Of a stretch of DNA of 37,907 bases, positions 1 to 37,907 are shown piece by piece. The stretch lies in the IMG/VR virus record IMGVR_UViG_3300031977_002414, positions 1-37,907 of that record; one strand, given 5' to 3'. This DNA is from a virus. The position numbers and the translations under genes were made by a program. The notes below the pieces were generated by a model. It was given only the letters and a program-made list of their open reading frames with translations. It did no database searches and was not told the origin of the DNA. Numbering within the stretch: position 1 is the stretch's first letter; the number at the start of each line of letters is the position of its first letter.

Positions 1-310
1 CTGCACCGTTGGTTTTAGTTGGATTAAGCCTAACGTCATAACTGTTACGTAACTGCTCTACAGTACCATCAGAGATGGCTTGTTCCAGTTGTGCCGGGTT
101 GTAAGCACTCAACTTGTTAAGAAAATCTTGAGTGCTGTTATCAATCTGGATTTGACGGTTATCAGCATTAACTTGTTGCTGGTTTCGAATAATATCTTCA
201 AAGCCGCTAAAGCCAGAATTAATACTCTGTCCTGCTCTAGCCAGGGCCGCAGAAGCACCACTGATATCAAAGTCGGAGTTAACATTTCTCCACGTAATAG
301 GTTGAGCCAT
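1..310 (-). CDS. N4 gp51-like virion protein, C-terminus beyond window
   Basis: The gene starts with ATG at 310 and runs off the left edge without a stop, so 103 residues are visible. The start follows a GGGGGA ribosome site at 7-nt spacing and overlaps the stop of the upstream gene as TAATG, which indicates coupling. The visible part is polar and rich in Gln, Asn and Ser, with no membrane segment or enzyme motif. By position it matches N4 gp51, a minor virion protein next to the virion RNA polymerase gene. The assignment rests on gene order and composition only. Confidence 0.7.
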   Translation of the reverse strand, partial: MAQPITWRNVNSDFDISGASAALARAGQSINSGFSGFEDIIRNQQQVNADNRQIQIDNSTQDFLNKLSAYNPAQLEQAISDGTVEQLRNSYDVRLNPTKTNGA

Positions 311-765
311 TACTTGATCCCCCACTTAGCCATATAAGATGCAGTATCTTCTGTATAATCAGGATTAAAGGCTGCTCTAGCTGCTTGCCTATCTTCAAGC
401 TGCCGGTTAGTAGAAGTTCTCTGAGCATCCCAGTTCATATCAAACTGACGCTTCTGCTCTTTAAGAGATTTCTTGGCTATATCAAGTTGCTCTAATCCAA
501 TCCAACCTTGGAATAAGGAACTAGCAGCACTTAAAGCAGGCATACCCCAACCATTAACTTTAGTACCGTCAGCTTTTGTATAACCTAGCATACCCTGCAT
601 GAAAGAAGGGTCAGTGTTAGCATTTAAAGATGAGTTACTGTCATAAAGGGGTAAACCATTTCTTGCAATTCCAGCCCCTGCCATATCAGTACCGTATAAT
701 GGGGCGTTAAACCAGGACTGTTGTTGCGCTTGTTGATTCAATAAGCTGTTTAAGATGTCAGACAT
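310..765 (-). CDS. N4 gp52-like structural protein
   Basis: This 151-residue protein has a Gln-rich N-terminus (QQAQQQ near residue 13). A charged, probably helical region around residues 95-130 contains KEQKRQFDMNWDAQR followed by RQLEDRQAAR, a pattern common in phage internal or neck proteins. The ATG at 765 has a GAGGT ribosome site and overlaps the end of the upstream gene by 8 nt. Its stop overlaps the next start. It sits where N4 gp52 is expected, and no enzymatic role is visible. Confidence 0.7.
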   Translation of the reverse strand: MSDILNSLLNQQAQQQSWFNAPLYGTDMAGAGIARNGLPLYDSNSSLNANTDPSFMQGMLGYTKADGTKVNGWGMPALSAASSLFQGWIGLEQLDIAKKSLKEQKRQFDMNWDAQRTSTNRQLEDRQAARAAFNPDYTEDTASYMAKWGIK

Positions 766-3034
766 AAACTTTTACCTCTATACGTGGATCACGTTCTATA
801 CCAGAAAGTGTAAGGGAACTGCTTACAAAATTTTCTATTGTTTTATAAGCCAGCGATCCTACGTTTCCGGTGTGGATTGTTCTTGCGAAATACTGCTCTG
901 GAGTTTCATCCGGCAAGTTTAAAGGTACGGTGTACCTGTCTTGAAAAGGGGAATCCAATAAGTCTAAGTTGAGTTCCTTTTCGATGTCTTCCAGTTCCTG
1001 TAGTTTGGAGTTTGATTCCTCAAGGAAGCTCTGGTATTCGTCACTGTATTCATTGAAGAGGTGCTTTAACTCTGACTGAGTAGCCATCTGAATACCGGAT
1101 ACCGCACCTATCAATAAGTTAGGGTCAACTAAACCAGGAAGATTGGTACCTATACCTGCGGCTACAACCCCGGTCGTTAAGAGAACTACTGACAGTATAA
1201 ATGCGTATTCCGGTCCTAGAACTTCAACAATTACAATTCCGAGCAACTTTAGGATAAGTAACTGTCCGAGAAAATTACCGACAATTACTGCTGCAGCGGT
1301 AATAGTTGAAGCTGATATTATTGACCCAATAGTTGCGATAATATTACCAATACCAATGACAGCAGTAACAATGGCTACCATTCCCATAAAGACTTTGAAG
1401 ATACCAGTCTGGTACCATTTCAGCTTCTCTACAATTTTCGCATTGAATATGAATCGGAAATTACGGGTGTAGAACTCGTTACGTACCGACCAAGACAACT
1501 CTTTAGCAACCACCATGTTGACAGGTATTACACAGTTTTCGTGGGAAGACAGGTAAGCGTCAGTCCTCGATCCTATTGGGAAATAGTTAGTTAATCCTAC
1601 AAGCTTTATTTCAATATAAAGTCCCGGCAATGCCTGATAACAGTAGGATACTGTGGGATATTCTATAGATTGTGTTGAATAATCTGCTACTCCATAAGAA
1701 ACCCCTGCTTCAGCTAATACTGTACTATGGTTTTCAACTCCTGTTATTAAAGCGTACTTACCTACGGGGGCTATAAACCCAGTACGGTAAACCTTCCGAA
1801 TATCTTCAAATTTAATCCCTAAGTCAAAATATTTGCTATCCCACTCTAAAGCGGTAGTTCTGTATCCCCTACTTAGGTTATATCCAGAATTGTTAAAATT
1901 AACACGTGACTCAGCAACATTAAAAATGTCGTCGTGTAAGTATTCGAAGTATTTATACAGATACTCCAAATCAGCTTGATTATCTGATTCTGCAGGTACT
2001 GCTAAAGTAAGTGCTGCAGATTCAATATCATCAATGTCAGGGTTAGCATAAATCTGATCTTTGATTACCCCATAATCTAACCCTAAAGCATCAGTTATGT
2101 CCTTAATTCCTTCAATATAGGTAGGACTAAGTTCCTTCTTATTTTGTCGAAAAACAATATGAGGGAAGTATTCCTTCCCATGAAACTCGCCAAACATCAG
2201 CATGTTATCTAGGGCTGGATAAGTGCCAGTACCTTCTTCATAAAGCCAAACATTAATATCATTATCACTTGGGGTAACTCTCCACCCGGAGTCGCCGTCG
2301 TTCTTAGTAATTATACATTGTGCATAGTTTTTACCTTTATGTGGGGTAAGGTCAATGAACTCACTGGCAGTTTGGATACTATTATTACTGTCTACCCATT
2401 CATAGAAGATTTCTACCCCGTAAGTTCCTAAACCAGTAACAGGTTCTCGTGATGGGGCATATTCATTTCCATAAGGTCTTGAAGGTGCTGGACCTCCTCT
2501 AGGGTTTATGTGAACTCCACGTACGTACTTTTGATGTACTTTTACCAAACTTAGTACATCGTAATGCGCCACCATATCTGTTAAGTAGCAAGTATGCCCA
2601 ACTTGAGTTGAATAGTGAGGAATTTCGTTAGCAGCAAAATCAAAATCGTACAAATTAAATAGCGTGTGAAACCCTGCAAATAGAGGGTGTAATGGCCCAA
2701 ACAATTCGTATTTAATTACGTTTACACCTGTACCGTAAGAAGCGTCGTGGATATCCCTGGCTTCCTGTACAAAACTCCAATAGGTATATCCTGATAAATA
2801 TGGGGTGCCGAAGCCAGTTATATTCTGAGTAACCTCGTATGCCCTGTCTATTTTATTGTGATACCCGTTTTTAACCTCACGCATGTACTCATCAAACCGA
2901 TCAGTCCCCCAAGCTAATGATCTTTGGTTTGCTGCTAGAGTTGCTTTAGGTAAATTTTCGACATCAAACATAGGCTGTGTCTGGGTACTTATGTGAGTTT
3001 CATTTAATCCAAGTATAGAGTCCCAAATACTCAT
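758..3034 (-). CDS. N4 gp53-like large virion protein with hydrophobic domain
   Basis: This is a 758-residue protein. Residues 1-540 look soluble and rich in Tyr and Asn. Residues 544-649 form a nearly continuous run of hydrophobic Ile/Val/Gly/Ala segments, enough for three or four membrane spans, followed by an acidic coiled-coil-like stretch and a 60-residue tail. This layout suits an internal or ejected protein that contacts the host membrane during DNA entry, which is inference. The start has AGGAG at 7-nt spacing, and a terminator lies just upstream. Gene order points to N4 gp53. Confidence 0.65.
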   Translation of the reverse strand: MSIWDSILGLNETHISTQTQPMFDVENLPKATLAANQRSLAWGTDRFDEYMREVKNGYHNKIDRAYEVTQNITGFGTPYLSGYTYWSFVQEARDIHDASYGTGVNVIKYELFGPLHPLFAGFHTLFNLYDFDFAANEIPHYSTQVGHTCYLTDMVAHYDVLSLVKVHQKYVRGVHINPRGGPAPSRPYGNEYAPSREPVTGLGTYGVEIFYEWVDSNNSIQTASEFIDLTPHKGKNYAQCIITKNDGDSGWRVTPSDNDINVWLYEEGTGTYPALDNMLMFGEFHGKEYFPHIVFRQNKKELSPTYIEGIKDITDALGLDYGVIKDQIYANPDIDDIESAALTLAVPAESDNQADLEYLYKYFEYLHDDIFNVAESRVNFNNSGYNLSRGYRTTALEWDSKYFDLGIKFEDIRKVYRTGFIAPVGKYALITGVENHSTVLAEAGVSYGVADYSTQSIEYPTVSYCYQALPGLYIEIKLVGLTNYFPIGSRTDAYLSSHENCVIPVNMVVAKELSWSVRNEFYTRNFRFIFNAKIVEKLKWYQTGIFKVFMGMVAIVTAVIGIGNIIATIGSIISASTITAAAVIVGNFLGQLLILKLLGIVIVEVLGPEYAFILSVVLLTTGVVAAGIGTNLPGLVDPNLLIGAVSGIQMATQSELKHLFNEYSDEYQSFLEESNSKLQELEDIEKELNLDLLDSPFQDRYTVPLNLPDETPEQYFARTIHTGNVGSLAYKTIENFVSSSLTLSGIERDPRIEVKVYV

Positions 3035-3046
3035 AAAACACTCCTA

Positions 3047-3072
3047 TATAAAAATGGGGGCCTAAGCCCCCA
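3047..3072 (-). terminator. Rho-independent terminator after gp54-like gene
   Basis: A 7-bp GC stem (TGGGGGC with GCCCCCA, loop at 3062-3065) is followed on the minus strand by a T-rich run. It lies between the gp54-like stop and the gp53-like start. Confidence 0.8.
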
Positions 3073-3106
3073 ATATATCTACTCTCTAAAGTAAGTTTCG
3101 GACTTT

Positions 3107-4123
3107 TTAAACGCCTATACCTGTCTTGAGTTTAGCTACAACTGCGCCTACATCGGCAGCTCCCAAATTAGCCCCATTTAAAGGAACTTCATGTGCAGTG
3201 TATTGAGTCATAGCAGCATCAATCATCATCTTCGCGGCTTTTTGTTCTGCATCGCGTATATACCCCTCTGCCTGGTTTTCATAGAGGGTTTTCTGCCTAC
3301 CAATGATCGAATCAGTATCAACACCCAGACTAGAGACTTGTGCCTGTTCGGTTACTACTTTCTGGTTAAGTAAACTAATTTCCGAACCAATCTTAGTTAC
3401 TTCAGAGGTTACCTTGAGCTTCTGCTCAACCAGTACATCAAACTCAGCGTCAAGCTTACACTTCTGAGCTTTAAGGACTGTTTCCTCTGTTACTGCGTTA
3501 ATTACTTTCTGATCGGTAAGTAACTTGTCTGCATTGGTAAGGCTAGTTCTTGCGGTGGTTAAGGCAGTTTCGGCATCCAACTGCGAATGCTTCTTCTGTT
3601 CAGTGGTTACTTGCGCATCAAGGATTAAACCTTGTTTACCTGCGTTAGTTACTTGAACATCTACAAGAGCTTTTTCACTATTGGTTTTAGCTGTTTGCGC
3701 ACTCATCAAGGTAACTTCAGCATCCATCTGAGCATGTTTCTTTTGCTCAGTGGTAAGTTGTTCAGCAAGAATGGCACCTTGGGCTACTGCATTAGCTGTT
3801 TCTTGCGTGGTTTTACTGGTTTGAGCAGCTAATAAAGCGATCTCCCCATCGATCTGAAGTCTACGCTTTTGCTCAGTAAGGATTTGTTCTTGAAGTAATT
3901 GAGCTTCAAGATCAGTACGTTGTTTTTCAAGAAGTAATTGTAATGCGTTCTGCATTACAGCCTGGAGACCTCCCAGGTAAACCTGAGAATACTCTGAACC
4001 TTTAAGGCGACCTTTACTGTATTCACGTTGAACGTGCTCATTAGTCGCCTGCATCAGGACATCAAAGACTCCAGTACCGTCAATAGTACCGGAGGTTAAA
4101 TCATTAACGGTTACTGCAGCCAT
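3107..4123 (-). CDS. N4 gp54-like coiled-coil virion protein
   Basis: This 338-residue protein is mostly one long predicted coiled coil (residues about 60-265). Three copies of a repeat begin with TEQK at residues 83, 125 and 174, each continuing roughly as Q-x-D-x-E-x-x-L and later Q-T or R-T. The spacings are 42 and 49 residues, both multiples of seven, as expected for heptad-based rods. The C-terminus is short and globular. By position it corresponds to N4 gp54, a minor structural protein. A rod or ruler function is inferred from the repeats, not demonstrated. Confidence 0.7.
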   Translation of the reverse strand: MAAVTVNDLTSGTIDGTGVFDVLMQATNEHVQREYSKGRLKGSEYSQVYLGGLQAVMQNALQLLLEKQRTDLEAQLLQEQILTEQKRRLQIDGEIALLAAQTSKTTQETANAVAQGAILAEQLTTEQKKHAQMDAEVTLMSAQTAKTNSEKALVDVQVTNAGKQGLILDAQVTTEQKKHSQLDAETALTTARTSLTNADKLLTDQKVINAVTEETVLKAQKCKLDAEFDVLVEQKLKVTSEVTKIGSEISLLNQKVVTEQAQVSSLGVDTDSIIGRQKTLYENQAEGYIRDAEQKAAKMMIDAAMTQYTAHEVPLNGANLGAADVGAVVAKLKTGIGV

Positions 4124-4132
4124 AGAAATACC

Positions 4133-4672
4133 CTAGTTTGTGCCTTTAGCCATTGCCTGTCGTTGAGCCAAATCTTTAAGTTCTGCTTCGGTAAGAGCTG
4201 GTAGAACTTCGATAGAATAGGCATTTATCATCTTGGCTTCGGTAATTTCATTACCTTTAGCATCTTTACGGACATTGAAGACTTGTTGCTTCTTCCCTTT
4301 AAGGACGTTGTAGATGATACGAGGTACGTGCCATTCCACATCAAAAGGGATGTATTTTTTTACAGTACCAATTTTGTTGTTACCTGCTGTAATGATAACG
4401 CCCTGCTGACTTGCTCTGGATTGATCCATGTTGGTCACACGTACACGAACCAATTCTAAAGCTGCTTGTTTAGCGGACTTAGCTTTTTCTGCGGGAGTGG
4501 TTTCGGGCTTAGAATCAGAATCTCCATCTTCCGTAGACACAGCTTCATCTACTTTAGCTCTTAGCTTTTCAAGTGAAATATTTGGGTGGAACTTAATGCC
4601 CATCAGATTAGCTCGCTGCTTCAGTGCTTCAAACTCATCGTTAATAATTGATTCTTGGGTATCGTTACTCAT
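4133..4672 (-). CDS. N4 gp55-like protein with HeH/SAP-like N-terminus
   Basis: This is a 179-residue protein. Residues about 17-45 (LKQRANLMGIKFHP then SLEKLRAKVDEA) resemble the short helix-extended-helix (SAP/LEM-like) folds often found on phage head proteins. A Ser/Asp/Glu-rich linker follows, then a C-terminal region of about 100 residues. It lies directly after the capsid gene and 9 nt before the gp54-like gene. The start has GAGGT at proper spacing. A head-associated role is inferred from position, and no catalytic motif is seen. Confidence 0.65.
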   Translation of the reverse strand: MSNDTQESIINDEFEALKQRANLMGIKFHPNISLEKLRAKVDEAVSTEDGDSDSKPETTPAEKAKSAKQAALELVRVRVTNMDQSRASQQGVIITAGNNKIGTVKKYIPFDVEWHVPRIIYNVLKGKKQQVFNVRKDAKGNEITEAKMINAYSIEVLPALTEAELKDLAQRQAMAKGTN

Positions 4673-4694
4673 TGGAACCTCTAAAATTAATATG

Positions 4695-4722
4695 GGAAAA
4701 GAGGGGGCGAGTTACCGCCCCC
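4695..4722 (-). terminator. Terminator after major capsid gene
   Basis: A 7-bp GC stem (GGGGGCG with CGCCCCC, 6-nt loop) is followed on the minus strand by CTCTTTT. It separates the capsid gene from the gp55-like gene and probably trims or tunes capsid mRNA. Confidence 0.75.
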
Positions 4723-4729
4723 CTATAAA

Positions 4730-6034
4730 TTACATAGATGCTGCAGTTTTAATCAAAGCGATACGCTCAGGACGTTCCGCAAGGAAGCCGTAGTACCACT
4801 TGATTGAGCTGAAACCTTTCTCACCGTAAGGATCATTACGGTCAGCAGTAGCTTCTCCTGGCATCTTAACCATAGTTTTGAACTTAACGGTCTTACCGTC
4901 AGTCTGGAAACCAATGGTAGAGAAGGACTCAGAACCAACAACCAACATCGGGAAGATGTCGTATTTATCCCCAGTCTCGTAATGAGTGTCTGTACCAGAG
5001 GCATCAGCACCAGCTCCTGCCCATTTCAACATCTCAGGAACAACAACGATACGGAAATGGCTAATAGAGCCAATCTCTCCCTGCATTACTTCAGTACCGG
5101 CAGCATATTTATGCACAGGAATGAAAGCAGGGTTGTTATGTAAGTCTTTCATTGCTTCAAGCGTGGGCTGAAGTTCTGAACCAACATACATGATACGTGC
5201 CGCTGGGATAGTGCGAGTATCGGTTAAGCGAGTACCTGTGATAATGGTAGTGTGCTTAGGTGTGCGGTTGTTATCCAGGTCGATAGACAAGCGCAACAAA
5301 TCACCGTAAGTAACTACATCAGCGTTATCTACTTCGGCATCGGCAGTTGCATCACCTGCGTATCGCTCAATACCTGCGTTGTTAATCAGGTCAATCTGGA
5401 GCTTATCTTCAGTGATCTCATGCGCACCGTTGAGCAATTCACGACTCATGTGTCCGTAAAGGTCTTCTTCAGTATCAAAATCCAAAGACTCTTGGGTAAA
5501 TTCAGTGAAGAAACCCATCTTCTGGATTGTACCTTCAAGTTCCAAGCGCGTGAAACCAACCCGGTTAACTCTACCACCGTTCTCAGACAACACCGGCAAT
5601 TTACCGTTAATTGCACCAATGTCTTTAGAGGAACCATACAGGTTACCACCATTCTGTACTACAGAACCGCCAGCACCTGCTGCTGTACGTGCTGCAGCTT
5701 CAGTAGCGTAAGAGCCATCTGCGTTAGCCCCAACACCATCAGTTTTACGCGTACCATTTGCCAAGTAAGCATCCCAAGTGCCCGCAGTAATAACAGCACC
5801 TGCAGCATCCAAGCCCTGGTCGTTTACGTTGGCATCATCCAACAACGGAACCCAGGAATTCTTTTTAATCTTCTTACCAAAATGTTTTGGTAGATTGATA
5901 GTGGATGACAACTGCATGAAATACTGCTCTTTACGAGCTTCAATCAACGCTTTCTTGTCGTAGTAGTCGGTTCTAATCTGAGAACCAACACTAGATGGGC
6001 TACCGCCCGCTGGATCGTTATAAATAATAGTCAT
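4730..6034 (-). CDS. major capsid protein, N4-gp56 family
   Basis: This 434-residue protein builds the icosahedral head. It is recognised by the N4-gp56-type core near the middle ([19 protein letters not shown], then [17 protein letters not shown]) and by its N-terminus rich in Asp, Tyr and Lys. N4 gp56 is about 400 residues, so the length fits. The ribosome site is AGGT 7 nt before the ATG. It lies between the gp57-like gene and a strong terminator, the usual place in N4-like genomes. It should be among the most highly expressed late products. Confidence 0.93.
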
Positions 6035-6050
6035 GTGCGTTACCTATCGT

Positions 6051-7223
6051 TTAAACAAATTTCGAGTTAGCAGCTTTCAAGAACTCTTCATCTGACATAG
6101 ACAGAGGGTTAAAACTGTCTGGAGATTTAGAGCTTGGTTTACTGCGTGAAGGCGAAGCAGCTTGTTTTTTACGGGTACGATTGGTGTCTGATTGGGTAGC
6201 TTTACGCGCAACGACTTTCTTTTGTGGTGGTGGACTGGCCGGTTCACCTTGCCCAAAGAGTTTGTCACCTGCGAGTTTGTATGCTTCGAAATCAGAAATA
6301 CCCGTCAAGCGGCCAAAAGTTCTTTCTCGCTCGACTTCCGTCCAAACTTTTTCATAAACGCCATTTGAGACATGCCCATTGATGACCTGAAGCAGTTGGG
6401 GATTGGTGGCGATGAATTCACGACTTGCGTCATCCCACTGGTTAGAAACGATATCCAGAGTTTGGGTGTATGCGCCTGTACCCTTAATAGAGTCCAACAC
6501 TTCATCCATTGCCAATTCTGCATCATCGATCTTATGGGATTTTGGCTTGTAATCACTAGCTTCATCAATATCAATACTCAGAGGATCAATGTTACTGTCC
6601 TTCAACAGTTTCTTGATGGCCTCCGGGTTCTTGTTATGCAGGTCAATGAGAAAATCTAACTTCCCATCTTCCAGCAATCCGTTTTTCTCCAAGACCTTCA
6701 TGGTCTTGATAGATGGCTTTAGAGCTGCCATCTTCTTCGCATAGTTAGCGCCCATCTGCATTAGCTGGATAACTTCTTGCGGGTCTTTAACCTGCATATC
6801 CCGGCCATTTGCTTTAAAGCTGGACGTTACCTGCTCGTAGAAAGATTTGAATTCATTATCTGATTCATTCGAGGTTTTAGGAGCTTTCTCAGAACCATCT
6901 TCTGTAACTCCCGTATCAACATCTCCTGAGTCTGAACCTTTAACTGAGCTAGTCTCTGTTTCAGTAGCTTCTTCATCAGATTCTTCTTCAGCTTCATCTG
7001 AGTCTGATTCACCATCAGTTTCATCACCAGTTTCTTCCTCTGTTACAGTAGACTCAGCGTCAGTTTCAGTAGATTCAGAGTCTTCTACAGTAGGCTCGTC
7101 AGACTCCAGAGCGACATCCGTCGCTTCTTCGGAAGAATCAACAGGAGTATTAGGTTCTAAAGATGCCTTTAGGAACTCTTCGTCTGACATACCAAGTGCG
7201 TTGGAATTGGTCGATCCGCTCAT
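6051..7223 (-). CDS. N4 gp57-like acidic capsid-assembly protein, putative scaffold
   Basis: This 390-residue protein lies immediately upstream of the capsid gene. Residues about 28-115 are extremely acidic (Glu, Asp, Ser and Thr runs), and the middle is helical and charged. The C-terminal 60 residues are Lys/Arg/Ser-rich. The nonapeptide MSDEEFLKA occurs twice, at residues 12-20 and at 376-384 near the C-terminus. Position and composition fit a scaffolding or head-assembly protein; this is inference. The start has GGGGAAGG at good spacing. Confidence 0.65.
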   Translation of the reverse strand: MSGSTNSNALGMSDEEFLKASLEPNTPVDSSEEATDVALESDEPTVEDSESTETDAESTVTEEETGDETDGESDSDEAEEESDEEATETETSSVKGSDSGDVDTGVTEDGSEKAPKTSNESDNEFKSFYEQVTSSFKANGRDMQVKDPQEVIQLMQMGANYAKKMAALKPSIKTMKVLEKNGLLEDGKLDFLIDLHNKNPEAIKKLLKDSNIDPLSIDIDEASDYKPKSHKIDDAELAMDEVLDSIKGTGAYTQTLDIVSNQWDDASREFIATNPQLLQVINGHVSNGVYEKVWTEVERERTFGRLTGISDFEAYKLAGDKLFGQGEPASPPPQKKVVARKATQSDTNRTRKKQAASPSRSKPSSKSPDSFNPLSMSDEEFLKAANSKFV

Positions 7224-7233
7224 TACCTTCCCC

Positions 7234-7563
7234 TTATGCTTCTTCTACGTTTAAAGCTGCGAGTTCGTCTTCGTACTCACCAGTAAGGTCTGCAGCACGT
7301 TCAGCTTCGGCAAGTAGGATGTTGAGGAAGGTATGTACCTCAGATATAGCTTGAAGAGACTCAATAATGCCTTCACGCTGTTCAGGTCGAATATTGGGAG
7401 CTGCCAGCATCATAGTTAAGCGTTGAGGCTCAGTACCGAAGTAGGTATCCATGAAGACCTTCTTAAAATCACGATTCTTCTGTAGACGCTTAACAGCTTC
7501 GCCCAGTAAAACCATTTCTTTTGCTTTTTCCAGACCAGCTTCTAGTTGCTCACGCTCACTCAT
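7234..7563 (-). CDS. N4 gp58-like small protein
   Basis: This 109-residue, mostly helical acidic protein has no recognised motif. It is the first gene of the gp58-gp57-capsid run and ends 10 nt before the gp57-like gene. The start is supported by AGGT before the ATG. An A6-C-T6 motif about 60 nt upstream may drive its transcription. Identification as N4 gp58 is by gene order only. Confidence 0.65.
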   Translation of the reverse strand: MSEREQLEAGLEKAKEMVLLGEAVKRLQKNRDFKKVFMDTYFGTEPQRLTMMLAAPNIRPEQREGIIESLQAISEVHTFLNILLAEAERAADLTGEYEDELAALNVEEA

Positions 7564-7616
7564 TTCGGTACCTATGTAGTTAATGTGTTTGGTTGTTAAG
7601 GGTGAGGTTAATCAAA

Positions 7617-7632
7617 GAAAAAAAGTTTTTTG
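7617..7632 (-). promoter_or_regulatory. putative late promoter, A6-C-T7 motif
   Basis: Read on the minus strand this is CAAAAAACTTTTTTTC, about 60 nt before the gp58-like start. Near-identical copies precede the gp69-like gene, the portal gene (variant) and the gene at 36604, all in the sense orientation. The promoter role is inferred from recurrence and placement. Confidence 0.5.
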
Positions 7633-7663
7633 CGGATTTTTTACGTAGAAATGGAAAAATGTG

Positions 7664-7687
7664 GAAGAAAAGGGGCATATAGCCCCT
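7664..7687 (-). terminator. Terminator after portal gene
   Basis: A 6-bp stem AGGGGC/GCCCCT with a 5-nt loop is followed on the minus strand by TTTTC. It lies 16 nt past the portal stop. Confidence 0.75.
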
Positions 7688-7702
7688 ATTTAGTGGAATA
7701 AA

Positions 7703-9826
7703 TTACCTTTGCTGCATGTACTTCTGCAGTTCAGACTGTGTTTTCAAGTTGTGCTCAACGATACTCTTCCGAGTTTGAGCTTCAGCCTGGGCCTGTATCT
7801 TTTGAACATCTCGCTCTTGTTTAACACCTGACTCTTGTTCCACGTAATCCAAATTCTTAAGATCAGTATCACTAGCAGCCTGTTCAGCTCTAGCATTATC
7901 AAGGTTGGCGTTAGCGTAGTTCTCAGTTGTTTTAGAACGTATCTCCTCAATCTCAGCCATAACCTTCTCCATTTCCATTTGTTGCATTTGCTGCTGTGCT
8001 GGGTCAGGTTGAGGCTCGTATCTCTCAATAGAGTGGGCTAATTCAGGCATCTTACGCAATCTGGCTATTTCAGAAAGAAGTATCTTCGTCATATCGAATG
8101 GTAAGCTGTTACCCATGGTTTGAAGCATGAAGGCTAACTCTTGAGCTTTAAGCTGCTGTTCTTCTGCCGTAGCAATCTTTAGCTTAACATCGTAGTTACC
8201 AGCTAAATCATCCCTACGGACTTCTACAAAGGATTCATCGGTAACACGTACAACTTCTTTTTCATCCAAGAATTCCGCATTCATCTGCATGACCTTACGG
8301 CCGACACGGATTAAACCATCAGCTAATCGACGTAAGATTGAAGTCTCTCGTTTACTTGAAGCATCCAAGGCCCCACGTATACCTGCCGCTACTTCACCCA
8401 TAGACTGAGAGTTAATACCGGCACTGAACGACTTAACACCCGTTAGAGACTCAGCTTCATGTTGCTGCATCTGGAATAGGTTAATGGCAGAAATAGGTAT
8501 CTCTGAGAAAGTGTGGGTAATGACTGCCTGTCTTGGGTCTACGTTAGCATTGAACTCGTAGTCTTCACCATTACGGAAACGTCTACGGTTTACAGGGTCT
8601 AAGGCATCTTTACGGATACCCATTTGTCCATTAGCAGATCGAGCCATAATATCGATCATACCACGCATTAAGGCACCCATAATCTTCTGGTTATCTTCCA
8701 GTAATGCGCCATCAGGTTCACCGTAGATACTGTTATCTACTGGGTTAATAGCTACGAATTCAAACGGAATCCATCCACCAGGGAAAGGGTTCTCTTCTAA
8801 GCGTATTAGAGTGTTTCCGGCCCATGAAGCTACAATAGGCTCAACAACACCGTCACCATCAATATCCCAAAATCCCCAATATTCATAAACCCAAATCTTT
8901 TTTCGTGAAGTATCCTTAAAAGTGAAGCCTGAGTCATTGGATGCTGTATCTGGTTCTCCGAGGGGTGAAGCTGCTGAATCTGCGATCTTTTCAAGGTTCT
9001 GGTATCTCCCATCTTTCTGTAAGTCGCTTCGGGTAGTTTCAAAACGGTACACGACGAACTTGGCGTCTTCGAAGTTATTTCCACATGTTGGGTCGATAAT
9101 GACATTTTCATAATTACATACCTCTACAGTTGGTTGATTTTTAGTAACTTCGGTACGTACACCATTCTCGTACCCGACCAGCACAGGCTGAATCGGCTCA
9201 CCGCCTTCTACCGTTAGTGCATGGGCTTCTTGCAATTCTTCCGGTACTTCTGAATAAAATCTTTCAGGGTCATCTTGTTTGAGTTGCATCAGTTCTTGGT
9301 GAAGTTGGGCTAACTCTGGGTTAACAACGTATTCATAGATAGGAAGTTCTTCTTCGATCTCTTTGGCTTCGTACTTCCAACCTAACCTAACAATCGCCGT
9401 ACCAGTATCTACTGCAGACTTAACGTAACGGTCTATGAAACCCACTTTATTGAGGCGAGTATTCCATTGGTTATTGAGCACTCTAACGCTCTGTAGTGCC
9501 GCTTTCTTGTCTTTCCAAGAAACAGGGGAAGCATCAAATAGGTTTTCGGTACTTAAGAACGGTTCAGATAAAGCAGGATAACGCCACTCTGCTTGTTTAC
9601 GGATTAACTGGGGAACATGCTTAGACCGGTTGGGCCTTGCCTTAATCTTTGCGGAATTACGGACATAAAGATTGTTAAGCCAAGTATCTATCTTGGTTTT
9701 TTGACTGTTATGGGAACTCTGCGCCTCAGTAACATCATTCTTTAAATCCATAATAGTTGGTGGATTACTCCAATCAACGAAAACTTTTGTGTCGTCACCA
9801 AGTACATTAGGTACCGTATTTTCCAT
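7703..9826 (-). CDS. portal protein, N4 gp59-like
   Basis: This 707-residue protein forms the dodecameric vertex through which DNA is packaged and ejected. The N-terminal half has features of podoviral portals (AEWRYPALSEPFLS near residue 72; the stem region contains IYGEPDGALLEDNQK and the ALMRGMIDIMARSANGQ helix). The C-terminal 130 residues form a Gln/Glu-rich coiled coil, as usual for this family. N4 gp59 is about 760 residues. The ATG has GAGGA at 7-nt spacing. It is the first gene after the divergent dUTPase, and a variant A6-C promoter motif lies about 50 nt upstream. Confidence 0.9.
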   Translation of the reverse strand: MENTVPNVLGDDTKVFVDWSNPPTIMDLKNDVTEAQSSHNSQKTKIDTWLNNLYVRNSAKIKARPNRSKHVPQLIRKQAEWRYPALSEPFLSTENLFDASPVSWKDKKAALQSVRVLNNQWNTRLNKVGFIDRYVKSAVDTGTAIVRLGWKYEAKEIEEELPIYEYVVNPELAQLHQELMQLKQDDPERFYSEVPEELQEAHALTVEGGEPIQPVLVGYENGVRTEVTKNQPTVEVCNYENVIIDPTCGNNFEDAKFVVYRFETTRSDLQKDGRYQNLEKIADSAASPLGEPDTASNDSGFTFKDTSRKKIWVYEYWGFWDIDGDGVVEPIVASWAGNTLIRLEENPFPGGWIPFEFVAINPVDNSIYGEPDGALLEDNQKIMGALMRGMIDIMARSANGQMGIRKDALDPVNRRRFRNGEDYEFNANVDPRQAVITHTFSEIPISAINLFQMQQHEAESLTGVKSFSAGINSQSMGEVAAGIRGALDASSKRETSILRRLADGLIRVGRKVMQMNAEFLDEKEVVRVTDESFVEVRRDDLAGNYDVKLKIATAEEQQLKAQELAFMLQTMGNSLPFDMTKILLSEIARLRKMPELAHSIERYEPQPDPAQQQMQQMEMEKVMAEIEEIRSKTTENYANANLDNARAEQAASDTDLKNLDYVEQESGVKQERDVQKIQAQAEAQTRKSIVEHNLKTQSELQKYMQQR

Positions 9827-9836
9827 TTAACAATCC

Positions 9837-9858
9837 TCATACAAAACCGTTTGTATGA
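9837..9858. repeat. 9-bp inverted repeat between portal and dUTPase
   Basis: TCATACAAA and TTTGTATGA flank a 4-nt CCG-containing loop in the 59-bp divergent gap. It could be an operator for either gene or an mRNA leader hairpin. There is no T-run, so it is not a typical terminator. Confidence 0.6.
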
Positions 9859-9870
9859 TCCTATTCAAAC

Positions 9871-9885
9871 TAAAGGAGTTTTTTC
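9871..9885 (-). promoter_or_regulatory. putative late promoter for portal, variant A6-C motif
   Basis: The minus-strand sequence is GAAAAAACTCCTTTA, which matches the GAAAAAACTTTTTTA consensus except for two C bases. It lies about 50 nt before the portal ATG. The same bases form the ribosome site and spacer of the dUTPase gene on the plus strand. Confidence 0.4.
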
Positions 9886-10308
9886 TTGAAAATTAAGTCT
9901 GAACACGAAAACTTTCAAATTCCTGTCCGATCTACCCAAGATTCGGGAGGTTTTGACATATTTATGCCTGAAGCTGGTAGTTATGAAGGAGGTGATAAAG
10001 TCATCGTACCTTTAGGTTTCTCCACGGAGATTCCATTAGGCCATGTTGCTTTGTTACTGCCTCGATCTGGTACCGGGTTTAAACACGGCTTAGAGGTAAA
10101 TAATACAGTGGGAGTTATTGATAGTGACTTCCGTGGTCAATGGCACGCAGCCATTAAAACCAAATCTGGTAAGCCGTTTAGCTGGGAAGCTGGAGAACGT
10201 ATCTTACAATTTGTGATAGTACCAGTTGCTACGCCTAGCTTAGAGCTAGTAGAATCATTGGAAGACTCAGAGCGCGGGAAAGGTGGACTTGGGTCTACTG
10301 GTAAATAA
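9886..10308 (+). CDS. dut: dUTP diphosphatase (dUTPase)
   Basis: It hydrolyses dUTP to dUMP and diphosphate, keeping uracil out of phage DNA and feeding dTMP synthesis. All five trimeric-dUTPase motifs are visible in 140 residues: SGGFDIF (20-26), PRSGTGFKHG (59-68), GVIDSDFRGQW (76-86), ERILQFVIVP (104-113) and RGKGGLGSTG (130-139). Motif 5 has Leu where Phe is usual. The start is TTG at 9886 with AGGAG at 7-nt spacing. It is the only plus-strand gene inside the minus-strand late block, which suggests separate acquisition or early expression from its own promoter. Confidence 0.93.
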   Translation: MKIKSEHENFQIPVRSTQDSGGFDIFMPEAGSYEGGDKVIVPLGFSTEIPLGHVALLLPRSGTGFKHGLEVNNTVGVIDSDFRGQWHAAIKTKSGKPFSWEAGERILQFVIVPVATPSLELVESLEDSERGKGGLGSTGK

Positions 10309-10310
10309 GT

Positions 10311-10331
10311 AAGGGGCGAAAGCCCCTTTCT
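10311..10331. terminator. Shared terminator between convergent dUTPase and gp67-like genes
   Basis: A 7-bp stem AAGGGGC/GCCCCTT with a GAAA loop is followed by TTCTTT on the plus strand and a weaker T-rich run on the minus strand. It stops dUTPase transcription and possibly the late transcript. Confidence 0.8.
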
Positions 10332-10997
10332 TTATACCCAACCATCTTCGTATACAGCATCTCTCCACTCTAGTTGGTCATTATCCATATTAAAAGCTTC
10401 CAATTTCTGACAAGCCAACTCGTATTGCGTATTTAATGCTGTAGCTGAGTCGATACCATCTGCTGCACCGTTACCTGAGTGGGCTTTAGCTGCAATATAA
10501 AGAACCAATGGTTCTAAGAAAGGTTGAGGTAACTCAATCGTTACCGTAGCTGGGTCATCATAAATAACATCTTCACTGAAAGCAGGATGATCCTCGCGGT
10601 ATTCTACTAATATTCTTGAAGGTCGAGTATCTAGGGTAACAGGTAAGGTAATACTCCTATAGTTAGGGGACTGATAACTTTTACTATTCTGTTTCTGGTT
10701 AAAGGGTTGTAACTCTAAATTGCCCGCAGAATCTTCTACCAGAATACGCTCTATTTTTAATAGATCAGGGTAAGTAGCACTATCCAAAACATACTCGTCT
10801 TGCCCATCAACCAATGTTACCCATGTTTGTTGAATACGTAAGTCAAAGCGAGTATGTAGTGCAGTTAATGCTCTACGTGCCAAAATAAGTAACTTACTAG
10901 CATTATCGTAGTTAGAGATTCCTGGTTCACCATCCCCCAGGTAATTAATACGTAATTCGCCAGCATTTAAGGCATCAAATAAGTCTTTCAGTAACAT
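10332..10997 (-). CDS. head-tail adaptor protein, N4 gp67-like
   Basis: This 221-residue protein follows the large terminase by 7 nt. The sequence (an N-terminal helical part, WVTLVDGQDEYVLD near residue 59, then beta-rich repeats and a C-terminal helical YIAAKAHSG region) resembles podoviral adaptor proteins that bind under the portal. In N4 the gene next to the terminase, gp67, is a virion protein near the head-tail junction. The start has AGGTG at proper spacing. The name rests on order and general fold features. Confidence 0.7.
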   Translation of the reverse strand: MLLKDLFDALNAGELRINYLGDGEPGISNYDNASKLLILARRALTALHTRFDLRIQQTWVTLVDGQDEYVLDSATYPDLLKIERILVEDSAGNLELQPFNQKQNSKSYQSPNYRSITLPVTLDTRPSRILVEYREDHPAFSEDVIYDDPATVTIELPQPFLEPLVLYIAAKAHSGNGAADGIDSATALNTQYELACQKLEAFNMDNDQLEWRDAVYEDGWV

Positions 10998-11004
10998 AAG
11001 GCAC

Positions 11005-13602
11005 CTACACTATGTATGAGTTATAACCAATATCTTCAGTAATAGGCTCATCATCCCAGATTGAGGAACCATAATTCTGACTTTCTGTATGTTCGTAGGA
11101 ATTACTCTCACCTGAAGGTTCCCAGACTTTAAGCAGGGATAACTGGCTAATCAAGTCGATACCATCATCGTGTTTGGATTTAATACCGCTATTGGTTACC
11201 AAATACAGCTCGTTAAGTAATTCCTGAATGAAAGGAGTCTCTTTAGCTTCCAGTGGTAAATGAATCTTCCCTGCTTTAAACCAAGGAGTTACAGTATTGA
11301 ATCGGGTAAACTTATCGGCTACTGCACGTAATCCTGGCTGATTGTTATTTCCCTGAGAAGCCAAGGTAAACCAAATATTTTTAACCATCATTTCTCGTTG
11401 AATCCAATCAATGAAGCCGCCTTGTTGCCCATTAACCTCAACCCCAACTAATTGAGGATTGTATTGTTGGGCATAGCGGAATAATCGATCAATATTGGTA
11501 TCCATCCTGACACGTTCTAAGTAACCATCTACCAAGAACCAATCCCGGTTAGAGTTGTAAGCCCAGACAGCTACACCAGAGTAGTCTCCAGATTGTCGGG
11601 TACTAGTAGCAAAGTCAGTGGTAATGTACCAGTTGAAGTAGGTAGGATTAGCTAAGAAGGCTTTACGGGAATACCACTTAACATCTTCATCAAGAATAAC
11701 CCGATCATCCTGAGATACGATTCTCAGCATCATTTCCTGGTTAAAGTCTTGGATTCTCCCCCGTTTAAGAGCGTCTTCATATTTCTTCTTCACATACTCG
11801 TAAGGGAAACGATCTGGCCAAGAGCCTCTGAATTCTGATTTCTTACACGGGAATTGTTCACACACTGGGAACACGTTAACCGACCAAGTACCAGATTCCA
11901 CTGCCTTGTATAGAGGGTCATTCTGATTAAACGGAGTACCCGACCAGATCATCATGTTAGCAGTAGGGTGTAGAGCGTGTTCTACTGCCTTGTAGATGGT
12001 ATCTTCAATACTGGCAGTAACAGTAGGCGACTTAGCGTCATCATCGCTGATTAAGTCATCCATAAGTGCTAATTGAGGACGTTTACCCATCTCTTTAGCA
12101 CCACGAACACCGGTTTTTGCGCCGTAGCCCTTCATAACAAGACGTTTACCGTCTATGTTACGGAACTCCCAACGAATATCTGTGAACTTAACAACTGGCA
12201 CATACCGTTGCAGAAATTCACTATTCTCCCAACGATACTCAAGGTTCTTACGCATGTTCTTAACACCATTCTCAATGGAGTCAGATACATACAAACCAAG
12301 ATCAACCTTACCCACGATAGGCATTTCGCCATACACTGCCAGGTATAGGATTAGGTACTCACCTAGCAAAGTGGTGTTGTGAGTTGTGAAAAAGTCATTT
12401 GCTAAGAATGAGTGAGTAGCATCAGCTACTGCAATGCACTGCGAAGGTTCTTGTTCGATAGGAGTAATATCGGCAATTCCTACATGCCCTATTTTGTTTG
12501 GTTTCCACGAAGCTGCCTTACGAGGTAAGCGGAACGGACACATATCTAATCTAACGTATACCCGTTGAGCTTTACCTGTTTTACCTACAGTTGCTTCTCC
12601 TCCAAGACTTCGAACTAACCACACGACATCATTAATAAGTCCTGGGGACATAGAGCAGAAGCTGGCATACCCTCTAGGGCATGTACCATCTGTATCCATT
12701 AATCCTTGAAGAACTGCTAAACGCTGCTCGATACTTCCCCATAAGAGTTCTTGGGGTACTCGCTTGCCGTAAGTATTTGCAGTTCCGATATAGCTTTTAA
12801 CTGTCTTACCTAACCCGTTTAAGGAGAATCTAACAGTATCAGGGTTACGTTTATCATGACGTACAGTATGAGCTTGTGCATTTTGAACTGTGGCTAGGAA
12901 ATGGGATAAATCATCAACATGTGTATGAATTCTCGTGAATCCAGTATCTTGAGCGATATTCCCATCCCCTAGAATTACCCCAATAGTGTAGGGGTCGATA
13001 GGTACATCTACAGGAGGGAGTTGAACTGCCTGCGGTGTTGGAATGAACCATTTAACTTCTTTACCCGAAGGACACCGTTCATTAACTTTTCGGGAGTAAC
13101 TTACCCCACGTTTAATAATTTCTTGAGTGGTAAGTACGTACTCATTAAATCCAGGCAGTGAGCGCTTACCTGTTCGACGCTTTTTCACAAAATTTAGGTG
13201 ATCTTCCGAAACCTTTAATTTACGTCCATCAACTAATTGAATTTCGTACATAGGTTTATGGAAGATTTCGCTTTTATGCGTTACCTGCGTGACTTCACCG
13301 TTACGTGTAAACACAGCATCCCCTACCTGTAACTCTGCCATTGAGACATTGCCTCTAGGGGTAGGTATCTGTGTATCCAGGCTTAATGCCTTAGCTACCC
13401 CGCGATGGCACATGTTGGCTATACGATTACTGTTAAGTATCGTATCTAACATGTAATAGTGGACTATAGGCGTCTTATTCTCTTCACCTTCATCACCATT
13501 AACCAGTTTAATGAAGTTAACAAAAGCTAAGGCAAAGTCAGAAGGGACATAATCTTCTGGTATTTCATAGTCAACTGAGTTGAGAAAGTCTTCAACTTTC
13601 AT
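11005..13602 (-). CDS. terminase large subunit with in-frame intein, N4 gp68-like
   Basis: This 865-residue precursor is an ATP-driven DNA packaging motor and headful nuclease. Removing intein residues 72-409 leaves 527 residues, the normal terminase size, and joins HRGVAK to TTLLGEY to restore a Walker A motif. Walker B is LALMDDLI (511-518). The nuclease domain shows TTDFATSTR (Asp663) and a late HDDGIDLI acidic motif. The ATP site is therefore broken until splicing occurs. The ATG overlaps the gp69-like gene by 11 nt. The family call is very secure. Confidence 0.95.
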   Translation of the reverse strand: MKVEDFLNSVDYEIPEDYVPSDFALAFVNFIKLVNGDEGEENKTPIVHYYMLDTILNSNRIANMCHRGVAKALSLDTQIPTPRGNVSMAELQVGDAVFTRNGEVTQVTHKSEIFHKPMYEIQLVDGRKLKVSEDHLNFVKKRRTGKRSLPGFNEYVLTTQEIIKRGVSYSRKVNERCPSGKEVKWFIPTPQAVQLPPVDVPIDPYTIGVILGDGNIAQDTGFTRIHTHVDDLSHFLATVQNAQAHTVRHDKRNPDTVRFSLNGLGKTVKSYIGTANTYGKRVPQELLWGSIEQRLAVLQGLMDTDGTCPRGYASFCSMSPGLINDVVWLVRSLGGEATVGKTGKAQRVYVRLDMCPFRLPRKAASWKPNKIGHVGIADITPIEQEPSQCIAVADATHSFLANDFFTTHNTTLLGEYLILYLAVYGEMPIVGKVDLGLYVSDSIENGVKNMRKNLEYRWENSEFLQRYVPVVKFTDIRWEFRNIDGKRLVMKGYGAKTGVRGAKEMGKRPQLALMDDLISDDDAKSPTVTASIEDTIYKAVEHALHPTANMMIWSGTPFNQNDPLYKAVESGTWSVNVFPVCEQFPCKKSEFRGSWPDRFPYEYVKKKYEDALKRGRIQDFNQEMMLRIVSQDDRVILDEDVKWYSRKAFLANPTYFNWYITTDFATSTRQSGDYSGVAVWAYNSNRDWFLVDGYLERVRMDTNIDRLFRYAQQYNPQLVGVEVNGQQGGFIDWIQREMMVKNIWFTLASQGNNNQPGLRAVADKFTRFNTVTPWFKAGKIHLPLEAKETPFIQELLNELYLVTNSGIKSKHDDGIDLISQLSLLKVWEPSGESNSYEHTESQNYGSSIWDDEPITEDIGYNSYIV
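12376..13389 (-). other. intein with LAGLIDADG homing endonuclease in terminase Walker A
   Basis: The intein is 338 residues (precursor 72-409). The N-terminal splicing block starts ALSLDTQIPTPRGN. Block B is VSEDHLNF (131-138). The endonuclease core has two LAGLIDADG helices, YTIGVILGDG (205-214) and VLQGLMDTDG (297-306). Block F contains Cys389 in SQCIAVADATHSFL, and the end is TTHN followed by extein Thr410. Residue 1 is Ala, so the usual N-terminal Cys/Ser attack is impossible. A block F Cys plus block G Thr407 matches class 3 inteins, except that the expected block B Trp is Asn137. The class call is inference. Confidence 0.93.
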
Positions 13603-14281
13603 CTACTTCACCTTCAATGACTAAACCAGTTTCAGCAACATCTTTGGCATTAACCAACCCAGCACTTAACATTTCACGTTGTTTGGCTACCAATGCTGCG
13701 GTACTTTCACGTAGAGCAGTTAAGGCTGAATCTTCTTTAACATTAACATCCAGCTCTAATTTGGCAGCTTCTGGACGTTTAAGGTGAGTAAGAATACTGT
13801 TAGCAGCATCTGAACGAACCTTCTCACTACGAGCTGTAACCATAAGCTCTGCCTGAGTATTCAAAGCTTTCTGGTATAAATCTTGGTTTAAAATCCAAGC
13901 AGGGATAATGGTCTGTTCCATTATCAGGTTAACCAGCTTGGTTTTGTTATAGGCCGCTACATAAGCTGAGATTTCTTTAGGCGTAAACTTACGTGCAATA
14001 AAAGACTGGTATCTTTGTGGAAAGGTAATCCGGTAGGAATCCTGGTTAGACTTACCCATGAGTTTATTAGCTACATATTTGACAGCACTGATGTAATCAT
14101 CAATCTTAAACTTACCGTCCTTCATTACGTGGGTATAGCTTAATAAGTTCTCACGGTAATGTTCAGCAGTGTCAGGATCAGCTAACATATCCTGAACCTT
14201 CTGGATCGTATCGTCATTCACATTTCTACGAATAGAAGGGGGTAATGCGGCTTTAAAATCTACTTCTATTTGGGTTGTCAT
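13592..14281 (-). CDS. N4 gp69-like protein, probable small terminase subunit
   Basis: This 229-residue mostly helical protein lies directly upstream of the large terminase with an 11-nt overlap, the classic small-terminase position. An upstream in-frame ATG at 14293 is rejected as the start because GGAGGT lies exactly 5 nt before the ATG at 14281. The middle contains basic helices (FPQRYQSFIARKFTPKE), and the C-terminus is acidic. DNA recognition at packaging is inferred from position; no clear HTH motif is readable. An A6-C-T6 motif lies about 45 nt upstream. Confidence 0.65.
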   Translation of the reverse strand: MTTQIEVDFKAALPPSIRRNVNDDTIQKVQDMLADPDTAEHYRENLLSYTHVMKDGKFKIDDYISAVKYVANKLMGKSNQDSYRITFPQRYQSFIARKFTPKEISAYVAAYNKTKLVNLIMEQTIIPAWILNQDLYQKALNTQAELMVTARSEKVRSDAANSILTHLKRPEAAKLELDVNVKEDSALTALRESTAALVAKQREMLSAGLVNAKDVAETGLVIEGEVDES

Positions 14282-14320
14282 AGTTACCTCCATTGGACAT
14301 AGAGGTAACTGTAAGCAGAT

Positions 14321-14335
14321 TAAAAAAGTTTTTTC
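14321..14335 (-). promoter_or_regulatory. putative late promoter, A6-C-T6 motif
   Basis: The minus-strand sequence GAAAAAACTTTTTTA lies 40-54 nt before the gp69-like start. It matches, in the same sense, copies at 7617 and 36547 and a variant at 9871. Confidence 0.5.
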
Positions 14336-14342
14336 TTAGAAT

Positions 14343-14813
14343 TTAGTCTAGCTTAGGGTAGACAGGCGCCTCCGGCACAAAATGGGTAATATCAATATCC
14401 CAATCACTGTATTCATCTAGTAGCAACATAACTACTTTAAATGTCATACGGCTACTGGTTACAGCAGGTAGCCAGTTATTCTTGGATTCAGGCATCATCT
14501 TAAGTTTAGAACCAACCGCAATACACCCGGAAACATCAGTAGGCCAATTACCAGGATGCAGCATAATGTAATCTCGGTTAGGCACGTCCATGACTTCCCA
14601 ACCTTCCTCAAAGTCACCTCCAGAGGTACGGTTTACAACAGGGGAGTATCTTAATCCAAGAGAGTATCTACCTTCAGGGATGCAACTCATATTGGGTTCA
14701 TTACCCAACCAAGGACGTTCAACGGTATGAAATATCTCACCGGAAGGGAACTTTAGCTTTCCGTATGTCCCAAAGGGCATATAACCAAAGCGTTCTAAAA
14801 CCAATAAATTCAT
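14343..14813 (-). CDS. DUF5675-family protein with YkuD-like His/Cys motif
   Basis: This 156-residue protein has the family pattern of DUF5675: TVERPWLGNEP (30-40), SCIPEGRYSL (43-52), then MLHPGNWPTDVSGCIAVG (84-101). The last segment, with His86 and S95-G-C97, resembles the catalytic His...SxGC signature of L,D-transpeptidase (YkuD) folds. A peptidoglycan role, for example in lysis, is possible but unproven. It is the first minus-strand gene at the divergent point. Its ribosome site GGAG (14821-14824) lies within the arm of a 9-bp hairpin. Confidence 0.7.
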   Translation of the reverse strand: MNLLVLERFGYMPFGTYGKLKFPSGEIFHTVERPWLGNEPNMSCIPEGRYSLGLRYSPVVNRTSGGDFEEGWEVMDVPNRDYIMLHPGNWPTDVSGCIAVGSKLKMMPESKNNWLPAVTSSRMTFKVVMLLLDEYSDWDIDITHFVPEAPVYPKLD

Positions 14814-14818
14814 GACAC

Positions 14819-14855
14819 CTCTCCCAAAAAATTAGACCGTACCAACTTGGGAGAG
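14819..14855 (-). promoter_or_regulatory. Hairpin covering ribosome site of DUF5675 gene
   Basis: CTCTCCCAA at 14819-14827 and TTGGGAGAG at 14847-14855 (plus strand) form a perfect 9-bp stem with a 19-nt loop. In minus-strand mRNA the proximal arm contains the GGAG ribosome site, so a transcript starting upstream would have a closed site. A transcript starting within the loop would have an open one. Confidence 0.6.
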
Positions 14856-14887
14856 AAAAATTCTCGATTTTTTATTAGGAGACATTT

Positions 14888-15151
14888 ATGTGGGTACTTA
14901 CCAGAGAAGTAAATGCTTACGACCAAGAAGGGGAATACTTTGTAGCAGCTTTCCTACATAAACCTACTTATACTGATCTAGTTAAGGTATTCAAACAAAT
15001 TGATAAAGACAAAGTTAGAGCTAGATTCGAAAACCGGGAGTTTTTAGAGCATCTACTCCGTGGAGGAGGTAGGCGTGATGTTGAGTGGGAATGGTATTTC
15101 CTTAAAGAATACAGCGAAGGTCAAGTTTTGTATGAGGAGCCTTACTACTAA
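14888..15151 (+). CDS. hypothetical protein, first plus-strand early gene
   Basis: This 87-residue acidic and aromatic protein has no recognised domain. The start is supported by TTAGGAGACATTT before the ATG. It opens the rightward gene array, 74 nt from the divergent DUF5675 gene. Its stop overlaps the next ATG as TAATG. A tight GAGAA-AAA-TTCTC stem followed by T6 lies between 14853 and 14875 and could be a weak terminator or a promoter hairpin. Confidence 0.75.
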   Translation: MWVLTREVNAYDQEGEYFVAAFLHKPTYTDLVKVFKQIDKDKVRARFENREFLEHLLRGGGRRDVEWEWYFLKEYSEGQVLYEEPYY

Positions 15152-15216
15152 TGAAATATCGAGGCTATCAAATCGATCTTAAAGATTATGAAGGTTATAT
15201 GGAGATTGTAGAATGA
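15151..15216 (+). CDS. possible 21-residue peptide gene
   Basis: This is a very short frame, MKYRGYQIDLKDYEGYMEIV plus a final Glu. It starts in a TAATG overlap with the gene before and ends in an ATGA overlap with the gene after, so it fills the gap exactly. An AGGAG lies 13 nt upstream. The exact interlocking supports translation by coupling, but the length makes it uncertain. Confidence 0.4.
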   Translation: MKYRGYQIDLKDYEGYMEIVE

Positions 15217-15437
15217 AAACATATCAAGCCAAAATACTAGAAGCTCTCAGTTCTATACAGACTGACGTTGACCTTTACTTGGAAGGTAGGTGGGAACCTA
15301 ACGATGATTCTATGGAAGCCATAGGCGATATGGTTACTGCACTGCATTACCTTCTTGTAGAGTTAGGAGCGTTACCTATGGAGGCAACACTTTACGATGT
15401 TTTGAATGAGCCTAACCCGCTAGAGACGAATTCATGA
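15213..15437 (+). CDS. hypothetical protein
   Basis: This is a 74-residue acidic, probably all-helical protein of unknown function. A GGAG site lies 9 nt before the ATG. It overlaps both neighbours by 4 nt (ATGA), so it is translated as part of the tightly coupled run 14888-15915. Confidence 0.7.
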   Translation: MKTYQAKILEALSSIQTDVDLYLEGRWEPNDDSMEAIGDMVTALHYLLVELGALPMEATLYDVLNEPNPLETNS

Positions 15438-15613
15438 AAACCATAAAGATAACCATGGAATTACCAACTCCGCCCGATGGGTGGAGATATACCGGTGAGT
15501 ACCGGGTACCCAAGAAGAATGAGCATTATTTCTTAGCAGAAAGAGACTTATGGGTATTACAAAGTACGGGTACAATAACTTCCCGACATTTCATACTACA
15601 AAAGGAAACCTAA
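15434..15613 (+). CDS. hypothetical small protein, 59 residues
   Basis: It begins MKTIKITMELPTPPDGWRYT and ends LQKET. It starts in an ATGA overlap with the previous gene, and its TAA overlaps the next ATG as TAATG. The LPTPPDGW and RDLWVL segments are typical of small phage proteins, but no function is known to me. The exact fit between two genes supports it. Confidence 0.65.
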   Translation: MKTIKITMELPTPPDGWRYTGEYRVPKKNEHYFLAERDLWVLQSTGTITSRHFILQKET

Positions 15614-15915
15614 TGAACGAATCAGCTATTGAAAATGAAATCCAAAAGAAAGGGTTAACAGCACCGAGATTAACTCCAGCACATATCGAAGATACTATCG
15701 ATAAAGAGCAGTACCATGTGTTCGAAGGTACCCAGTTAACAGTATGTTGCTTAACTTTGAACAACGGCTTCACTGTTACTGGTGAAAGCGCCTGTGCAAG
15801 TCCTGAAAACTTTGACGAAGAGTTAGGGCGTAAAATTGCCCGTGAAAATGCTCGTAATAAAATCTGGATGCTTGAAGGGTACCTGTTGAAAGAGCAGCTT
15901 TCCTCTAAGCAGTAG
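15613..15915 (+). CDS. Gp49 family protein (N4 Gp49/Sf6 gene 66 type)
   Basis: This 100-residue protein carries the family signature: TVCCLTLNNGFTVTGESAC (residues about 43-61), then NFDEELGRKIARENARNKIW and LEGYLL at the end. The biochemical role of the family is unknown. The start is the ATG at 15613 with AAAGGAAACC before it and a TAATG overlap; a longer frame from 15550 has no ribosome site. In N4 the namesake lies beside the virion RNA polymerase gene, whereas here it is in the early array. Confidence 0.88.
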   Translation: MNESAIENEIQKKGLTAPRLTPAHIEDTIDKEQYHVFEGTQLTVCCLTLNNGFTVTGESACASPENFDEELGRKIARENARNKIWMLEGYLLKEQLSSKQ

Positions 15916-16008
15916 TAAGTTTACTGGCGAGTTCCGTAAGGATAAACCATAAAGGTATAAGGGTTGGGGGTGCCTGGCCGACTTGCCATCTTTAATAGGA
16001 TTAAACCA

Positions 16009-16176
16009 ATGCAAACATATCAAGTAACGTGGACTATAGAAGTAGAAGCCGAGACTCCCTTAGAGGCAGCTCAATTAGCCAGGGAATCACAAGAAGAAGG
16101 AACAGAAGCCTTATTCTTTGAAGTAGAAGATACTACGGGTGCAGTTACTGGAATTGATTTACTTCATTACACTTAA
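16009..16176 (+). CDS. hypothetical small protein
   Basis: This 55-residue acidic protein (MQTYQVTWTIEVEAETPLEA...) belongs by eye to a widespread phage group with a VTW-IEVEA-PLEAA-LAR pattern of unknown function. The ATG at 16009 has AGGA at 8-nt spacing; an in-frame start at 15964 lacks a site. A 93-nt gap without a gene precedes it. Confidence 0.7.
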   Translation: MQTYQVTWTIEVEAETPLEAAQLARESQEEGTEALFFEVEDTTGAVTGIDLLHYT

Positions 16177-16188
16177 GGACTAAACCAA

Positions 16189-16437
16189 ATGAAAAAAGAT
16201 AAAGACAGTAGCGTAGGTGTATTCTTCTTCGGGGTTCTCATAGGCACAATTTTTACCAGTGCTGCCTCCTTAAATCTTGACGAACCTTACATATCGATGG
16301 CCGGTAAGATAACTCAACAAAAAGAGATATGTACTGCTTTAGGTTCTAAACCAAGAACCTTTGACGCATATAGTTTTACATGCCTCAATAAGCAGACAAT
16401 TTCCTTCGATAATAAGTATCAGGGGCTAAACCAATGA
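16189..16437 (+). CDS. small membrane or secreted protein
   Basis: This is an 82-residue protein. After a charged start (MKKDKDSS), residues about 9-29 are hydrophobic (VGVFFFGVLIGTIFTSAASL), giving one N-terminal membrane anchor or an uncleaved signal. The rest is polar with two Cys that could pair in the periplasm. AAGGA precedes the ATG, and the stop overlaps the next start (ATGA). The function is unknown. Confidence 0.7.
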   Translation: MKKDKDSSVGVFFFGVLIGTIFTSAASLNLDEPYISMAGKITQQKEICTALGSKPRTFDAYSFTCLNKQTISFDNKYQGLNQ

Positions 16438-16640
16438 GATACGTTAAAACCAGTGAAGAATTACCTAGAGATGATGTAGACGTTATTGTTGTTACTAGCT
16501 CTGGAGCCAAAGGTGTAGCCAGGTATCGGAGCACTATTGGTAGATGGTTAATTAAAGATCACAGCTTACCTCCTAATGATGTTGTTAAGAAGTGGAAGTA
16601 TATGGATGCTGTTATCTTTTCACACGAGTTAATCCAATGA
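16434..16640 (+). CDS. DUF551-like hypothetical protein
   Basis: This 68-residue protein has the outline of DUF551-type phage proteins: a start like YVKTSEELPRDDVDVIVVTS, a central aromatic part and a final YMDAVIFS strand. The function of that group is unknown. It is coupled by ATGA overlaps to both neighbours. Confidence 0.55.
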   Translation: MRYVKTSEELPRDDVDVIVVTSSGAKGVARYRSTIGRWLIKDHSLPPNDVVKKWKYMDAVIFSHELIQ

Positions 16641-16762
16641 AATACAATATCGTTGATGAACAAGACAATGTAATAGAATCCAACCTCACATTAGATCAAG
16701 CAGAATACTGGTTATGCTGGCATTTGAATTGTGGTGCTGAGGTCTGGATTCAGGAGATTTAA
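16637..16762 (+). CDS. hypothetical 41-residue protein
   Basis: It begins MKYNIVDEQDNVIESNLTLD and is followed by a Trp/Cys-rich end (YWLCWHLNCGAEVW). It starts in an ATGA overlap and ends 4 nt before the next ATG. The pattern (short beta-hairpin, helix with Trp, strand) is common among small phage proteins. The function is unknown. Confidence 0.6.
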   Translation: MKYNIVDEQDNVIESNLTLDQAEYWLCWHLNCGAEVWIQEI

Positions 16763-16766
16763 ACTA

Positions 16767-17120
16767 ATGAGTGAAACCATATACATAATACGTACCGCTG
16801 ACTACGATTCAGTAGAGGAAGCTTTAGATGACGGAGCTGTATACACCTTTGAAATATCTACGCCTATGACTGTAAAGCTTACCAATGATGTAATTAATTG
16901 TATGTTTTACACTTCTATATGTATAAACTGCGACGATTCCAAGGTGCAGGGGTATGTTAAGAAAGACGGTGAATACATTACCTTAGAACGCTACATGCCC
17001 ATATTAGATAACGAATTAGCTCAGGTAGATATGGTAGCTACTGTAACCAAGAAGATTAGACACTCTAACCAGTTCACACTAGCAGAGAAGAACTACCTAC
17101 TTAATTTAATAGATGGGTAA
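16767..17120 (+). CDS. hypothetical protein
   Basis: This is a 117-residue acidic protein starting MSETIYIIRTADYDS. CAGGAG lies 10 nt before the ATG at 16767; the longer frame from 16731 would begin inside the previous gene. The middle contains a Cys-rich strand region (NCMFYTSICINCDDSK), and the C-terminus is helical. No family is recognised. Confidence 0.7.
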   Translation: MSETIYIIRTADYDSVEEALDDGAVYTFEISTPMTVKLTNDVINCMFYTSICINCDDSKVQGYVKKDGEYITLERYMPILDNELAQVDMVATVTKKIRHSNQFTLAEKNYLLNLIDG

Positions 17121-17126
17121 CCAGTC

Positions 17127-17339
17127 ATGGCTTTAATAGCAGTAATTCCTTTTAGTGAGGTTAACCGTAGAGGTACCTTATGTGCTGACGATTATATTCC
17201 TAGCAATACCAAAGACCTTCAGGATATTGAACAAGCCAAGCAGTGTTTAAAAGCTGCACAAACCCGGCTAAAGAATATTGAACAGAAAGCTGGGGATAAT
17301 GAAATGCTAAGGCGTAAATATCAGGTCAAGACTGTTTAA
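17127..17339 (+). CDS. hypothetical protein
   Basis: This 70-residue protein has a helical, charged C-terminal half (LQDIEQAKQCLKAAQTRLK) that may be a short coiled coil. It starts 6 nt after the previous gene and ends the first early run. A 202-bp gap follows. The function is unknown. Confidence 0.65.
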   Translation: MALIAVIPFSEVNRRGTLCADDYIPSNTKDLQDIEQAKQCLKAAQTRLKNIEQKAGDNEMLRRKYQVKTV

Positions 17340-17476
17340 TTTTTGAACACCAACTTTATATGAAATTTATAATATAGGTACCAAAGCATAAACTTACTTC
17401 TTGGGACTCAATAGCAAGACTACCCCCCCCCTACCTTACTTCACAGTCACCTCTACCTTCTACTAATACTTCTTAG
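17340..17476. other. Intergenic leader with poly-C tract
   Basis: There is no gene between 17339 and 17542. The first part is AT-rich, then a run of nine C bases (17423-17431), then CT-rich sequence up to the hairpin at 17477. I see no clear terminator. Confidence 0.6.
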
Positions 17477-17495
17477 GCAGCAAGCTGCATAGCGG
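17477..17495 (+). promoter_or_regulatory. putative virion-RNAP hairpin promoter 1
   Basis: The stem GCAGC/GCTGC with a 2-nt loop is followed by ATAG, CGG and ATGGG. It shares the stem-N4-CGGAT layout with seven other sites. The next ATG is 49 nt from the C of CGG. A second stem (17497-17519) follows at the would-be mRNA 5' end. Confidence 0.6.
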
Positions 17496-17541
17496 ATGGG
17501 TTGGTATGGTATCAGCCCACGTTCATTATCAGGAGTCTATT

Positions 17542-17811
17542 ATGACTATCAAGCAGTTGTGGAAAGCATTACTACGTTGGTTGGGCCGTTCAGTTAACGT
17601 AGTGGATAAGCTAACCGAGGCAGCAGAGTACGGTGCAGACATCGTTCTCGAGACATCCAAGTCTTGGCATGATGAGTTTTCGGCAGACTTCGCCGAGACG
17701 CAGGCATTATCCAAACTCCGCAAGGAGAACGCAGAGGCCAAAGCCAAAGCAGACTTGGAGAAAGCCAAAGCAGCAGAAGACCCAGAGAAATCCAAGGACG
17801 AGACAGCGTAA
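17542..17811 (+). CDS. hypothetical protein with charged helical C-terminus
   Basis: This is an 89-residue protein. The N-terminus is amphipathic and basic (MTIKQLWKALLRWLGR). Residues about 55-89 are an Ala/Lys/Glu-rich single helix (ENAEAKAKADLEKAKAAED). The start at 17542 has AGGAG at 7-nt spacing; an in-frame start at 17506 lacks one. A terminator overlaps its stop and a hairpin promoter precedes it, so it is a single-gene early transcription unit. The amphipathic start could bind membrane or a host protein; this is speculative. Confidence 0.7.
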   Translation: MTIKQLWKALLRWLGRSVNVVDKLTEAAEYGADIVLETSKSWHDEFSADFAETQALSKLRKENAEAKAKADLEKAKAAEDPEKSKDETA

Positions 17812-17832
17812 GCTGTCTCCACCTTTTTTTTT
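17800..17832 (+). terminator. Terminator overlapping stop of 17542 gene
   Basis: An 8-bp stem GAGACAGC/GCTGTCTC with a GTAA loop containing the stop is followed after four bases by nine T. Confidence 0.85.
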
Positions 17833-17844
17833 ACATCCCGAGTG

Positions 17845-18002
17845 CGCATCGCTTCGCGATGCGTAATACACATTACACATTACACATTACACATACACAA
17901 GAGATAGTTAGTTATTAGGTATTAAGAGATTAGTTACACAGAATTACACATTACTAGGGCAGGATGGGCGGGAATAGATAACTACAGTATTACTACAGTA
18001 TT
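17845..18002. repeat. Gene-free stretch with hairpin and tandem repeats
   Basis: The 326 bp between 17811 and 18138 hold no gene. It contains an 8-bp stem CGCATCGC/GCGATGCG with a TTC loop (17845-17863). Four perfect TACACAT units follow (17867-17894), and two perfect ACTACAGTATT units lie at 17981-18002. More TTACACA-like words are scattered between. The repeats could bind a replication or regulatory protein, but nothing proves it. Confidence 0.7.
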
Positions 18003-18060
18003 ACTTAAGTTCAGTAATGTTAATTACTAGCTAACTCTTACCTCTTACTAAGGGTATTGA

Positions 18061-18081
18061 TGCTACTACGTAGCACGATGA
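18061..18081 (+). promoter_or_regulatory. putative virion-RNAP hairpin promoter 2
   Basis: A 6-bp stem TGCTAC/GTAGCA with loop TAC (core GCTAC-TAC-GTAGC) is followed by ACGA and TGA. The loop is the same as at three other sites. A second hairpin GAGAGC/GCTCTC (18083-18099) follows. The next ATG is at 18138. Confidence 0.5.
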
Positions 18082-18137
18082 AGAGAGCTTAATGCTCTCA
18101 TTAATCATTAATCCCGGTTCTGTAGGAGGAACTAACA

Positions 18138-18272
18138 ATGGAAATCGAATTCCGTGTAAATAACATCGCTTCTCCAGAGGCTTTAGAAGCCATAAGATTC
18201 TTACAAGGAAGCTATTTTGTAACCGTAAAACGTATAGCTCCTAACCTCTGGCTTATCAGAGGTGAAAGGTAG
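18138..18272 (+). CDS. hypothetical 44-residue protein
   Basis: It begins MEIEFRVNNIASPEALEAIR and ends LIRGER. A strong TAGGAGGA site lies 8 nt before the ATG, which is good support for such a short gene. A small TAGCC/GGCTA stem overlaps its stop. The function is unknown. It is the first of six small genes with similar spacing and stop-codon hairpins. Confidence 0.65.
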   Translation: MEIEFRVNNIASPEALEAIRFLQGSYFVTVKRIAPNLWLIRGER

Positions 18273-18328
18273 CCTAACGGCTATCTCCCTTTCCCCACTT
18301 CCCTCAACCTAGATACTAAGGAACTATT

Positions 18329-18493
18329 ATGAAATTATCAGACGTAACAACTTGGCATAAAGATTTCATCACCTATGAAGACGGTGTTTACGTATGTTGG
18401 GACGAATCTGCTGCCAACATAATCACCATCACTGATAGCGTCGAAGACGCCATAGATGTATTAGATACTTATGCAGCAACCTTAGAGCCTTAA
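18329..18493 (+). CDS. hypothetical 54-residue protein
   Basis: This acidic protein starts MKLSDVTTWHKDFITYEDG and ends AATLEP. AAGGAA lies before the ATG. A two-strand then helix layout is likely (YEDGVYVCW, then SVEDAIDVLD). Its stop lies within a 7-bp hairpin. The function is unknown. Confidence 0.65.
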   Translation: MKLSDVTTWHKDFITYEDGVYVCWDESAANIITITDSVEDAIDVLDTYAATLEP

Positions 18494-18501
18494 CAGGCTC
18501 T
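18484..18501 (+). terminator. Stop-codon hairpin, weak terminator or attenuator
   Basis: AGAGCCT and AGGCTCT flank TAAC, which contains the stop. TTACTCCCTC follows rather than a T-run, so termination would be partial at best. Confidence 0.55.
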
Positions 18502-18545
18502 TTACTCCCTCATTCCCATTTAACCATTAGACTAAGGAATTAAAT

Positions 18546-18782
18546 ATGAGCACGTACTATTTCCCAACAGAAGAAGCTGCCAAACAAGCAGTGATAAGCT
18601 TTGAAACTGAAAAGTTCGAAGCGTTTAAAGCTGCGATGACTGAATCAAGTCACCCGGTAATTTACAAATTCAACAAGTACAGAGTTGAAGTAGATTGTAC
18701 GTTGCATACAAGTGATTGTTATTACTTAAATGTTTACGTATCTAAATACAGACGTATTATGTCCCGATCTTACGTCTTCTAA
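18546..18782 (+). CDS. hypothetical protein
   Basis: This is a 78-residue protein starting MSTYYFPTEEAAKQAVISFE. It looks like a small alpha/beta fold with an N-terminal helix and C-terminal strands ending YVSKYRRIMSRSYVF. AAGGAA precedes the ATG, and its stop lies at the base of an 8-bp hairpin. No family is recognised. Confidence 0.65.
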   Translation: MSTYYFPTEEAAKQAVISFETEKFEAFKAAMTESSHPVIYKFNKYRVEVDCTLHTSDCYYLNVYVSKYRRIMSRSYVF

Positions 18783-18800
18783 GAGCCTGTTAAGGCTCTT
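18781..18800 (+). terminator. Stop-codon hairpin, weak terminator or attenuator
   Basis: AAGAGCCT and AGGCTCTT with loop GTTA are followed by CACTCCCTC. It is nearly the same element as at 18484, with the stop in the 5' arm. Confidence 0.55.
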
Positions 18801-18838
18801 CACTCCCTCAATCTTCTAACCTAACTTAAGGAGTTTCT

Positions 18839-19108
18839 ATGTATACCTTTACGTTACGTCCTTGCTCTCTTGAATATGAAGATGGGCATATAGCTATCAG
18901 GGATAGTGCTAAGACCTTGATTGCTACCCATAAGCATAAATTCTCTTCGAAAGAAGAGTGTAGAAATTGGTGCCTTCAAGTTTTAATACCTGCTCTCAAA
19001 GCTGGTACTAAGCTTAACCGTGAGCACTGGCGCTGCACTCGCGCTGTAAACAGCACTAAGTGGAAACCTTGTCTGGATTCACTTACTAACCCATACCCAT
19101 TATTCTAA
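18839..19108 (+). CDS. hypothetical protein
   Basis: This is an 89-residue basic protein with four Cys (CSLEYEDG, EECRNWC, RCTRA, KPCLDS) and many His/Lys. AAGGAG precedes the ATG with good spacing. It lies 11 nt before the next gene. The function is unknown. Confidence 0.65.
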   Translation: MYTFTLRPCSLEYEDGHIAIRDSAKTLIATHKHKFSSKEECRNWCLQVLIPALKAGTKLNREHWRCTRAVNSTKWKPCLDSLTNPYPLF

Positions 19109-19119
19109 GGAGATTCCTT

Positions 19120-19329
19120 ATGTACATTGATGATAAAACAGCTCAAAAAGTCCTTCTTAAGGACCTAATATCCAGAATGCTGGTAGGTCTGGAAGGCTCA
19201 CATACTCACAGATTAACCTCTGACGAGGTTAAAGAAGTGCTGGACTCTGTCCAGTTTTCAGATGAAGAAGAAGTGAGCGCGTTATTAGACGCAATGTTCA
19301 CTTATTATCTCAAATCTCAAGAGCCTTAA
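19120..19329 (+). CDS. hypothetical protein, paralogue A
   Basis: This is a 69-residue acidic helical protein. Its second half shares spacing and residues with the next gene: LTSDEVKEVLDSVQ versus LTKEDVFEVLNHLA, then ALLDAMFTYYL versus TLIDAMKSYYI. The two are probably a tandem duplication that has diverged. AAGGAG precedes the ATG. The function is unknown. Confidence 0.65.
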   Translation: MYIDDKTAQKVLLKDLISRMLVGLEGSHTHRLTSDEVKEVLDSVQFSDEEEVSALLDAMFTYYLKSQEP

Positions 19330-19337
19330 TTGGCTCT
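19320..19337 (+). terminator. Stop-codon hairpin
   Basis: A 6-bp stem AGAGCC/GGCTCT spans the stop of the 19120 gene. No T-run follows. Confidence 0.5.
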
Positions 19338-19362
19338 ACTTCCAAATACTAAGGAGTTCGTT

Positions 19363-19575
19363 ATGGATATTCATCCAAAGGCTGCGCCTAGAGCATCTCT
19401 TCAAGTTGCTGCACTTAACTTGATGATTGAATTAGATCGTAAAAATACTCCTCTTACTAAAGAGGATGTGTTTGAAGTTCTAAATCACTTGGCTTTAACT
19501 AGTGAGAAAGACGGTAGCGCAACGCTTATTGACGCTATGAAGTCTTATTACATCACTCAACATGAGAACCTTTAG
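19363..19575 (+). CDS. hypothetical protein, paralogue B
   Basis: This is a 70-residue protein starting MDIHPKAAPRASLQVAALN. The ATG at 19363 has AAGGAG; an earlier TTG at 19330 lacks a site. It is a diverged copy of the preceding gene. It ends the run of small genes, and a strong terminator overlaps its stop. Confidence 0.65.
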   Translation: MDIHPKAAPRASLQVAALNLMIELDRKNTPLTKEDVFEVLNHLALTSEKDGSATLIDAMKSYYITQHENL

Positions 19576-19591
19576 GGTTCTCTTTTTTTTT
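19564..19591 (+). terminator. Strong terminator ending small-gene run
   Basis: A 7-bp stem GAGAACC/GGTTCTC with a 5-nt loop holding the stop is followed by nine T. Confidence 0.9.
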
Positions 19592-19778
19592 CTATATTGG
19601 TTTTACCTATAAGCAAATAAATATCGATAGTTAAAATCAATTAGACAAAAACCAATCCTTGATGTACCCTAAACACCGTGACCAAGCAAACGTACATCTA
19701 TATATATATCTTATATATACTTAAATATATACATATCTACTAAGTCTCTCCTTAATACCATCTACCAAACTTATTTAA
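19592..19778. other. AT-rich intergenic stretch
   Basis: No gene lies between 19575 and 19832. Positions about 19690-19735 are almost pure A/T with repeated TATATA words and would melt easily. No hairpin or iteron was recognised before the promoter candidate at 19779. Confidence 0.6.
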
Positions 19779-19798
19779 ACTACTACGTAGTATAACGG
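19779..19798 (+). promoter_or_regulatory. putative virion-RNAP hairpin promoter 3
   Basis: The stem ACTAC/GTAGT with loop TAC is followed by ATAA and CGG. It lies downstream of the strong terminator and 36 nt (from the C of CGG) before the SLOG gene. Confidence 0.6.
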
Positions 19799-19831
19799 CT
19801 ATTCAATTAACGATACTGTAGGAGGTATACA

Positions 19832-20338
19832 ATGAGCCAATGTATGAATTGTGGTGGGATGATGGAAGGTGACGGGTATACGTCAGTTCTTCATTGTGAA
19901 TATGTTGAAGAATTCGAGTATGAATATCTGGAACCAGATGCTCCTCCAGTTTATTGTGACTACCCAGAACTTAAACCATATAAAGTAATTGTTGCTGGGG
20001 GGCGTGACTTCAATGACTACGCTTTGGCAGAGAAAGTCTTGCACCAAGCAGTGGATCGGCTCCAAGCCAATGGTTACGAAATGGTCATCGTATCTGGTAT
20101 GGCTCGGGGTGCGGATAGAATTGGGCGGGAATACGGGCATCATTTCCATGTTCAAGTGGATGAGTTCCCTGCTGATTGGGATACTCACGGTAAGCGTGCT
20201 GGGTATTTACGTAATGAACAGATGGCTAACCATGCTGACGGATTAATAGCCTTCTGGGATGGTAAAAGCCGTGGAACCATGCACATGATCGAGACTATGA
20301 AGAAATTGGGTAAACCAATAAGAATAGTTGAATACTAA
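19832..20338 (+). CDS. SLOG-domain protein (DUF2493/YspA-like)
   Basis: This is a 168-residue protein. Residues 1-45 form a Cys-containing, acidic N-terminus (CMNCGG, later HCEY) that may bind zinc. From about residue 50 the DUF2493 Rossmann-like SLOG core is clear: VIVAGGRDFNDY, VIVSGMARGADRIGREYG, FPADWDTHGKRAGYLRNEQM and IAFWDGKSRGT. SLOG domains bind nucleotide-derived ligands and occur in many defence or counter-defence settings; the phage role here is unknown. TAGGAGG precedes the ATG. It is a single-gene unit between a hairpin promoter and a terminator. Confidence 0.88.
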   Translation: MSQCMNCGGMMEGDGYTSVLHCEYVEEFEYEYLEPDAPPVYCDYPELKPYKVIVAGGRDFNDYALAEKVLHQAVDRLQANGYEMVIVSGMARGADRIGREYGHHFHVQVDEFPADWDTHGKRAGYLRNEQMANHADGLIAFWDGKSRGTMHMIETMKKLGKPIRIVEY

Positions 20339-20365
20339 AAGAGGGCTTTACGCCCTCTTCTTTTT
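20339..20365 (+). terminator. Terminator after SLOG gene
   Basis: An 8-bp stem AAGAGGGC/GCCCTCTT with loop TTTAC is followed by CTTTTT. Confidence 0.9.
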
Positions 20366-20394
20366 ACACATACACACCTTCGTTTAACATCTTG

Positions 20395-20420
20395 TTACAC
20401 GCTCCATTTACACGCTCCAT
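20395..20420. repeat. Two tandem 13-bp units
   Basis: TTACACGCTCCAT occurs twice without a gap within the 246-bp gene-free stretch 20339-20584. The word TTACAC also recurs at 17.9 kb. The remainder up to 20517 is AT-rich with no gene seen. The purpose is unknown. Confidence 0.75.
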
Positions 20421-20517
20421 ATAGACTGCGCTTCGGTACATAACCTAATATGCGCTTCTTCTTTTTTCCAAAGATACTCGTATAAGTTACCTCTTCCCTA
20501 TATTAAAAAAAGATTAA

Positions 20518-20537
20518 GCTGCTACGCAGCAAAACGG
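20518..20537 (+). promoter_or_regulatory. putative virion-RNAP hairpin promoter 4
   Basis: The stem GCTGC/GCAGC with loop TAC is followed by AAAA and CGG. A second small stem ATGGC/GCCAT lies at 20538-20550, at the expected mRNA 5' end. The next ATG is 50 nt from the C of CGG. Confidence 0.65.
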
Positions 20538-20584
20538 ATGGCATAGCCATTACCAATAACTTAAAACTTTAAAAGGACAAGATC

Positions 20585-20842
20585 ATGGCCGTTATACTTG
20601 AAAACCAAACTTCTTTCGGTAACTCTAAATTCGAGAAGGCTGCTGCTTTCGTAAATGTGTATGTCCCCACTAAAGGGGGACAACGTAAGAAATTAGGTGC
20701 TATCCCACTGAAGGAGTCTGTAGGTCTGCATAAACAGATCATAGCCAAGATTGATGATGAAGAGTCGATGCAAAAGCTGATTCAACTGTTAGAGTTCGAA
20801 TTCCATGCAGTATCTGAAGATACCGCTGAGTTAGATATCTAA
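20585..20842 (+). CDS. hypothetical protein upstream of RNAP1
   Basis: This 85-residue protein has an N-terminal beta part (FVNVYVPTKGGQRKKLGAIP) and an acidic helical C-terminus. AAGGA precedes the ATG. It is expressed alone between a hairpin promoter and a strong terminator. N4-like phages often carry a small early gene here; its role is not known to me. Confidence 0.7.
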   Translation: MAVILENQTSFGNSKFEKAAAFVNVYVPTKGGQRKKLGAIPLKESVGLHKQIIAKIDDEESMQKLIQLLEFEFHAVSEDTAELDI

Positions 20843-20857
20843 TTCATCAGTCAAACC

Positions 20858-20885
20858 AAAGCCACTTAACAGTGGCTTTTTTTTT
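20858..20885 (+). terminator. Terminator before RNAP1
   Basis: A 9-bp stem AAAGCCACT/AGTGGCTTT with loop TAAC runs into a long T tract. It lies only 33 nt before the RNAP1 start, so RNAP1 depends on read-through or a promoter inside this gap. Confidence 0.92.
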
Positions 20886-20917
20886 GTTTTCCAGTTAGTT
20901 GATGTAGGAGTCAGCCA

Positions 20918-21823
20918 GTGAAAATGATAGCGGAAGATGCTCAGAGAGCCGTAGAGCTCTCTCTGGGCAAAAAACATATTAGGAAGCGGATAGCTAAGGC
21001 TATACGTGAAAATCCAGACCTTGAAGAGATGGTGCAGTATGGAGTTAGTTTACTTCAGGAATGGTTACAGGGAACTTATTATCAATCCAAACAGAAAAGG
21101 TTAGCTAGTTTAGCTGATGCTAATTTGGAGTTGATAGTCAGGGAAACCTTCCAGACAGTAGCTTTCTGTCAGACACCGGAACTGTTTACCTCAGTAGTGG
21201 GTATGTTGTCAGGAGCGTTAAACTTTCCAGAGAAGATAGACAATATCCGTACTGCTGCTGAGATATTAGCAGTGCTATGCAATACGGATGTTTATGACAT
21301 CATTAAACCAAGCAGAGATGCTTCACTTCAGGTCAAGGCTAACTTCCCGTTACCTGAAGCTCTGATAGATAGCATCTTGAGAAGTAAATACTTGCCGCCA
21401 ATGTTATGCCCACCAAGGAAGTATAGGCAAAACTTTGCTTCACCTTACTTAACCATAGACAAGGATATCTTGGTGTTAGGTAAAGGTAACGGGCATACAG
21501 GGGATTTGTGCTTAGATGTACTCAATATCCAAAATAATATTGAGTTGAGGTTAGATAAGGACTTTCTTACTGCATTAGAGGAGAAAGCGCCTAAAGACCC
21601 TAAAGCTCACAACATCCAGGATTGGGAGCAATTCTTTAAACAATCCAGAGAAATCTACGCCTTGATACTTAACCACGGAGGTACTTGTTACCTACCAAAT
21701 AAGGTAGATAAGAGAGGTCGTATGTATTCACTGGGATATCACGTAGCAACCCAAGGGTATTCTTACAAAAAGGCTATGTTGGAGCTTGCTAACGAAGAAA
21801 TAGTGGAGGGAGCTCCAAAATGA
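20918..21823 (+). CDS. RNA polymerase subunit 1 (N4 gp15-like, RNAPII)
   Basis: This 301-residue protein is the N-terminal half of a T7-type single-subunit RNA polymerase, which in N4 pairs with gp16 to transcribe middle genes. The decisive piece is near the end: KVDKRGRMYSLG (262-273) and KKAMLELA match the T7 polymerase DxRGRxY segment just before the palm. The chain then stops, so the catalytic aspartates lie in the second gene. The start is GTG at 20918 with TAGGAG at 7-nt spacing; the ATG at 20924 is less well spaced. The stop overlaps the next ATG. Confidence 0.9.
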   Translation: MKMIAEDAQRAVELSLGKKHIRKRIAKAIRENPDLEEMVQYGVSLLQEWLQGTYYQSKQKRLASLADANLELIVRETFQTVAFCQTPELFTSVVGMLSGALNFPEKIDNIRTAAEILAVLCNTDVYDIIKPSRDASLQVKANFPLPEALIDSILRSKYLPPMLCPPRKYRQNFASPYLTIDKDILVLGKGNGHTGDLCLDVLNIQNNIELRLDKDFLTALEEKAPKDPKAHNIQDWEQFFKQSREIYALILNHGGTCYLPNKVDKRGRMYSLGYHVATQGYSYKKAMLELANEEIVEGAPK

Positions 21824-22032
21824 AAACTAAAGTAGCAGTTTACACCTCATACATCGCCAGAGAAGCGGGAGTTAAAGTTCATGGGTTCTGGCAACAACCT
21901 CATGTAGTTAATGGATTTGATTGTTACAAGTACAAAGGAAACTTTTACCCTGCATATGAAGATCGAATACTGCAAGAAACTTACATTGTGTTGACTGAAG
22001 CAATGAATCCGTCAATGAACTTAGGAGCATAA
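21820..22032 (+). CDS. hypothetical protein inserted between RNAP subunits
   Basis: This is a 70-residue protein rich in Tyr and Val (VAVYTSYIAREAGVKVHGFW). It overlaps the RNAP1 stop as ATGA and ends 1 nt before the next start. The function is unknown. Being inside the RNAP operon it should be made together with the polymerase. Confidence 0.65.
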   Translation: MKTKVAVYTSYIAREAGVKVHGFWQQPHVVNGFDCYKYKGNFYPAYEDRILQETYIVLTEAMNPSMNLGA

Positions 22033-22033
22033 A

Positions 22034-22222
22034 ATGAAACCCTTAGTCTTCGTCAAAACCTACTATGACTCTGGTTTATGCCGCACTTACTACAACATAC
22101 AAGGGGATACCCAGCGTAAGGTTTACTGTCGTTATGATGGAGAAGACTTTATGTATATCTGTAGTAAAGACGGTGAACCCAGTCATTGCATTGGAGAAAC
22201 TCAGTACATAACTAAGGAGTAA
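22034..22222 (+). CDS. hypothetical protein inserted between RNAP subunits
   Basis: This is a 62-residue protein with paired Tyr and Cys (YYDSGLCRTYYNIQGDTQ, then MYICSKDGEPSHC), probably a small beta sheet. TTAGGAG precedes the ATG. The function is unknown. Confidence 0.65.
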   Translation: MKPLVFVKTYYDSGLCRTYYNIQGDTQRKVYCRYDGEDFMYICSKDGEPSHCIGETQYITKE

Positions 22223-22225
22223 TCC

Positions 22226-22561
22226 ATGAGCATTACTAAATCCAGTGTGGGGTGTACTCACGGTAAAGGCTTTAACTGTAATCTCTGTTGGCCCTTATTG
22301 GGCCTATTTGAAAACATAGTAATTAAGAAACAACTCTACAACAAAGATTGGTACATCGAGTGCCTAAGTGAAGTAGGAATCACTTATGGCATTGGTGAGT
22401 GTTGCGAAGTAAGTGTATCTGCTCAGTATCCAACGGATATTTGGGCAGATCAGAATACAACTTGGCTAACTCACTGCGAAGATCGTAAGTGGTGGCAAGA
22501 TGACCTACCAGTTGGAAAAGTAGTTAAACCATTCAGGAGACAAGACAGTGTTAGAGTTTAA
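22226..22561 (+). CDS. Cys-rich hypothetical protein inserted between RNAP subunits
   Basis: This is a 111-residue protein. The N-terminus CTHGKGFNCNLCWP could bind a metal ion together with the later GECCEV. The C-terminus is Trp-rich and basic. AAGGAG precedes the ATG. Its end overlaps the RNAP2 start by 14 nt. The function is unknown. Confidence 0.65.
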   Translation: MSITKSSVGCTHGKGFNCNLCWPLLGLFENIVIKKQLYNKDWYIECLSEVGITYGIGECCEVSVSAQYPTDIWADQNTTWLTHCEDRKWWQDDLPVGKVVKPFRRQDSVRV

Positions 22562-23771
22562 CGGATGGCAGTACCTATTAATTGATTGTGCTAACCATTA
22601 TGGATTAGACAAGCTTGAATACAATGACCGTATCGAGTGGGTAGAAGATAATCTTGATACTCTGGAAGACAAACTTGAAGAGGCTGATAACCAACCTCTT
22701 TACCTGAAAGCAGTACAGGCTATTCGTAAAGCACAACAAGGTATTCCAACAGGACATCTTGTAGGCTTCGATGCGGTTTGTTCGGGTATGCAGATTATGT
22801 CAGCACTCACTGGTTGTAAGAAAGGGGCAGAAGCAACCGGTTTGGTTAATCCAAACAAGAGAGCTGATGCTTATACAGAAGGTACTAAGATTATGAATAA
22901 TATTCTTGGTTCCAACATGGATATTCCAAGGAAGGATATCAAAGCAGCCATAATGACTGTACTTTACGGGTCAACTAAACAACCAGAGTTAATCTTTGGT
23001 GAGAACACCCCAGAGCTGAAAGCCTTTTATGAAATGCTAACCATATTATGTCCCGGTGCATTTCAGTTGTTACAAGACTTACTTAACTCATGGAATCCTC
23101 AAGCCTTACATCATAGCTGGAAGTTACCTGATGGCTTTGATGCTTATGTACCAGTTATCGATAGCAGGGAAGCTAGAATTGAAGTAGATGAGTTAGGAGG
23201 TGCAAGCTTTACCTTTCAGTTCAAGGAGAATAAACCAATGAACAAAGGTAAGGCCAACGCTGCTAATGTGATCCATAGCGTAGATGCGTACGTTTTACGC
23301 TCATTGGTTCGAAGATGCAGTTACAACCCAAGAGTTGTAACCAAGGCTAAGACATACCTTTCAGAACGCCTTCAGGAGCCTTCTGAGCGTAGTTCTGCTA
23401 CAGGTATGGTTTCGTACCTGATTCAGCAGTATGAGCGTTCAGAGATGCCTGACGTGCGTATATTGGATTATCTGGATGGTAGTAATGTATTTGGTTTATC
23501 AGTAAAGCATTGTGAACAGTTACTTAGAATAATTGACATGATGCTGGTACATAAACCATTTGATGTGATTACAGTTCATGATGAATTTAAATGTATGGCA
23601 AATTACATGAACCATTTGAGAAGACACTATCGGGAGATACTGGCTCAACTCAATGAATCCAGAGTCTTAGATGATCTGTTAAGTCAGTTGTATAAGACTA
23701 AGGGAACCTTTCCAAAGCTATCTACAGATTTAGCTGATTACATCAGGAAGAGTAATTACGGAATATGTTAG
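22548..23771 (+). CDS. RNA polymerase subunit 2 (N4 gp16-like, catalytic)
   Basis: This 407-residue protein is the C-terminal half of the T7-type RNA polymerase. Motif A is GFDAVCSGMQIMSAL (catalytic Asp75). Motif B is R128..K132..Y140-G141, with the same spacing as T7 R627/K631/Y639. Motif C is TVHDEFK (His344, Asp345). With subunit 1 it forms the N4-type heterodimer that reads middle promoters. N4 gp16 is about 400 residues. The start is GTG at 22548 with CAGGAGA at 7-nt spacing. RNAP1 lies 0.7 kb upstream with three genes between. Confidence 0.93.
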   Translation: MLEFNGWQYLLIDCANHYGLDKLEYNDRIEWVEDNLDTLEDKLEEADNQPLYLKAVQAIRKAQQGIPTGHLVGFDAVCSGMQIMSALTGCKKGAEATGLVNPNKRADAYTEGTKIMNNILGSNMDIPRKDIKAAIMTVLYGSTKQPELIFGENTPELKAFYEMLTILCPGAFQLLQDLLNSWNPQALHHSWKLPDGFDAYVPVIDSREARIEVDELGGASFTFQFKENKPMNKGKANAANVIHSVDAYVLRSLVRRCSYNPRVVTKAKTYLSERLQEPSERSSATGMVSYLIQQYERSEMPDVRILDYLDGSNVFGLSVKHCEQLLRIIDMMLVHKPFDVITVHDEFKCMANYMNHLRRHYREILAQLNESRVLDDLLSQLYKTKGTFPKLSTDLADYIRKSNYGIC

Positions 23772-23796
23772 TTAGTATACGTAGCAGTGCTTTGAC

Positions 23797-23816
23797 GCTG
23801 CTACGCAGCAATATGG
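23797..23816 (+). promoter_or_regulatory. putative virion-RNAP hairpin promoter 5
   Basis: The stem GCTGC/GCAGC with loop TAC is followed by AATA and TGG. Upstream GTAGCAG (23781-23787) can instead pair with CTGCTAC (23798-23804), which would disrupt this hairpin. The next ATG is at 23843. Confidence 0.6.
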
Positions 23817-23842
23817 ATATTCAATAATTAAGGAGTTCTCTA

Positions 23843-24118
23843 ATGGCTGTAGTTGTAAATAAATATAAGTCAGAATTTGATGTATATATTGGGCGCGGAA
23901 GTAAATGGGGAAATCCTTTCCCTATCACTCCATTCCAAAATAGGGAGCAAGTTGTTGAAATGTACCGTAACCATCTTTGGAGGCAGATTCAAAAAGGAGA
24001 AGTAACTAAATCTGACCTTCTTGCGTTGGAAGGTAAGCGTTTAGGTTGCTTTTGTAAGCCTCAAGCTTGCCACGGAGATGTAATAGTTGCTGCCATTAAG
24101 TGGGCTAAGAATTCATAG
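23843..24118 (+). CDS. DUF4326-family protein
   Basis: This 91-residue protein has the DUF4326 signature: VDxYIGRGSKWGNPF (here DVYIGRGSKWGNPF), then EMYRNHL and LEGKRLGCFCKPQACHGDVI. The Cys/His cluster at the end suggests metal binding. The family is common in phages and its activity is not established. AAGGAG precedes the ATG. It forms its own unit between hairpin promoter 5 and a terminator. Confidence 0.88.
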   Translation: MAVVVNKYKSEFDVYIGRGSKWGNPFPITPFQNREQVVEMYRNHLWRQIQKGEVTKSDLLALEGKRLGCFCKPQACHGDVIVAAIKWAKNS

Positions 24119-24146
24119 GAACCTTCGGGTTCCTCTTTTTTTTTTA
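24117..24146 (+). terminator. Terminator after DUF4326 gene
   Basis: A 7-bp stem AGGAACC/GGTTCCT with a TTCG loop is followed by C and then a T run of more than ten. Confidence 0.92.
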
Positions 24147-24160
24147 CAGTAGAGCTCAGC

Positions 24161-24181
24161 AGCCTTGCGGCTGTCTTCGGA
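24161..24181 (+). promoter_or_regulatory. putative virion-RNAP hairpin promoter 6
   Basis: The stem CAGCC/GGCTG with a 4-nt loop is followed by TCTT, CGG and ATAAT. It lies 15 nt past a terminator and 25 nt (from the C of CGG) before the next ATG. Confidence 0.55.
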
Positions 24182-24203
24182 TAATTAAGATTGAGTATTT
24201 GAT

Positions 24204-24422
24204 ATGAGAATTTTTAGGTATTGTGATCCAGATGGAGAACACTTCATTACAGAGGATCAGATTATTGAACAGTATTTTGAATACTGGAAAGAGCAGATGA
24301 GCAAGGTGAAGAAAGATAGTCTTATTAACAGAGAGAACTGTATTCAAGACTTCTGTGTAATTAACTGGGCTTGTGAAGTAATTACAGAAGATAATTTTGA
24401 GGATAGTTATGGCCGGGGCTGA
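24204..24422 (+). CDS. hypothetical protein
   Basis: This is a 72-residue acidic, largely helical protein (EDQIIEQYFEYWKEQMS). There is no strong ribosome site, and the likely 5' end lies close to the ATG. It overlaps the next gene by 14 nt. The function is unknown. Confidence 0.65.
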   Translation: MRIFRYCDPDGEHFITEDQIIEQYFEYWKEQMSKVKKDSLINRENCIQDFCVINWACEVITEDNFEDSYGRG

Positions 24423-24879
24423 AAAAATATGTGAGCTTAGTGGTGAATATCCTGGGTGGCTTATGTATCAGTATAAGCGTAACCAACTCCAGATTACGCC
24501 TAAGTATCGGAAATTATTTAGAGGAGATGGGAATACTATTTATGTTCAAAAAGATGGCTTGTATTGGGAATACAACTGGGGAGGGTTAACAAGTTTCAAC
24601 TTAGTTGAAATGGAATTATTTGATCCCCCGTTTACTGATGTAGCTGAGTTTATAAGTTATAAAAAGCAAGTAGAAAAACTACGGCTTACTCAGCGTTATC
24701 AGTTTGCCTACCTTACAGATACCCCTGAGTTACAGGGTAATGTAGCGGGTGTGTTTATTAACTTTACCTATGACCTTCCAGCTACAAAACGAAAAATGAA
24801 AAGGCTTTTAAGGTGTCGAGATTTAAACGTTATTTTTGTAGACGATCTACGTAACATTAATCTTCCACAGCCGGAGTAA
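24409..24879 (+). CDS. hypothetical protein
   Basis: This is a 156-residue basic and aromatic protein starting MAGAEKICELSGEYPGWLMY. The ATG at 24409 is chosen because GAGGA lies 5 nt upstream; a TTG at 24397 lacks a site. The C-terminus (KRKMKRLLRCRDLNVIFVDDL) is basic and then beta. No family is recognised. Confidence 0.7.
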   Translation: MAGAEKICELSGEYPGWLMYQYKRNQLQITPKYRKLFRGDGNTIYVQKDGLYWEYNWGGLTSFNLVEMELFDPPFTDVAEFISYKKQVEKLRLTQRYQFAYLTDTPELQGNVAGVFINFTYDLPATKRKMKRLLRCRDLNVIFVDDLRNINLPQPE

Positions 24880-24882
24880 TTA

Positions 24883-25065
24883 ATGAACAAAGTAAAGATG
24901 TCATTTGCCGGAGTAGCAGATAACCCTTACCGCACCATGACACGGTTCCAATACAATGCAAGAAAGCAAGGTTGGAGTCAGGAAGAAATTGATGCTGTGA
25001 TCTTGGAAGCTACATCAGGTGACTACGATCACTTACTTCAAACCATTATGAGGAATATTGAATAA
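24883..25065 (+). CDS. hypothetical protein
   Basis: This 60-residue protein has an N-terminal extended part (NPYRTMTRFQYNARKQGW) and a C-terminal helix pair (SQEEIDAVILEAT). It follows the previous stop by 3 nt. The function is unknown. Confidence 0.65.
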   Translation: MNKVKMSFAGVADNPYRTMTRFQYNARKQGWSQEEIDAVILEATSGDYDHLLQTIMRNIE

Positions 25066-25088
25066 TGGGGCTACCTCTATATTCCAGA

Positions 25089-25118
25089 AAAACTACAAAT
25101 CTGGGAGGCATGTATGAA
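25089..25118 (+). repeat. 30-bp leader repeat, left copy
   Basis: AAAACTACAAATCTGGGAGG continues through the ATG of the 25114 gene. It matches 28 of 30 bases of the copy at 27869-27898, also ending in a gene start. The two copies bracket 2.8 kb of small genes. Confidence 0.85.
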
Positions 25119-25320
25119 ACTCATAATAGTATCAAAAGCGAAGTTTCAATCTTTGAGACAAAAAGACTTCGGTGACGACTTTATACACGAAGGAAAACCT
25201 TGTCGTATAGGGTATGCCAGTAGAGATAAAGAGGGGCGAGTAATCACGATAGAAGCCTTCCCAATCACACAAATGGGAGGCTCTAGGGATGGCTCAGTCT
25301 TTGGTTTTGTCAGTGAATAA
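25114..25320 (+). CDS. hypothetical protein, cassette block
   Basis: This is a 68-residue protein (MKLIIVSKAKFQSLRQKDFG...) with beta-rich middle and end. The ribosome site GGGAGG lies within the 30-bp leader repeat. An 18-bp repeat follows 2 nt after its stop. The function is unknown. Confidence 0.65.
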   Translation: MKLIIVSKAKFQSLRQKDFGDDFIHEGKPCRIGYASRDKEGRVITIEAFPITQMGGSRDGSVFGFVSE

Positions 25321-25322
25321 CG

Positions 25323-25340
25323 TCCGCAAAGTTGAATAAG
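25323..25340 (+). repeat. post-stop repeat copy 1
   Basis: TCCGCAAAGTTGAATAAG, 2 nt after the stop of the 25114 gene. Copies at 25961, 26361 and 27004 fit TCCGCNNWGTTGAANARG. Confidence 0.8.
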
Positions 25341-25348
25341 GTGAAGCA

Positions 25349-25744
25349 ATGAATTTGAAAGAAAAACTCGCAGATGCACATAATAATTTTCCTATTATTG
25401 AGAGCCATCCCGCCATGTTATATGCAGAAGCTCTTAACGAAATAATTGAATTAGAAGAAGCTCTTGAAGAATGCAGGAAATACTTTCAGAGCAGAAGAAG
25501 ACGTTTTGAGATGGAATGGATAGATAAAAATAGCGCCCTTCCACAAAACGATGAATGGGTAATTGGTACTGACTGCGAGCATGTTTTTGAGTGTTTTCAT
25601 TTTGACGATGGTTGCTTTATTGATAAACATGGTCGCCCAGTGCTAGTTTTTTTTTGGATGGACAAACCAGAGCCGCCTAAATTACCAGATGATTGGGAGC
25701 CTCTAAAAGATGAGGAATCATTCTTTAAAAATGGCTCAGTTTAA
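25349..25744 (+). CDS. DUF551-like protein with coiled-coil N-terminus
   Basis: This is a 131-residue protein. Residues 1-50 are helical and charged (ALNEIIELEEALEECRKYF). From residue 55 a DUF551-like part follows: MEWIDKNSALPQNDEWVIG, then VLVFFWMDKPEPPKLPDDW. DUF551 proteins are small phage proteins of unknown role. The ribosome site is weak (AAGGTGAAGCA). An 18-bp repeat lies between it and the previous gene. Confidence 0.65.
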   Translation: MNLKEKLADAHNNFPIIESHPAMLYAEALNEIIELEEALEECRKYFQSRRRRFEMEWIDKNSALPQNDEWVIGTDCEHVFECFHFDDGCFIDKHGRPVLVFFWMDKPEPPKLPDDWEPLKDEESFFKNGSV

Positions 25745-25749
25745 AAATA

Positions 25750-25769
25750 TCAGCAAAGCTGATTAGCGG
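25750..25769 (+). promoter_or_regulatory. putative virion-RNAP hairpin promoter 7
   Basis: The stem TCAGC/GCTGA with loop AAA is followed by TTAG and CGG, the same stem-N4-CGG layout. It starts 5 nt after the upstream stop, and the C of CGG is 30 nt before the next ATG. Confidence 0.5.
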
Positions 25770-25796
25770 CCAACTCTATAAAGGAGACGTTTTGGA

Positions 25797-25955
25797 ATGG
25801 AAAGGTATATCGTTAAAGAAATAGGCTTAATCGTGCAGTATTTAGCATCATTTGATTCATTTAAAGAAGCGAAAGAATTTGCGGATAAGCACCCAAAAAC
25901 CACACAAATTTACCAACTACTTTATGACGGTCAAGTTGAGCATGGGCCTTTGTGA
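25797..25955 (+). CDS. hypothetical 52-residue protein, cassette block
   Basis: It begins MERYIVKEIGLIVQYLASFD and ends VEHGPL; it is likely strand-helix-strand. The leader CTCTATAAAGGAGACGTTTT directly upstream is shared with two neighbours (before 26008 and 26771), which supports it as a real gene. A post-stop repeat follows. The function is unknown. Confidence 0.65.
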   Translation: MERYIVKEIGLIVQYLASFDSFKEAKEFADKHPKTTQIYQLLYDGQVEHGPL

Positions 25956-25960
25956 GAATT

Positions 25961-25978
25961 TCCGCTAAGTTGAATAAG
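25961..25978 (+). repeat. post-stop repeat copy 2
   Basis: TCCGCTAAGTTGAATAAG, 5 nt after a stop, differs from copy 1 at one base. Confidence 0.8.
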
Positions 25979-26007
25979 CCGATAAGTCTATAGAGGAGAT
26001 GTTTAAG

Positions 26008-26358
26008 ATGAAAGACGTAATCGAATATCGAAGTCGTTTCATTTGCAAAACCAATTACGGCTATGTTGTTAAAGATGCCGTTGACAGTAGTTACAACCTT
26101 CATCACGGCATGTTTGATAACGTTGAGCAAGCTAAAGCTCACATTAACACTCGCGCCTCAATAATTTCTGATTTACCGGCATTAGGGAGTTTTTGGACGC
26201 ATAAAAACGGTAACAAGTACAAAGTCATTGCCTTAGCTAATACTCGCACAGAAAGGCCAGAACAATACCCTGTTACTGTTGTTTACGAGAACATAAATAA
26301 TGGGACTGTTTGGTGCCGCAAGGCGACTGATTGGCATCGCTCGATGACTAAATGCTAA
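26008..26358 (+). CDS. DUF1653-like protein, cassette block
   Basis: This is a 116-residue protein. The C-terminal 60 residues follow the DUF1653 pattern: GSFWTHKNGNKYKVIALANT, then EQYPVTVVYENIN and VWCRKATDWHRSM. The N-terminal part (YGYVVKDAV..., HHGMFDNVEQAKAHI) looks like a separate small domain. The start is the second ATG at 26008, 9 nt after AGGAG; the ATG at 25999 directly abuts the site. The family role is unknown. Confidence 0.75.
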   Translation: MKDVIEYRSRFICKTNYGYVVKDAVDSSYNLHHGMFDNVEQAKAHINTRASIISDLPALGSFWTHKNGNKYKVIALANTRTERPEQYPVTVVYENINNGTVWCRKATDWHRSMTKC

Positions 26359-26360
26359 TG

Positions 26361-26378
26361 TCCGCTTAGTTGAAAAAG
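26361..26378 (+). repeat. post-stop repeat copy 3
   Basis: TCCGCTTAGTTGAAAAAG, 2 nt after a stop. Here TGTCCGCTT can pair with AAGCGGACA at 26376-26384, a 9-bp hairpin. Confidence 0.75.
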
Positions 26379-26427
26379 CGGACAAGTAAGGAGTTATGAC
26401 TGTCCAGTCAATTTTTTAGGTGAATAT

Positions 26428-26742
26428 ATGTCTAAGCAAACGCAAAAACGAGTTCAATTTATAAAAGTTACAGAAGTCATTGGTGATCGGTATCAAGTAA
26501 CGAGAGATATTGCGGTCCTAGGTGTTAGTGAAGATGGATTAACAGATAGCCAAGTTCATGAGCTGTTGTCAGATTACATGCAGGCAACTAATAATCCGTT
26601 TGAAGCGGTTAACGGGGCTTGGTGGACGCATCATGATGGTTATGTTTTTGCAGAAATCACTGACGACACGTATCCAGAGGATCACGCCATTTTTCAAGTT
26701 ATACAGCAGGTGATGCCCGGCAACATTTGGACGTTGGAATGA
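26428..26742 (+). CDS. hypothetical protein, cassette block
   Basis: This is a 104-residue protein with a strand-rich start (VQFIKVTEVIGDRYQVTRDI) and an acidic Trp-containing middle (GAWWTHHDGY). TTAGGTG precedes the ATG. No post-stop repeat follows it. The function is unknown. Confidence 0.65.
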   Translation: MSKQTQKRVQFIKVTEVIGDRYQVTRDIAVLGVSEDGLTDSQVHELLSDYMQATNNPFEAVNGAWWTHHDGYVFAEITDDTYPEDHAIFQVIQQVMPGNIWTLE

Positions 26743-26770
26743 CTACAAACTCCATAAAAGGAGACATTTT

Positions 26771-27001
26771 TTGAGACCTTTAATTGTTGATTTAGAGCTA
26801 GAAGATTTGCCTGACTCGCACGAACAAACACTTAAATATATCGAAAAACTTGAAAATGAGCTGAAAGAATCACGTAGGAAAGCAATCGAGGATTTCTGCA
26901 TATACTTGCTTAAAGATTGGAGAATAGGCTTACACGATCAGCGTGTAGCTTTCTTCGAAATGGATAAAAGCATTGAGATACAAAAGAACGCTTTGCGTTA
27001 A
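26771..27001 (+). CDS. hypothetical protein, cassette block
   Basis: This is a 76-residue protein starting MRPLIVDLELEDLPDSHEQT, then a coiled-coil helix (TLKYIEKLENELKESRRKA) and a C-terminal helical part. The start is TTG at 26771, 7 nt after AAAGGAG in the shared leader. A post-stop repeat follows. The function is unknown. Confidence 0.65.
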   Translation: MRPLIVDLELEDLPDSHEQTLKYIEKLENELKESRRKAIEDFCIYLLKDWRIGLHDQRVAFFEMDKSIEIQKNALR

Positions 27002-27003
27002 CG

Positions 27004-27021
27004 TCCGCAATGTTGAAGAGG
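27004..27021 (+). repeat. post-stop repeat copy 4
   Basis: TCCGCAATGTTGAAGAGG, 2 nt after a stop and directly before the ribosome site of the next gene. Confidence 0.75.
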
Positions 27022-27030
27022 AAAAGTTAA

Positions 27031-27420
27031 ATGAAACAGCCCACACATGCAGTCAGATATATAAACAACTGGGACGGTGAAGGCGATATTGAAACGGTCT
27101 TAGCATTTAAAATAGATGATGAATTCTACTGTTTTGACACTAACCGAAAATTGATTGAATACGTAGGCGATGAAATTTTAAATGTTTGGTATTTAGACAT
27201 TAACTCGTCTAATAGACATTCGGAGGAACGAGTTTTGGAAGACATAGTTAAATTCTTGGTTGCGTTCGATGACGAACCGCTTTTCGAAATCCCTGTAGAT
27301 AGTTACTTTGGCGCAGAGGAATTTGTTAAGAAAACATTCAAGCAGTATGACGAGGTTCGTGTAGTACGAGTAGTTTATCGTGCAATCGACACAACCCCGT
27401 TTTTCGTTAAAACAAAATAG
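27031..27420 (+). CDS. hypothetical protein, cassette block
   Basis: This is a 129-residue acidic and aromatic protein, MKQPTHAVRYINNWDGEGD..., with a long C-terminal helix (GAEEFVKKTFKQYDEVRV) and a terminal strand. GAGGAAAAG precedes the ATG. The function is unknown. Confidence 0.65.
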   Translation: MKQPTHAVRYINNWDGEGDIETVLAFKIDDEFYCFDTNRKLIEYVGDEILNVWYLDINSSNRHSEERVLEDIVKFLVAFDDEPLFEIPVDSYFGAEEFVKKTFKQYDEVRVVRVVYRAIDTTPFFVKTK

Positions 27421-27430
27421 GACTATAGGT

Positions 27431-27559
27431 ATGAAAACAGGTATGCGGTGTCCATCATGCGGCATAAGAAAAAGCTGGATTAGTTTTCCTAATTCCAGAG
27501 GGGTGGGTAGTATTTGCAATAGCTGTATGAATAAACAGTCACAGCCTAAAAAGAAATAA
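27431..27559 (+). CDS. small zinc-ribbon protein, 42 residues
   Basis: MKTGMRCPSCGIRKSW then SICNSCMNKQ: two CxxC pairs 19 residues apart form a probable zinc ribbon, followed by a Lys tail. Such small proteins often bind nucleic acid or RNA polymerase; no partner is identified here. It starts 10 nt after the previous stop. Confidence 0.65.
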   Translation: MKTGMRCPSCGIRKSWISFPNSRGVGSICNSCMNKQSQPKKK

Positions 27560-27576
27560 TGTAGGGGGGACGAGTT

Positions 27577-27825
27577 ATGGAATTTGATTTTGAAGAGTTA
27601 ATGGCGGATATACTCGGGATATCTGACGAGCAACGTGAAGACACCGAAGCCGTGTCTGACGCGATTTACGAAAAGTTTGGAATACATACAGAAGAGGCGT
27701 TTAACCTAACCCTTGCGTTATTGCAGAGAACGCCAAAGGTTAAAGCAGGATTTTCTGGAAAGCTTTATCACGCATTCGTCAATAAAGATGACGATGTAAT
27801 GCTGATGAAAGTTGAAGCTAAGTGA
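27577..27825 (+). CDS. hypothetical protein, cassette block
   Basis: This is an 82-residue acidic helical protein (MEFDFEELMADILGISDEQR) with a short C-terminal beta part. GGGGGACGAG precedes the ATG. The function is unknown. Confidence 0.65.
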   Translation: MEFDFEELMADILGISDEQREDTEAVSDAIYEKFGIHTEEAFNLTLALLQRTPKVKAGFSGKLYHAFVNKDDDVMLMKVEAK

Positions 27826-27868
27826 TATCGGAAAAGAGACTAATGACCGTTAGGTCTTATGAAGCAAT

Positions 27869-27898
27869 AAAACTATAAATCTGAGAGGCATGTATGAA
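27869..27898 (+). repeat. 30-bp leader repeat, right copy
   Basis: AAAACTATAAATCTGAGAGG continues through the ATG of the 27894 gene. It differs from 25089-25118 at two bases. Confidence 0.85.
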
Positions 27899-28133
27899 GT
27901 GTAAGGATTGCGTCCACTTCAATCGCACAAAATGGCACAAAGATATAGACCCAAGAGAAACAGATCAAAAAGGCGGCAACTGCTCCATGCTTAAAGATAT
28001 ATTGGGTTTATCGAATGATAGTTTGTATTTTAAAACAGGCATCCATGTTTATGAATCCTTTGGCTGCACTGCGTTTAAAGAAATTTCAGCGGATAACTTA
28101 GATAAAGTGTGCGAATTAACAGAAAACTACTAG
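27894..28133 (+). CDS. Cys-rich hypothetical protein
   Basis: This is a 79-residue protein. MKCKDCVHF at the start, GGNCSM in the middle and FGCTAF later give four Cys that could hold a metal ion. Small Cys-rich proteins with CxxCxxF starts are common in phages. The ribosome site GAGAGG is in the leader repeat. Its stop lies at the base of a small AGAGC/GCTCT hairpin. Confidence 0.65.
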   Translation: MKCKDCVHFNRTKWHKDIDPRETDQKGGNCSMLKDILGLSNDSLYFKTGIHVYESFGCTAFKEISADNLDKVCELTENY

Positions 28134-28168
28134 AGCGGGTTAATGCTCTTAGGAGGAGTGAGTTAAGA

Positions 28169-28354
28169 ATGAAAGATAGAATGTTCACGATTGAAACTAT
28201 AGGCAGTAATTCGTCAGGCAACATAGTATCGGTATACTTAGGTGATCCTAAGAAGATGGGGGCTGAAGCGGAACATGTAATGACAATTAATGCCTCCCTA
28301 CTTCCTACTTTGATAGCTGATATTAAAAACTATCAGTTGAACGGAACTAAATAA
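28169..28354 (+). CDS. hypothetical protein
   Basis: This 61-residue protein starts MKDRMFTIETIGSNSSGNI and is likely mostly beta with one C-terminal helix (LLPTLIADIKNYQL). TTAGGAGGAG lies before the ATG at 28169. A longer frame from 28109 begins inside the previous gene. The function is unknown. Confidence 0.65.
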   Translation: MKDRMFTIETIGSNSSGNIVSVYLGDPKKMGAEAEHVMTINASLLPTLIADIKNYQLNGTK

Positions 28355-28404
28355 TGTCGAAAAAGAGATTAGCAAAAGAAGCTCTAGGGAGGAATCTTGA
28401 ATAA
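28354..28404 (+). CDS. possible 16-residue coupling peptide
   Basis: MSKKRLAKEALGRNLE starts in a TAATG overlap with the gene before and covers the GGGAGG ribosome site and start of the gene after (28397). Its translation could open that start. It may also be chance. Confidence 0.25.
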   Translation: MSKKRLAKEALGRNLE

Positions 28405-28894
28405 AATACGCAAGCTTCCTGCTCCCAGGTATAGATTCTGGACTTGGGAATCTGAATTTAATCCGCAAACAGGCGATAGTGACGGTAACCTGCGTATTAA
28501 ACGCAGTATTGTCTGGGATTTGGTTACTGCATTAGAAGTTCATAACTTCAAAAATATGAGCCACAAACTGGCTATCTGCATTCGTATTGAGTGTATGAAC
28601 GTCTCAGCAGCTTGGGGAATACCTACTGTTTTTTACCCCGCTGAGTTAATCAAGATTTCCGAGATGGAAGACTTCTATAAAGAACAGCGTAAACAACTGT
28701 TAGAGCAAGTACAGTACAGACACATTGTAGATGTAGGTTGGGTACTACAAACATACAGCAATCGAAACCAAGTAGAGAACGATACCTGGTGGCAAGTAGG
28801 AGATAAACCAATCACAGAAGAGCGTCAGCAGTTATGGCGTTACTATCACAACACTTTCAAAAACCCCACCCGGCTATCGCCGGTCAACGGGTAA
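28397..28894 (+). CDS. hypothetical protein, middle region
   Basis: This is a 165-residue protein with many Trp, Tyr and Arg (RYRFWTWESEF, then HIVDVGWVLQTYSNRNQ and WWQVGD). The start is TTG at 28397 with AGGGAGG 4 nt upstream; no nearby ATG fits. It is often found ahead of the ATPase gene in N4-like phages, by my recollection, but its function is not known. Confidence 0.65.
   Translation: MNKIRKLPAPRYRFWTWESEFNPQTGDSDGNLRIKRSIVWDLVTALEVHNFKNMSHKLAICIRIECMNVSAAWGIPTVFYPAELIKISEMEDFYKEQRKQLLEQVQYRHIVDVGWVLQTYSNRNQVENDTWWQVGDKPITEERQQLWRYYHNTFKNPTRLSPVNG
28870..28890 (+). promoter_or_regulatory. putative virion-RNAP hairpin promoter 8
   Basis: The stem CCGGC/GCCGG with loop TATC is followed by TCAA and CGG. 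It overlaps the end of the upstream gene and lies 47 nt (from the C of CGG) before the HTH gene. It could be a chance fold within coding sequence. Confidence 0.35.
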
Positions 28895-28934
28895 CTTTTA
28901 TAACCAAACTAATTTATAAATACGGAGACTAACA

Positions 28935-29303
28935 ATGACCGTAAAAATACTAACACCTATTGAAAAGTCACAGGTACTAGCGGCTTACCATACTGGAAGC
29001 TCTAAAGCTGATATTGCATTGGAATTTGAAGTCTCTCGTAAGACAATCAGCCGGGTGCTTATTGAGAAAGGCGTTATCAAGAAAGCATGGCGATCTGAAA
29101 TCCACTTAACCCAAGAAGAAGCTGAATTGATCTGGGAGATGCGTGAAAACGGTACTAAACCAAAAGATGTAATGACATTCCCCAATCTCAGAGTATTCGA
29201 TGTTTTTCGTTGGTTCCGTAAGCAATCTATAACAAGACAAAAGATGTTAGCTCGAATGATTGCTGCAGAGCTTAAAACTAAAGTCACCGAGAAATCAGCT
29301 TAA
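28935..29303 (+). CDS. helix-turn-helix DNA-binding protein
   Basis: This is a 122-residue protein. Residues about 8-45 form a resolvase/transposase-type HTH: EKSQVLAAYHTGSSKADIAL, then FEVSRKTISRVLIEKG, where the second helix would read DNA. A second HTH-like segment (LTQEEAELIWEMRENGTKP) follows. It lacks any recombinase domain, so a regulatory role is more likely. It lies just before the ATPase gene. Confidence 0.75.
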   Translation: MTVKILTPIEKSQVLAAYHTGSSKADIALEFEVSRKTISRVLIEKGVIKKAWRSEIHLTQEEAELIWEMRENGTKPKDVMTFPNLRVFDVFRWFRKQSITRQKMLARMIAAELKTKVTEKSA

Positions 29304-29321
29304 AACGGAGCATACAGCGTT

Positions 29322-30335
29322 ATGGAAACGTGCATATTCGAGGTAAAACCTTACTTACAGCAAGTCCTGAAAGCAGGATTATTGCCATTCCTCCATGGAT
29401 CGCCCGGAATTGGAAAATCAAGTCTACTGGCAGAGATTGCTTCTGAGTTTAACTTGGAAGTAATTGACCTACGTTTAAGCCAGTGCGAGCCTACTGACCT
29501 CATGGGATTTCCTTGTCTGGAAGGTACTAAGGCTACGTACAAGCCTATGGACTTCTTCCCTGTAGAGGGTGATCCACTACCAGAAGGTAAAAATGGGTGG
29601 CTACTTGCACTGGATGAAATGAATGGTGCAGATGAGTCCGTCCAGAAGGCTGCATACAAGCTTGTGCTGGACAAGATGGTAGGTAACCATAAGCTACATA
29701 AAAATATAGCCATAGTAGCAGCGGGTAACTTAGCCACTGACAGAGCCATGGTAGAAGATATGTCTACGGCACTGCAAAGTAGAATGGTACATTTCCCTGT
29801 TACCGTTAAGCCGCAGAACTGGCTTAAATGGGCCGCAAGTAGAGTAGACTACCGTATAGCAGGTTTCATTGGCTTCCGTCCTGAGAAGCTTAACGGTGAT
29901 GTAGAACACGAAGACTTTACTTTTCCTTGTTGCCGTACTTGGACTTTCCTCAGTTCTTTAATAAAAGATGTTGAAGACATTGAGTTCATAACCAAGATGG
30001 CTACAGCGACTATTGGTGAAGGTACCGCTAGAGAGTTTGTTTCTTTCTTAAGTGTGTATGCATCCTTACCAAGCTGGAATGACATCATAACTAACAGTAA
30101 TTCTCTACAGGTACCTACTGAGTTAAGTACATGCTTTGCTTTGGCTTCTCTAATAGCCCATAGAGTTGATGATAGGACGATTACCCCAGTAGTTACTTTC
30201 ATCAAACGTATGGATATTGAGGTACAGATAGTTACCTTGAAGCTAATACTAGGTAAAAACCATGGCTTACAGACCCATCAAGCAATAACTGGTTGGGTTA
30301 AAGAGAATGCCAATCTCCTTGAAGCCATAAGTTAA
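29322..30335 (+). CDS. MoxR-like AAA+ ATPase (N4 gp24-like)
   Basis: This is a 337-residue protein. Walker A is GSPGIGKS (26-33), Walker B is LLALDEMN (94-101, Asp98/Glu99), and sensor 1 is the Asn of AAGN (136). MoxR-type ATPases usually work with a VWA-domain partner to remodel a protein or insert a metal; here the VWA gene lies 1 kb downstream, as in N4 (gp24/gp25). The substrate in infection is not known. The start is the ATG at 29322 with CGGAG upstream. Confidence 0.88.
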   Translation: METCIFEVKPYLQQVLKAGLLPFLHGSPGIGKSSLLAEIASEFNLEVIDLRLSQCEPTDLMGFPCLEGTKATYKPMDFFPVEGDPLPEGKNGWLLALDEMNGADESVQKAAYKLVLDKMVGNHKLHKNIAIVAAGNLATDRAMVEDMSTALQSRMVHFPVTVKPQNWLKWAASRVDYRIAGFIGFRPEKLNGDVEHEDFTFPCCRTWTFLSSLIKDVEDIEFITKMATATIGEGTAREFVSFLSVYASLPSWNDIITNSNSLQVPTELSTCFALASLIAHRVDDRTITPVVTFIKRMDIEVQIVTLKLILGKNHGLQTHQAITGWVKENANLLEAIS

Positions 30336-30365
30336 TGGCCTATTTCTTTATATAGGAGACATGTA

Positions 30366-30566
30366 GTGCTTACCGAAAATGTACACATTAGTCGCATTAG
30401 AATTGGTGACGTAATAATGTTCGAAGGTAGGGCTAGAACTGTCTGTGAAAAAGACTTTGGCAGAGATTCCTTGCTGGGTATCTCTATATTCGGAGACAGT
30501 TACCATGCTGGACACAAACCAGTAAAGCGAGTCATTATTAAACAGGCCTTACCTAATATTAAGTAA
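30366..30566 (+). CDS. hypothetical small beta-rich protein
   Basis: This is a 66-residue protein. The IRIGDVIMFEGRARTVCEKD segment looks like a small SH3-like barrel also found in other podoviruses. The start is GTG at 30366, 8 nt after TAGGAG; the ATG at 30361 is followed at once by a stop. The function is unknown. Confidence 0.65.
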   Translation: MLTENVHISRIRIGDVIMFEGRARTVCEKDFGRDSLLGISIFGDSYHAGHKPVKRVIIKQALPNIK

Positions 30567-30581
30567 ACCATGGAGACTTAC

Positions 30582-30911
30582 ATGCTGAAAATTGAAGATT
30601 TCGGGAAAGCCTCGGAGCCTGATGAAGGGAGAGTAATTTATAGAGCAGTGTGCGATACCGGCTATGGCTTGTCTGAAAATAATGAAATCTATGTTGGACT
30701 AAAACTAGAAGCTCACATTATAGAAGGTCACGATCCCTTAAAAGACCAAATAGACAGTATTGGTAGTGAAGGGATTATACATTTCGATAAACCCTTAGAA
30801 GAAGGTAAATTCTACACTCCAGTTGTTGTTAACATTTCTAGGGACTGGGAAACAGGTTACATAGATGATTGGGAAATCTCTATACGGGAAATAGATTTCA
30901 AGGAGACTTGA
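30582..30911 (+). CDS. hypothetical protein
   Basis: This is a 109-residue acidic protein starting MLKIEDFGKASEPDEGRVIY. The ATG at 30582 is preferred because GGAG lies 6 nt upstream; an ATG at 30570 has no site. No family is recognised. It lies between the ATPase and VWA genes. Confidence 0.65.
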   Translation: MLKIEDFGKASEPDEGRVIYRAVCDTGYGLSENNEIYVGLKLEAHIIEGHDPLKDQIDSIGSEGIIHFDKPLEEGKFYTPVVVNISRDWETGYIDDWEISIREIDFKET

Positions 30912-31067
30912 GTGTTCTTGTTTTTATTACAACTGCTCTGGATTCAGAAATTACAGCCCTTCTGGATTCTTGAGTATTCAAGAGGTTAGCCTCAAACCTT
31001 TAAATCAGCAAGTGCTGAAGCTACCGTAGAGATTTGGACTCTATATGGGGCTGATATATTTTTGAAG
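30912..31067 (+). other. Structured gene-free stretch, possible small RNA
   Basis: Several small stems follow one another: TCTTGA/TCAAGA, GAGG/CCTC, AGC/GCT and TAGAG/CTCTA. An ATCAGC ... GCTGAT pair closes the last part. A rho-independent terminator ends it at 31092. No gene with a ribosome site is seen. It could be a phage small RNA or a leader or trailer; I could not fold it as a tRNA. Confidence 0.4.
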
Positions 31068-31092
31068 AAGCCGCTTAATTGCGGCTTTTTTA
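31068..31092 (+). terminator. Terminator before zinc-protein gene
   Basis: A 7-bp stem AAGCCGC/GCGGCTT with a 6-nt loop runs into TTTTTTATTT. Confidence 0.9.
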
Positions 31093-31116
31093 TTTCACCA
31101 ACTACTGGAGAAATTT

Positions 31117-31305
31117 ATGAGAACTCTAAAACCAGCGTGTGAGTACCTGCACTGCGAGAAAGAAGCCACTGTACTTGTGTACTCACGAAATGAAAATAAA
31201 GTCCTGATCTGTTGCCCCAATCATGCAGAGACTGTGGCTAGAGAAGATCACCCTGAATACACACATTCCTGCGAAAACTGCGGGTGTGTATTACCTATAA
31301 ATTAG
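31117..31305 (+). CDS. small zinc-binding protein
   Basis: This is a 62-residue protein with several Cys and His: CEYLHCEKEA, VLICCPNHAE and SCENCGCV. This gives two possible zinc sites. ACTGGAG precedes the ATG. It lies 9 nt before the VWA gene and may share its transcript. The function is unknown. Confidence 0.7.
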   Translation: MRTLKPACEYLHCEKEATVLVYSRNENKVLICCPNHAETVAREDHPEYTHSCENCGCVLPIN

Positions 31306-31314
31306 GGGAAACCA

Positions 31315-32496
31315 ATGGATGCTTATGAGGCAAGACTGAAAAAGATAAGACTACTGCTAATGAGTAAGCCCAATACAGTATTCTTTGTTTCACTGGCTTA
31401 CAAATTAAAATTTGAAGTCTCTACAAGAGTAGCTACTGCAGCCACTAACGGCACTACTATCATCTTTAATCCAGATTTTATGGATAGCTTGACTGATGAT
31501 GAGCTGCTGTTTCTCATGCTCCATGAGATTATGCACGTAGTATTAATGCACCTTACTCGGTTAGGGGATCGTGAGCATCGACTCTGGAACTGTGCAGGCG
31601 ATTACGTTATTAACCTTAGCCTTGTGGATCAGGGCTTTAAAATGCCTGAGATGGGCTTACTGGATAGACAGTACAGAGGTATGTCTACCGAAGAAGTCTA
31701 CGAGAAGCTACAGGAAGACTCACCAGACGAAGAATGTCCAATGCCTGACCTTATGGACCCTTCCGGGTCTAATGGGGATTCTGAACCAGGAGAAGGATCA
31801 TCAGGTAGCGGCTCTGGTGCAGGTGGTAATCTTGAAGAAATTAAACAACAGATTTCTAACATAGTAGCTGAAGCGACTTCTTTAGCCAGAATGAGTGGTG
31901 AGGAGCCAGGGAAACTATGCCCTGATATGGCCCGAACCATAAAGGAAATATTTTCAACCCAAGTAGATTGGCGTAAGAAACTGCAGAAATCTATTTCAGG
32001 CAAGATTAAACGTAAATCTGATTGGTTACGGCCTAATAAGCGATACTTACCGCACTACTTACCTAGAACCAGAAAGCTTGGTGTAGGTAGTGTCACTGTG
32101 CTTATAGATGTCTCTGGGTCAATTACCCATGAAGCTATGTCCACGTATATGGGGGAAGTCTTCCACATGCTAAGAGTAGCTAAACCAAGAAAGGTAGAGA
32201 TGTTCTTCTTTGCTTGGGGCGTTACTGATAGCCACGTAATTAAGTCCAGCAATGACATCAAAGCGGTATTACATAAAGAGATTAACTCTAACTATGGTAC
32301 CAGCTTACATAAGGCGCTTCAGGACTTAGAAGACCATTCTACTGACTTAATGCTAATTCTTAGTGACGGTTACTTCGATGCCCCAGATATCGGGTTATTT
32401 AATAAAAATACTAGGTATATTGCCTGTTTTACCACTGACTACTGGGAAGATCGGAAGATGCCTTGGGAGCATATCCGTATTGAACTACAAATATAG
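31315..32496 (+). CDS. metallopeptidase-like/VWA-domain protein (N4 gp25-like, DUF2201 type)
   Basis: This is a 393-residue protein. The N-terminal part has HEIMH (His70, Glu71, His74), the zinc-peptidase HExxH. A Ser/Gly/Glu-rich linker spans about 145-172. The C-terminal VWA domain begins VLIDVSGSI with MIDAS residues Asp265, Ser267 and Ser269. This is the partner type of MoxR ATPases, and the pair matches N4 gp24/gp25. Whether the peptidase site is active is not known. GGGGAAACC precedes the ATG. Confidence 0.9.
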   Translation: MDAYEARLKKIRLLLMSKPNTVFFVSLAYKLKFEVSTRVATAATNGTTIIFNPDFMDSLTDDELLFLMLHEIMHVVLMHLTRLGDREHRLWNCAGDYVINLSLVDQGFKMPEMGLLDRQYRGMSTEEVYEKLQEDSPDEECPMPDLMDPSGSNGDSEPGEGSSGSGSGAGGNLEEIKQQISNIVAEATSLARMSGEEPGKLCPDMARTIKEIFSTQVDWRKKLQKSISGKIKRKSDWLRPNKRYLPHYLPRTRKLGVGSVTVLIDVSGSITHEAMSTYMGEVFHMLRVAKPRKVEMFFFAWGVTDSHVIKSSNDIKAVLHKEINSNYGTSLHKALQDLEDHSTDLMLILSDGYFDAPDIGLFNKNTRYIACFTTDYWEDRKMPWEHIRIELQI

Positions 32497-32503
32497 GTGA
32501 CCT

Positions 32504-33046
32504 ATGGAATTTGATTATCAACGTCAGAAAGTATTGGCTTTCTGGAGAAGGGAGACTAAGAAAAAGTTAATTGAAGCTGTCTATCAGAAGGTTACAGCGC
32601 CTTACCAGGAAGCCATAGATACAATTATTAAAAAGCACTATGCAACATTTGGTTTAGGGCCTCAACCGTTTGTAACCTTCAAAGGTAAGCTCTTATTCTT
32701 CCAAGACAAAGAGACTCACATGAGGCGTCTATCAGGGCAGAAAAACTTGTATACCTTAAGTCGGGATTTTCATTCTGAAATGTCCGAAGCCTTAAAAAAT
32801 AAAGAGGCTGCTCTACAAAAAATAGACAAACATAAGGTATCCGCTTACTTGGATACAGCCCTTTCTCACTCCCAAAACCATGAAGATATTCAAAAACTTA
32901 CCCCTAAGTTTCTTCACGGCTACATTCCAGAATCTTCTGTTGAAGCCAAATTAACTGAAGAAACTGCAAAAAAGCTTAAAGAATTTCATGAGAATGAGTT
33001 CAAAACCCTCGAAGAACAATTAGTGATGAATCTTATCTTAAACTGA
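32504..33046 (+). CDS. hypothetical protein, middle region
   Basis: This 180-residue basic helical protein lies 7 nt after the VWA gene and before the DNA polymerase. Conserved-looking features are the charged N-terminal helix (FDYQRQKVLAFWRRETKKK) and a short beta part (PFVTFKGKLLFFQD). No domain is recognised. It probably belongs to the replication operon. Confidence 0.7.
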   Translation: MEFDYQRQKVLAFWRRETKKKLIEAVYQKVTAPYQEAIDTIIKKHYATFGLGPQPFVTFKGKLLFFQDKETHMRRLSGQKNLYTLSRDFHSEMSEALKNKEAALQKIDKHKVSAYLDTALSHSQNHEDIQKLTPKFLHGYIPESSVEAKLTEETAKKLKEFHENEFKTLEEQLVMNLILN

Positions 33047-33077
33047 GTACGAGGGTACTCAGTGATGGAGTACCTAC

Positions 33078-35705
33078 ATGCAGTACATTCGTTTCGAAGA
33101 AAGTAGTGAGAGTTTTGACATAGCTCTCCTTATTAAATTTTCTGCATTCAAAGAGGGGGAGTTACGCCAAGCTTACGTTAACCCCCTCAGAGATAAACAT
33201 GTTCCGGCCTCAAGTATTATGGCCGTAAACCTTCCCTATAACACTCAAGGTAAAATCCCAGTTAAGTATGCTAGAGAATACTTAGCAGATACCTTACCTA
33301 CATTAGTTTCTGTAGGCGTTAAAACCTTATATGTAGCAGATGCTGCATACTTTAAAGCCTTAACCAAACTGACTAAAGCAGAACCTTACTTAGGCTATGC
33401 CGTACCTTGCAAGCTGGATGGATTTGAACACTTAGAAGTAGTTCTAGGTATCAATCACCATTCACTACTCTATAACCCAGCTAATGAATCTAAGTTAGAA
33501 CTTAGCTTGGATACGTTAGCACAGCATTACAATGGTGCATTGCCTACATTAGGCGAGAACGTACTAAAGAATGTTGACTATCCGGATACAGTGGAGGAAA
33601 TCGGTGCCGGGTTACAGGCACTGCTTGAAACCAAAAAGCTTTATGCAGATATAGAAGCCTTTAGCTTGAAGAAGGTGAGAGCGGGTATCGGGACTATTGC
33701 TTTTGCTTGGAATAAACATTCTGGGATTGCTTTCTGTAGTGACTATCAAGAAATTGAGAATCCAGACAAGTATCAAGGAGAGTTTGTCCCTAATCCAGCA
33801 GTAAGACATTTACTAAAAGACTTCTTTATTCAATATACAGGAGAGCTTTATTGGCATCGTGGTAATTATGATATAAGCGTTATTATTAGTACGCTTTGGA
33901 TGGAAGGCTTAGATGACTGGGAAGGATTACTTGAAGGTTTAGAAGTCATGTGTCGAAAAGGTAAGTGGCATGACACCCGTCTAATTGCTTATCTGGCTTT
34001 AAATTCTTGCAGTAGACAAGACCTTTCATTGAAATCATTAGCCCATAGACATGCTGGTAACTGGGCGCATAGCGATATCAAGGATATTAGGAAAATACCT
34101 AAACGGGAGCTTCTTAAATATAACCTGATTGATGCAGCCTGTACTGCGTATGTTGACGAGACATACACCCCTAAGATGCTCGAAGATCAGCAGGGTGAAG
34201 TGTACAAGATGTTTATGGAGTCTCAGAAAACCATCGTACAAATGGAATTAACGGGATTACCTGTAAACATACAGTCTGTACAAAAGTTGAGGGATTACTT
34301 AAGTAACTACATTGCTGACCAGGATGAAATTATTGCACAACATCCTGCTTATCAAGAAGCTACCTATATACATCAACAACGCTTGGCTGAAGCCAAGAAC
34401 AAGAAGTTAGTGAAACTGGTTAAGACTACTGAAGACTTTAAGGATGAAGTTCTTAATGTAGATAGTGGGCAACAGTTGGCATTACTTCTTTTTGAAGTTA
34501 TTGGTTTACCTGTCATTGAAGAAACCGATACTGGGCAGCCAGCTACAGGCAAAGATGTATTAAAAGCTCTGAAGAACCATACGGATTCTGACGAAGAGAA
34601 GGCATTACTGGATGCTCTGATGAATAGAGCACAGGCAGTTAAAATCCAACAAACCTTTATCCCTGCTTTTATGGATGCCGAGCCTCTACGAGACAATATT
34701 GCTTTGTTACAAGGTAGTTTTAATCTAGGTGGGGCAGTATCAGGTAGGATGTCTTCATCAGACCCAAATTTGCAAAACATTCCGAGCGGCTCTGAGTACG
34801 GTAAAAAAGTAAAAGAGTGCTTTGAAGCGCCTAGTGGTTGGCTCTTTGTGGGGGCAGACTTTAATTCCCTAGAGGATTATATCTCTGCTTTAACCACGAA
34901 AGACCCTAATAAGCTTAAAGTTTACCTGGAGAAGTTTGACGGACATTCTTTAAGAGCGTTCTCATACTGGCCTCATAAGTTTCCATTCGATGAGTTAACT
35001 CCTGAACTTAGCTTTAAAGTTAAGAAAGACCCTTTATTAGATGCAATACGTAGTGCTTCAAAAGCTCCTACCTTTGCTCTGACTTACCAGGGAACTGCAG
35101 CAACTTTGGTTAAGAACTGCGGCTTTACTATGGAAGAAGCGAAACGTATCGAAGCCAATTACCACGAACTCTATGAAGTTTCCGATAAGTATGTTGAGAA
35201 ACGATTAGATCAAGCCATGGTAGATGGTTATGTAGAAGTAGCCTTCGGTTTGCGGTTACGTACTCCATTACTGGCCCAGGCATTGAAAGGTGTCAGTAAT
35301 AAAGGCGGTGCTATAGCTGCTGAAGGACGTACTGCAGGGAATGCCCTTGGTCAGAGTTACGGATTACTCACCAATAGAGCTATGAATGCTTTCATGAAGA
35401 AAGTATGGGCGCACCCAGTAATGCGTACCAACATTGTACCAGTAGCCATGATTCATGATGCTCTCTATTTCATGGTTAAAGATAATCCTGAAGTAGTGAA
35501 ATGGCTTAACGATAACTTAATCGAAGAGATGCAATGGCAGGAACTGCCTGAAATCCAACATGATGAAGTGAAGTTGGGTGCCGAACTTGACGTGTTCTGG
35601 CCGGATTGGTCGAAGGCTTTGACCATCCCCAATGAAAGCTCAATCTCAGACATAATAAAGCTGTGTCAAAACCATATTGAAAATCTTAAAGGAGAGGTTG
35701 CATGA
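33078..35705 (+). CDS. family A DNA polymerase with 3'-5' exonuclease (N4 gp39-like)
   Basis: This 875-residue protein is the phage replicase. Exonuclease motifs: DIEA (Asp191, Glu193), HRGNYD (Asn263, Asp265) and YNLID (Tyr348, Asp352). Polymerase motif A is GADFNSLEDY (Asp594). Motif B is R658..K662..F666..Y670, and motif C is MIHDALYF (His793, Asp794). Motif C has Ala where most family A enzymes have Glu, and Motif A has Leu before Glu in place of the usual Ile. There is no 5'-3' exonuclease domain. The length agrees with N4 gp39. Confidence 0.93.
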   Translation: MQYIRFEESSESFDIALLIKFSAFKEGELRQAYVNPLRDKHVPASSIMAVNLPYNTQGKIPVKYAREYLADTLPTLVSVGVKTLYVADAAYFKALTKLTKAEPYLGYAVPCKLDGFEHLEVVLGINHHSLLYNPANESKLELSLDTLAQHYNGALPTLGENVLKNVDYPDTVEEIGAGLQALLETKKLYADIEAFSLKKVRAGIGTIAFAWNKHSGIAFCSDYQEIENPDKYQGEFVPNPAVRHLLKDFFIQYTGELYWHRGNYDISVIISTLWMEGLDDWEGLLEGLEVMCRKGKWHDTRLIAYLALNSCSRQDLSLKSLAHRHAGNWAHSDIKDIRKIPKRELLKYNLIDAACTAYVDETYTPKMLEDQQGEVYKMFMESQKTIVQMELTGLPVNIQSVQKLRDYLSNYIADQDEIIAQHPAYQEATYIHQQRLAEAKNKKLVKLVKTTEDFKDEVLNVDSGQQLALLLFEVIGLPVIEETDTGQPATGKDVLKALKNHTDSDEEKALLDALMNRAQAVKIQQTFIPAFMDAEPLRDNIALLQGSFNLGGAVSGRMSSSDPNLQNIPSGSEYGKKVKECFEAPSGWLFVGADFNSLEDYISALTTKDPNKLKVYLEKFDGHSLRAFSYWPHKFPFDELTPELSFKVKKDPLLDAIRSASKAPTFALTYQGTAATLVKNCGFTMEEAKRIEANYHELYEVSDKYVEKRLDQAMVDGYVEVAFGLRLRTPLLAQALKGVSNKGGAIAAEGRTAGNALGQSYGLLTNRAMNAFMKKVWAHPVMRTNIVPVAMIHDALYFMVKDNPEVVKWLNDNLIEEMQWQELPEIQHDEVKLGAELDVFWPDWSKALTIPNESSISDIIKLCQNHIENLKGEVA

Positions 35706-36013
35706 AATCCTCATCTGTAGACCATTTATTTGAAAATTCTTTGAAATATACAGATATCCCCAAAGTCAGTTTAGCTAAAGCCCGTAAAGAGGGTTTGAAA
35801 TACTACTGGACTGATGAACCTTGTAAGCATGGGCATGTGTTCTTTAGACGTGTAGATACGCACAAATGCGTAATGTGTCAAGACAGGCATCACGTAACCC
35901 ATCAAACCAAGAAAGTTACAAAAGCCTCAGAAAGTGCAGTTAACGGTAACTTAAGACGAGCTATCGAGAACAAGCTACTTGATCTGCAGTTAGCTAAAGA
36001 GGAGGTTTGGTAA
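35702..36013 (+). CDS. small Cys/His protein, HNH-like zinc fold
   Basis: This is a 103-residue protein. The central motif is YYWTDEPCKHGHVFFRRVDT then KCVMCQDRHH: a C-x2-GH-R-x-C-x2-C zinc arrangement seen in many small phage proteins and near HNH nucleases. The His-rich end after CMCQ could be catalytic or only metal-binding; a full HNH is not convincing. It starts 4 nt inside the polymerase gene (ATGA overlap). Confidence 0.65.
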   Translation: MKSSSVDHLFENSLKYTDIPKVSLAKARKEGLKYYWTDEPCKHGHVFFRRVDTHKCVMCQDRHHVTHQTKKVTKASESAVNGNLRRAIENKLLDLQLAKEEVW

Positions 36014-36132
36014 TGTTACCGAAAACCAAAAAGATTAGTGGCCGGGATTTGGCTACTGAAGTGTGGATTGGTGCTAACATAGCCGTAGTTATTGTAGTGA
36101 CTATTACTGTACTTACGGCATTCTCATTATGA
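36013..36132 (+). CDS. 39-residue membrane protein
   Basis: It begins MLPKTKKISGRDLATEVWIG and then has one hydrophobic span (ANIAVVIVVTITVLTAF) to the C-terminus. It overlaps both neighbours (TAATG and ATGA). A cytoplasmic basic N-terminus and single span are likely. The function is unknown. Confidence 0.6.
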   Translation: MLPKTKKISGRDLATEVWIGANIAVVIVVTITVLTAFSL

Positions 36133-36266
36133 AGAAATGCCCTAAGTGTGGTGGCGATTTCCATGTATTCACCAGTTTGAACTACAAACAGTGCTCTGTC
36201 TGCGGGGAGAAGTATGACTTCTTCCTAAAGCCAGGGCAGAAACCCTTAATCCAACACCAACGATAG
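36129..36266 (+). CDS. 45-residue zinc-ribbon protein
   Basis: MKKCPKCGGDFHVFTS then QCSVCGEKYDFF: two CxxCG knuckles form a classic zinc ribbon. It is coupled to the previous gene by ATGA. Such proteins may bind nucleic acid, but the partner is unknown. Confidence 0.7.
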   Translation: MKKCPKCGGDFHVFTSLNYKQCSVCGEKYDFFLKPGQKPLIQHQR

Positions 36267-36275
36267 GAGTAAAGT

Positions 36276-36524
36276 ATGTCTGAACCCTTCTTGCAGAAAG
36301 GAGAAGACCTCTCACAACATATTAGTGACTGCATTGAAACCTTAACTTTCTTTAAACAAGTAGTTGAAAGTAATCCAGATTTTGAACTGGATATTGGATT
36401 TCGATTTGTCACAACCCATGAACATGCTGAGTTATTCAACCAGATTTTAAAAGAGCATTACGGAGACGACGCGGTTTCTGAAGGAATAGAATCTTTTGAA
36501 GAAGATACCCGTTTCCTGCATTAA
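36276..36524 (+). CDS. hypothetical protein
   Basis: This is an 82-residue acidic helical protein, MSEPFLQKGEDLSQHISDC.... ATAGGAG precedes the ATG. The function is unknown. It ends the DNA-polymerase run, and an AT-rich hairpin follows. Confidence 0.65.
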   Translation: MSEPFLQKGEDLSQHISDCIETLTFFKQVVESNPDFELDIGFRFVTTHEHAELFNQILKEHYGDDAVSEGIESFEEDTRFLH

Positions 36525-36535
36525 CACAAATAAAT

Positions 36536-36561
36536 TAAAAAAGTCAGAAAAAACTTTTTTA
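36536..36561 (+). promoter_or_regulatory. A6-C-T6 motif within AT hairpin, putative promoter
   Basis: GAAAAAACTTTTTTA (36547-36561) is the same 15-mer, in the sense direction, as the motif before the gp69-like gene. It lies about 45 nt before the ATG at 36604. TAAAAAAGT upstream can pair with ACTTTTTTA, so it could also act as a weak terminator. Confidence 0.45.
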
Positions 36562-36603
36562 AATACTTAAAAATGATCTTGTTTTAATTCATTAGGACAA
36601 ATC

Positions 36604-36813
36604 ATGGCTATAAAAATAGATAGAGCGTTAATGAAAACAGATATTCGTGAAGGTTACGCAACCATTAAGAGTCAAATCATGAAAGGAAAACTATTCTGGT
36701 TTCTACCAGGAGGTGGAATTACCACCGACCGCACTAAAGCGAAAGAGTACGCAAAGCGAGTGGATAAGCTAATGCGTGCCAATCTACAAAAATCCAATAA
36801 ACCACTTATTTAG
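36604..36813 (+). CDS. hypothetical basic protein
   Basis: This is a 69-residue protein, MAIKIDRALMKTDIREGYAT..., rich in Lys and Arg, with a Gly-rich turn (WFLPGGGITTDR) and a basic helix. TTAGGA precedes the ATG. With the A6-C-T6 motif upstream it may be a late gene next to the holin candidate. The function is unknown. Confidence 0.65.
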   Translation: MAIKIDRALMKTDIREGYATIKSQIMKGKLFWFLPGGGITTDRTKAKEYAKRVDKLMRANLQKSNKPLI

Positions 36814-36871
36814 CGAATATTCTAATGGCAACCCTATAAAATCAGCTAATAGCGAGTGAGGAGGGTTGTCC

Positions 36872-37195
36872 ATGCTTGAGAAGATTCCAGATACATTAAA
36901 TCTAGTAGGTGCCATAATTATTAGCGTCATTTCAAGTATCGCTGCTATTACACGTAGATTAGCCAAAGGAGAGGAATATAATATTTTCTGGGTAACAAGT
37001 GAGTTCTTAACTGCTGTATTAAGCGGTTATTTAATGTACTCAGCTTATCCAGCTATCCAACCTTCAGTTCCTGAATGGTTCACCTTACCTGTAGCAGTAG
37101 CTTTTACTGCACACCTAGGAGGCAGGATTTTTCAGGAAGTGGAAACTCAACTACTGGCAAAAACCAGAAAAATTTTAAACTCCAAAGATGTATAA
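36872..37195 (+). CDS. putative holin (LydA/phage_holin_3-like)
   Basis: This is a 107-residue protein with three hydrophobic spans: about 10-26 (LNLVGAIIISVISSIAAI), 44-60 (SEFLTAVLSGYLMYSAY) and 70-86 (FTLPVAVAFTAHLGG). The RRLAKGEE loop and the AHLGGRIFQE end match the LydA-like holin pattern. A holin opens the inner membrane at lysis. The ATG at 36872 has GAGGAGG at 7-nt spacing. No endolysin is clear nearby. The function is inferred from topology and family resemblance. Confidence 0.7.
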   Translation: MLEKIPDTLNLVGAIIISVISSIAAITRRLAKGEEYNIFWVTSEFLTAVLSGYLMYSAYPAIQPSVPEWFTLPVAVAFTAHLGGRIFQEVETQLLAKTRKILNSKDV

Positions 37196-37210
37196 CTAGA
37201 CCACCAGATG

Positions 37211-37233
37211 CCCCGTTATAGACGGGGTTTTCT
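37211..37233 (+). terminator. Terminator after holin candidate
   Basis: A 6-bp stem CCCCGT/ACGGGG with a 5-nt loop is followed by TTTTCT. Confidence 0.88.
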
Positions 37234-37278
37234 ATATCTGGGAATCATGGAAATAAAATACATTATGGGGATACTACT

Positions 37279-37368
37279 ATGTCCCACAAAACTTGGTTTT
37301 TGCTTATCGCACTAACCGCCTATATAGCTACGCTTCTTCTTGTAGATACAGTAGCTACCCCCCCTTAA
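37279..37368 (+). CDS. possible 29-residue membrane peptide
   Basis: It begins MSHKTWFLLIALTAYIATLL and ends TVATPP. One hydrophobic span covers most of it. GGGGA lies 9 nt before the ATG. It sits between a terminator and the next gene in a stretch otherwise without genes. A run of seven C bases precedes its stop. It could be a small lysis helper or chance. Confidence 0.4.
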   Translation: MSHKTWFLLIALTAYIATLLLVDTVATPP

Positions 37369-37423
37369 AGATAAAGTACAACATTCTTTTCATCGTAACT
37401 TAGAAGACTTATGAGGAGCCACT

Positions 37424-37720
37424 ATGTCTTACCACATGTACAACGATATTAATTTTACTATTGAACTTAACGGTCTTGAGTTAGAAGCAGAAGCAGACGT
37501 AGAGTATAGTGATTACGTACCCGCTAGAATATATGGCGATCCTCAGTTCTGTTATCCAGAAGAGGGAGGAGAGCTTAATATCATCAGTTTACGCTTAGTG
37601 CGTTATGGTGCTGATGATGTAGATATAACCTTCCTTCTTAGGAGCCTTCCGGCTCTCCGTGAGAAAATGGAACAAACACTTGAAGAAATAATCAAGGAAG
37701 ACAAATTCGAGGATTTTTAA
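37424..37720 (+). CDS. hypothetical acidic protein
   Basis: This is a 98-residue protein, MSYHMYNDINFTIELNGLEL..., with a beta-rich N-terminal half, a Tyr/Pro-rich turn and a C-terminal acidic helix. It resembles small proteins seen in several phages (FTIELNGLELEAEADVEYS) whose role is unknown. GAGGAG precedes the ATG, and the stop overlaps the next start. Confidence 0.7.
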   Translation: MSYHMYNDINFTIELNGLELEAEADVEYSDYVPARIYGDPQFCYPEEGGELNIISLRLVRYGADDVDITFLLRSLPALREKMEQTLEEIIKEDKFEDF

Positions 37721-37905
37721 TGCACCAATTAACTAATAGTTTTGAACAATTTATTTCCGCTTCTCCTTTCTCTTTTAGTACAGAGAAGTGGACTTGCCCT
37801 AAACATTTTTCACCTATCCCAGGAATGTACCGTAAGTATGAAACTGAATTGGCTTGGCAATCTTATTTAGCTGGTTATGAAGCTGCTAAGAAAGAAGCAA
37901 ATTAA
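37720..37905 (+). CDS. hypothetical protein
   Basis: This 61-residue protein has a C-terminal LAWQSYLAGYEAAKKE helix, a pattern (WxxWxAGYxAA) found in many short phage proteins of unknown role. It is coupled by TAATG to the previous gene. It is complete, with its TAA 2 nt before the window ends. Confidence 0.7.
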   Translation: MHQLTNSFEQFISASPFSFSTEKWTCPKHFSPIPGMYRKYETELAWQSYLAGYEAAKKEAN

Positions 37906-37907
37906 CT

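Follow-up and report, generated by a model that had tools for sequence, protein, structure and literature searches.

Terminase gene and intein of the window

The window, which is the whole record of 37,907 bases, carries a gene whose product matches the phrog_38 terminase profile (E=1e-100) and Pfam Terminase_6C. The gene is interrupted by an intein at GVAK|TT, inside the P-loop (Walker A) of the large terminase (TerL). The intein begins with ALSLDTQIPTPRG and ends with FFTTHN (Table 1). Residues N137, C389, T407, H408, and N409 of the precursor correspond to intein residues 66, 318, 336, 337, and 338. Asn66, Cys318, and Thr336 constitute an NCT triplet in place of WCT. The cysteines besides Cys318 (residues 106, 237, 245, and 284) lie within the linker/endonuclease part. 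The neighboring genes encode a portal, a major head protein, a tape measure, a DNA polymerase, and an N4-type two-subunit RNA polymerase; the portal, head, tape-measure, and polymerase genes group the contig with N4-like phages.

Table 1. Positions of the terminase gene, its intein, and key residues in the window
Feature	Position	Strand	Remark
Large terminase (TerL) precursor	11005..13602	-	865-aa ORF; 527 aa once spliced
N-extein	13390..13602	-	71 aa, ending ...CHRGVAK, the first half of Walker A
Intein	12376..13389	-	338 aa, Ala1 to Asn338; precursor residues 72-409
C-extein	11005..12375	-	456 aa + stop; Thr-Thr-Leu first
Ala1, non-nucleophilic intein residue 1	13387..13389	-	Ala in 25/26 NCT inteins
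His64, block B position 10	13198..13200	-	His in 176/177 sequences
Asn66, block B position 12	13192..13194	-	Trp in class 3 inteins
Cys318, block F position 4	12436..12438	-	Expected first nucleophile; Cys in 177/177 sequences
Thr336-His337-Asn338, block G	12376..12384	-	Intein C-terminal end
Thr+1	12373..12375	-	Expected second branch-point nucleophile; Walker A Thr after splicing
LAGLIDADG motif 1, PYTIGVILGDGN	12958..12993	-	Intein ~133-144; Asp142 retained
LAGLIDADG motif 2, LQGLMDTDG	12685..12711	-	Intein 227-235; Asp234 retained
Second terminase insertion site, MKGYGAK|TGVRGAK	12094..12135	-	Unoccupied here; NCT inteins there in other phages

The original prediction described a class 3-like intein in the TerL Walker A loop of an N4-like phage, and its coordinates and residues are exact. 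As it held, a class 1 start is absent (Ala1, with Thr at +1), the block F Cys and block G Thr are present (C389 is Cys318 and T407 is Thr336), and the block B Trp is replaced by Asn137, here Asn66. Both LAGLIDADG motifs, called intact, retain the catalytic Asp. The neighboring genes bear out the N4-like affiliation, and the anticipated spliced product of 527 residues matches the computed length.

Two other genes of the window are of note. The gene at 31315-32496, located downstream of an AAA ATPase gene at 29322-30335, bears the PHROGs family label HNH endonuclease. Its Pfam matches are DUF2201 metallopeptidase-like and VWA-like (E=5e-36), and the HNH label looks wrong. A small protein encoded at 19832-20338 contains a YspA/cpYpsA-related SLOG domain (E=3e-17).

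Predicted fold and class

Hint, LAGLIDADG_3, and Hom_end pieces are matched in the intein by Pfam/NCBIfam models with scores below the curated cut-offs. The top matches of an alignment-profile search of the PDB are 6rix and 6bs8, both class 3 inteins, with E ~1e-14. An AlphaFold (AF2) model, computed from an alignment of the window intein and loci with the phage-collection rows left out, has a pLDDT of 95.4 and a pTM of 0.92. The splicing domain of the model superimposes on class 3 Msm DnaBi1 (6bs8) at 1.4 Å over 123 residues (Z 21.8), and the full model on PI-SceI over 316 residues (Z 28.0). The endonuclease part has structural matches in PI-SceI and I-DmoI. The predicted fold combines a full HINT domain with a LAGLIDADG endonuclease, as expected for an undegraded intein. 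The profile, AlphaFold, and structural matches rule out an insert that is degenerate or arose by chance.

The HINT fold, blocks A, B, F, and G, and the placement of the element in frame within a conserved host protein identify it as an intein. Among the class 3 features, residue 1 is not Cys, Ser, or Thr, Cys318 occupies F:4, Thr336 occupies G:5, and Thr is at +1. The intein is also nested among WCT inteins in a tree of class 3-like relatives that contains no class 1 set. The Trp at block B position 12 is missing. With all tested class 3 features but the Trp, the window intein most likely works like class 3. The endonuclease has two LAGLIDADG helices in a matching fold, and Asp142 and Asp234 are found in all 26 NCT inteins.

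A clade of NCT inteins

Inteins at the identical TerL position, which the original prediction proposed to search for in other terminases, are present in Vibrio phages JA-1, VCO139, JSF3, 12VC501, 1.238.A, 1.245.O, and the D series (57-62% identity). Also among the closest relatives is an intein on the IMG/VR contig L023 (66% identity). Across 219 inteins including that of the window, the triplet is WCT in 183, NCT in 26, WCS in seven, FCT in two, and FCV in one; the set was drawn from phage, viral, and genome collections, is similarity-ranked, and includes near-copies, and the counts are not population frequencies. The 26 NCT inteins form one clade, with an SH-aLRT of 99 in one tree and 100/97 in another, so the W-to-N change occurred once within the sample. 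Asn66 is the defining trait of this clade. The hosts are terminase genes in every case but one decayed free-standing copy, and a second profile scan for NCT members outside terminase brought 42 further relatives, none of them NCT.

Asn66 is uniform over the 26 inteins down to ~37% identity; as the sequences read, the residue has been kept as a stable alternative to Trp and does not reflect decay of a single copy. Several other positions distinguish the clade. Position 60 is Val in NCT inteins and Cys or Ala in most WCT inteins. Residue 327 is polar (Q/S/E/T) in 26 of 26 and mostly Leu or Ala in WCT inteins. NCT inteins also have L58 and S316 in common, and most of them are missing the aromatic residue at 14. 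The linked changes at 14, 58, 60, and 327 read as a putative rebuilding of the Trp pocket around Asn66; all co-changes lie on one branch and are not repeated covariation.

Some members of the set are unusual. The decayed copy, L105 2465-3556 from Succinivibrionaceae bacterium WG-1, is a free-standing ORF with Ser1 and a THS end; no terminase sequence surrounds the intein within the ORF, and runs of N occur nearby on the contig. In L021 (1764-2573), a site-2 intein (see below) is shortened by ~70 residues between the LAGLIDADG motifs and retains its splicing residues. The endonuclease loss in L021 and the decay in L105 are expected as a late stage of the homing cycle. L103 and L104 are NCT P-loop TerL inteins from a single Lachnospiraceae MAG, where each lies on its own 73-kb contig. 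The contigs are near the genome size of N4-like phages and could be phage contigs binned with the MAG. A 'DarB-like antirestriction' label is attached to intein-bearing terminases and other intein-bearing genes (OZ195695, NC_054727, NC_070950, PP582180, NC_048709, and others). The label appears to follow the intein, and these genes are probably misannotated.

Two insertion sites and mobility

NCT inteins occupy two sites in TerL. P-loop (AK|TT) carriers are the window, L001-L005, L023-L025, L103, and L104. Site 2 (GAK|TGxRG), just ahead of a Walker B-like motif and 87 residues downstream of the P-loop site in spliced TerL, is occupied in L009-L015, L021, L026-L030, and L106. The P-loop is unoccupied in the site-2 carriers checked, as is site 2 in the window. 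A PDB search for solved terminases, aimed at relating site 2 to a known arginine finger, gave no convincing sequence match.

WCT relatives, some of them inserted at P-loop-like sites, served to root the NCT tree. In this tree the P-loop inteins diverge first, and the site-2 group is monophyletic (97/94) and nested within the P-loop inteins, with the P-loop intein L025 as sister. The basal P-loop inteins and the monophyletic site-2 group indicate a single move from the P-loop to site 2. The DNA core common to both sites is GGnGCnAAr|ACn; the residue preceding Ala varies among the P-loop copies.

The window intein shares 60-66% identity with those of close carriers, more than the exteins do (51-59%). 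The best matches to the window extein come from phages lacking the intein (60-62%) and from L025 (61%), yet the L025 intein is only 44% identical to that of the window. The P-loop is empty in 79 of the 80 nearest TerL proteins. This patchy distribution and the discordance between intein and extein indicate that the NCT lineage is mobile.

Probable splicing of the interrupted terminase

JA-1, VCO139, JSF3, 12VC501, 1.238.A, and 1.245.O are cultured lytic phages that form particles. A tblastn search found TerL at one place per record in each, with no second copy that could stand in for an unspliced one. The NCT triplet was read directly in JA-1, 12VC501, D456, 1.238.A, and 1.245.O. Since these phages are viable with a lone TerL interrupted in Walker A, NCT inteins are likely to splice in nature. 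The literature search found no splicing or cleavage assays of the NCT clade. The large terminase is usually absent from virions. Looking for the 527-residue protein in virion production, as the original prediction proposed, is for that reason a weak refutation of splicing if virions themselves are meant.

The sequence, fold, clade, two sites, and extein discordance are computed results; the splicing steps, DNA cleavage, and pocket contacts that follow are inferred. Cys318, aided by His64 and Thr336, would attack the Lys71-Ala1 bond, and the acyl group would move to Thr+1. Cyclization of Asn338, aided by His337, would follow, and ligation of the exteins would yield GVAKTT and with it an intact Walker A loop. 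In place of the structural Trp, Asn66 would be seated in a remodeled pocket. The endonuclease would spread the intein to P-loop alleles that lack it, at a target holding about GGnGCnAAr|ACn, and one ancestral copy would have moved to the look-alike GAK|TG site of the same gene. Taken as a whole, the window element is very probably a mobile class 3 LAGLIDADG intein that splices by the Cys318 route with a core rebuilt around Asn66 and whose lineage moved once to site 2.

Three class 3 inteins lost splicing when the Trp at position 12 of block B was changed to Ala (PMC5222942), which makes Asn in the Trp pocket unexpected and weighs against mere tolerance of the change. The AceL NrdHF intein, with a non-Trp triplet (MCT), is proven to be class 3, and substitution by Trp abolished its activity (PMC7891396). 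Asn66 might be more than a packing change that the fold tolerates: a polar, hydrogen-bonded replacement in the Trp pocket, formed together with residue 327 and block B and altering the positioning or activation of Cys318. We regard this specific proposal as tentative and on balance unlikely. If it were true, the NCT clade would stand apart within class 3 as a subclass with its own mode of function, and restoring the Trp would abolish splicing.

The original prediction went on to suggest that splicing could act as a timer or sensor for packaging, which would make it conditional. The Walker A location does make motor activity dependent on splicing, and Msm DnaBi1, the characterized redox switch of class 3, is under redox control, with Cys48 pairing with the catalytic Cys (PMC6195587). 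However, the position of Cys48 is Met47 in the window and Met in 25 and Leu in one of the 26 NCT inteins, and the other cysteines of the window intein are confined to the linker/endonuclease part. N4-like phages can do without the intein, as the empty P-loops attest, and the intein behaves like a mobile element. A regulatory role is therefore quite improbable, and this part of the prediction is unsupported, whereas the class 3-like Walker A intein stands. Oxidation of Cys318 itself may occur, but no sign of control over packaging was seen. A constitutively splicing homing element fits the observed pattern.

Loss of the Trp could alternatively be decay, leaving a splicing-dead or cleavage-only intein and a dead terminase in this phage. 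The Trp-to-Ala results and the decayed L105 would agree with such a loss, but the uniformity of Asn66, the retention of all other catalytic residues, and the reliance of cultured isolates on a TerL interrupted by NCT inteins argue against it. The dN/dS between the JA-1 and 12VC501 inteins is also low (0.09); a value of 0.58 for L004/L005, from six changes, was set aside. The chance that the intein is dead appears very small. Class 2-type splicing, in which Thr+1 would act on the N-terminal junction without any need for Cys318, would likewise show an Ala1 start and no Trp, but is scarcely probable given the invariance of Cys318, the nesting of the clade among WCT inteins, the Ser/Thr at +1 typical for class 3 where Cys+1 dominates elsewhere (PMC5222942), and the previous restriction of class 2 inteins to KlbA genes (PMC3196547).

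Comparison with known inteins

The preferred reading, a mobile class 3 intein, can be set against several known systems. The JA-1/VCO139 TerL inteins share the gene, P-loop site, and LAGLIDADG endonuclease with the window intein and are 62% identical to it, with NCT read in JA-1. In the accessible portion of the 2013 report they appear as 'an intein', free of class analysis (PMC3670811; KC438282), and the JA-1 record is already annotated 'intein-containing'. Our search of the open-licence literature found neither an NCT clade nor insertion at the second site in terminase described.

Msm DnaBi1 (6bs8) and Mch DnaB1 (6rix) resemble the window intein in Ala1, the block F Cys, the THN end, and the HINT fold (1.4-1.9 Å), but have Trp67 and Ser+1 and lack an endonuclease. 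Msm DnaBi1 additionally contains the Cys48-Cys118 redox pair. AceL NrdHF (6zgq; PMC7891396) is likewise a class 3 intein lacking the Trp, and it is active. Unlike the window intein, it is a split mini-intein with Met for Asn and without the block F and G His, and its structural Z is only 16.1.

Mycobacteriophage TerL inteins are inserted in the ATPase domain, as in the window, and one of their sites is the P-loop Lys|Thr (PMC5050341). Those tested splice, and two cleave intein-less alleles. In contrast to the window, WCT is conserved in their class 3 members, and they reside in other terminase families.

A survey of 1701 class 3 inteins put the share that departs from Trp at position 12 of block B at 6.1% (PMC7891396), under a 2020 working definition (absence of an N-terminal Cys and Cys at F:4) that does not require the Trp. 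NCT may be among the deviations counted there.

The Trp of WCT serves as a class 3 signature, and it mattered wherever its loss was tested, with AceL NrdHF (natural Met) as the known exception. A phage clade with Asn at this position suggests that the core of a class 3 intein can repack to accommodate a polar side chain, and offers a natural series to probe the role of the residue. The apparent one-time transfer from one site to another within the same gene, with a DNA core common to both, would be a compact case of a change in endonuclease target.

Follow-up and report, generated by a model that had tools for sequence, protein, structure and literature searches.

Few promoters are known to consist of DNA secondary structure, and the hairpin promoter of bacteriophage N4 is one of them. 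As far as they are described, the three early promoters P1-P3 that are used by the N4 virion RNA polymerase (vRNAP) have a stem of 5-7 bp and a C-closed loop that carries a 5' G and a 3' A on the template strand (PMC4496689; PMC12633501). The N4 virion holds 4 +/- 1 copies of vRNAP, and the preprint that reports this speculates that each promoter engages its own copy (PMC12633501). For the Pseudomonas phages LUZ7, LIT1 and PEV2, three hairpin promoters with a 4-5-nt stem were predicted before genes 1, 12 and 13 (PMC3715699), and for the Pectobacterium phages CB1, CB3 and CB4 three with a central purine were predicted in each phage (PMC6027278).

The window analysed here is the whole of a viral DNA stretch of 37,907 nucleotides (IMG/VR record IMGVR_UViG_3300031977_002414, positions 1 to 37,907). 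We assign it to the Schitoviridae because matches to N4-like families or phages were obtained for RNAP1, RNAP2, the ATPase, the terminase and the major capsid protein. The 37.9-kb record is a genome fragment that contains no large ORF of vRNAP size, and the vRNAP gene of this hairpin-bearing phage lies outside it; a vRNAP match was found in 19 of the 20 relatives examined, in an open frame of 3345-3727 aa. The middle RNA polymerase is encoded as follows:

20918..21823, plus strand: RNAP1, N4-like, small subunit of the middle RNA polymerase (phrog_2166, 5.9e-83)
22548..23771, plus strand: RNAP2, N4-like, large subunit of the middle RNA polymerase (phrog_2051, 4.2e-149)

The original prediction had named eight hairpins around these genes as early promoters of the virion RNA polymerase. 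All eight are present in the sequence, two of them one base away from the position first given (e.g. 24160 instead of 24161), and the identical TAC loop does recur at four sites (18061, 19779, 20518 and 23797), with the same 13 bases in hairpins 20518 and 23797:

17477..17495, plus strand: hairpin GCAGC-AA-GCTGC, then ATAG and CGG (17493-17495), 5' of ORF 17542-17811, whose in-frame ATG is at 17542; a weaker member
18061..18081, plus strand: hairpin TGCTAC-TAC-GTAGCA, then ACGA and TGA; six pairs from 18061 (5-bp form from 18062); 5' of ORF 18138 and of the cluster that extends to 19575
19779..19798, plus strand: hairpin ACTAC-TAC-GTAGT, then ATAA and CGG; 5' of 19832-20338 (SLOG-family gene)
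20518..20537, plus strand: hairpin GCTGC-TAC-GCAGC, then AAAA and CGG; 5' of 20585-20842 (phrog_6271)
23797..23816, plus strand: hairpin GCTGC-TAC-GCAGC, then AATA and TGG; 5' of 23843-24118 (DUF4326)
24160..24180, plus strand: hairpin CAGCC-TTGC-GGCTG, then TCTT and CGG; template tetraloop C-GCAA-G; 5' of ORF 24204-24422
25749..25769, plus strand: hairpin ATCAGC-AAA-GCTGAT, six pairs from 25749, with a TTAG that includes the sixth pair (5-bp form TCAGC-AAA-GCTGA TTAG), then CGG; 5' of ORF 25797-25955; a weaker member, called 25750 below
28870..28890, plus strand: hairpin CCGGC-TATC-GCCGG, then TCAA and CGG; template tetraloop C-GATA-G; 5' of 28935-29303 (HTH protein)

Stems of 5-7 bp with a 3-nt loop are found at five of the eight sites (18061, 19779, 20518, 23797 and 25750), 4-nt loops at 24160 and 28870, and a loop of 2 (or 4) nt at 17477. 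A feature that was absent from the original prediction is the template-strand loop, which in six of the eight sites counting tetraloops, and in four as triloops, has a 5' G, a 3' A and a C-G closing pair (C-GN(N)A-G), the type required by the N4 vRNAP promoters. When the class is drawn broadly, as C-GN(N)A-G followed by three to six bases and [TC]GG, sites 19779, 20518, 23797, 24160 and 28870 are full members, 18061 belongs by its loop alone (C-GTA-G, with TGA replacing [CT]GG), and 17477 and 25750, with the loop AA and the template loop TTT outside the GN(N)A class, belong by their tail alone. We amend the prediction in that the defining loop is the GN(N)A of the template strand. The likeness to the N4 promoters comprises the 5-7-bp stem, the C-closed template loop that begins with G and ends with A, the short gap, the GG, the orientation on the gene strand and the location 5' of early genes, which in N4 include the RNAP operon. 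N4 has three promoters with G or A at -11, whereas the window has up to eight sites: the four TAC sites carry T at -11, two sites have tetraloops and two have loops of other kinds. The hairpins described for CB1, CB3 and CB4 resemble those of the window in their five-nucleotide stem, three-nucleotide loop and location in the early region.

A stem of 5 bp, a loop of 2-4 nt, four arbitrary bases and CGG occur in this arrangement six times on the plus strand of positions 14282-29000 and never on the minus strand, and 200 dinucleotide shuffles of this interval, with a mean of 0.35 and a maximum of 3, do not reproduce the pattern, although these figures flatter it because it was chosen from the same sequence, so that the independent tests are those in other genomes. 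If CGG, TGG and TGA tails are allowed, 11 plus-strand sites compare with 2.2 in shuffles, and as the shuffle maximum is 8, the looser TGG and TGA tails carry little weight alone. The loop-class scan (stem of at least 5) returned 9 matches on the gene strand of the same interval, against 0.22 in shuffles, and 3 on the other strand. In N4, the same scan of positions 1-14000 found exactly three matches, placed as P1-P3, and none on the other strand. A search for sigma-70 promoters in 12000-31000 gave no signal (33 matches vs 48.5 in shuffles).

For the survey of the family, RNAP2 alone as query against viral contigs returned nothing, an alignment of nine RNAP2 proteins identified 420 relatives, the best 80 of which were retained, and the comparison set contained 89 Schitoviridae sequences (1.61 Mb). 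In this set the full motif occurs 101 times on the gene strand and 15 times on the other, against 3.4 in shuffles. A control that was blind to the loop gave 115 vs 20 matches by strand for C-closed GN(N)A loops with [TC]GG and about even numbers for the other pooled classes; tetraloops showed a weak bias, with 14 vs 6 distinct matches with the tail and 59 vs 68 without it. The motif has false positives, as a full match at 31756 of the window (gap 3) sits within a coding ORF and 26 of the 115 family matches lie deep within ORFs of at least 80 aa. Some single loop types outside the class are strand-biased as well (C-ATA-G 11 vs 1, C-GCA-G 10 vs 2, C-AAG-G 9 vs 1), their pooled classes being about even. 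AA loops were dropped as a general promoter class, since C-AA-G hairpins are spread 9 vs 11 over the strands of the relatives, and the remaining evidence for them is a single lineage, L019. A set of sites expanded beyond the three of N4, as originally proposed, is seen with up to eight in the window, but it is not unique, five full-motif sites being present in both L028 and L036. The literal hairpin GCTGCTACGCAGCANNNYGG occurs in 8 stretches of viral contigs, where the surrounding DNA and the other hairpins showed no evident link. The scan also detected TAC-loop hairpins like those of the window in LIT1 and LUZ7. In LIT1, the hairpin at 3546 precedes gene 13, the ortholog of 20585; the phage has two more C-GNA-G hairpins, whose tails are rich in T, and none was found before its gene 1.

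Conservation upstream of orthologous genes was expected from the original prediction and is seen at two genes. The region 5' of the 20585 orthologs carries a hairpin of the class in 36 of 46 cases, the window included, with 19 different arms, against 0.67 in shuffles and 1 on the reverse strand (E 1e-3, stem of at least 4, L043 left out; 25 with a stem of at least 5); the other 10 regions lack the loop class. The distinct arms were counted because the 46 regions include near-identical phages (Litunavirus copies, L029/L067, L050/L051). With E 1e-4, a stem of at least 5 and a slightly different upstream interval, the count is 17 of 37, one of which (L043) is a contig-edge artefact. For 19832, 7 of 15 usable regions have a hairpin, six of the GN(N)A class and one C-AA-G (shuffles 0.17). 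No upstream hairpin was found for the orthologs of 23843 (0 of 4 usable) and 28935 (0 of 5), where the expectation failed, and the remaining four downstream genes have no detectable ortholog in the comparison set. The same upstream scan gave 0 of 88 for RNAP2, 3 of 85 for RNAP1 and 4 of 72 for the ATPase, and in the window no full motif lies directly upstream of RNAP1.

The position rules vary within the family. Each phage tends to keep a single distance from the stem to [TC]GG, which tends to differ from that of other phages: it is 3 at all three N4 sites, whereas it is 4 at all five non-coding full-motif sites of the window, and it is 5 at the full-motif sites of LIT1 and in L028 and L029, and 6 in At2. 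At the loop centre (-11), where N4 has a purine, the four TAC sites and 25750 with its TTT loop have T, and the family triloop matches have T 41, G 37, A 27 and C 6 times. A template G at -8 is found at five of the eight window sites; as a family rule it was rejected, because C (60) outnumbers G (47) across the family, with A 17 and T 6. One point against the promoter reading is that the aligned relatives lack residues corresponding to K114 and R119, which make contacts in N4. For three-base loops, transcription had been placed to start at the C of CGG, and we infer that the first G of [CT]GG is the more likely +1. RNA that begins at this GG can form a 5'-terminal stem of at least 4 bp in 29 of 82 cases, about two-fold the 14.2 in shuffles (maximum 23), and of at least 5 bp in 11, against 4.3 (maximum 11); in the window it is visible at two or three sites only.

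The leaders of the eight sites, counted from the triplet of the tail up to the start codon, measure 26-59 nt, in line with the predicted 25-60 nt before a ribosome site and start codon. The units are accompanied by these features:

17800..17832, plus strand: terminator-like hairpin and T run, closing the 17542 unit
19564..19591, plus strand: terminator-like hairpin and T run, closing the 18138-19575 cluster
20339..20366, plus strand: terminator-like hairpin and T run, closing the 19832 unit
20858..20886, plus strand: terminator-like hairpin and T run, between gene 20585 and RNAP1
24117..24146, plus strand: terminator-like hairpin and T run, closing the 23843 unit just before hairpin 24160
19832..20338, plus strand: early gene g3, SLOG (YspA/cpYpsA-related) family
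20585..20842, plus strand: early gene g4, phrog_6271, 3' of the best-conserved hairpin; its PHROGs label "toxin" is a prediction only
23843..24118, plus strand: early gene g5, DUF4326

Three single-gene units and one cluster lie ahead of the RNAP genes, and sites 23797, 24160, 25750 and 28870 behind them. Terminators had been noted within 20-190 nt before at least two sites; terminator-like hairpins with a T run precede four (18061, 19779, 20518 and 24160), at roughly 15 to 240 nt. The description as single-gene units fits four genes (17542, 19832, 20585 and 23843), but the unit of 18061 comprises about six ORFs up to 19575.

The element that emerges is oriented: an inverted repeat with arms of 5 bp or more and a mostly C-GN(N)A-G template loop, four bases, [CT]GG, the leader, a ribosome site and a gene, and it is kept 5' of orthologs at two genes while the stem sequence changes completely. 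Because of the bias in loop class and strand, the recovery of P1-P3 in N4 and this conservation with changed stems, we think, with a probability of roughly 0.87, that the family as a whole, judged from sequence, represents the early promoters of an N4-like (Schitoviridae) phage that are read by the virion-packaged RNA polymerase. The original prediction was largely right, and the tests against it that were run went mostly its way. Support is strong for sites 19779, 20518, 23797 and 18061, moderate for 24160 and 28870, and weak for 17477 and 25750; at least six of the eight are probably true promoters, and that all eight are is somewhat doubtful.

The most serious alternative, with a little less than an even chance, concerns the membership: a core of four to six sites would be real, and 17477, 25750 and perhaps 28870 would be chance hairpins that happen to precede four bases and CGG. 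Folding as single-stranded DNA does not set 17477 apart from its shuffles (z 0.02) and favours 19779 only slightly (z -0.99), while the other six sites reach -2.06 to -2.92 and the first N4 site -2.90. The AA loop of 17477 lacks a strand bias in the relatives, the template loop of 25750 is TTT, and hairpin 28870 overlaps the 3' end of ORF 28397-28894 and is missing before the orthologs of its gene. However, with six strict sites against 0.35 expected, few should be due to chance, the leaders of these sites have a normal length, and L019, the closest relative by RNAP2 among the best 80 of 420 kept, has C-AA-G hairpins 5' of two orthologous genes.

It is improbable that the hairpins act as RNA, either in 5' leaders, where they would affect stability, RNase action or translation, or as terminators. 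They do lie 26-59 nt ahead of start codons, would become part of the transcript if transcription began further upstream, and have other RNA hairpins nearby, but none of the eight is followed by a T run, the window has no Rfam match at gathering scores, and the strongly biased loop class is the template-strand DNA class of N4, with [TC]GG at a distance that is mostly the same within one genome and with the three N4 promoter places recovered by the scan. Palindromic operators of a phage regulator are very improbable: the 13 bases shared by two TAC hairpins and the helix-turn-helix protein encoded after 28870 would suit them, but a sequence-reading protein could not tolerate stems that are wholly different among orthologs (19 arms), and the hairpins almost always keep one orientation relative to the gene (36 vs 1 on the reverse strand). 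A chance origin or a shared repeat, suggested by a pattern picked after seeing the sequence and by TGG and TGA tails that are frequent by chance, is equally improbable given the N4 scan, the ortholog conservation, the 101 vs 3.4 matches in independent genomes and stems too different to be one copied repeat.

If the hairpins are vRNAP promoters and N4 is a guide, host gyrase would supercoil the incoming DNA, the template strand would extrude a small hairpin that is stabilised by the sheared G-A pair of its loop, and SSB would open the opposite strand. The vRNAP would then dock on the hairpin and begin transcription at the first G of [CT]GG or at a base adjacent to it, and the terminators would divide the early region into short units, of which four hold a single gene.

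Three promoters per phage are described for N4, for LUZ7, LIT1 and PEV2 and for CB1, CB3 and CB4, against up to eight in this uncultured relative, and eight promoters would bear on the speculation that there is one vRNAP copy per promoter (PMC12633501). Tentatively, N4 may be one case of a vRNAP promoter code of the Schitoviridae, which would consist of a C-GN(N)A-G template hairpin whose middle base is free and a lineage-set ruler from hairpin to start (the gap of 3 in N4, 4 here, 5 in L028/L029 and 6 in At2). Some phages, among them the present one, would use it at five to eight sites, part of which lie past the genes of the middle polymerase. Were this true, the roughly four vRNAP copies reported for an N4 virion would call for re-initiation and not for one promoter each. 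The comparison across 89 sequences yields a simple oriented rule that finds the three promoter places of N4 and no other match in its first 14 kb, and this rule can aid the annotation of early units in uncultured Schitoviridae.

The eight hairpins that the original prediction had put forward as early promoters are all present, two of them with positions shifted by one base. By analogy with N4, they are best read as template-strand hairpins that would be extruded by supercoiling and recognized by the virion RNA polymerase (vRNAP), and the case for the single sites is graded as follows:

17477, + strand, hairpin with an AA loop and a poor fold; weaker candidate promoter
18061, + strand, hairpin with the right loop and a TGA tail; strong candidate promoter
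19779, + strand, hairpin; strong candidate promoter
20518, + strand, hairpin; strong candidate promoter
23797, + strand, hairpin; strong candidate promoter
24160, + strand, hairpin; moderate candidate promoter
25750, + strand, hairpin with a TTT template loop; weaker candidate promoter
28870, + strand, hairpin; moderate candidate promoter

The virus record has 37,907 bp, all of which the window covers, and it encodes N4-like RNAP1 and RNAP2 (the middle polymerase subunits), an N4-type ATPase, a phrog_1314 protein, a DNA polymerase, a terminase and the major capsid protein. As N4-like phage genomes span 59-80 kb (accessible text of PMC7650795), the window most likely represents a Schitoviridae genome fragment. 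Cultured phages are distant, with top identities among the matches listed of 46% (RNAP2), 47% (DNA polymerase) and 57% (capsid protein). Up to 14.8 kb the - strand carries the terminase and head genes, beyond that point the early genes occupy the + strand, and no ORF of vRNAP size occurs in the 37.9-kb window. In the terminase large-subunit ORF (11005-13602, - strand, 865 aa) the best phrog_38 stretch begins at residue 410, and the Walker A region of this ORF may be interrupted by a putative intein-like insertion.

The stem-loop-N4-tail pattern is, as anticipated, rarer in shuffled sequence: between 14282 and 29000, its CGG-tailed form occurs six times on the gene strand and never on the other, versus 0.35 in 200 dinucleotide shuffles. 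Allowing TGG and TGA tails as well gives 11 sites versus 2.2, so that the looser tails by themselves contribute little. None of the eight hairpins is followed by a T run. Leaders measure 26-59 nt (25-60 nt had been claimed), and terminator-like hairpins with T runs precede four sites, where at least two had been noted. The proposed single-gene units appear to hold for four genes (starting at 17542, 19832, 20585 and 23843), but not for the unit behind 18061, which comprises about six ORFs. Repeated AGAGCC...GGCTCT-type hairpins are found at 18484, 18782 and 19320 (+ strand), at stop codons within a cluster of small genes; most are without a T run, and a copy at 19565 has one. A further motif, TCCGCNNNGTTGAANANG, occurs directly after small-gene stop codons at 25323, 25961, 26361 and 27004 (+ strand), four copies versus 0.03 expected in shuffles.

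In N4, the hairpin loop of the template strand depends on its 5' G, its 3' A and the closing pair, with a sheared G-A pair, and the promoters are read through contacts to -11G and -8G plus a ruler to the start (accessible text of PMC4496689). The TAC loops of the window read C-GTA-G on the template strand and two four-base loops read C-GCAA-G and C-GATA-G, so that the class C-GN(N)A-G fits six of the eight hairpins. Scanning for this class with stems of at least 5 bp gave nine matches on the gene strand and three on the other in 14282-29000 (shuffles 0.22), and 11 versus 4 in the whole window (shuffles 0.72). Three of the nine, at 17845, 18270 and 19213, have no GG in their tail and probably represent elements of another kind. 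A sixth match to the full motif (class hairpin with stem of at least 5, N3-5, [TC]GG), at 31756 with a gap of 3, is a probable false positive located within the ORF 31315-32496. The same scan of N4 1-14000 returned exactly three matches, at 90, 557 and 4546, upstream of gp1, gp2 and gp15; the opposite strand gave none. They fall at the places of the early promoters P1-P3, those at 557 and 4546 being presumably P2 and P3. For the match at 90, the letters agree with the P1 hairpin in the accessible part of PMC12633501. Directly upstream of RNAP1 there is no class hairpin, so the RNAP genes would have to be transcribed either from the 20518 site, by read-through of the 20858 terminator, or from a different promoter.

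A nine-protein RNAP2 alignment identified 420 relatives in viral contigs, of which the best 80 loci were used (closest RNAP2 among these, L019, 58%); together with the window and eight phage records they form a set of 89 sequences and 1.61 Mb. There the gene strand carries 101 full-motif matches and the other strand 15, versus 3.4 in shuffles. When any hairpin with a stem of at least 5 and a [TC]GG tail at a gap of 3-6 is counted irrespective of its loop, C-closed GN(N)A loops stand at 115 versus 20 (gene versus other strand). The remaining C-closed loops give 9/11 (AA), 46/66 (other two-base), 120/107 (three-base), 69/92 (four-base) and 77/66 (five-base), and loops with another closing pair 11/14 (AA), 40/34 (GN(N)A), 183/177 (two-base), 197/212 (three-base), 178/178 (four-base) and 220/222 (five-base). 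Some single loop types beyond the class are also biased (C-ATA-G 11/1, C-GCA-G 10/2, C-AAG-G 9/1). The class signal sits in three-base loops (83 versus 10 distinct matches); four-base class loops are weaker, with 14 versus 6 distinct matches with the tail and 59 versus 68 without it. A ribosome-site-like start follows within 15-110 nt in 100 of the 115 family matches, and 26 of the 115 lie deep within ORFs of at least 80 aa. A second inverted repeat, of at least 4 bp and starting at the GG, was seen at 29 of 82 distinct promoter-like sites in the 89 sequences (14.2 in shuffles) and also at two N4 sites; possibly it forms a 5'-terminal stem-loop of early RNAs.

Conservation upstream of orthologous genes holds for two of the window genes. 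For 20585-20842 (phrog_6271), 36 of 46 upstream regions, the window included, carry a class hairpin with a stem of at least 4 (25 with at least 5), versus 0.67 in shuffles and a single one for the reverse strand. Among these hairpins 19 different 5' arms occur, with TCC (11), TAC (11), TTC (8), TGC (4), TTAC (1) and TTGC (1) as loops. LIT1 gene 13 is the ortholog of this gene, and a hairpin promoter was predicted upstream of it in 2010 (accessible text of PMC3715699). For 19832, the class hairpin is present at 6 of 15 usable orthologs (shuffles 0.17). It is absent at those of 23843 (0/4) and 28935 (0/5), and the relatives set holds no orthologs of the remaining four downstream genes. Class hairpins with stems of at least 5 precede RNAP2 in 0 of 88, RNAP1 in 3 of 85 and the ATPase in 4 of 72 cases. 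In L019, the 19832 ortholog has a C-AA-G hairpin in place of the class, and such hairpins, as at 17477, lie upstream of two orthologous genes: those at 7977 and 8402, upstream of the 20585 and 19832 orthologs, share a GCCGC-AA-GCGGC core, which could point to conserved promoters whose loop type has changed.

Between stem and [TC]GG, each of the three N4 sites has 3 bases and each of the five non-coding full-motif sites of the window has 4; the gap is 5 in the relatives L028 (5/5) and L029 (4/4), and 6 at four sites of phage At2. The same gap was found in 67 of 129 within-genome pairs versus 36.5 with gaps permuted (maximum 53 in 1000), a test that takes in near-duplicate loci and related genomes; as gaps are also mixed within several genomes (e.g. 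L009, L021, L023, L036), constancy within genomes can only be called suggestive. Taking the first G as +1 throughout, as is the case in N4, would put the start 11, 12 or 13 bases away from the centre of the loop. T7-like polymerases favour G at the start, and we would move the +1 of the window from the C of CGG, where it had been placed, to the first G of [TC]GG.

With a LIT1 vRNAP piece (1071 residues) as query, 19 of 20 relatives (17 viral contigs and three named phages) gave a match, in open frames of 3345-3727 aa; the L092 record gave none. In an RNAP-domain alignment of N4, LIT1 and 20 pieces from these 19 relatives, none of the other rows has an equivalent of K114 and R119, the N4 residues in contact with -10G and -11G, the W129 column (stacking on -11) holds W, Y, F or H in 21 of 21 rows covering it, and D901 and R904 are retained in some rows only. 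This pattern would agree with a free middle loop base, a lead only, since the alignment covers a short stretch with many gaps.

N4 is known to use early promoters of the hairpin type (PMC4496689), and three per phage were predicted for LUZ7, LIT1 and PEV2 (PMC3715699) and for CB1, CB3 and CB4 (PMC6027278), in each case according to the accessible text; the JA1 map marks predicted promoters in a number not legible there (PMC3670811). Larger promoter sets, a family-wide loop rule or spacing differences were not reported in the literature found, mostly open-access main texts without supplements (including PMC3915230, PMC13001222, PMC7650795, PMC3670811 and PMC2784036), and a term search of PMC10654107 gave no matches. 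Further uncultured relatives rich in TAC-loop hairpins are L028, L036 and L052, the last with five TAC hairpins and a different, A-rich tail. Large sets are not confined to the window: five full-motif sites occur in L028 and five in L036, counts that are lower bounds for such partial loci.
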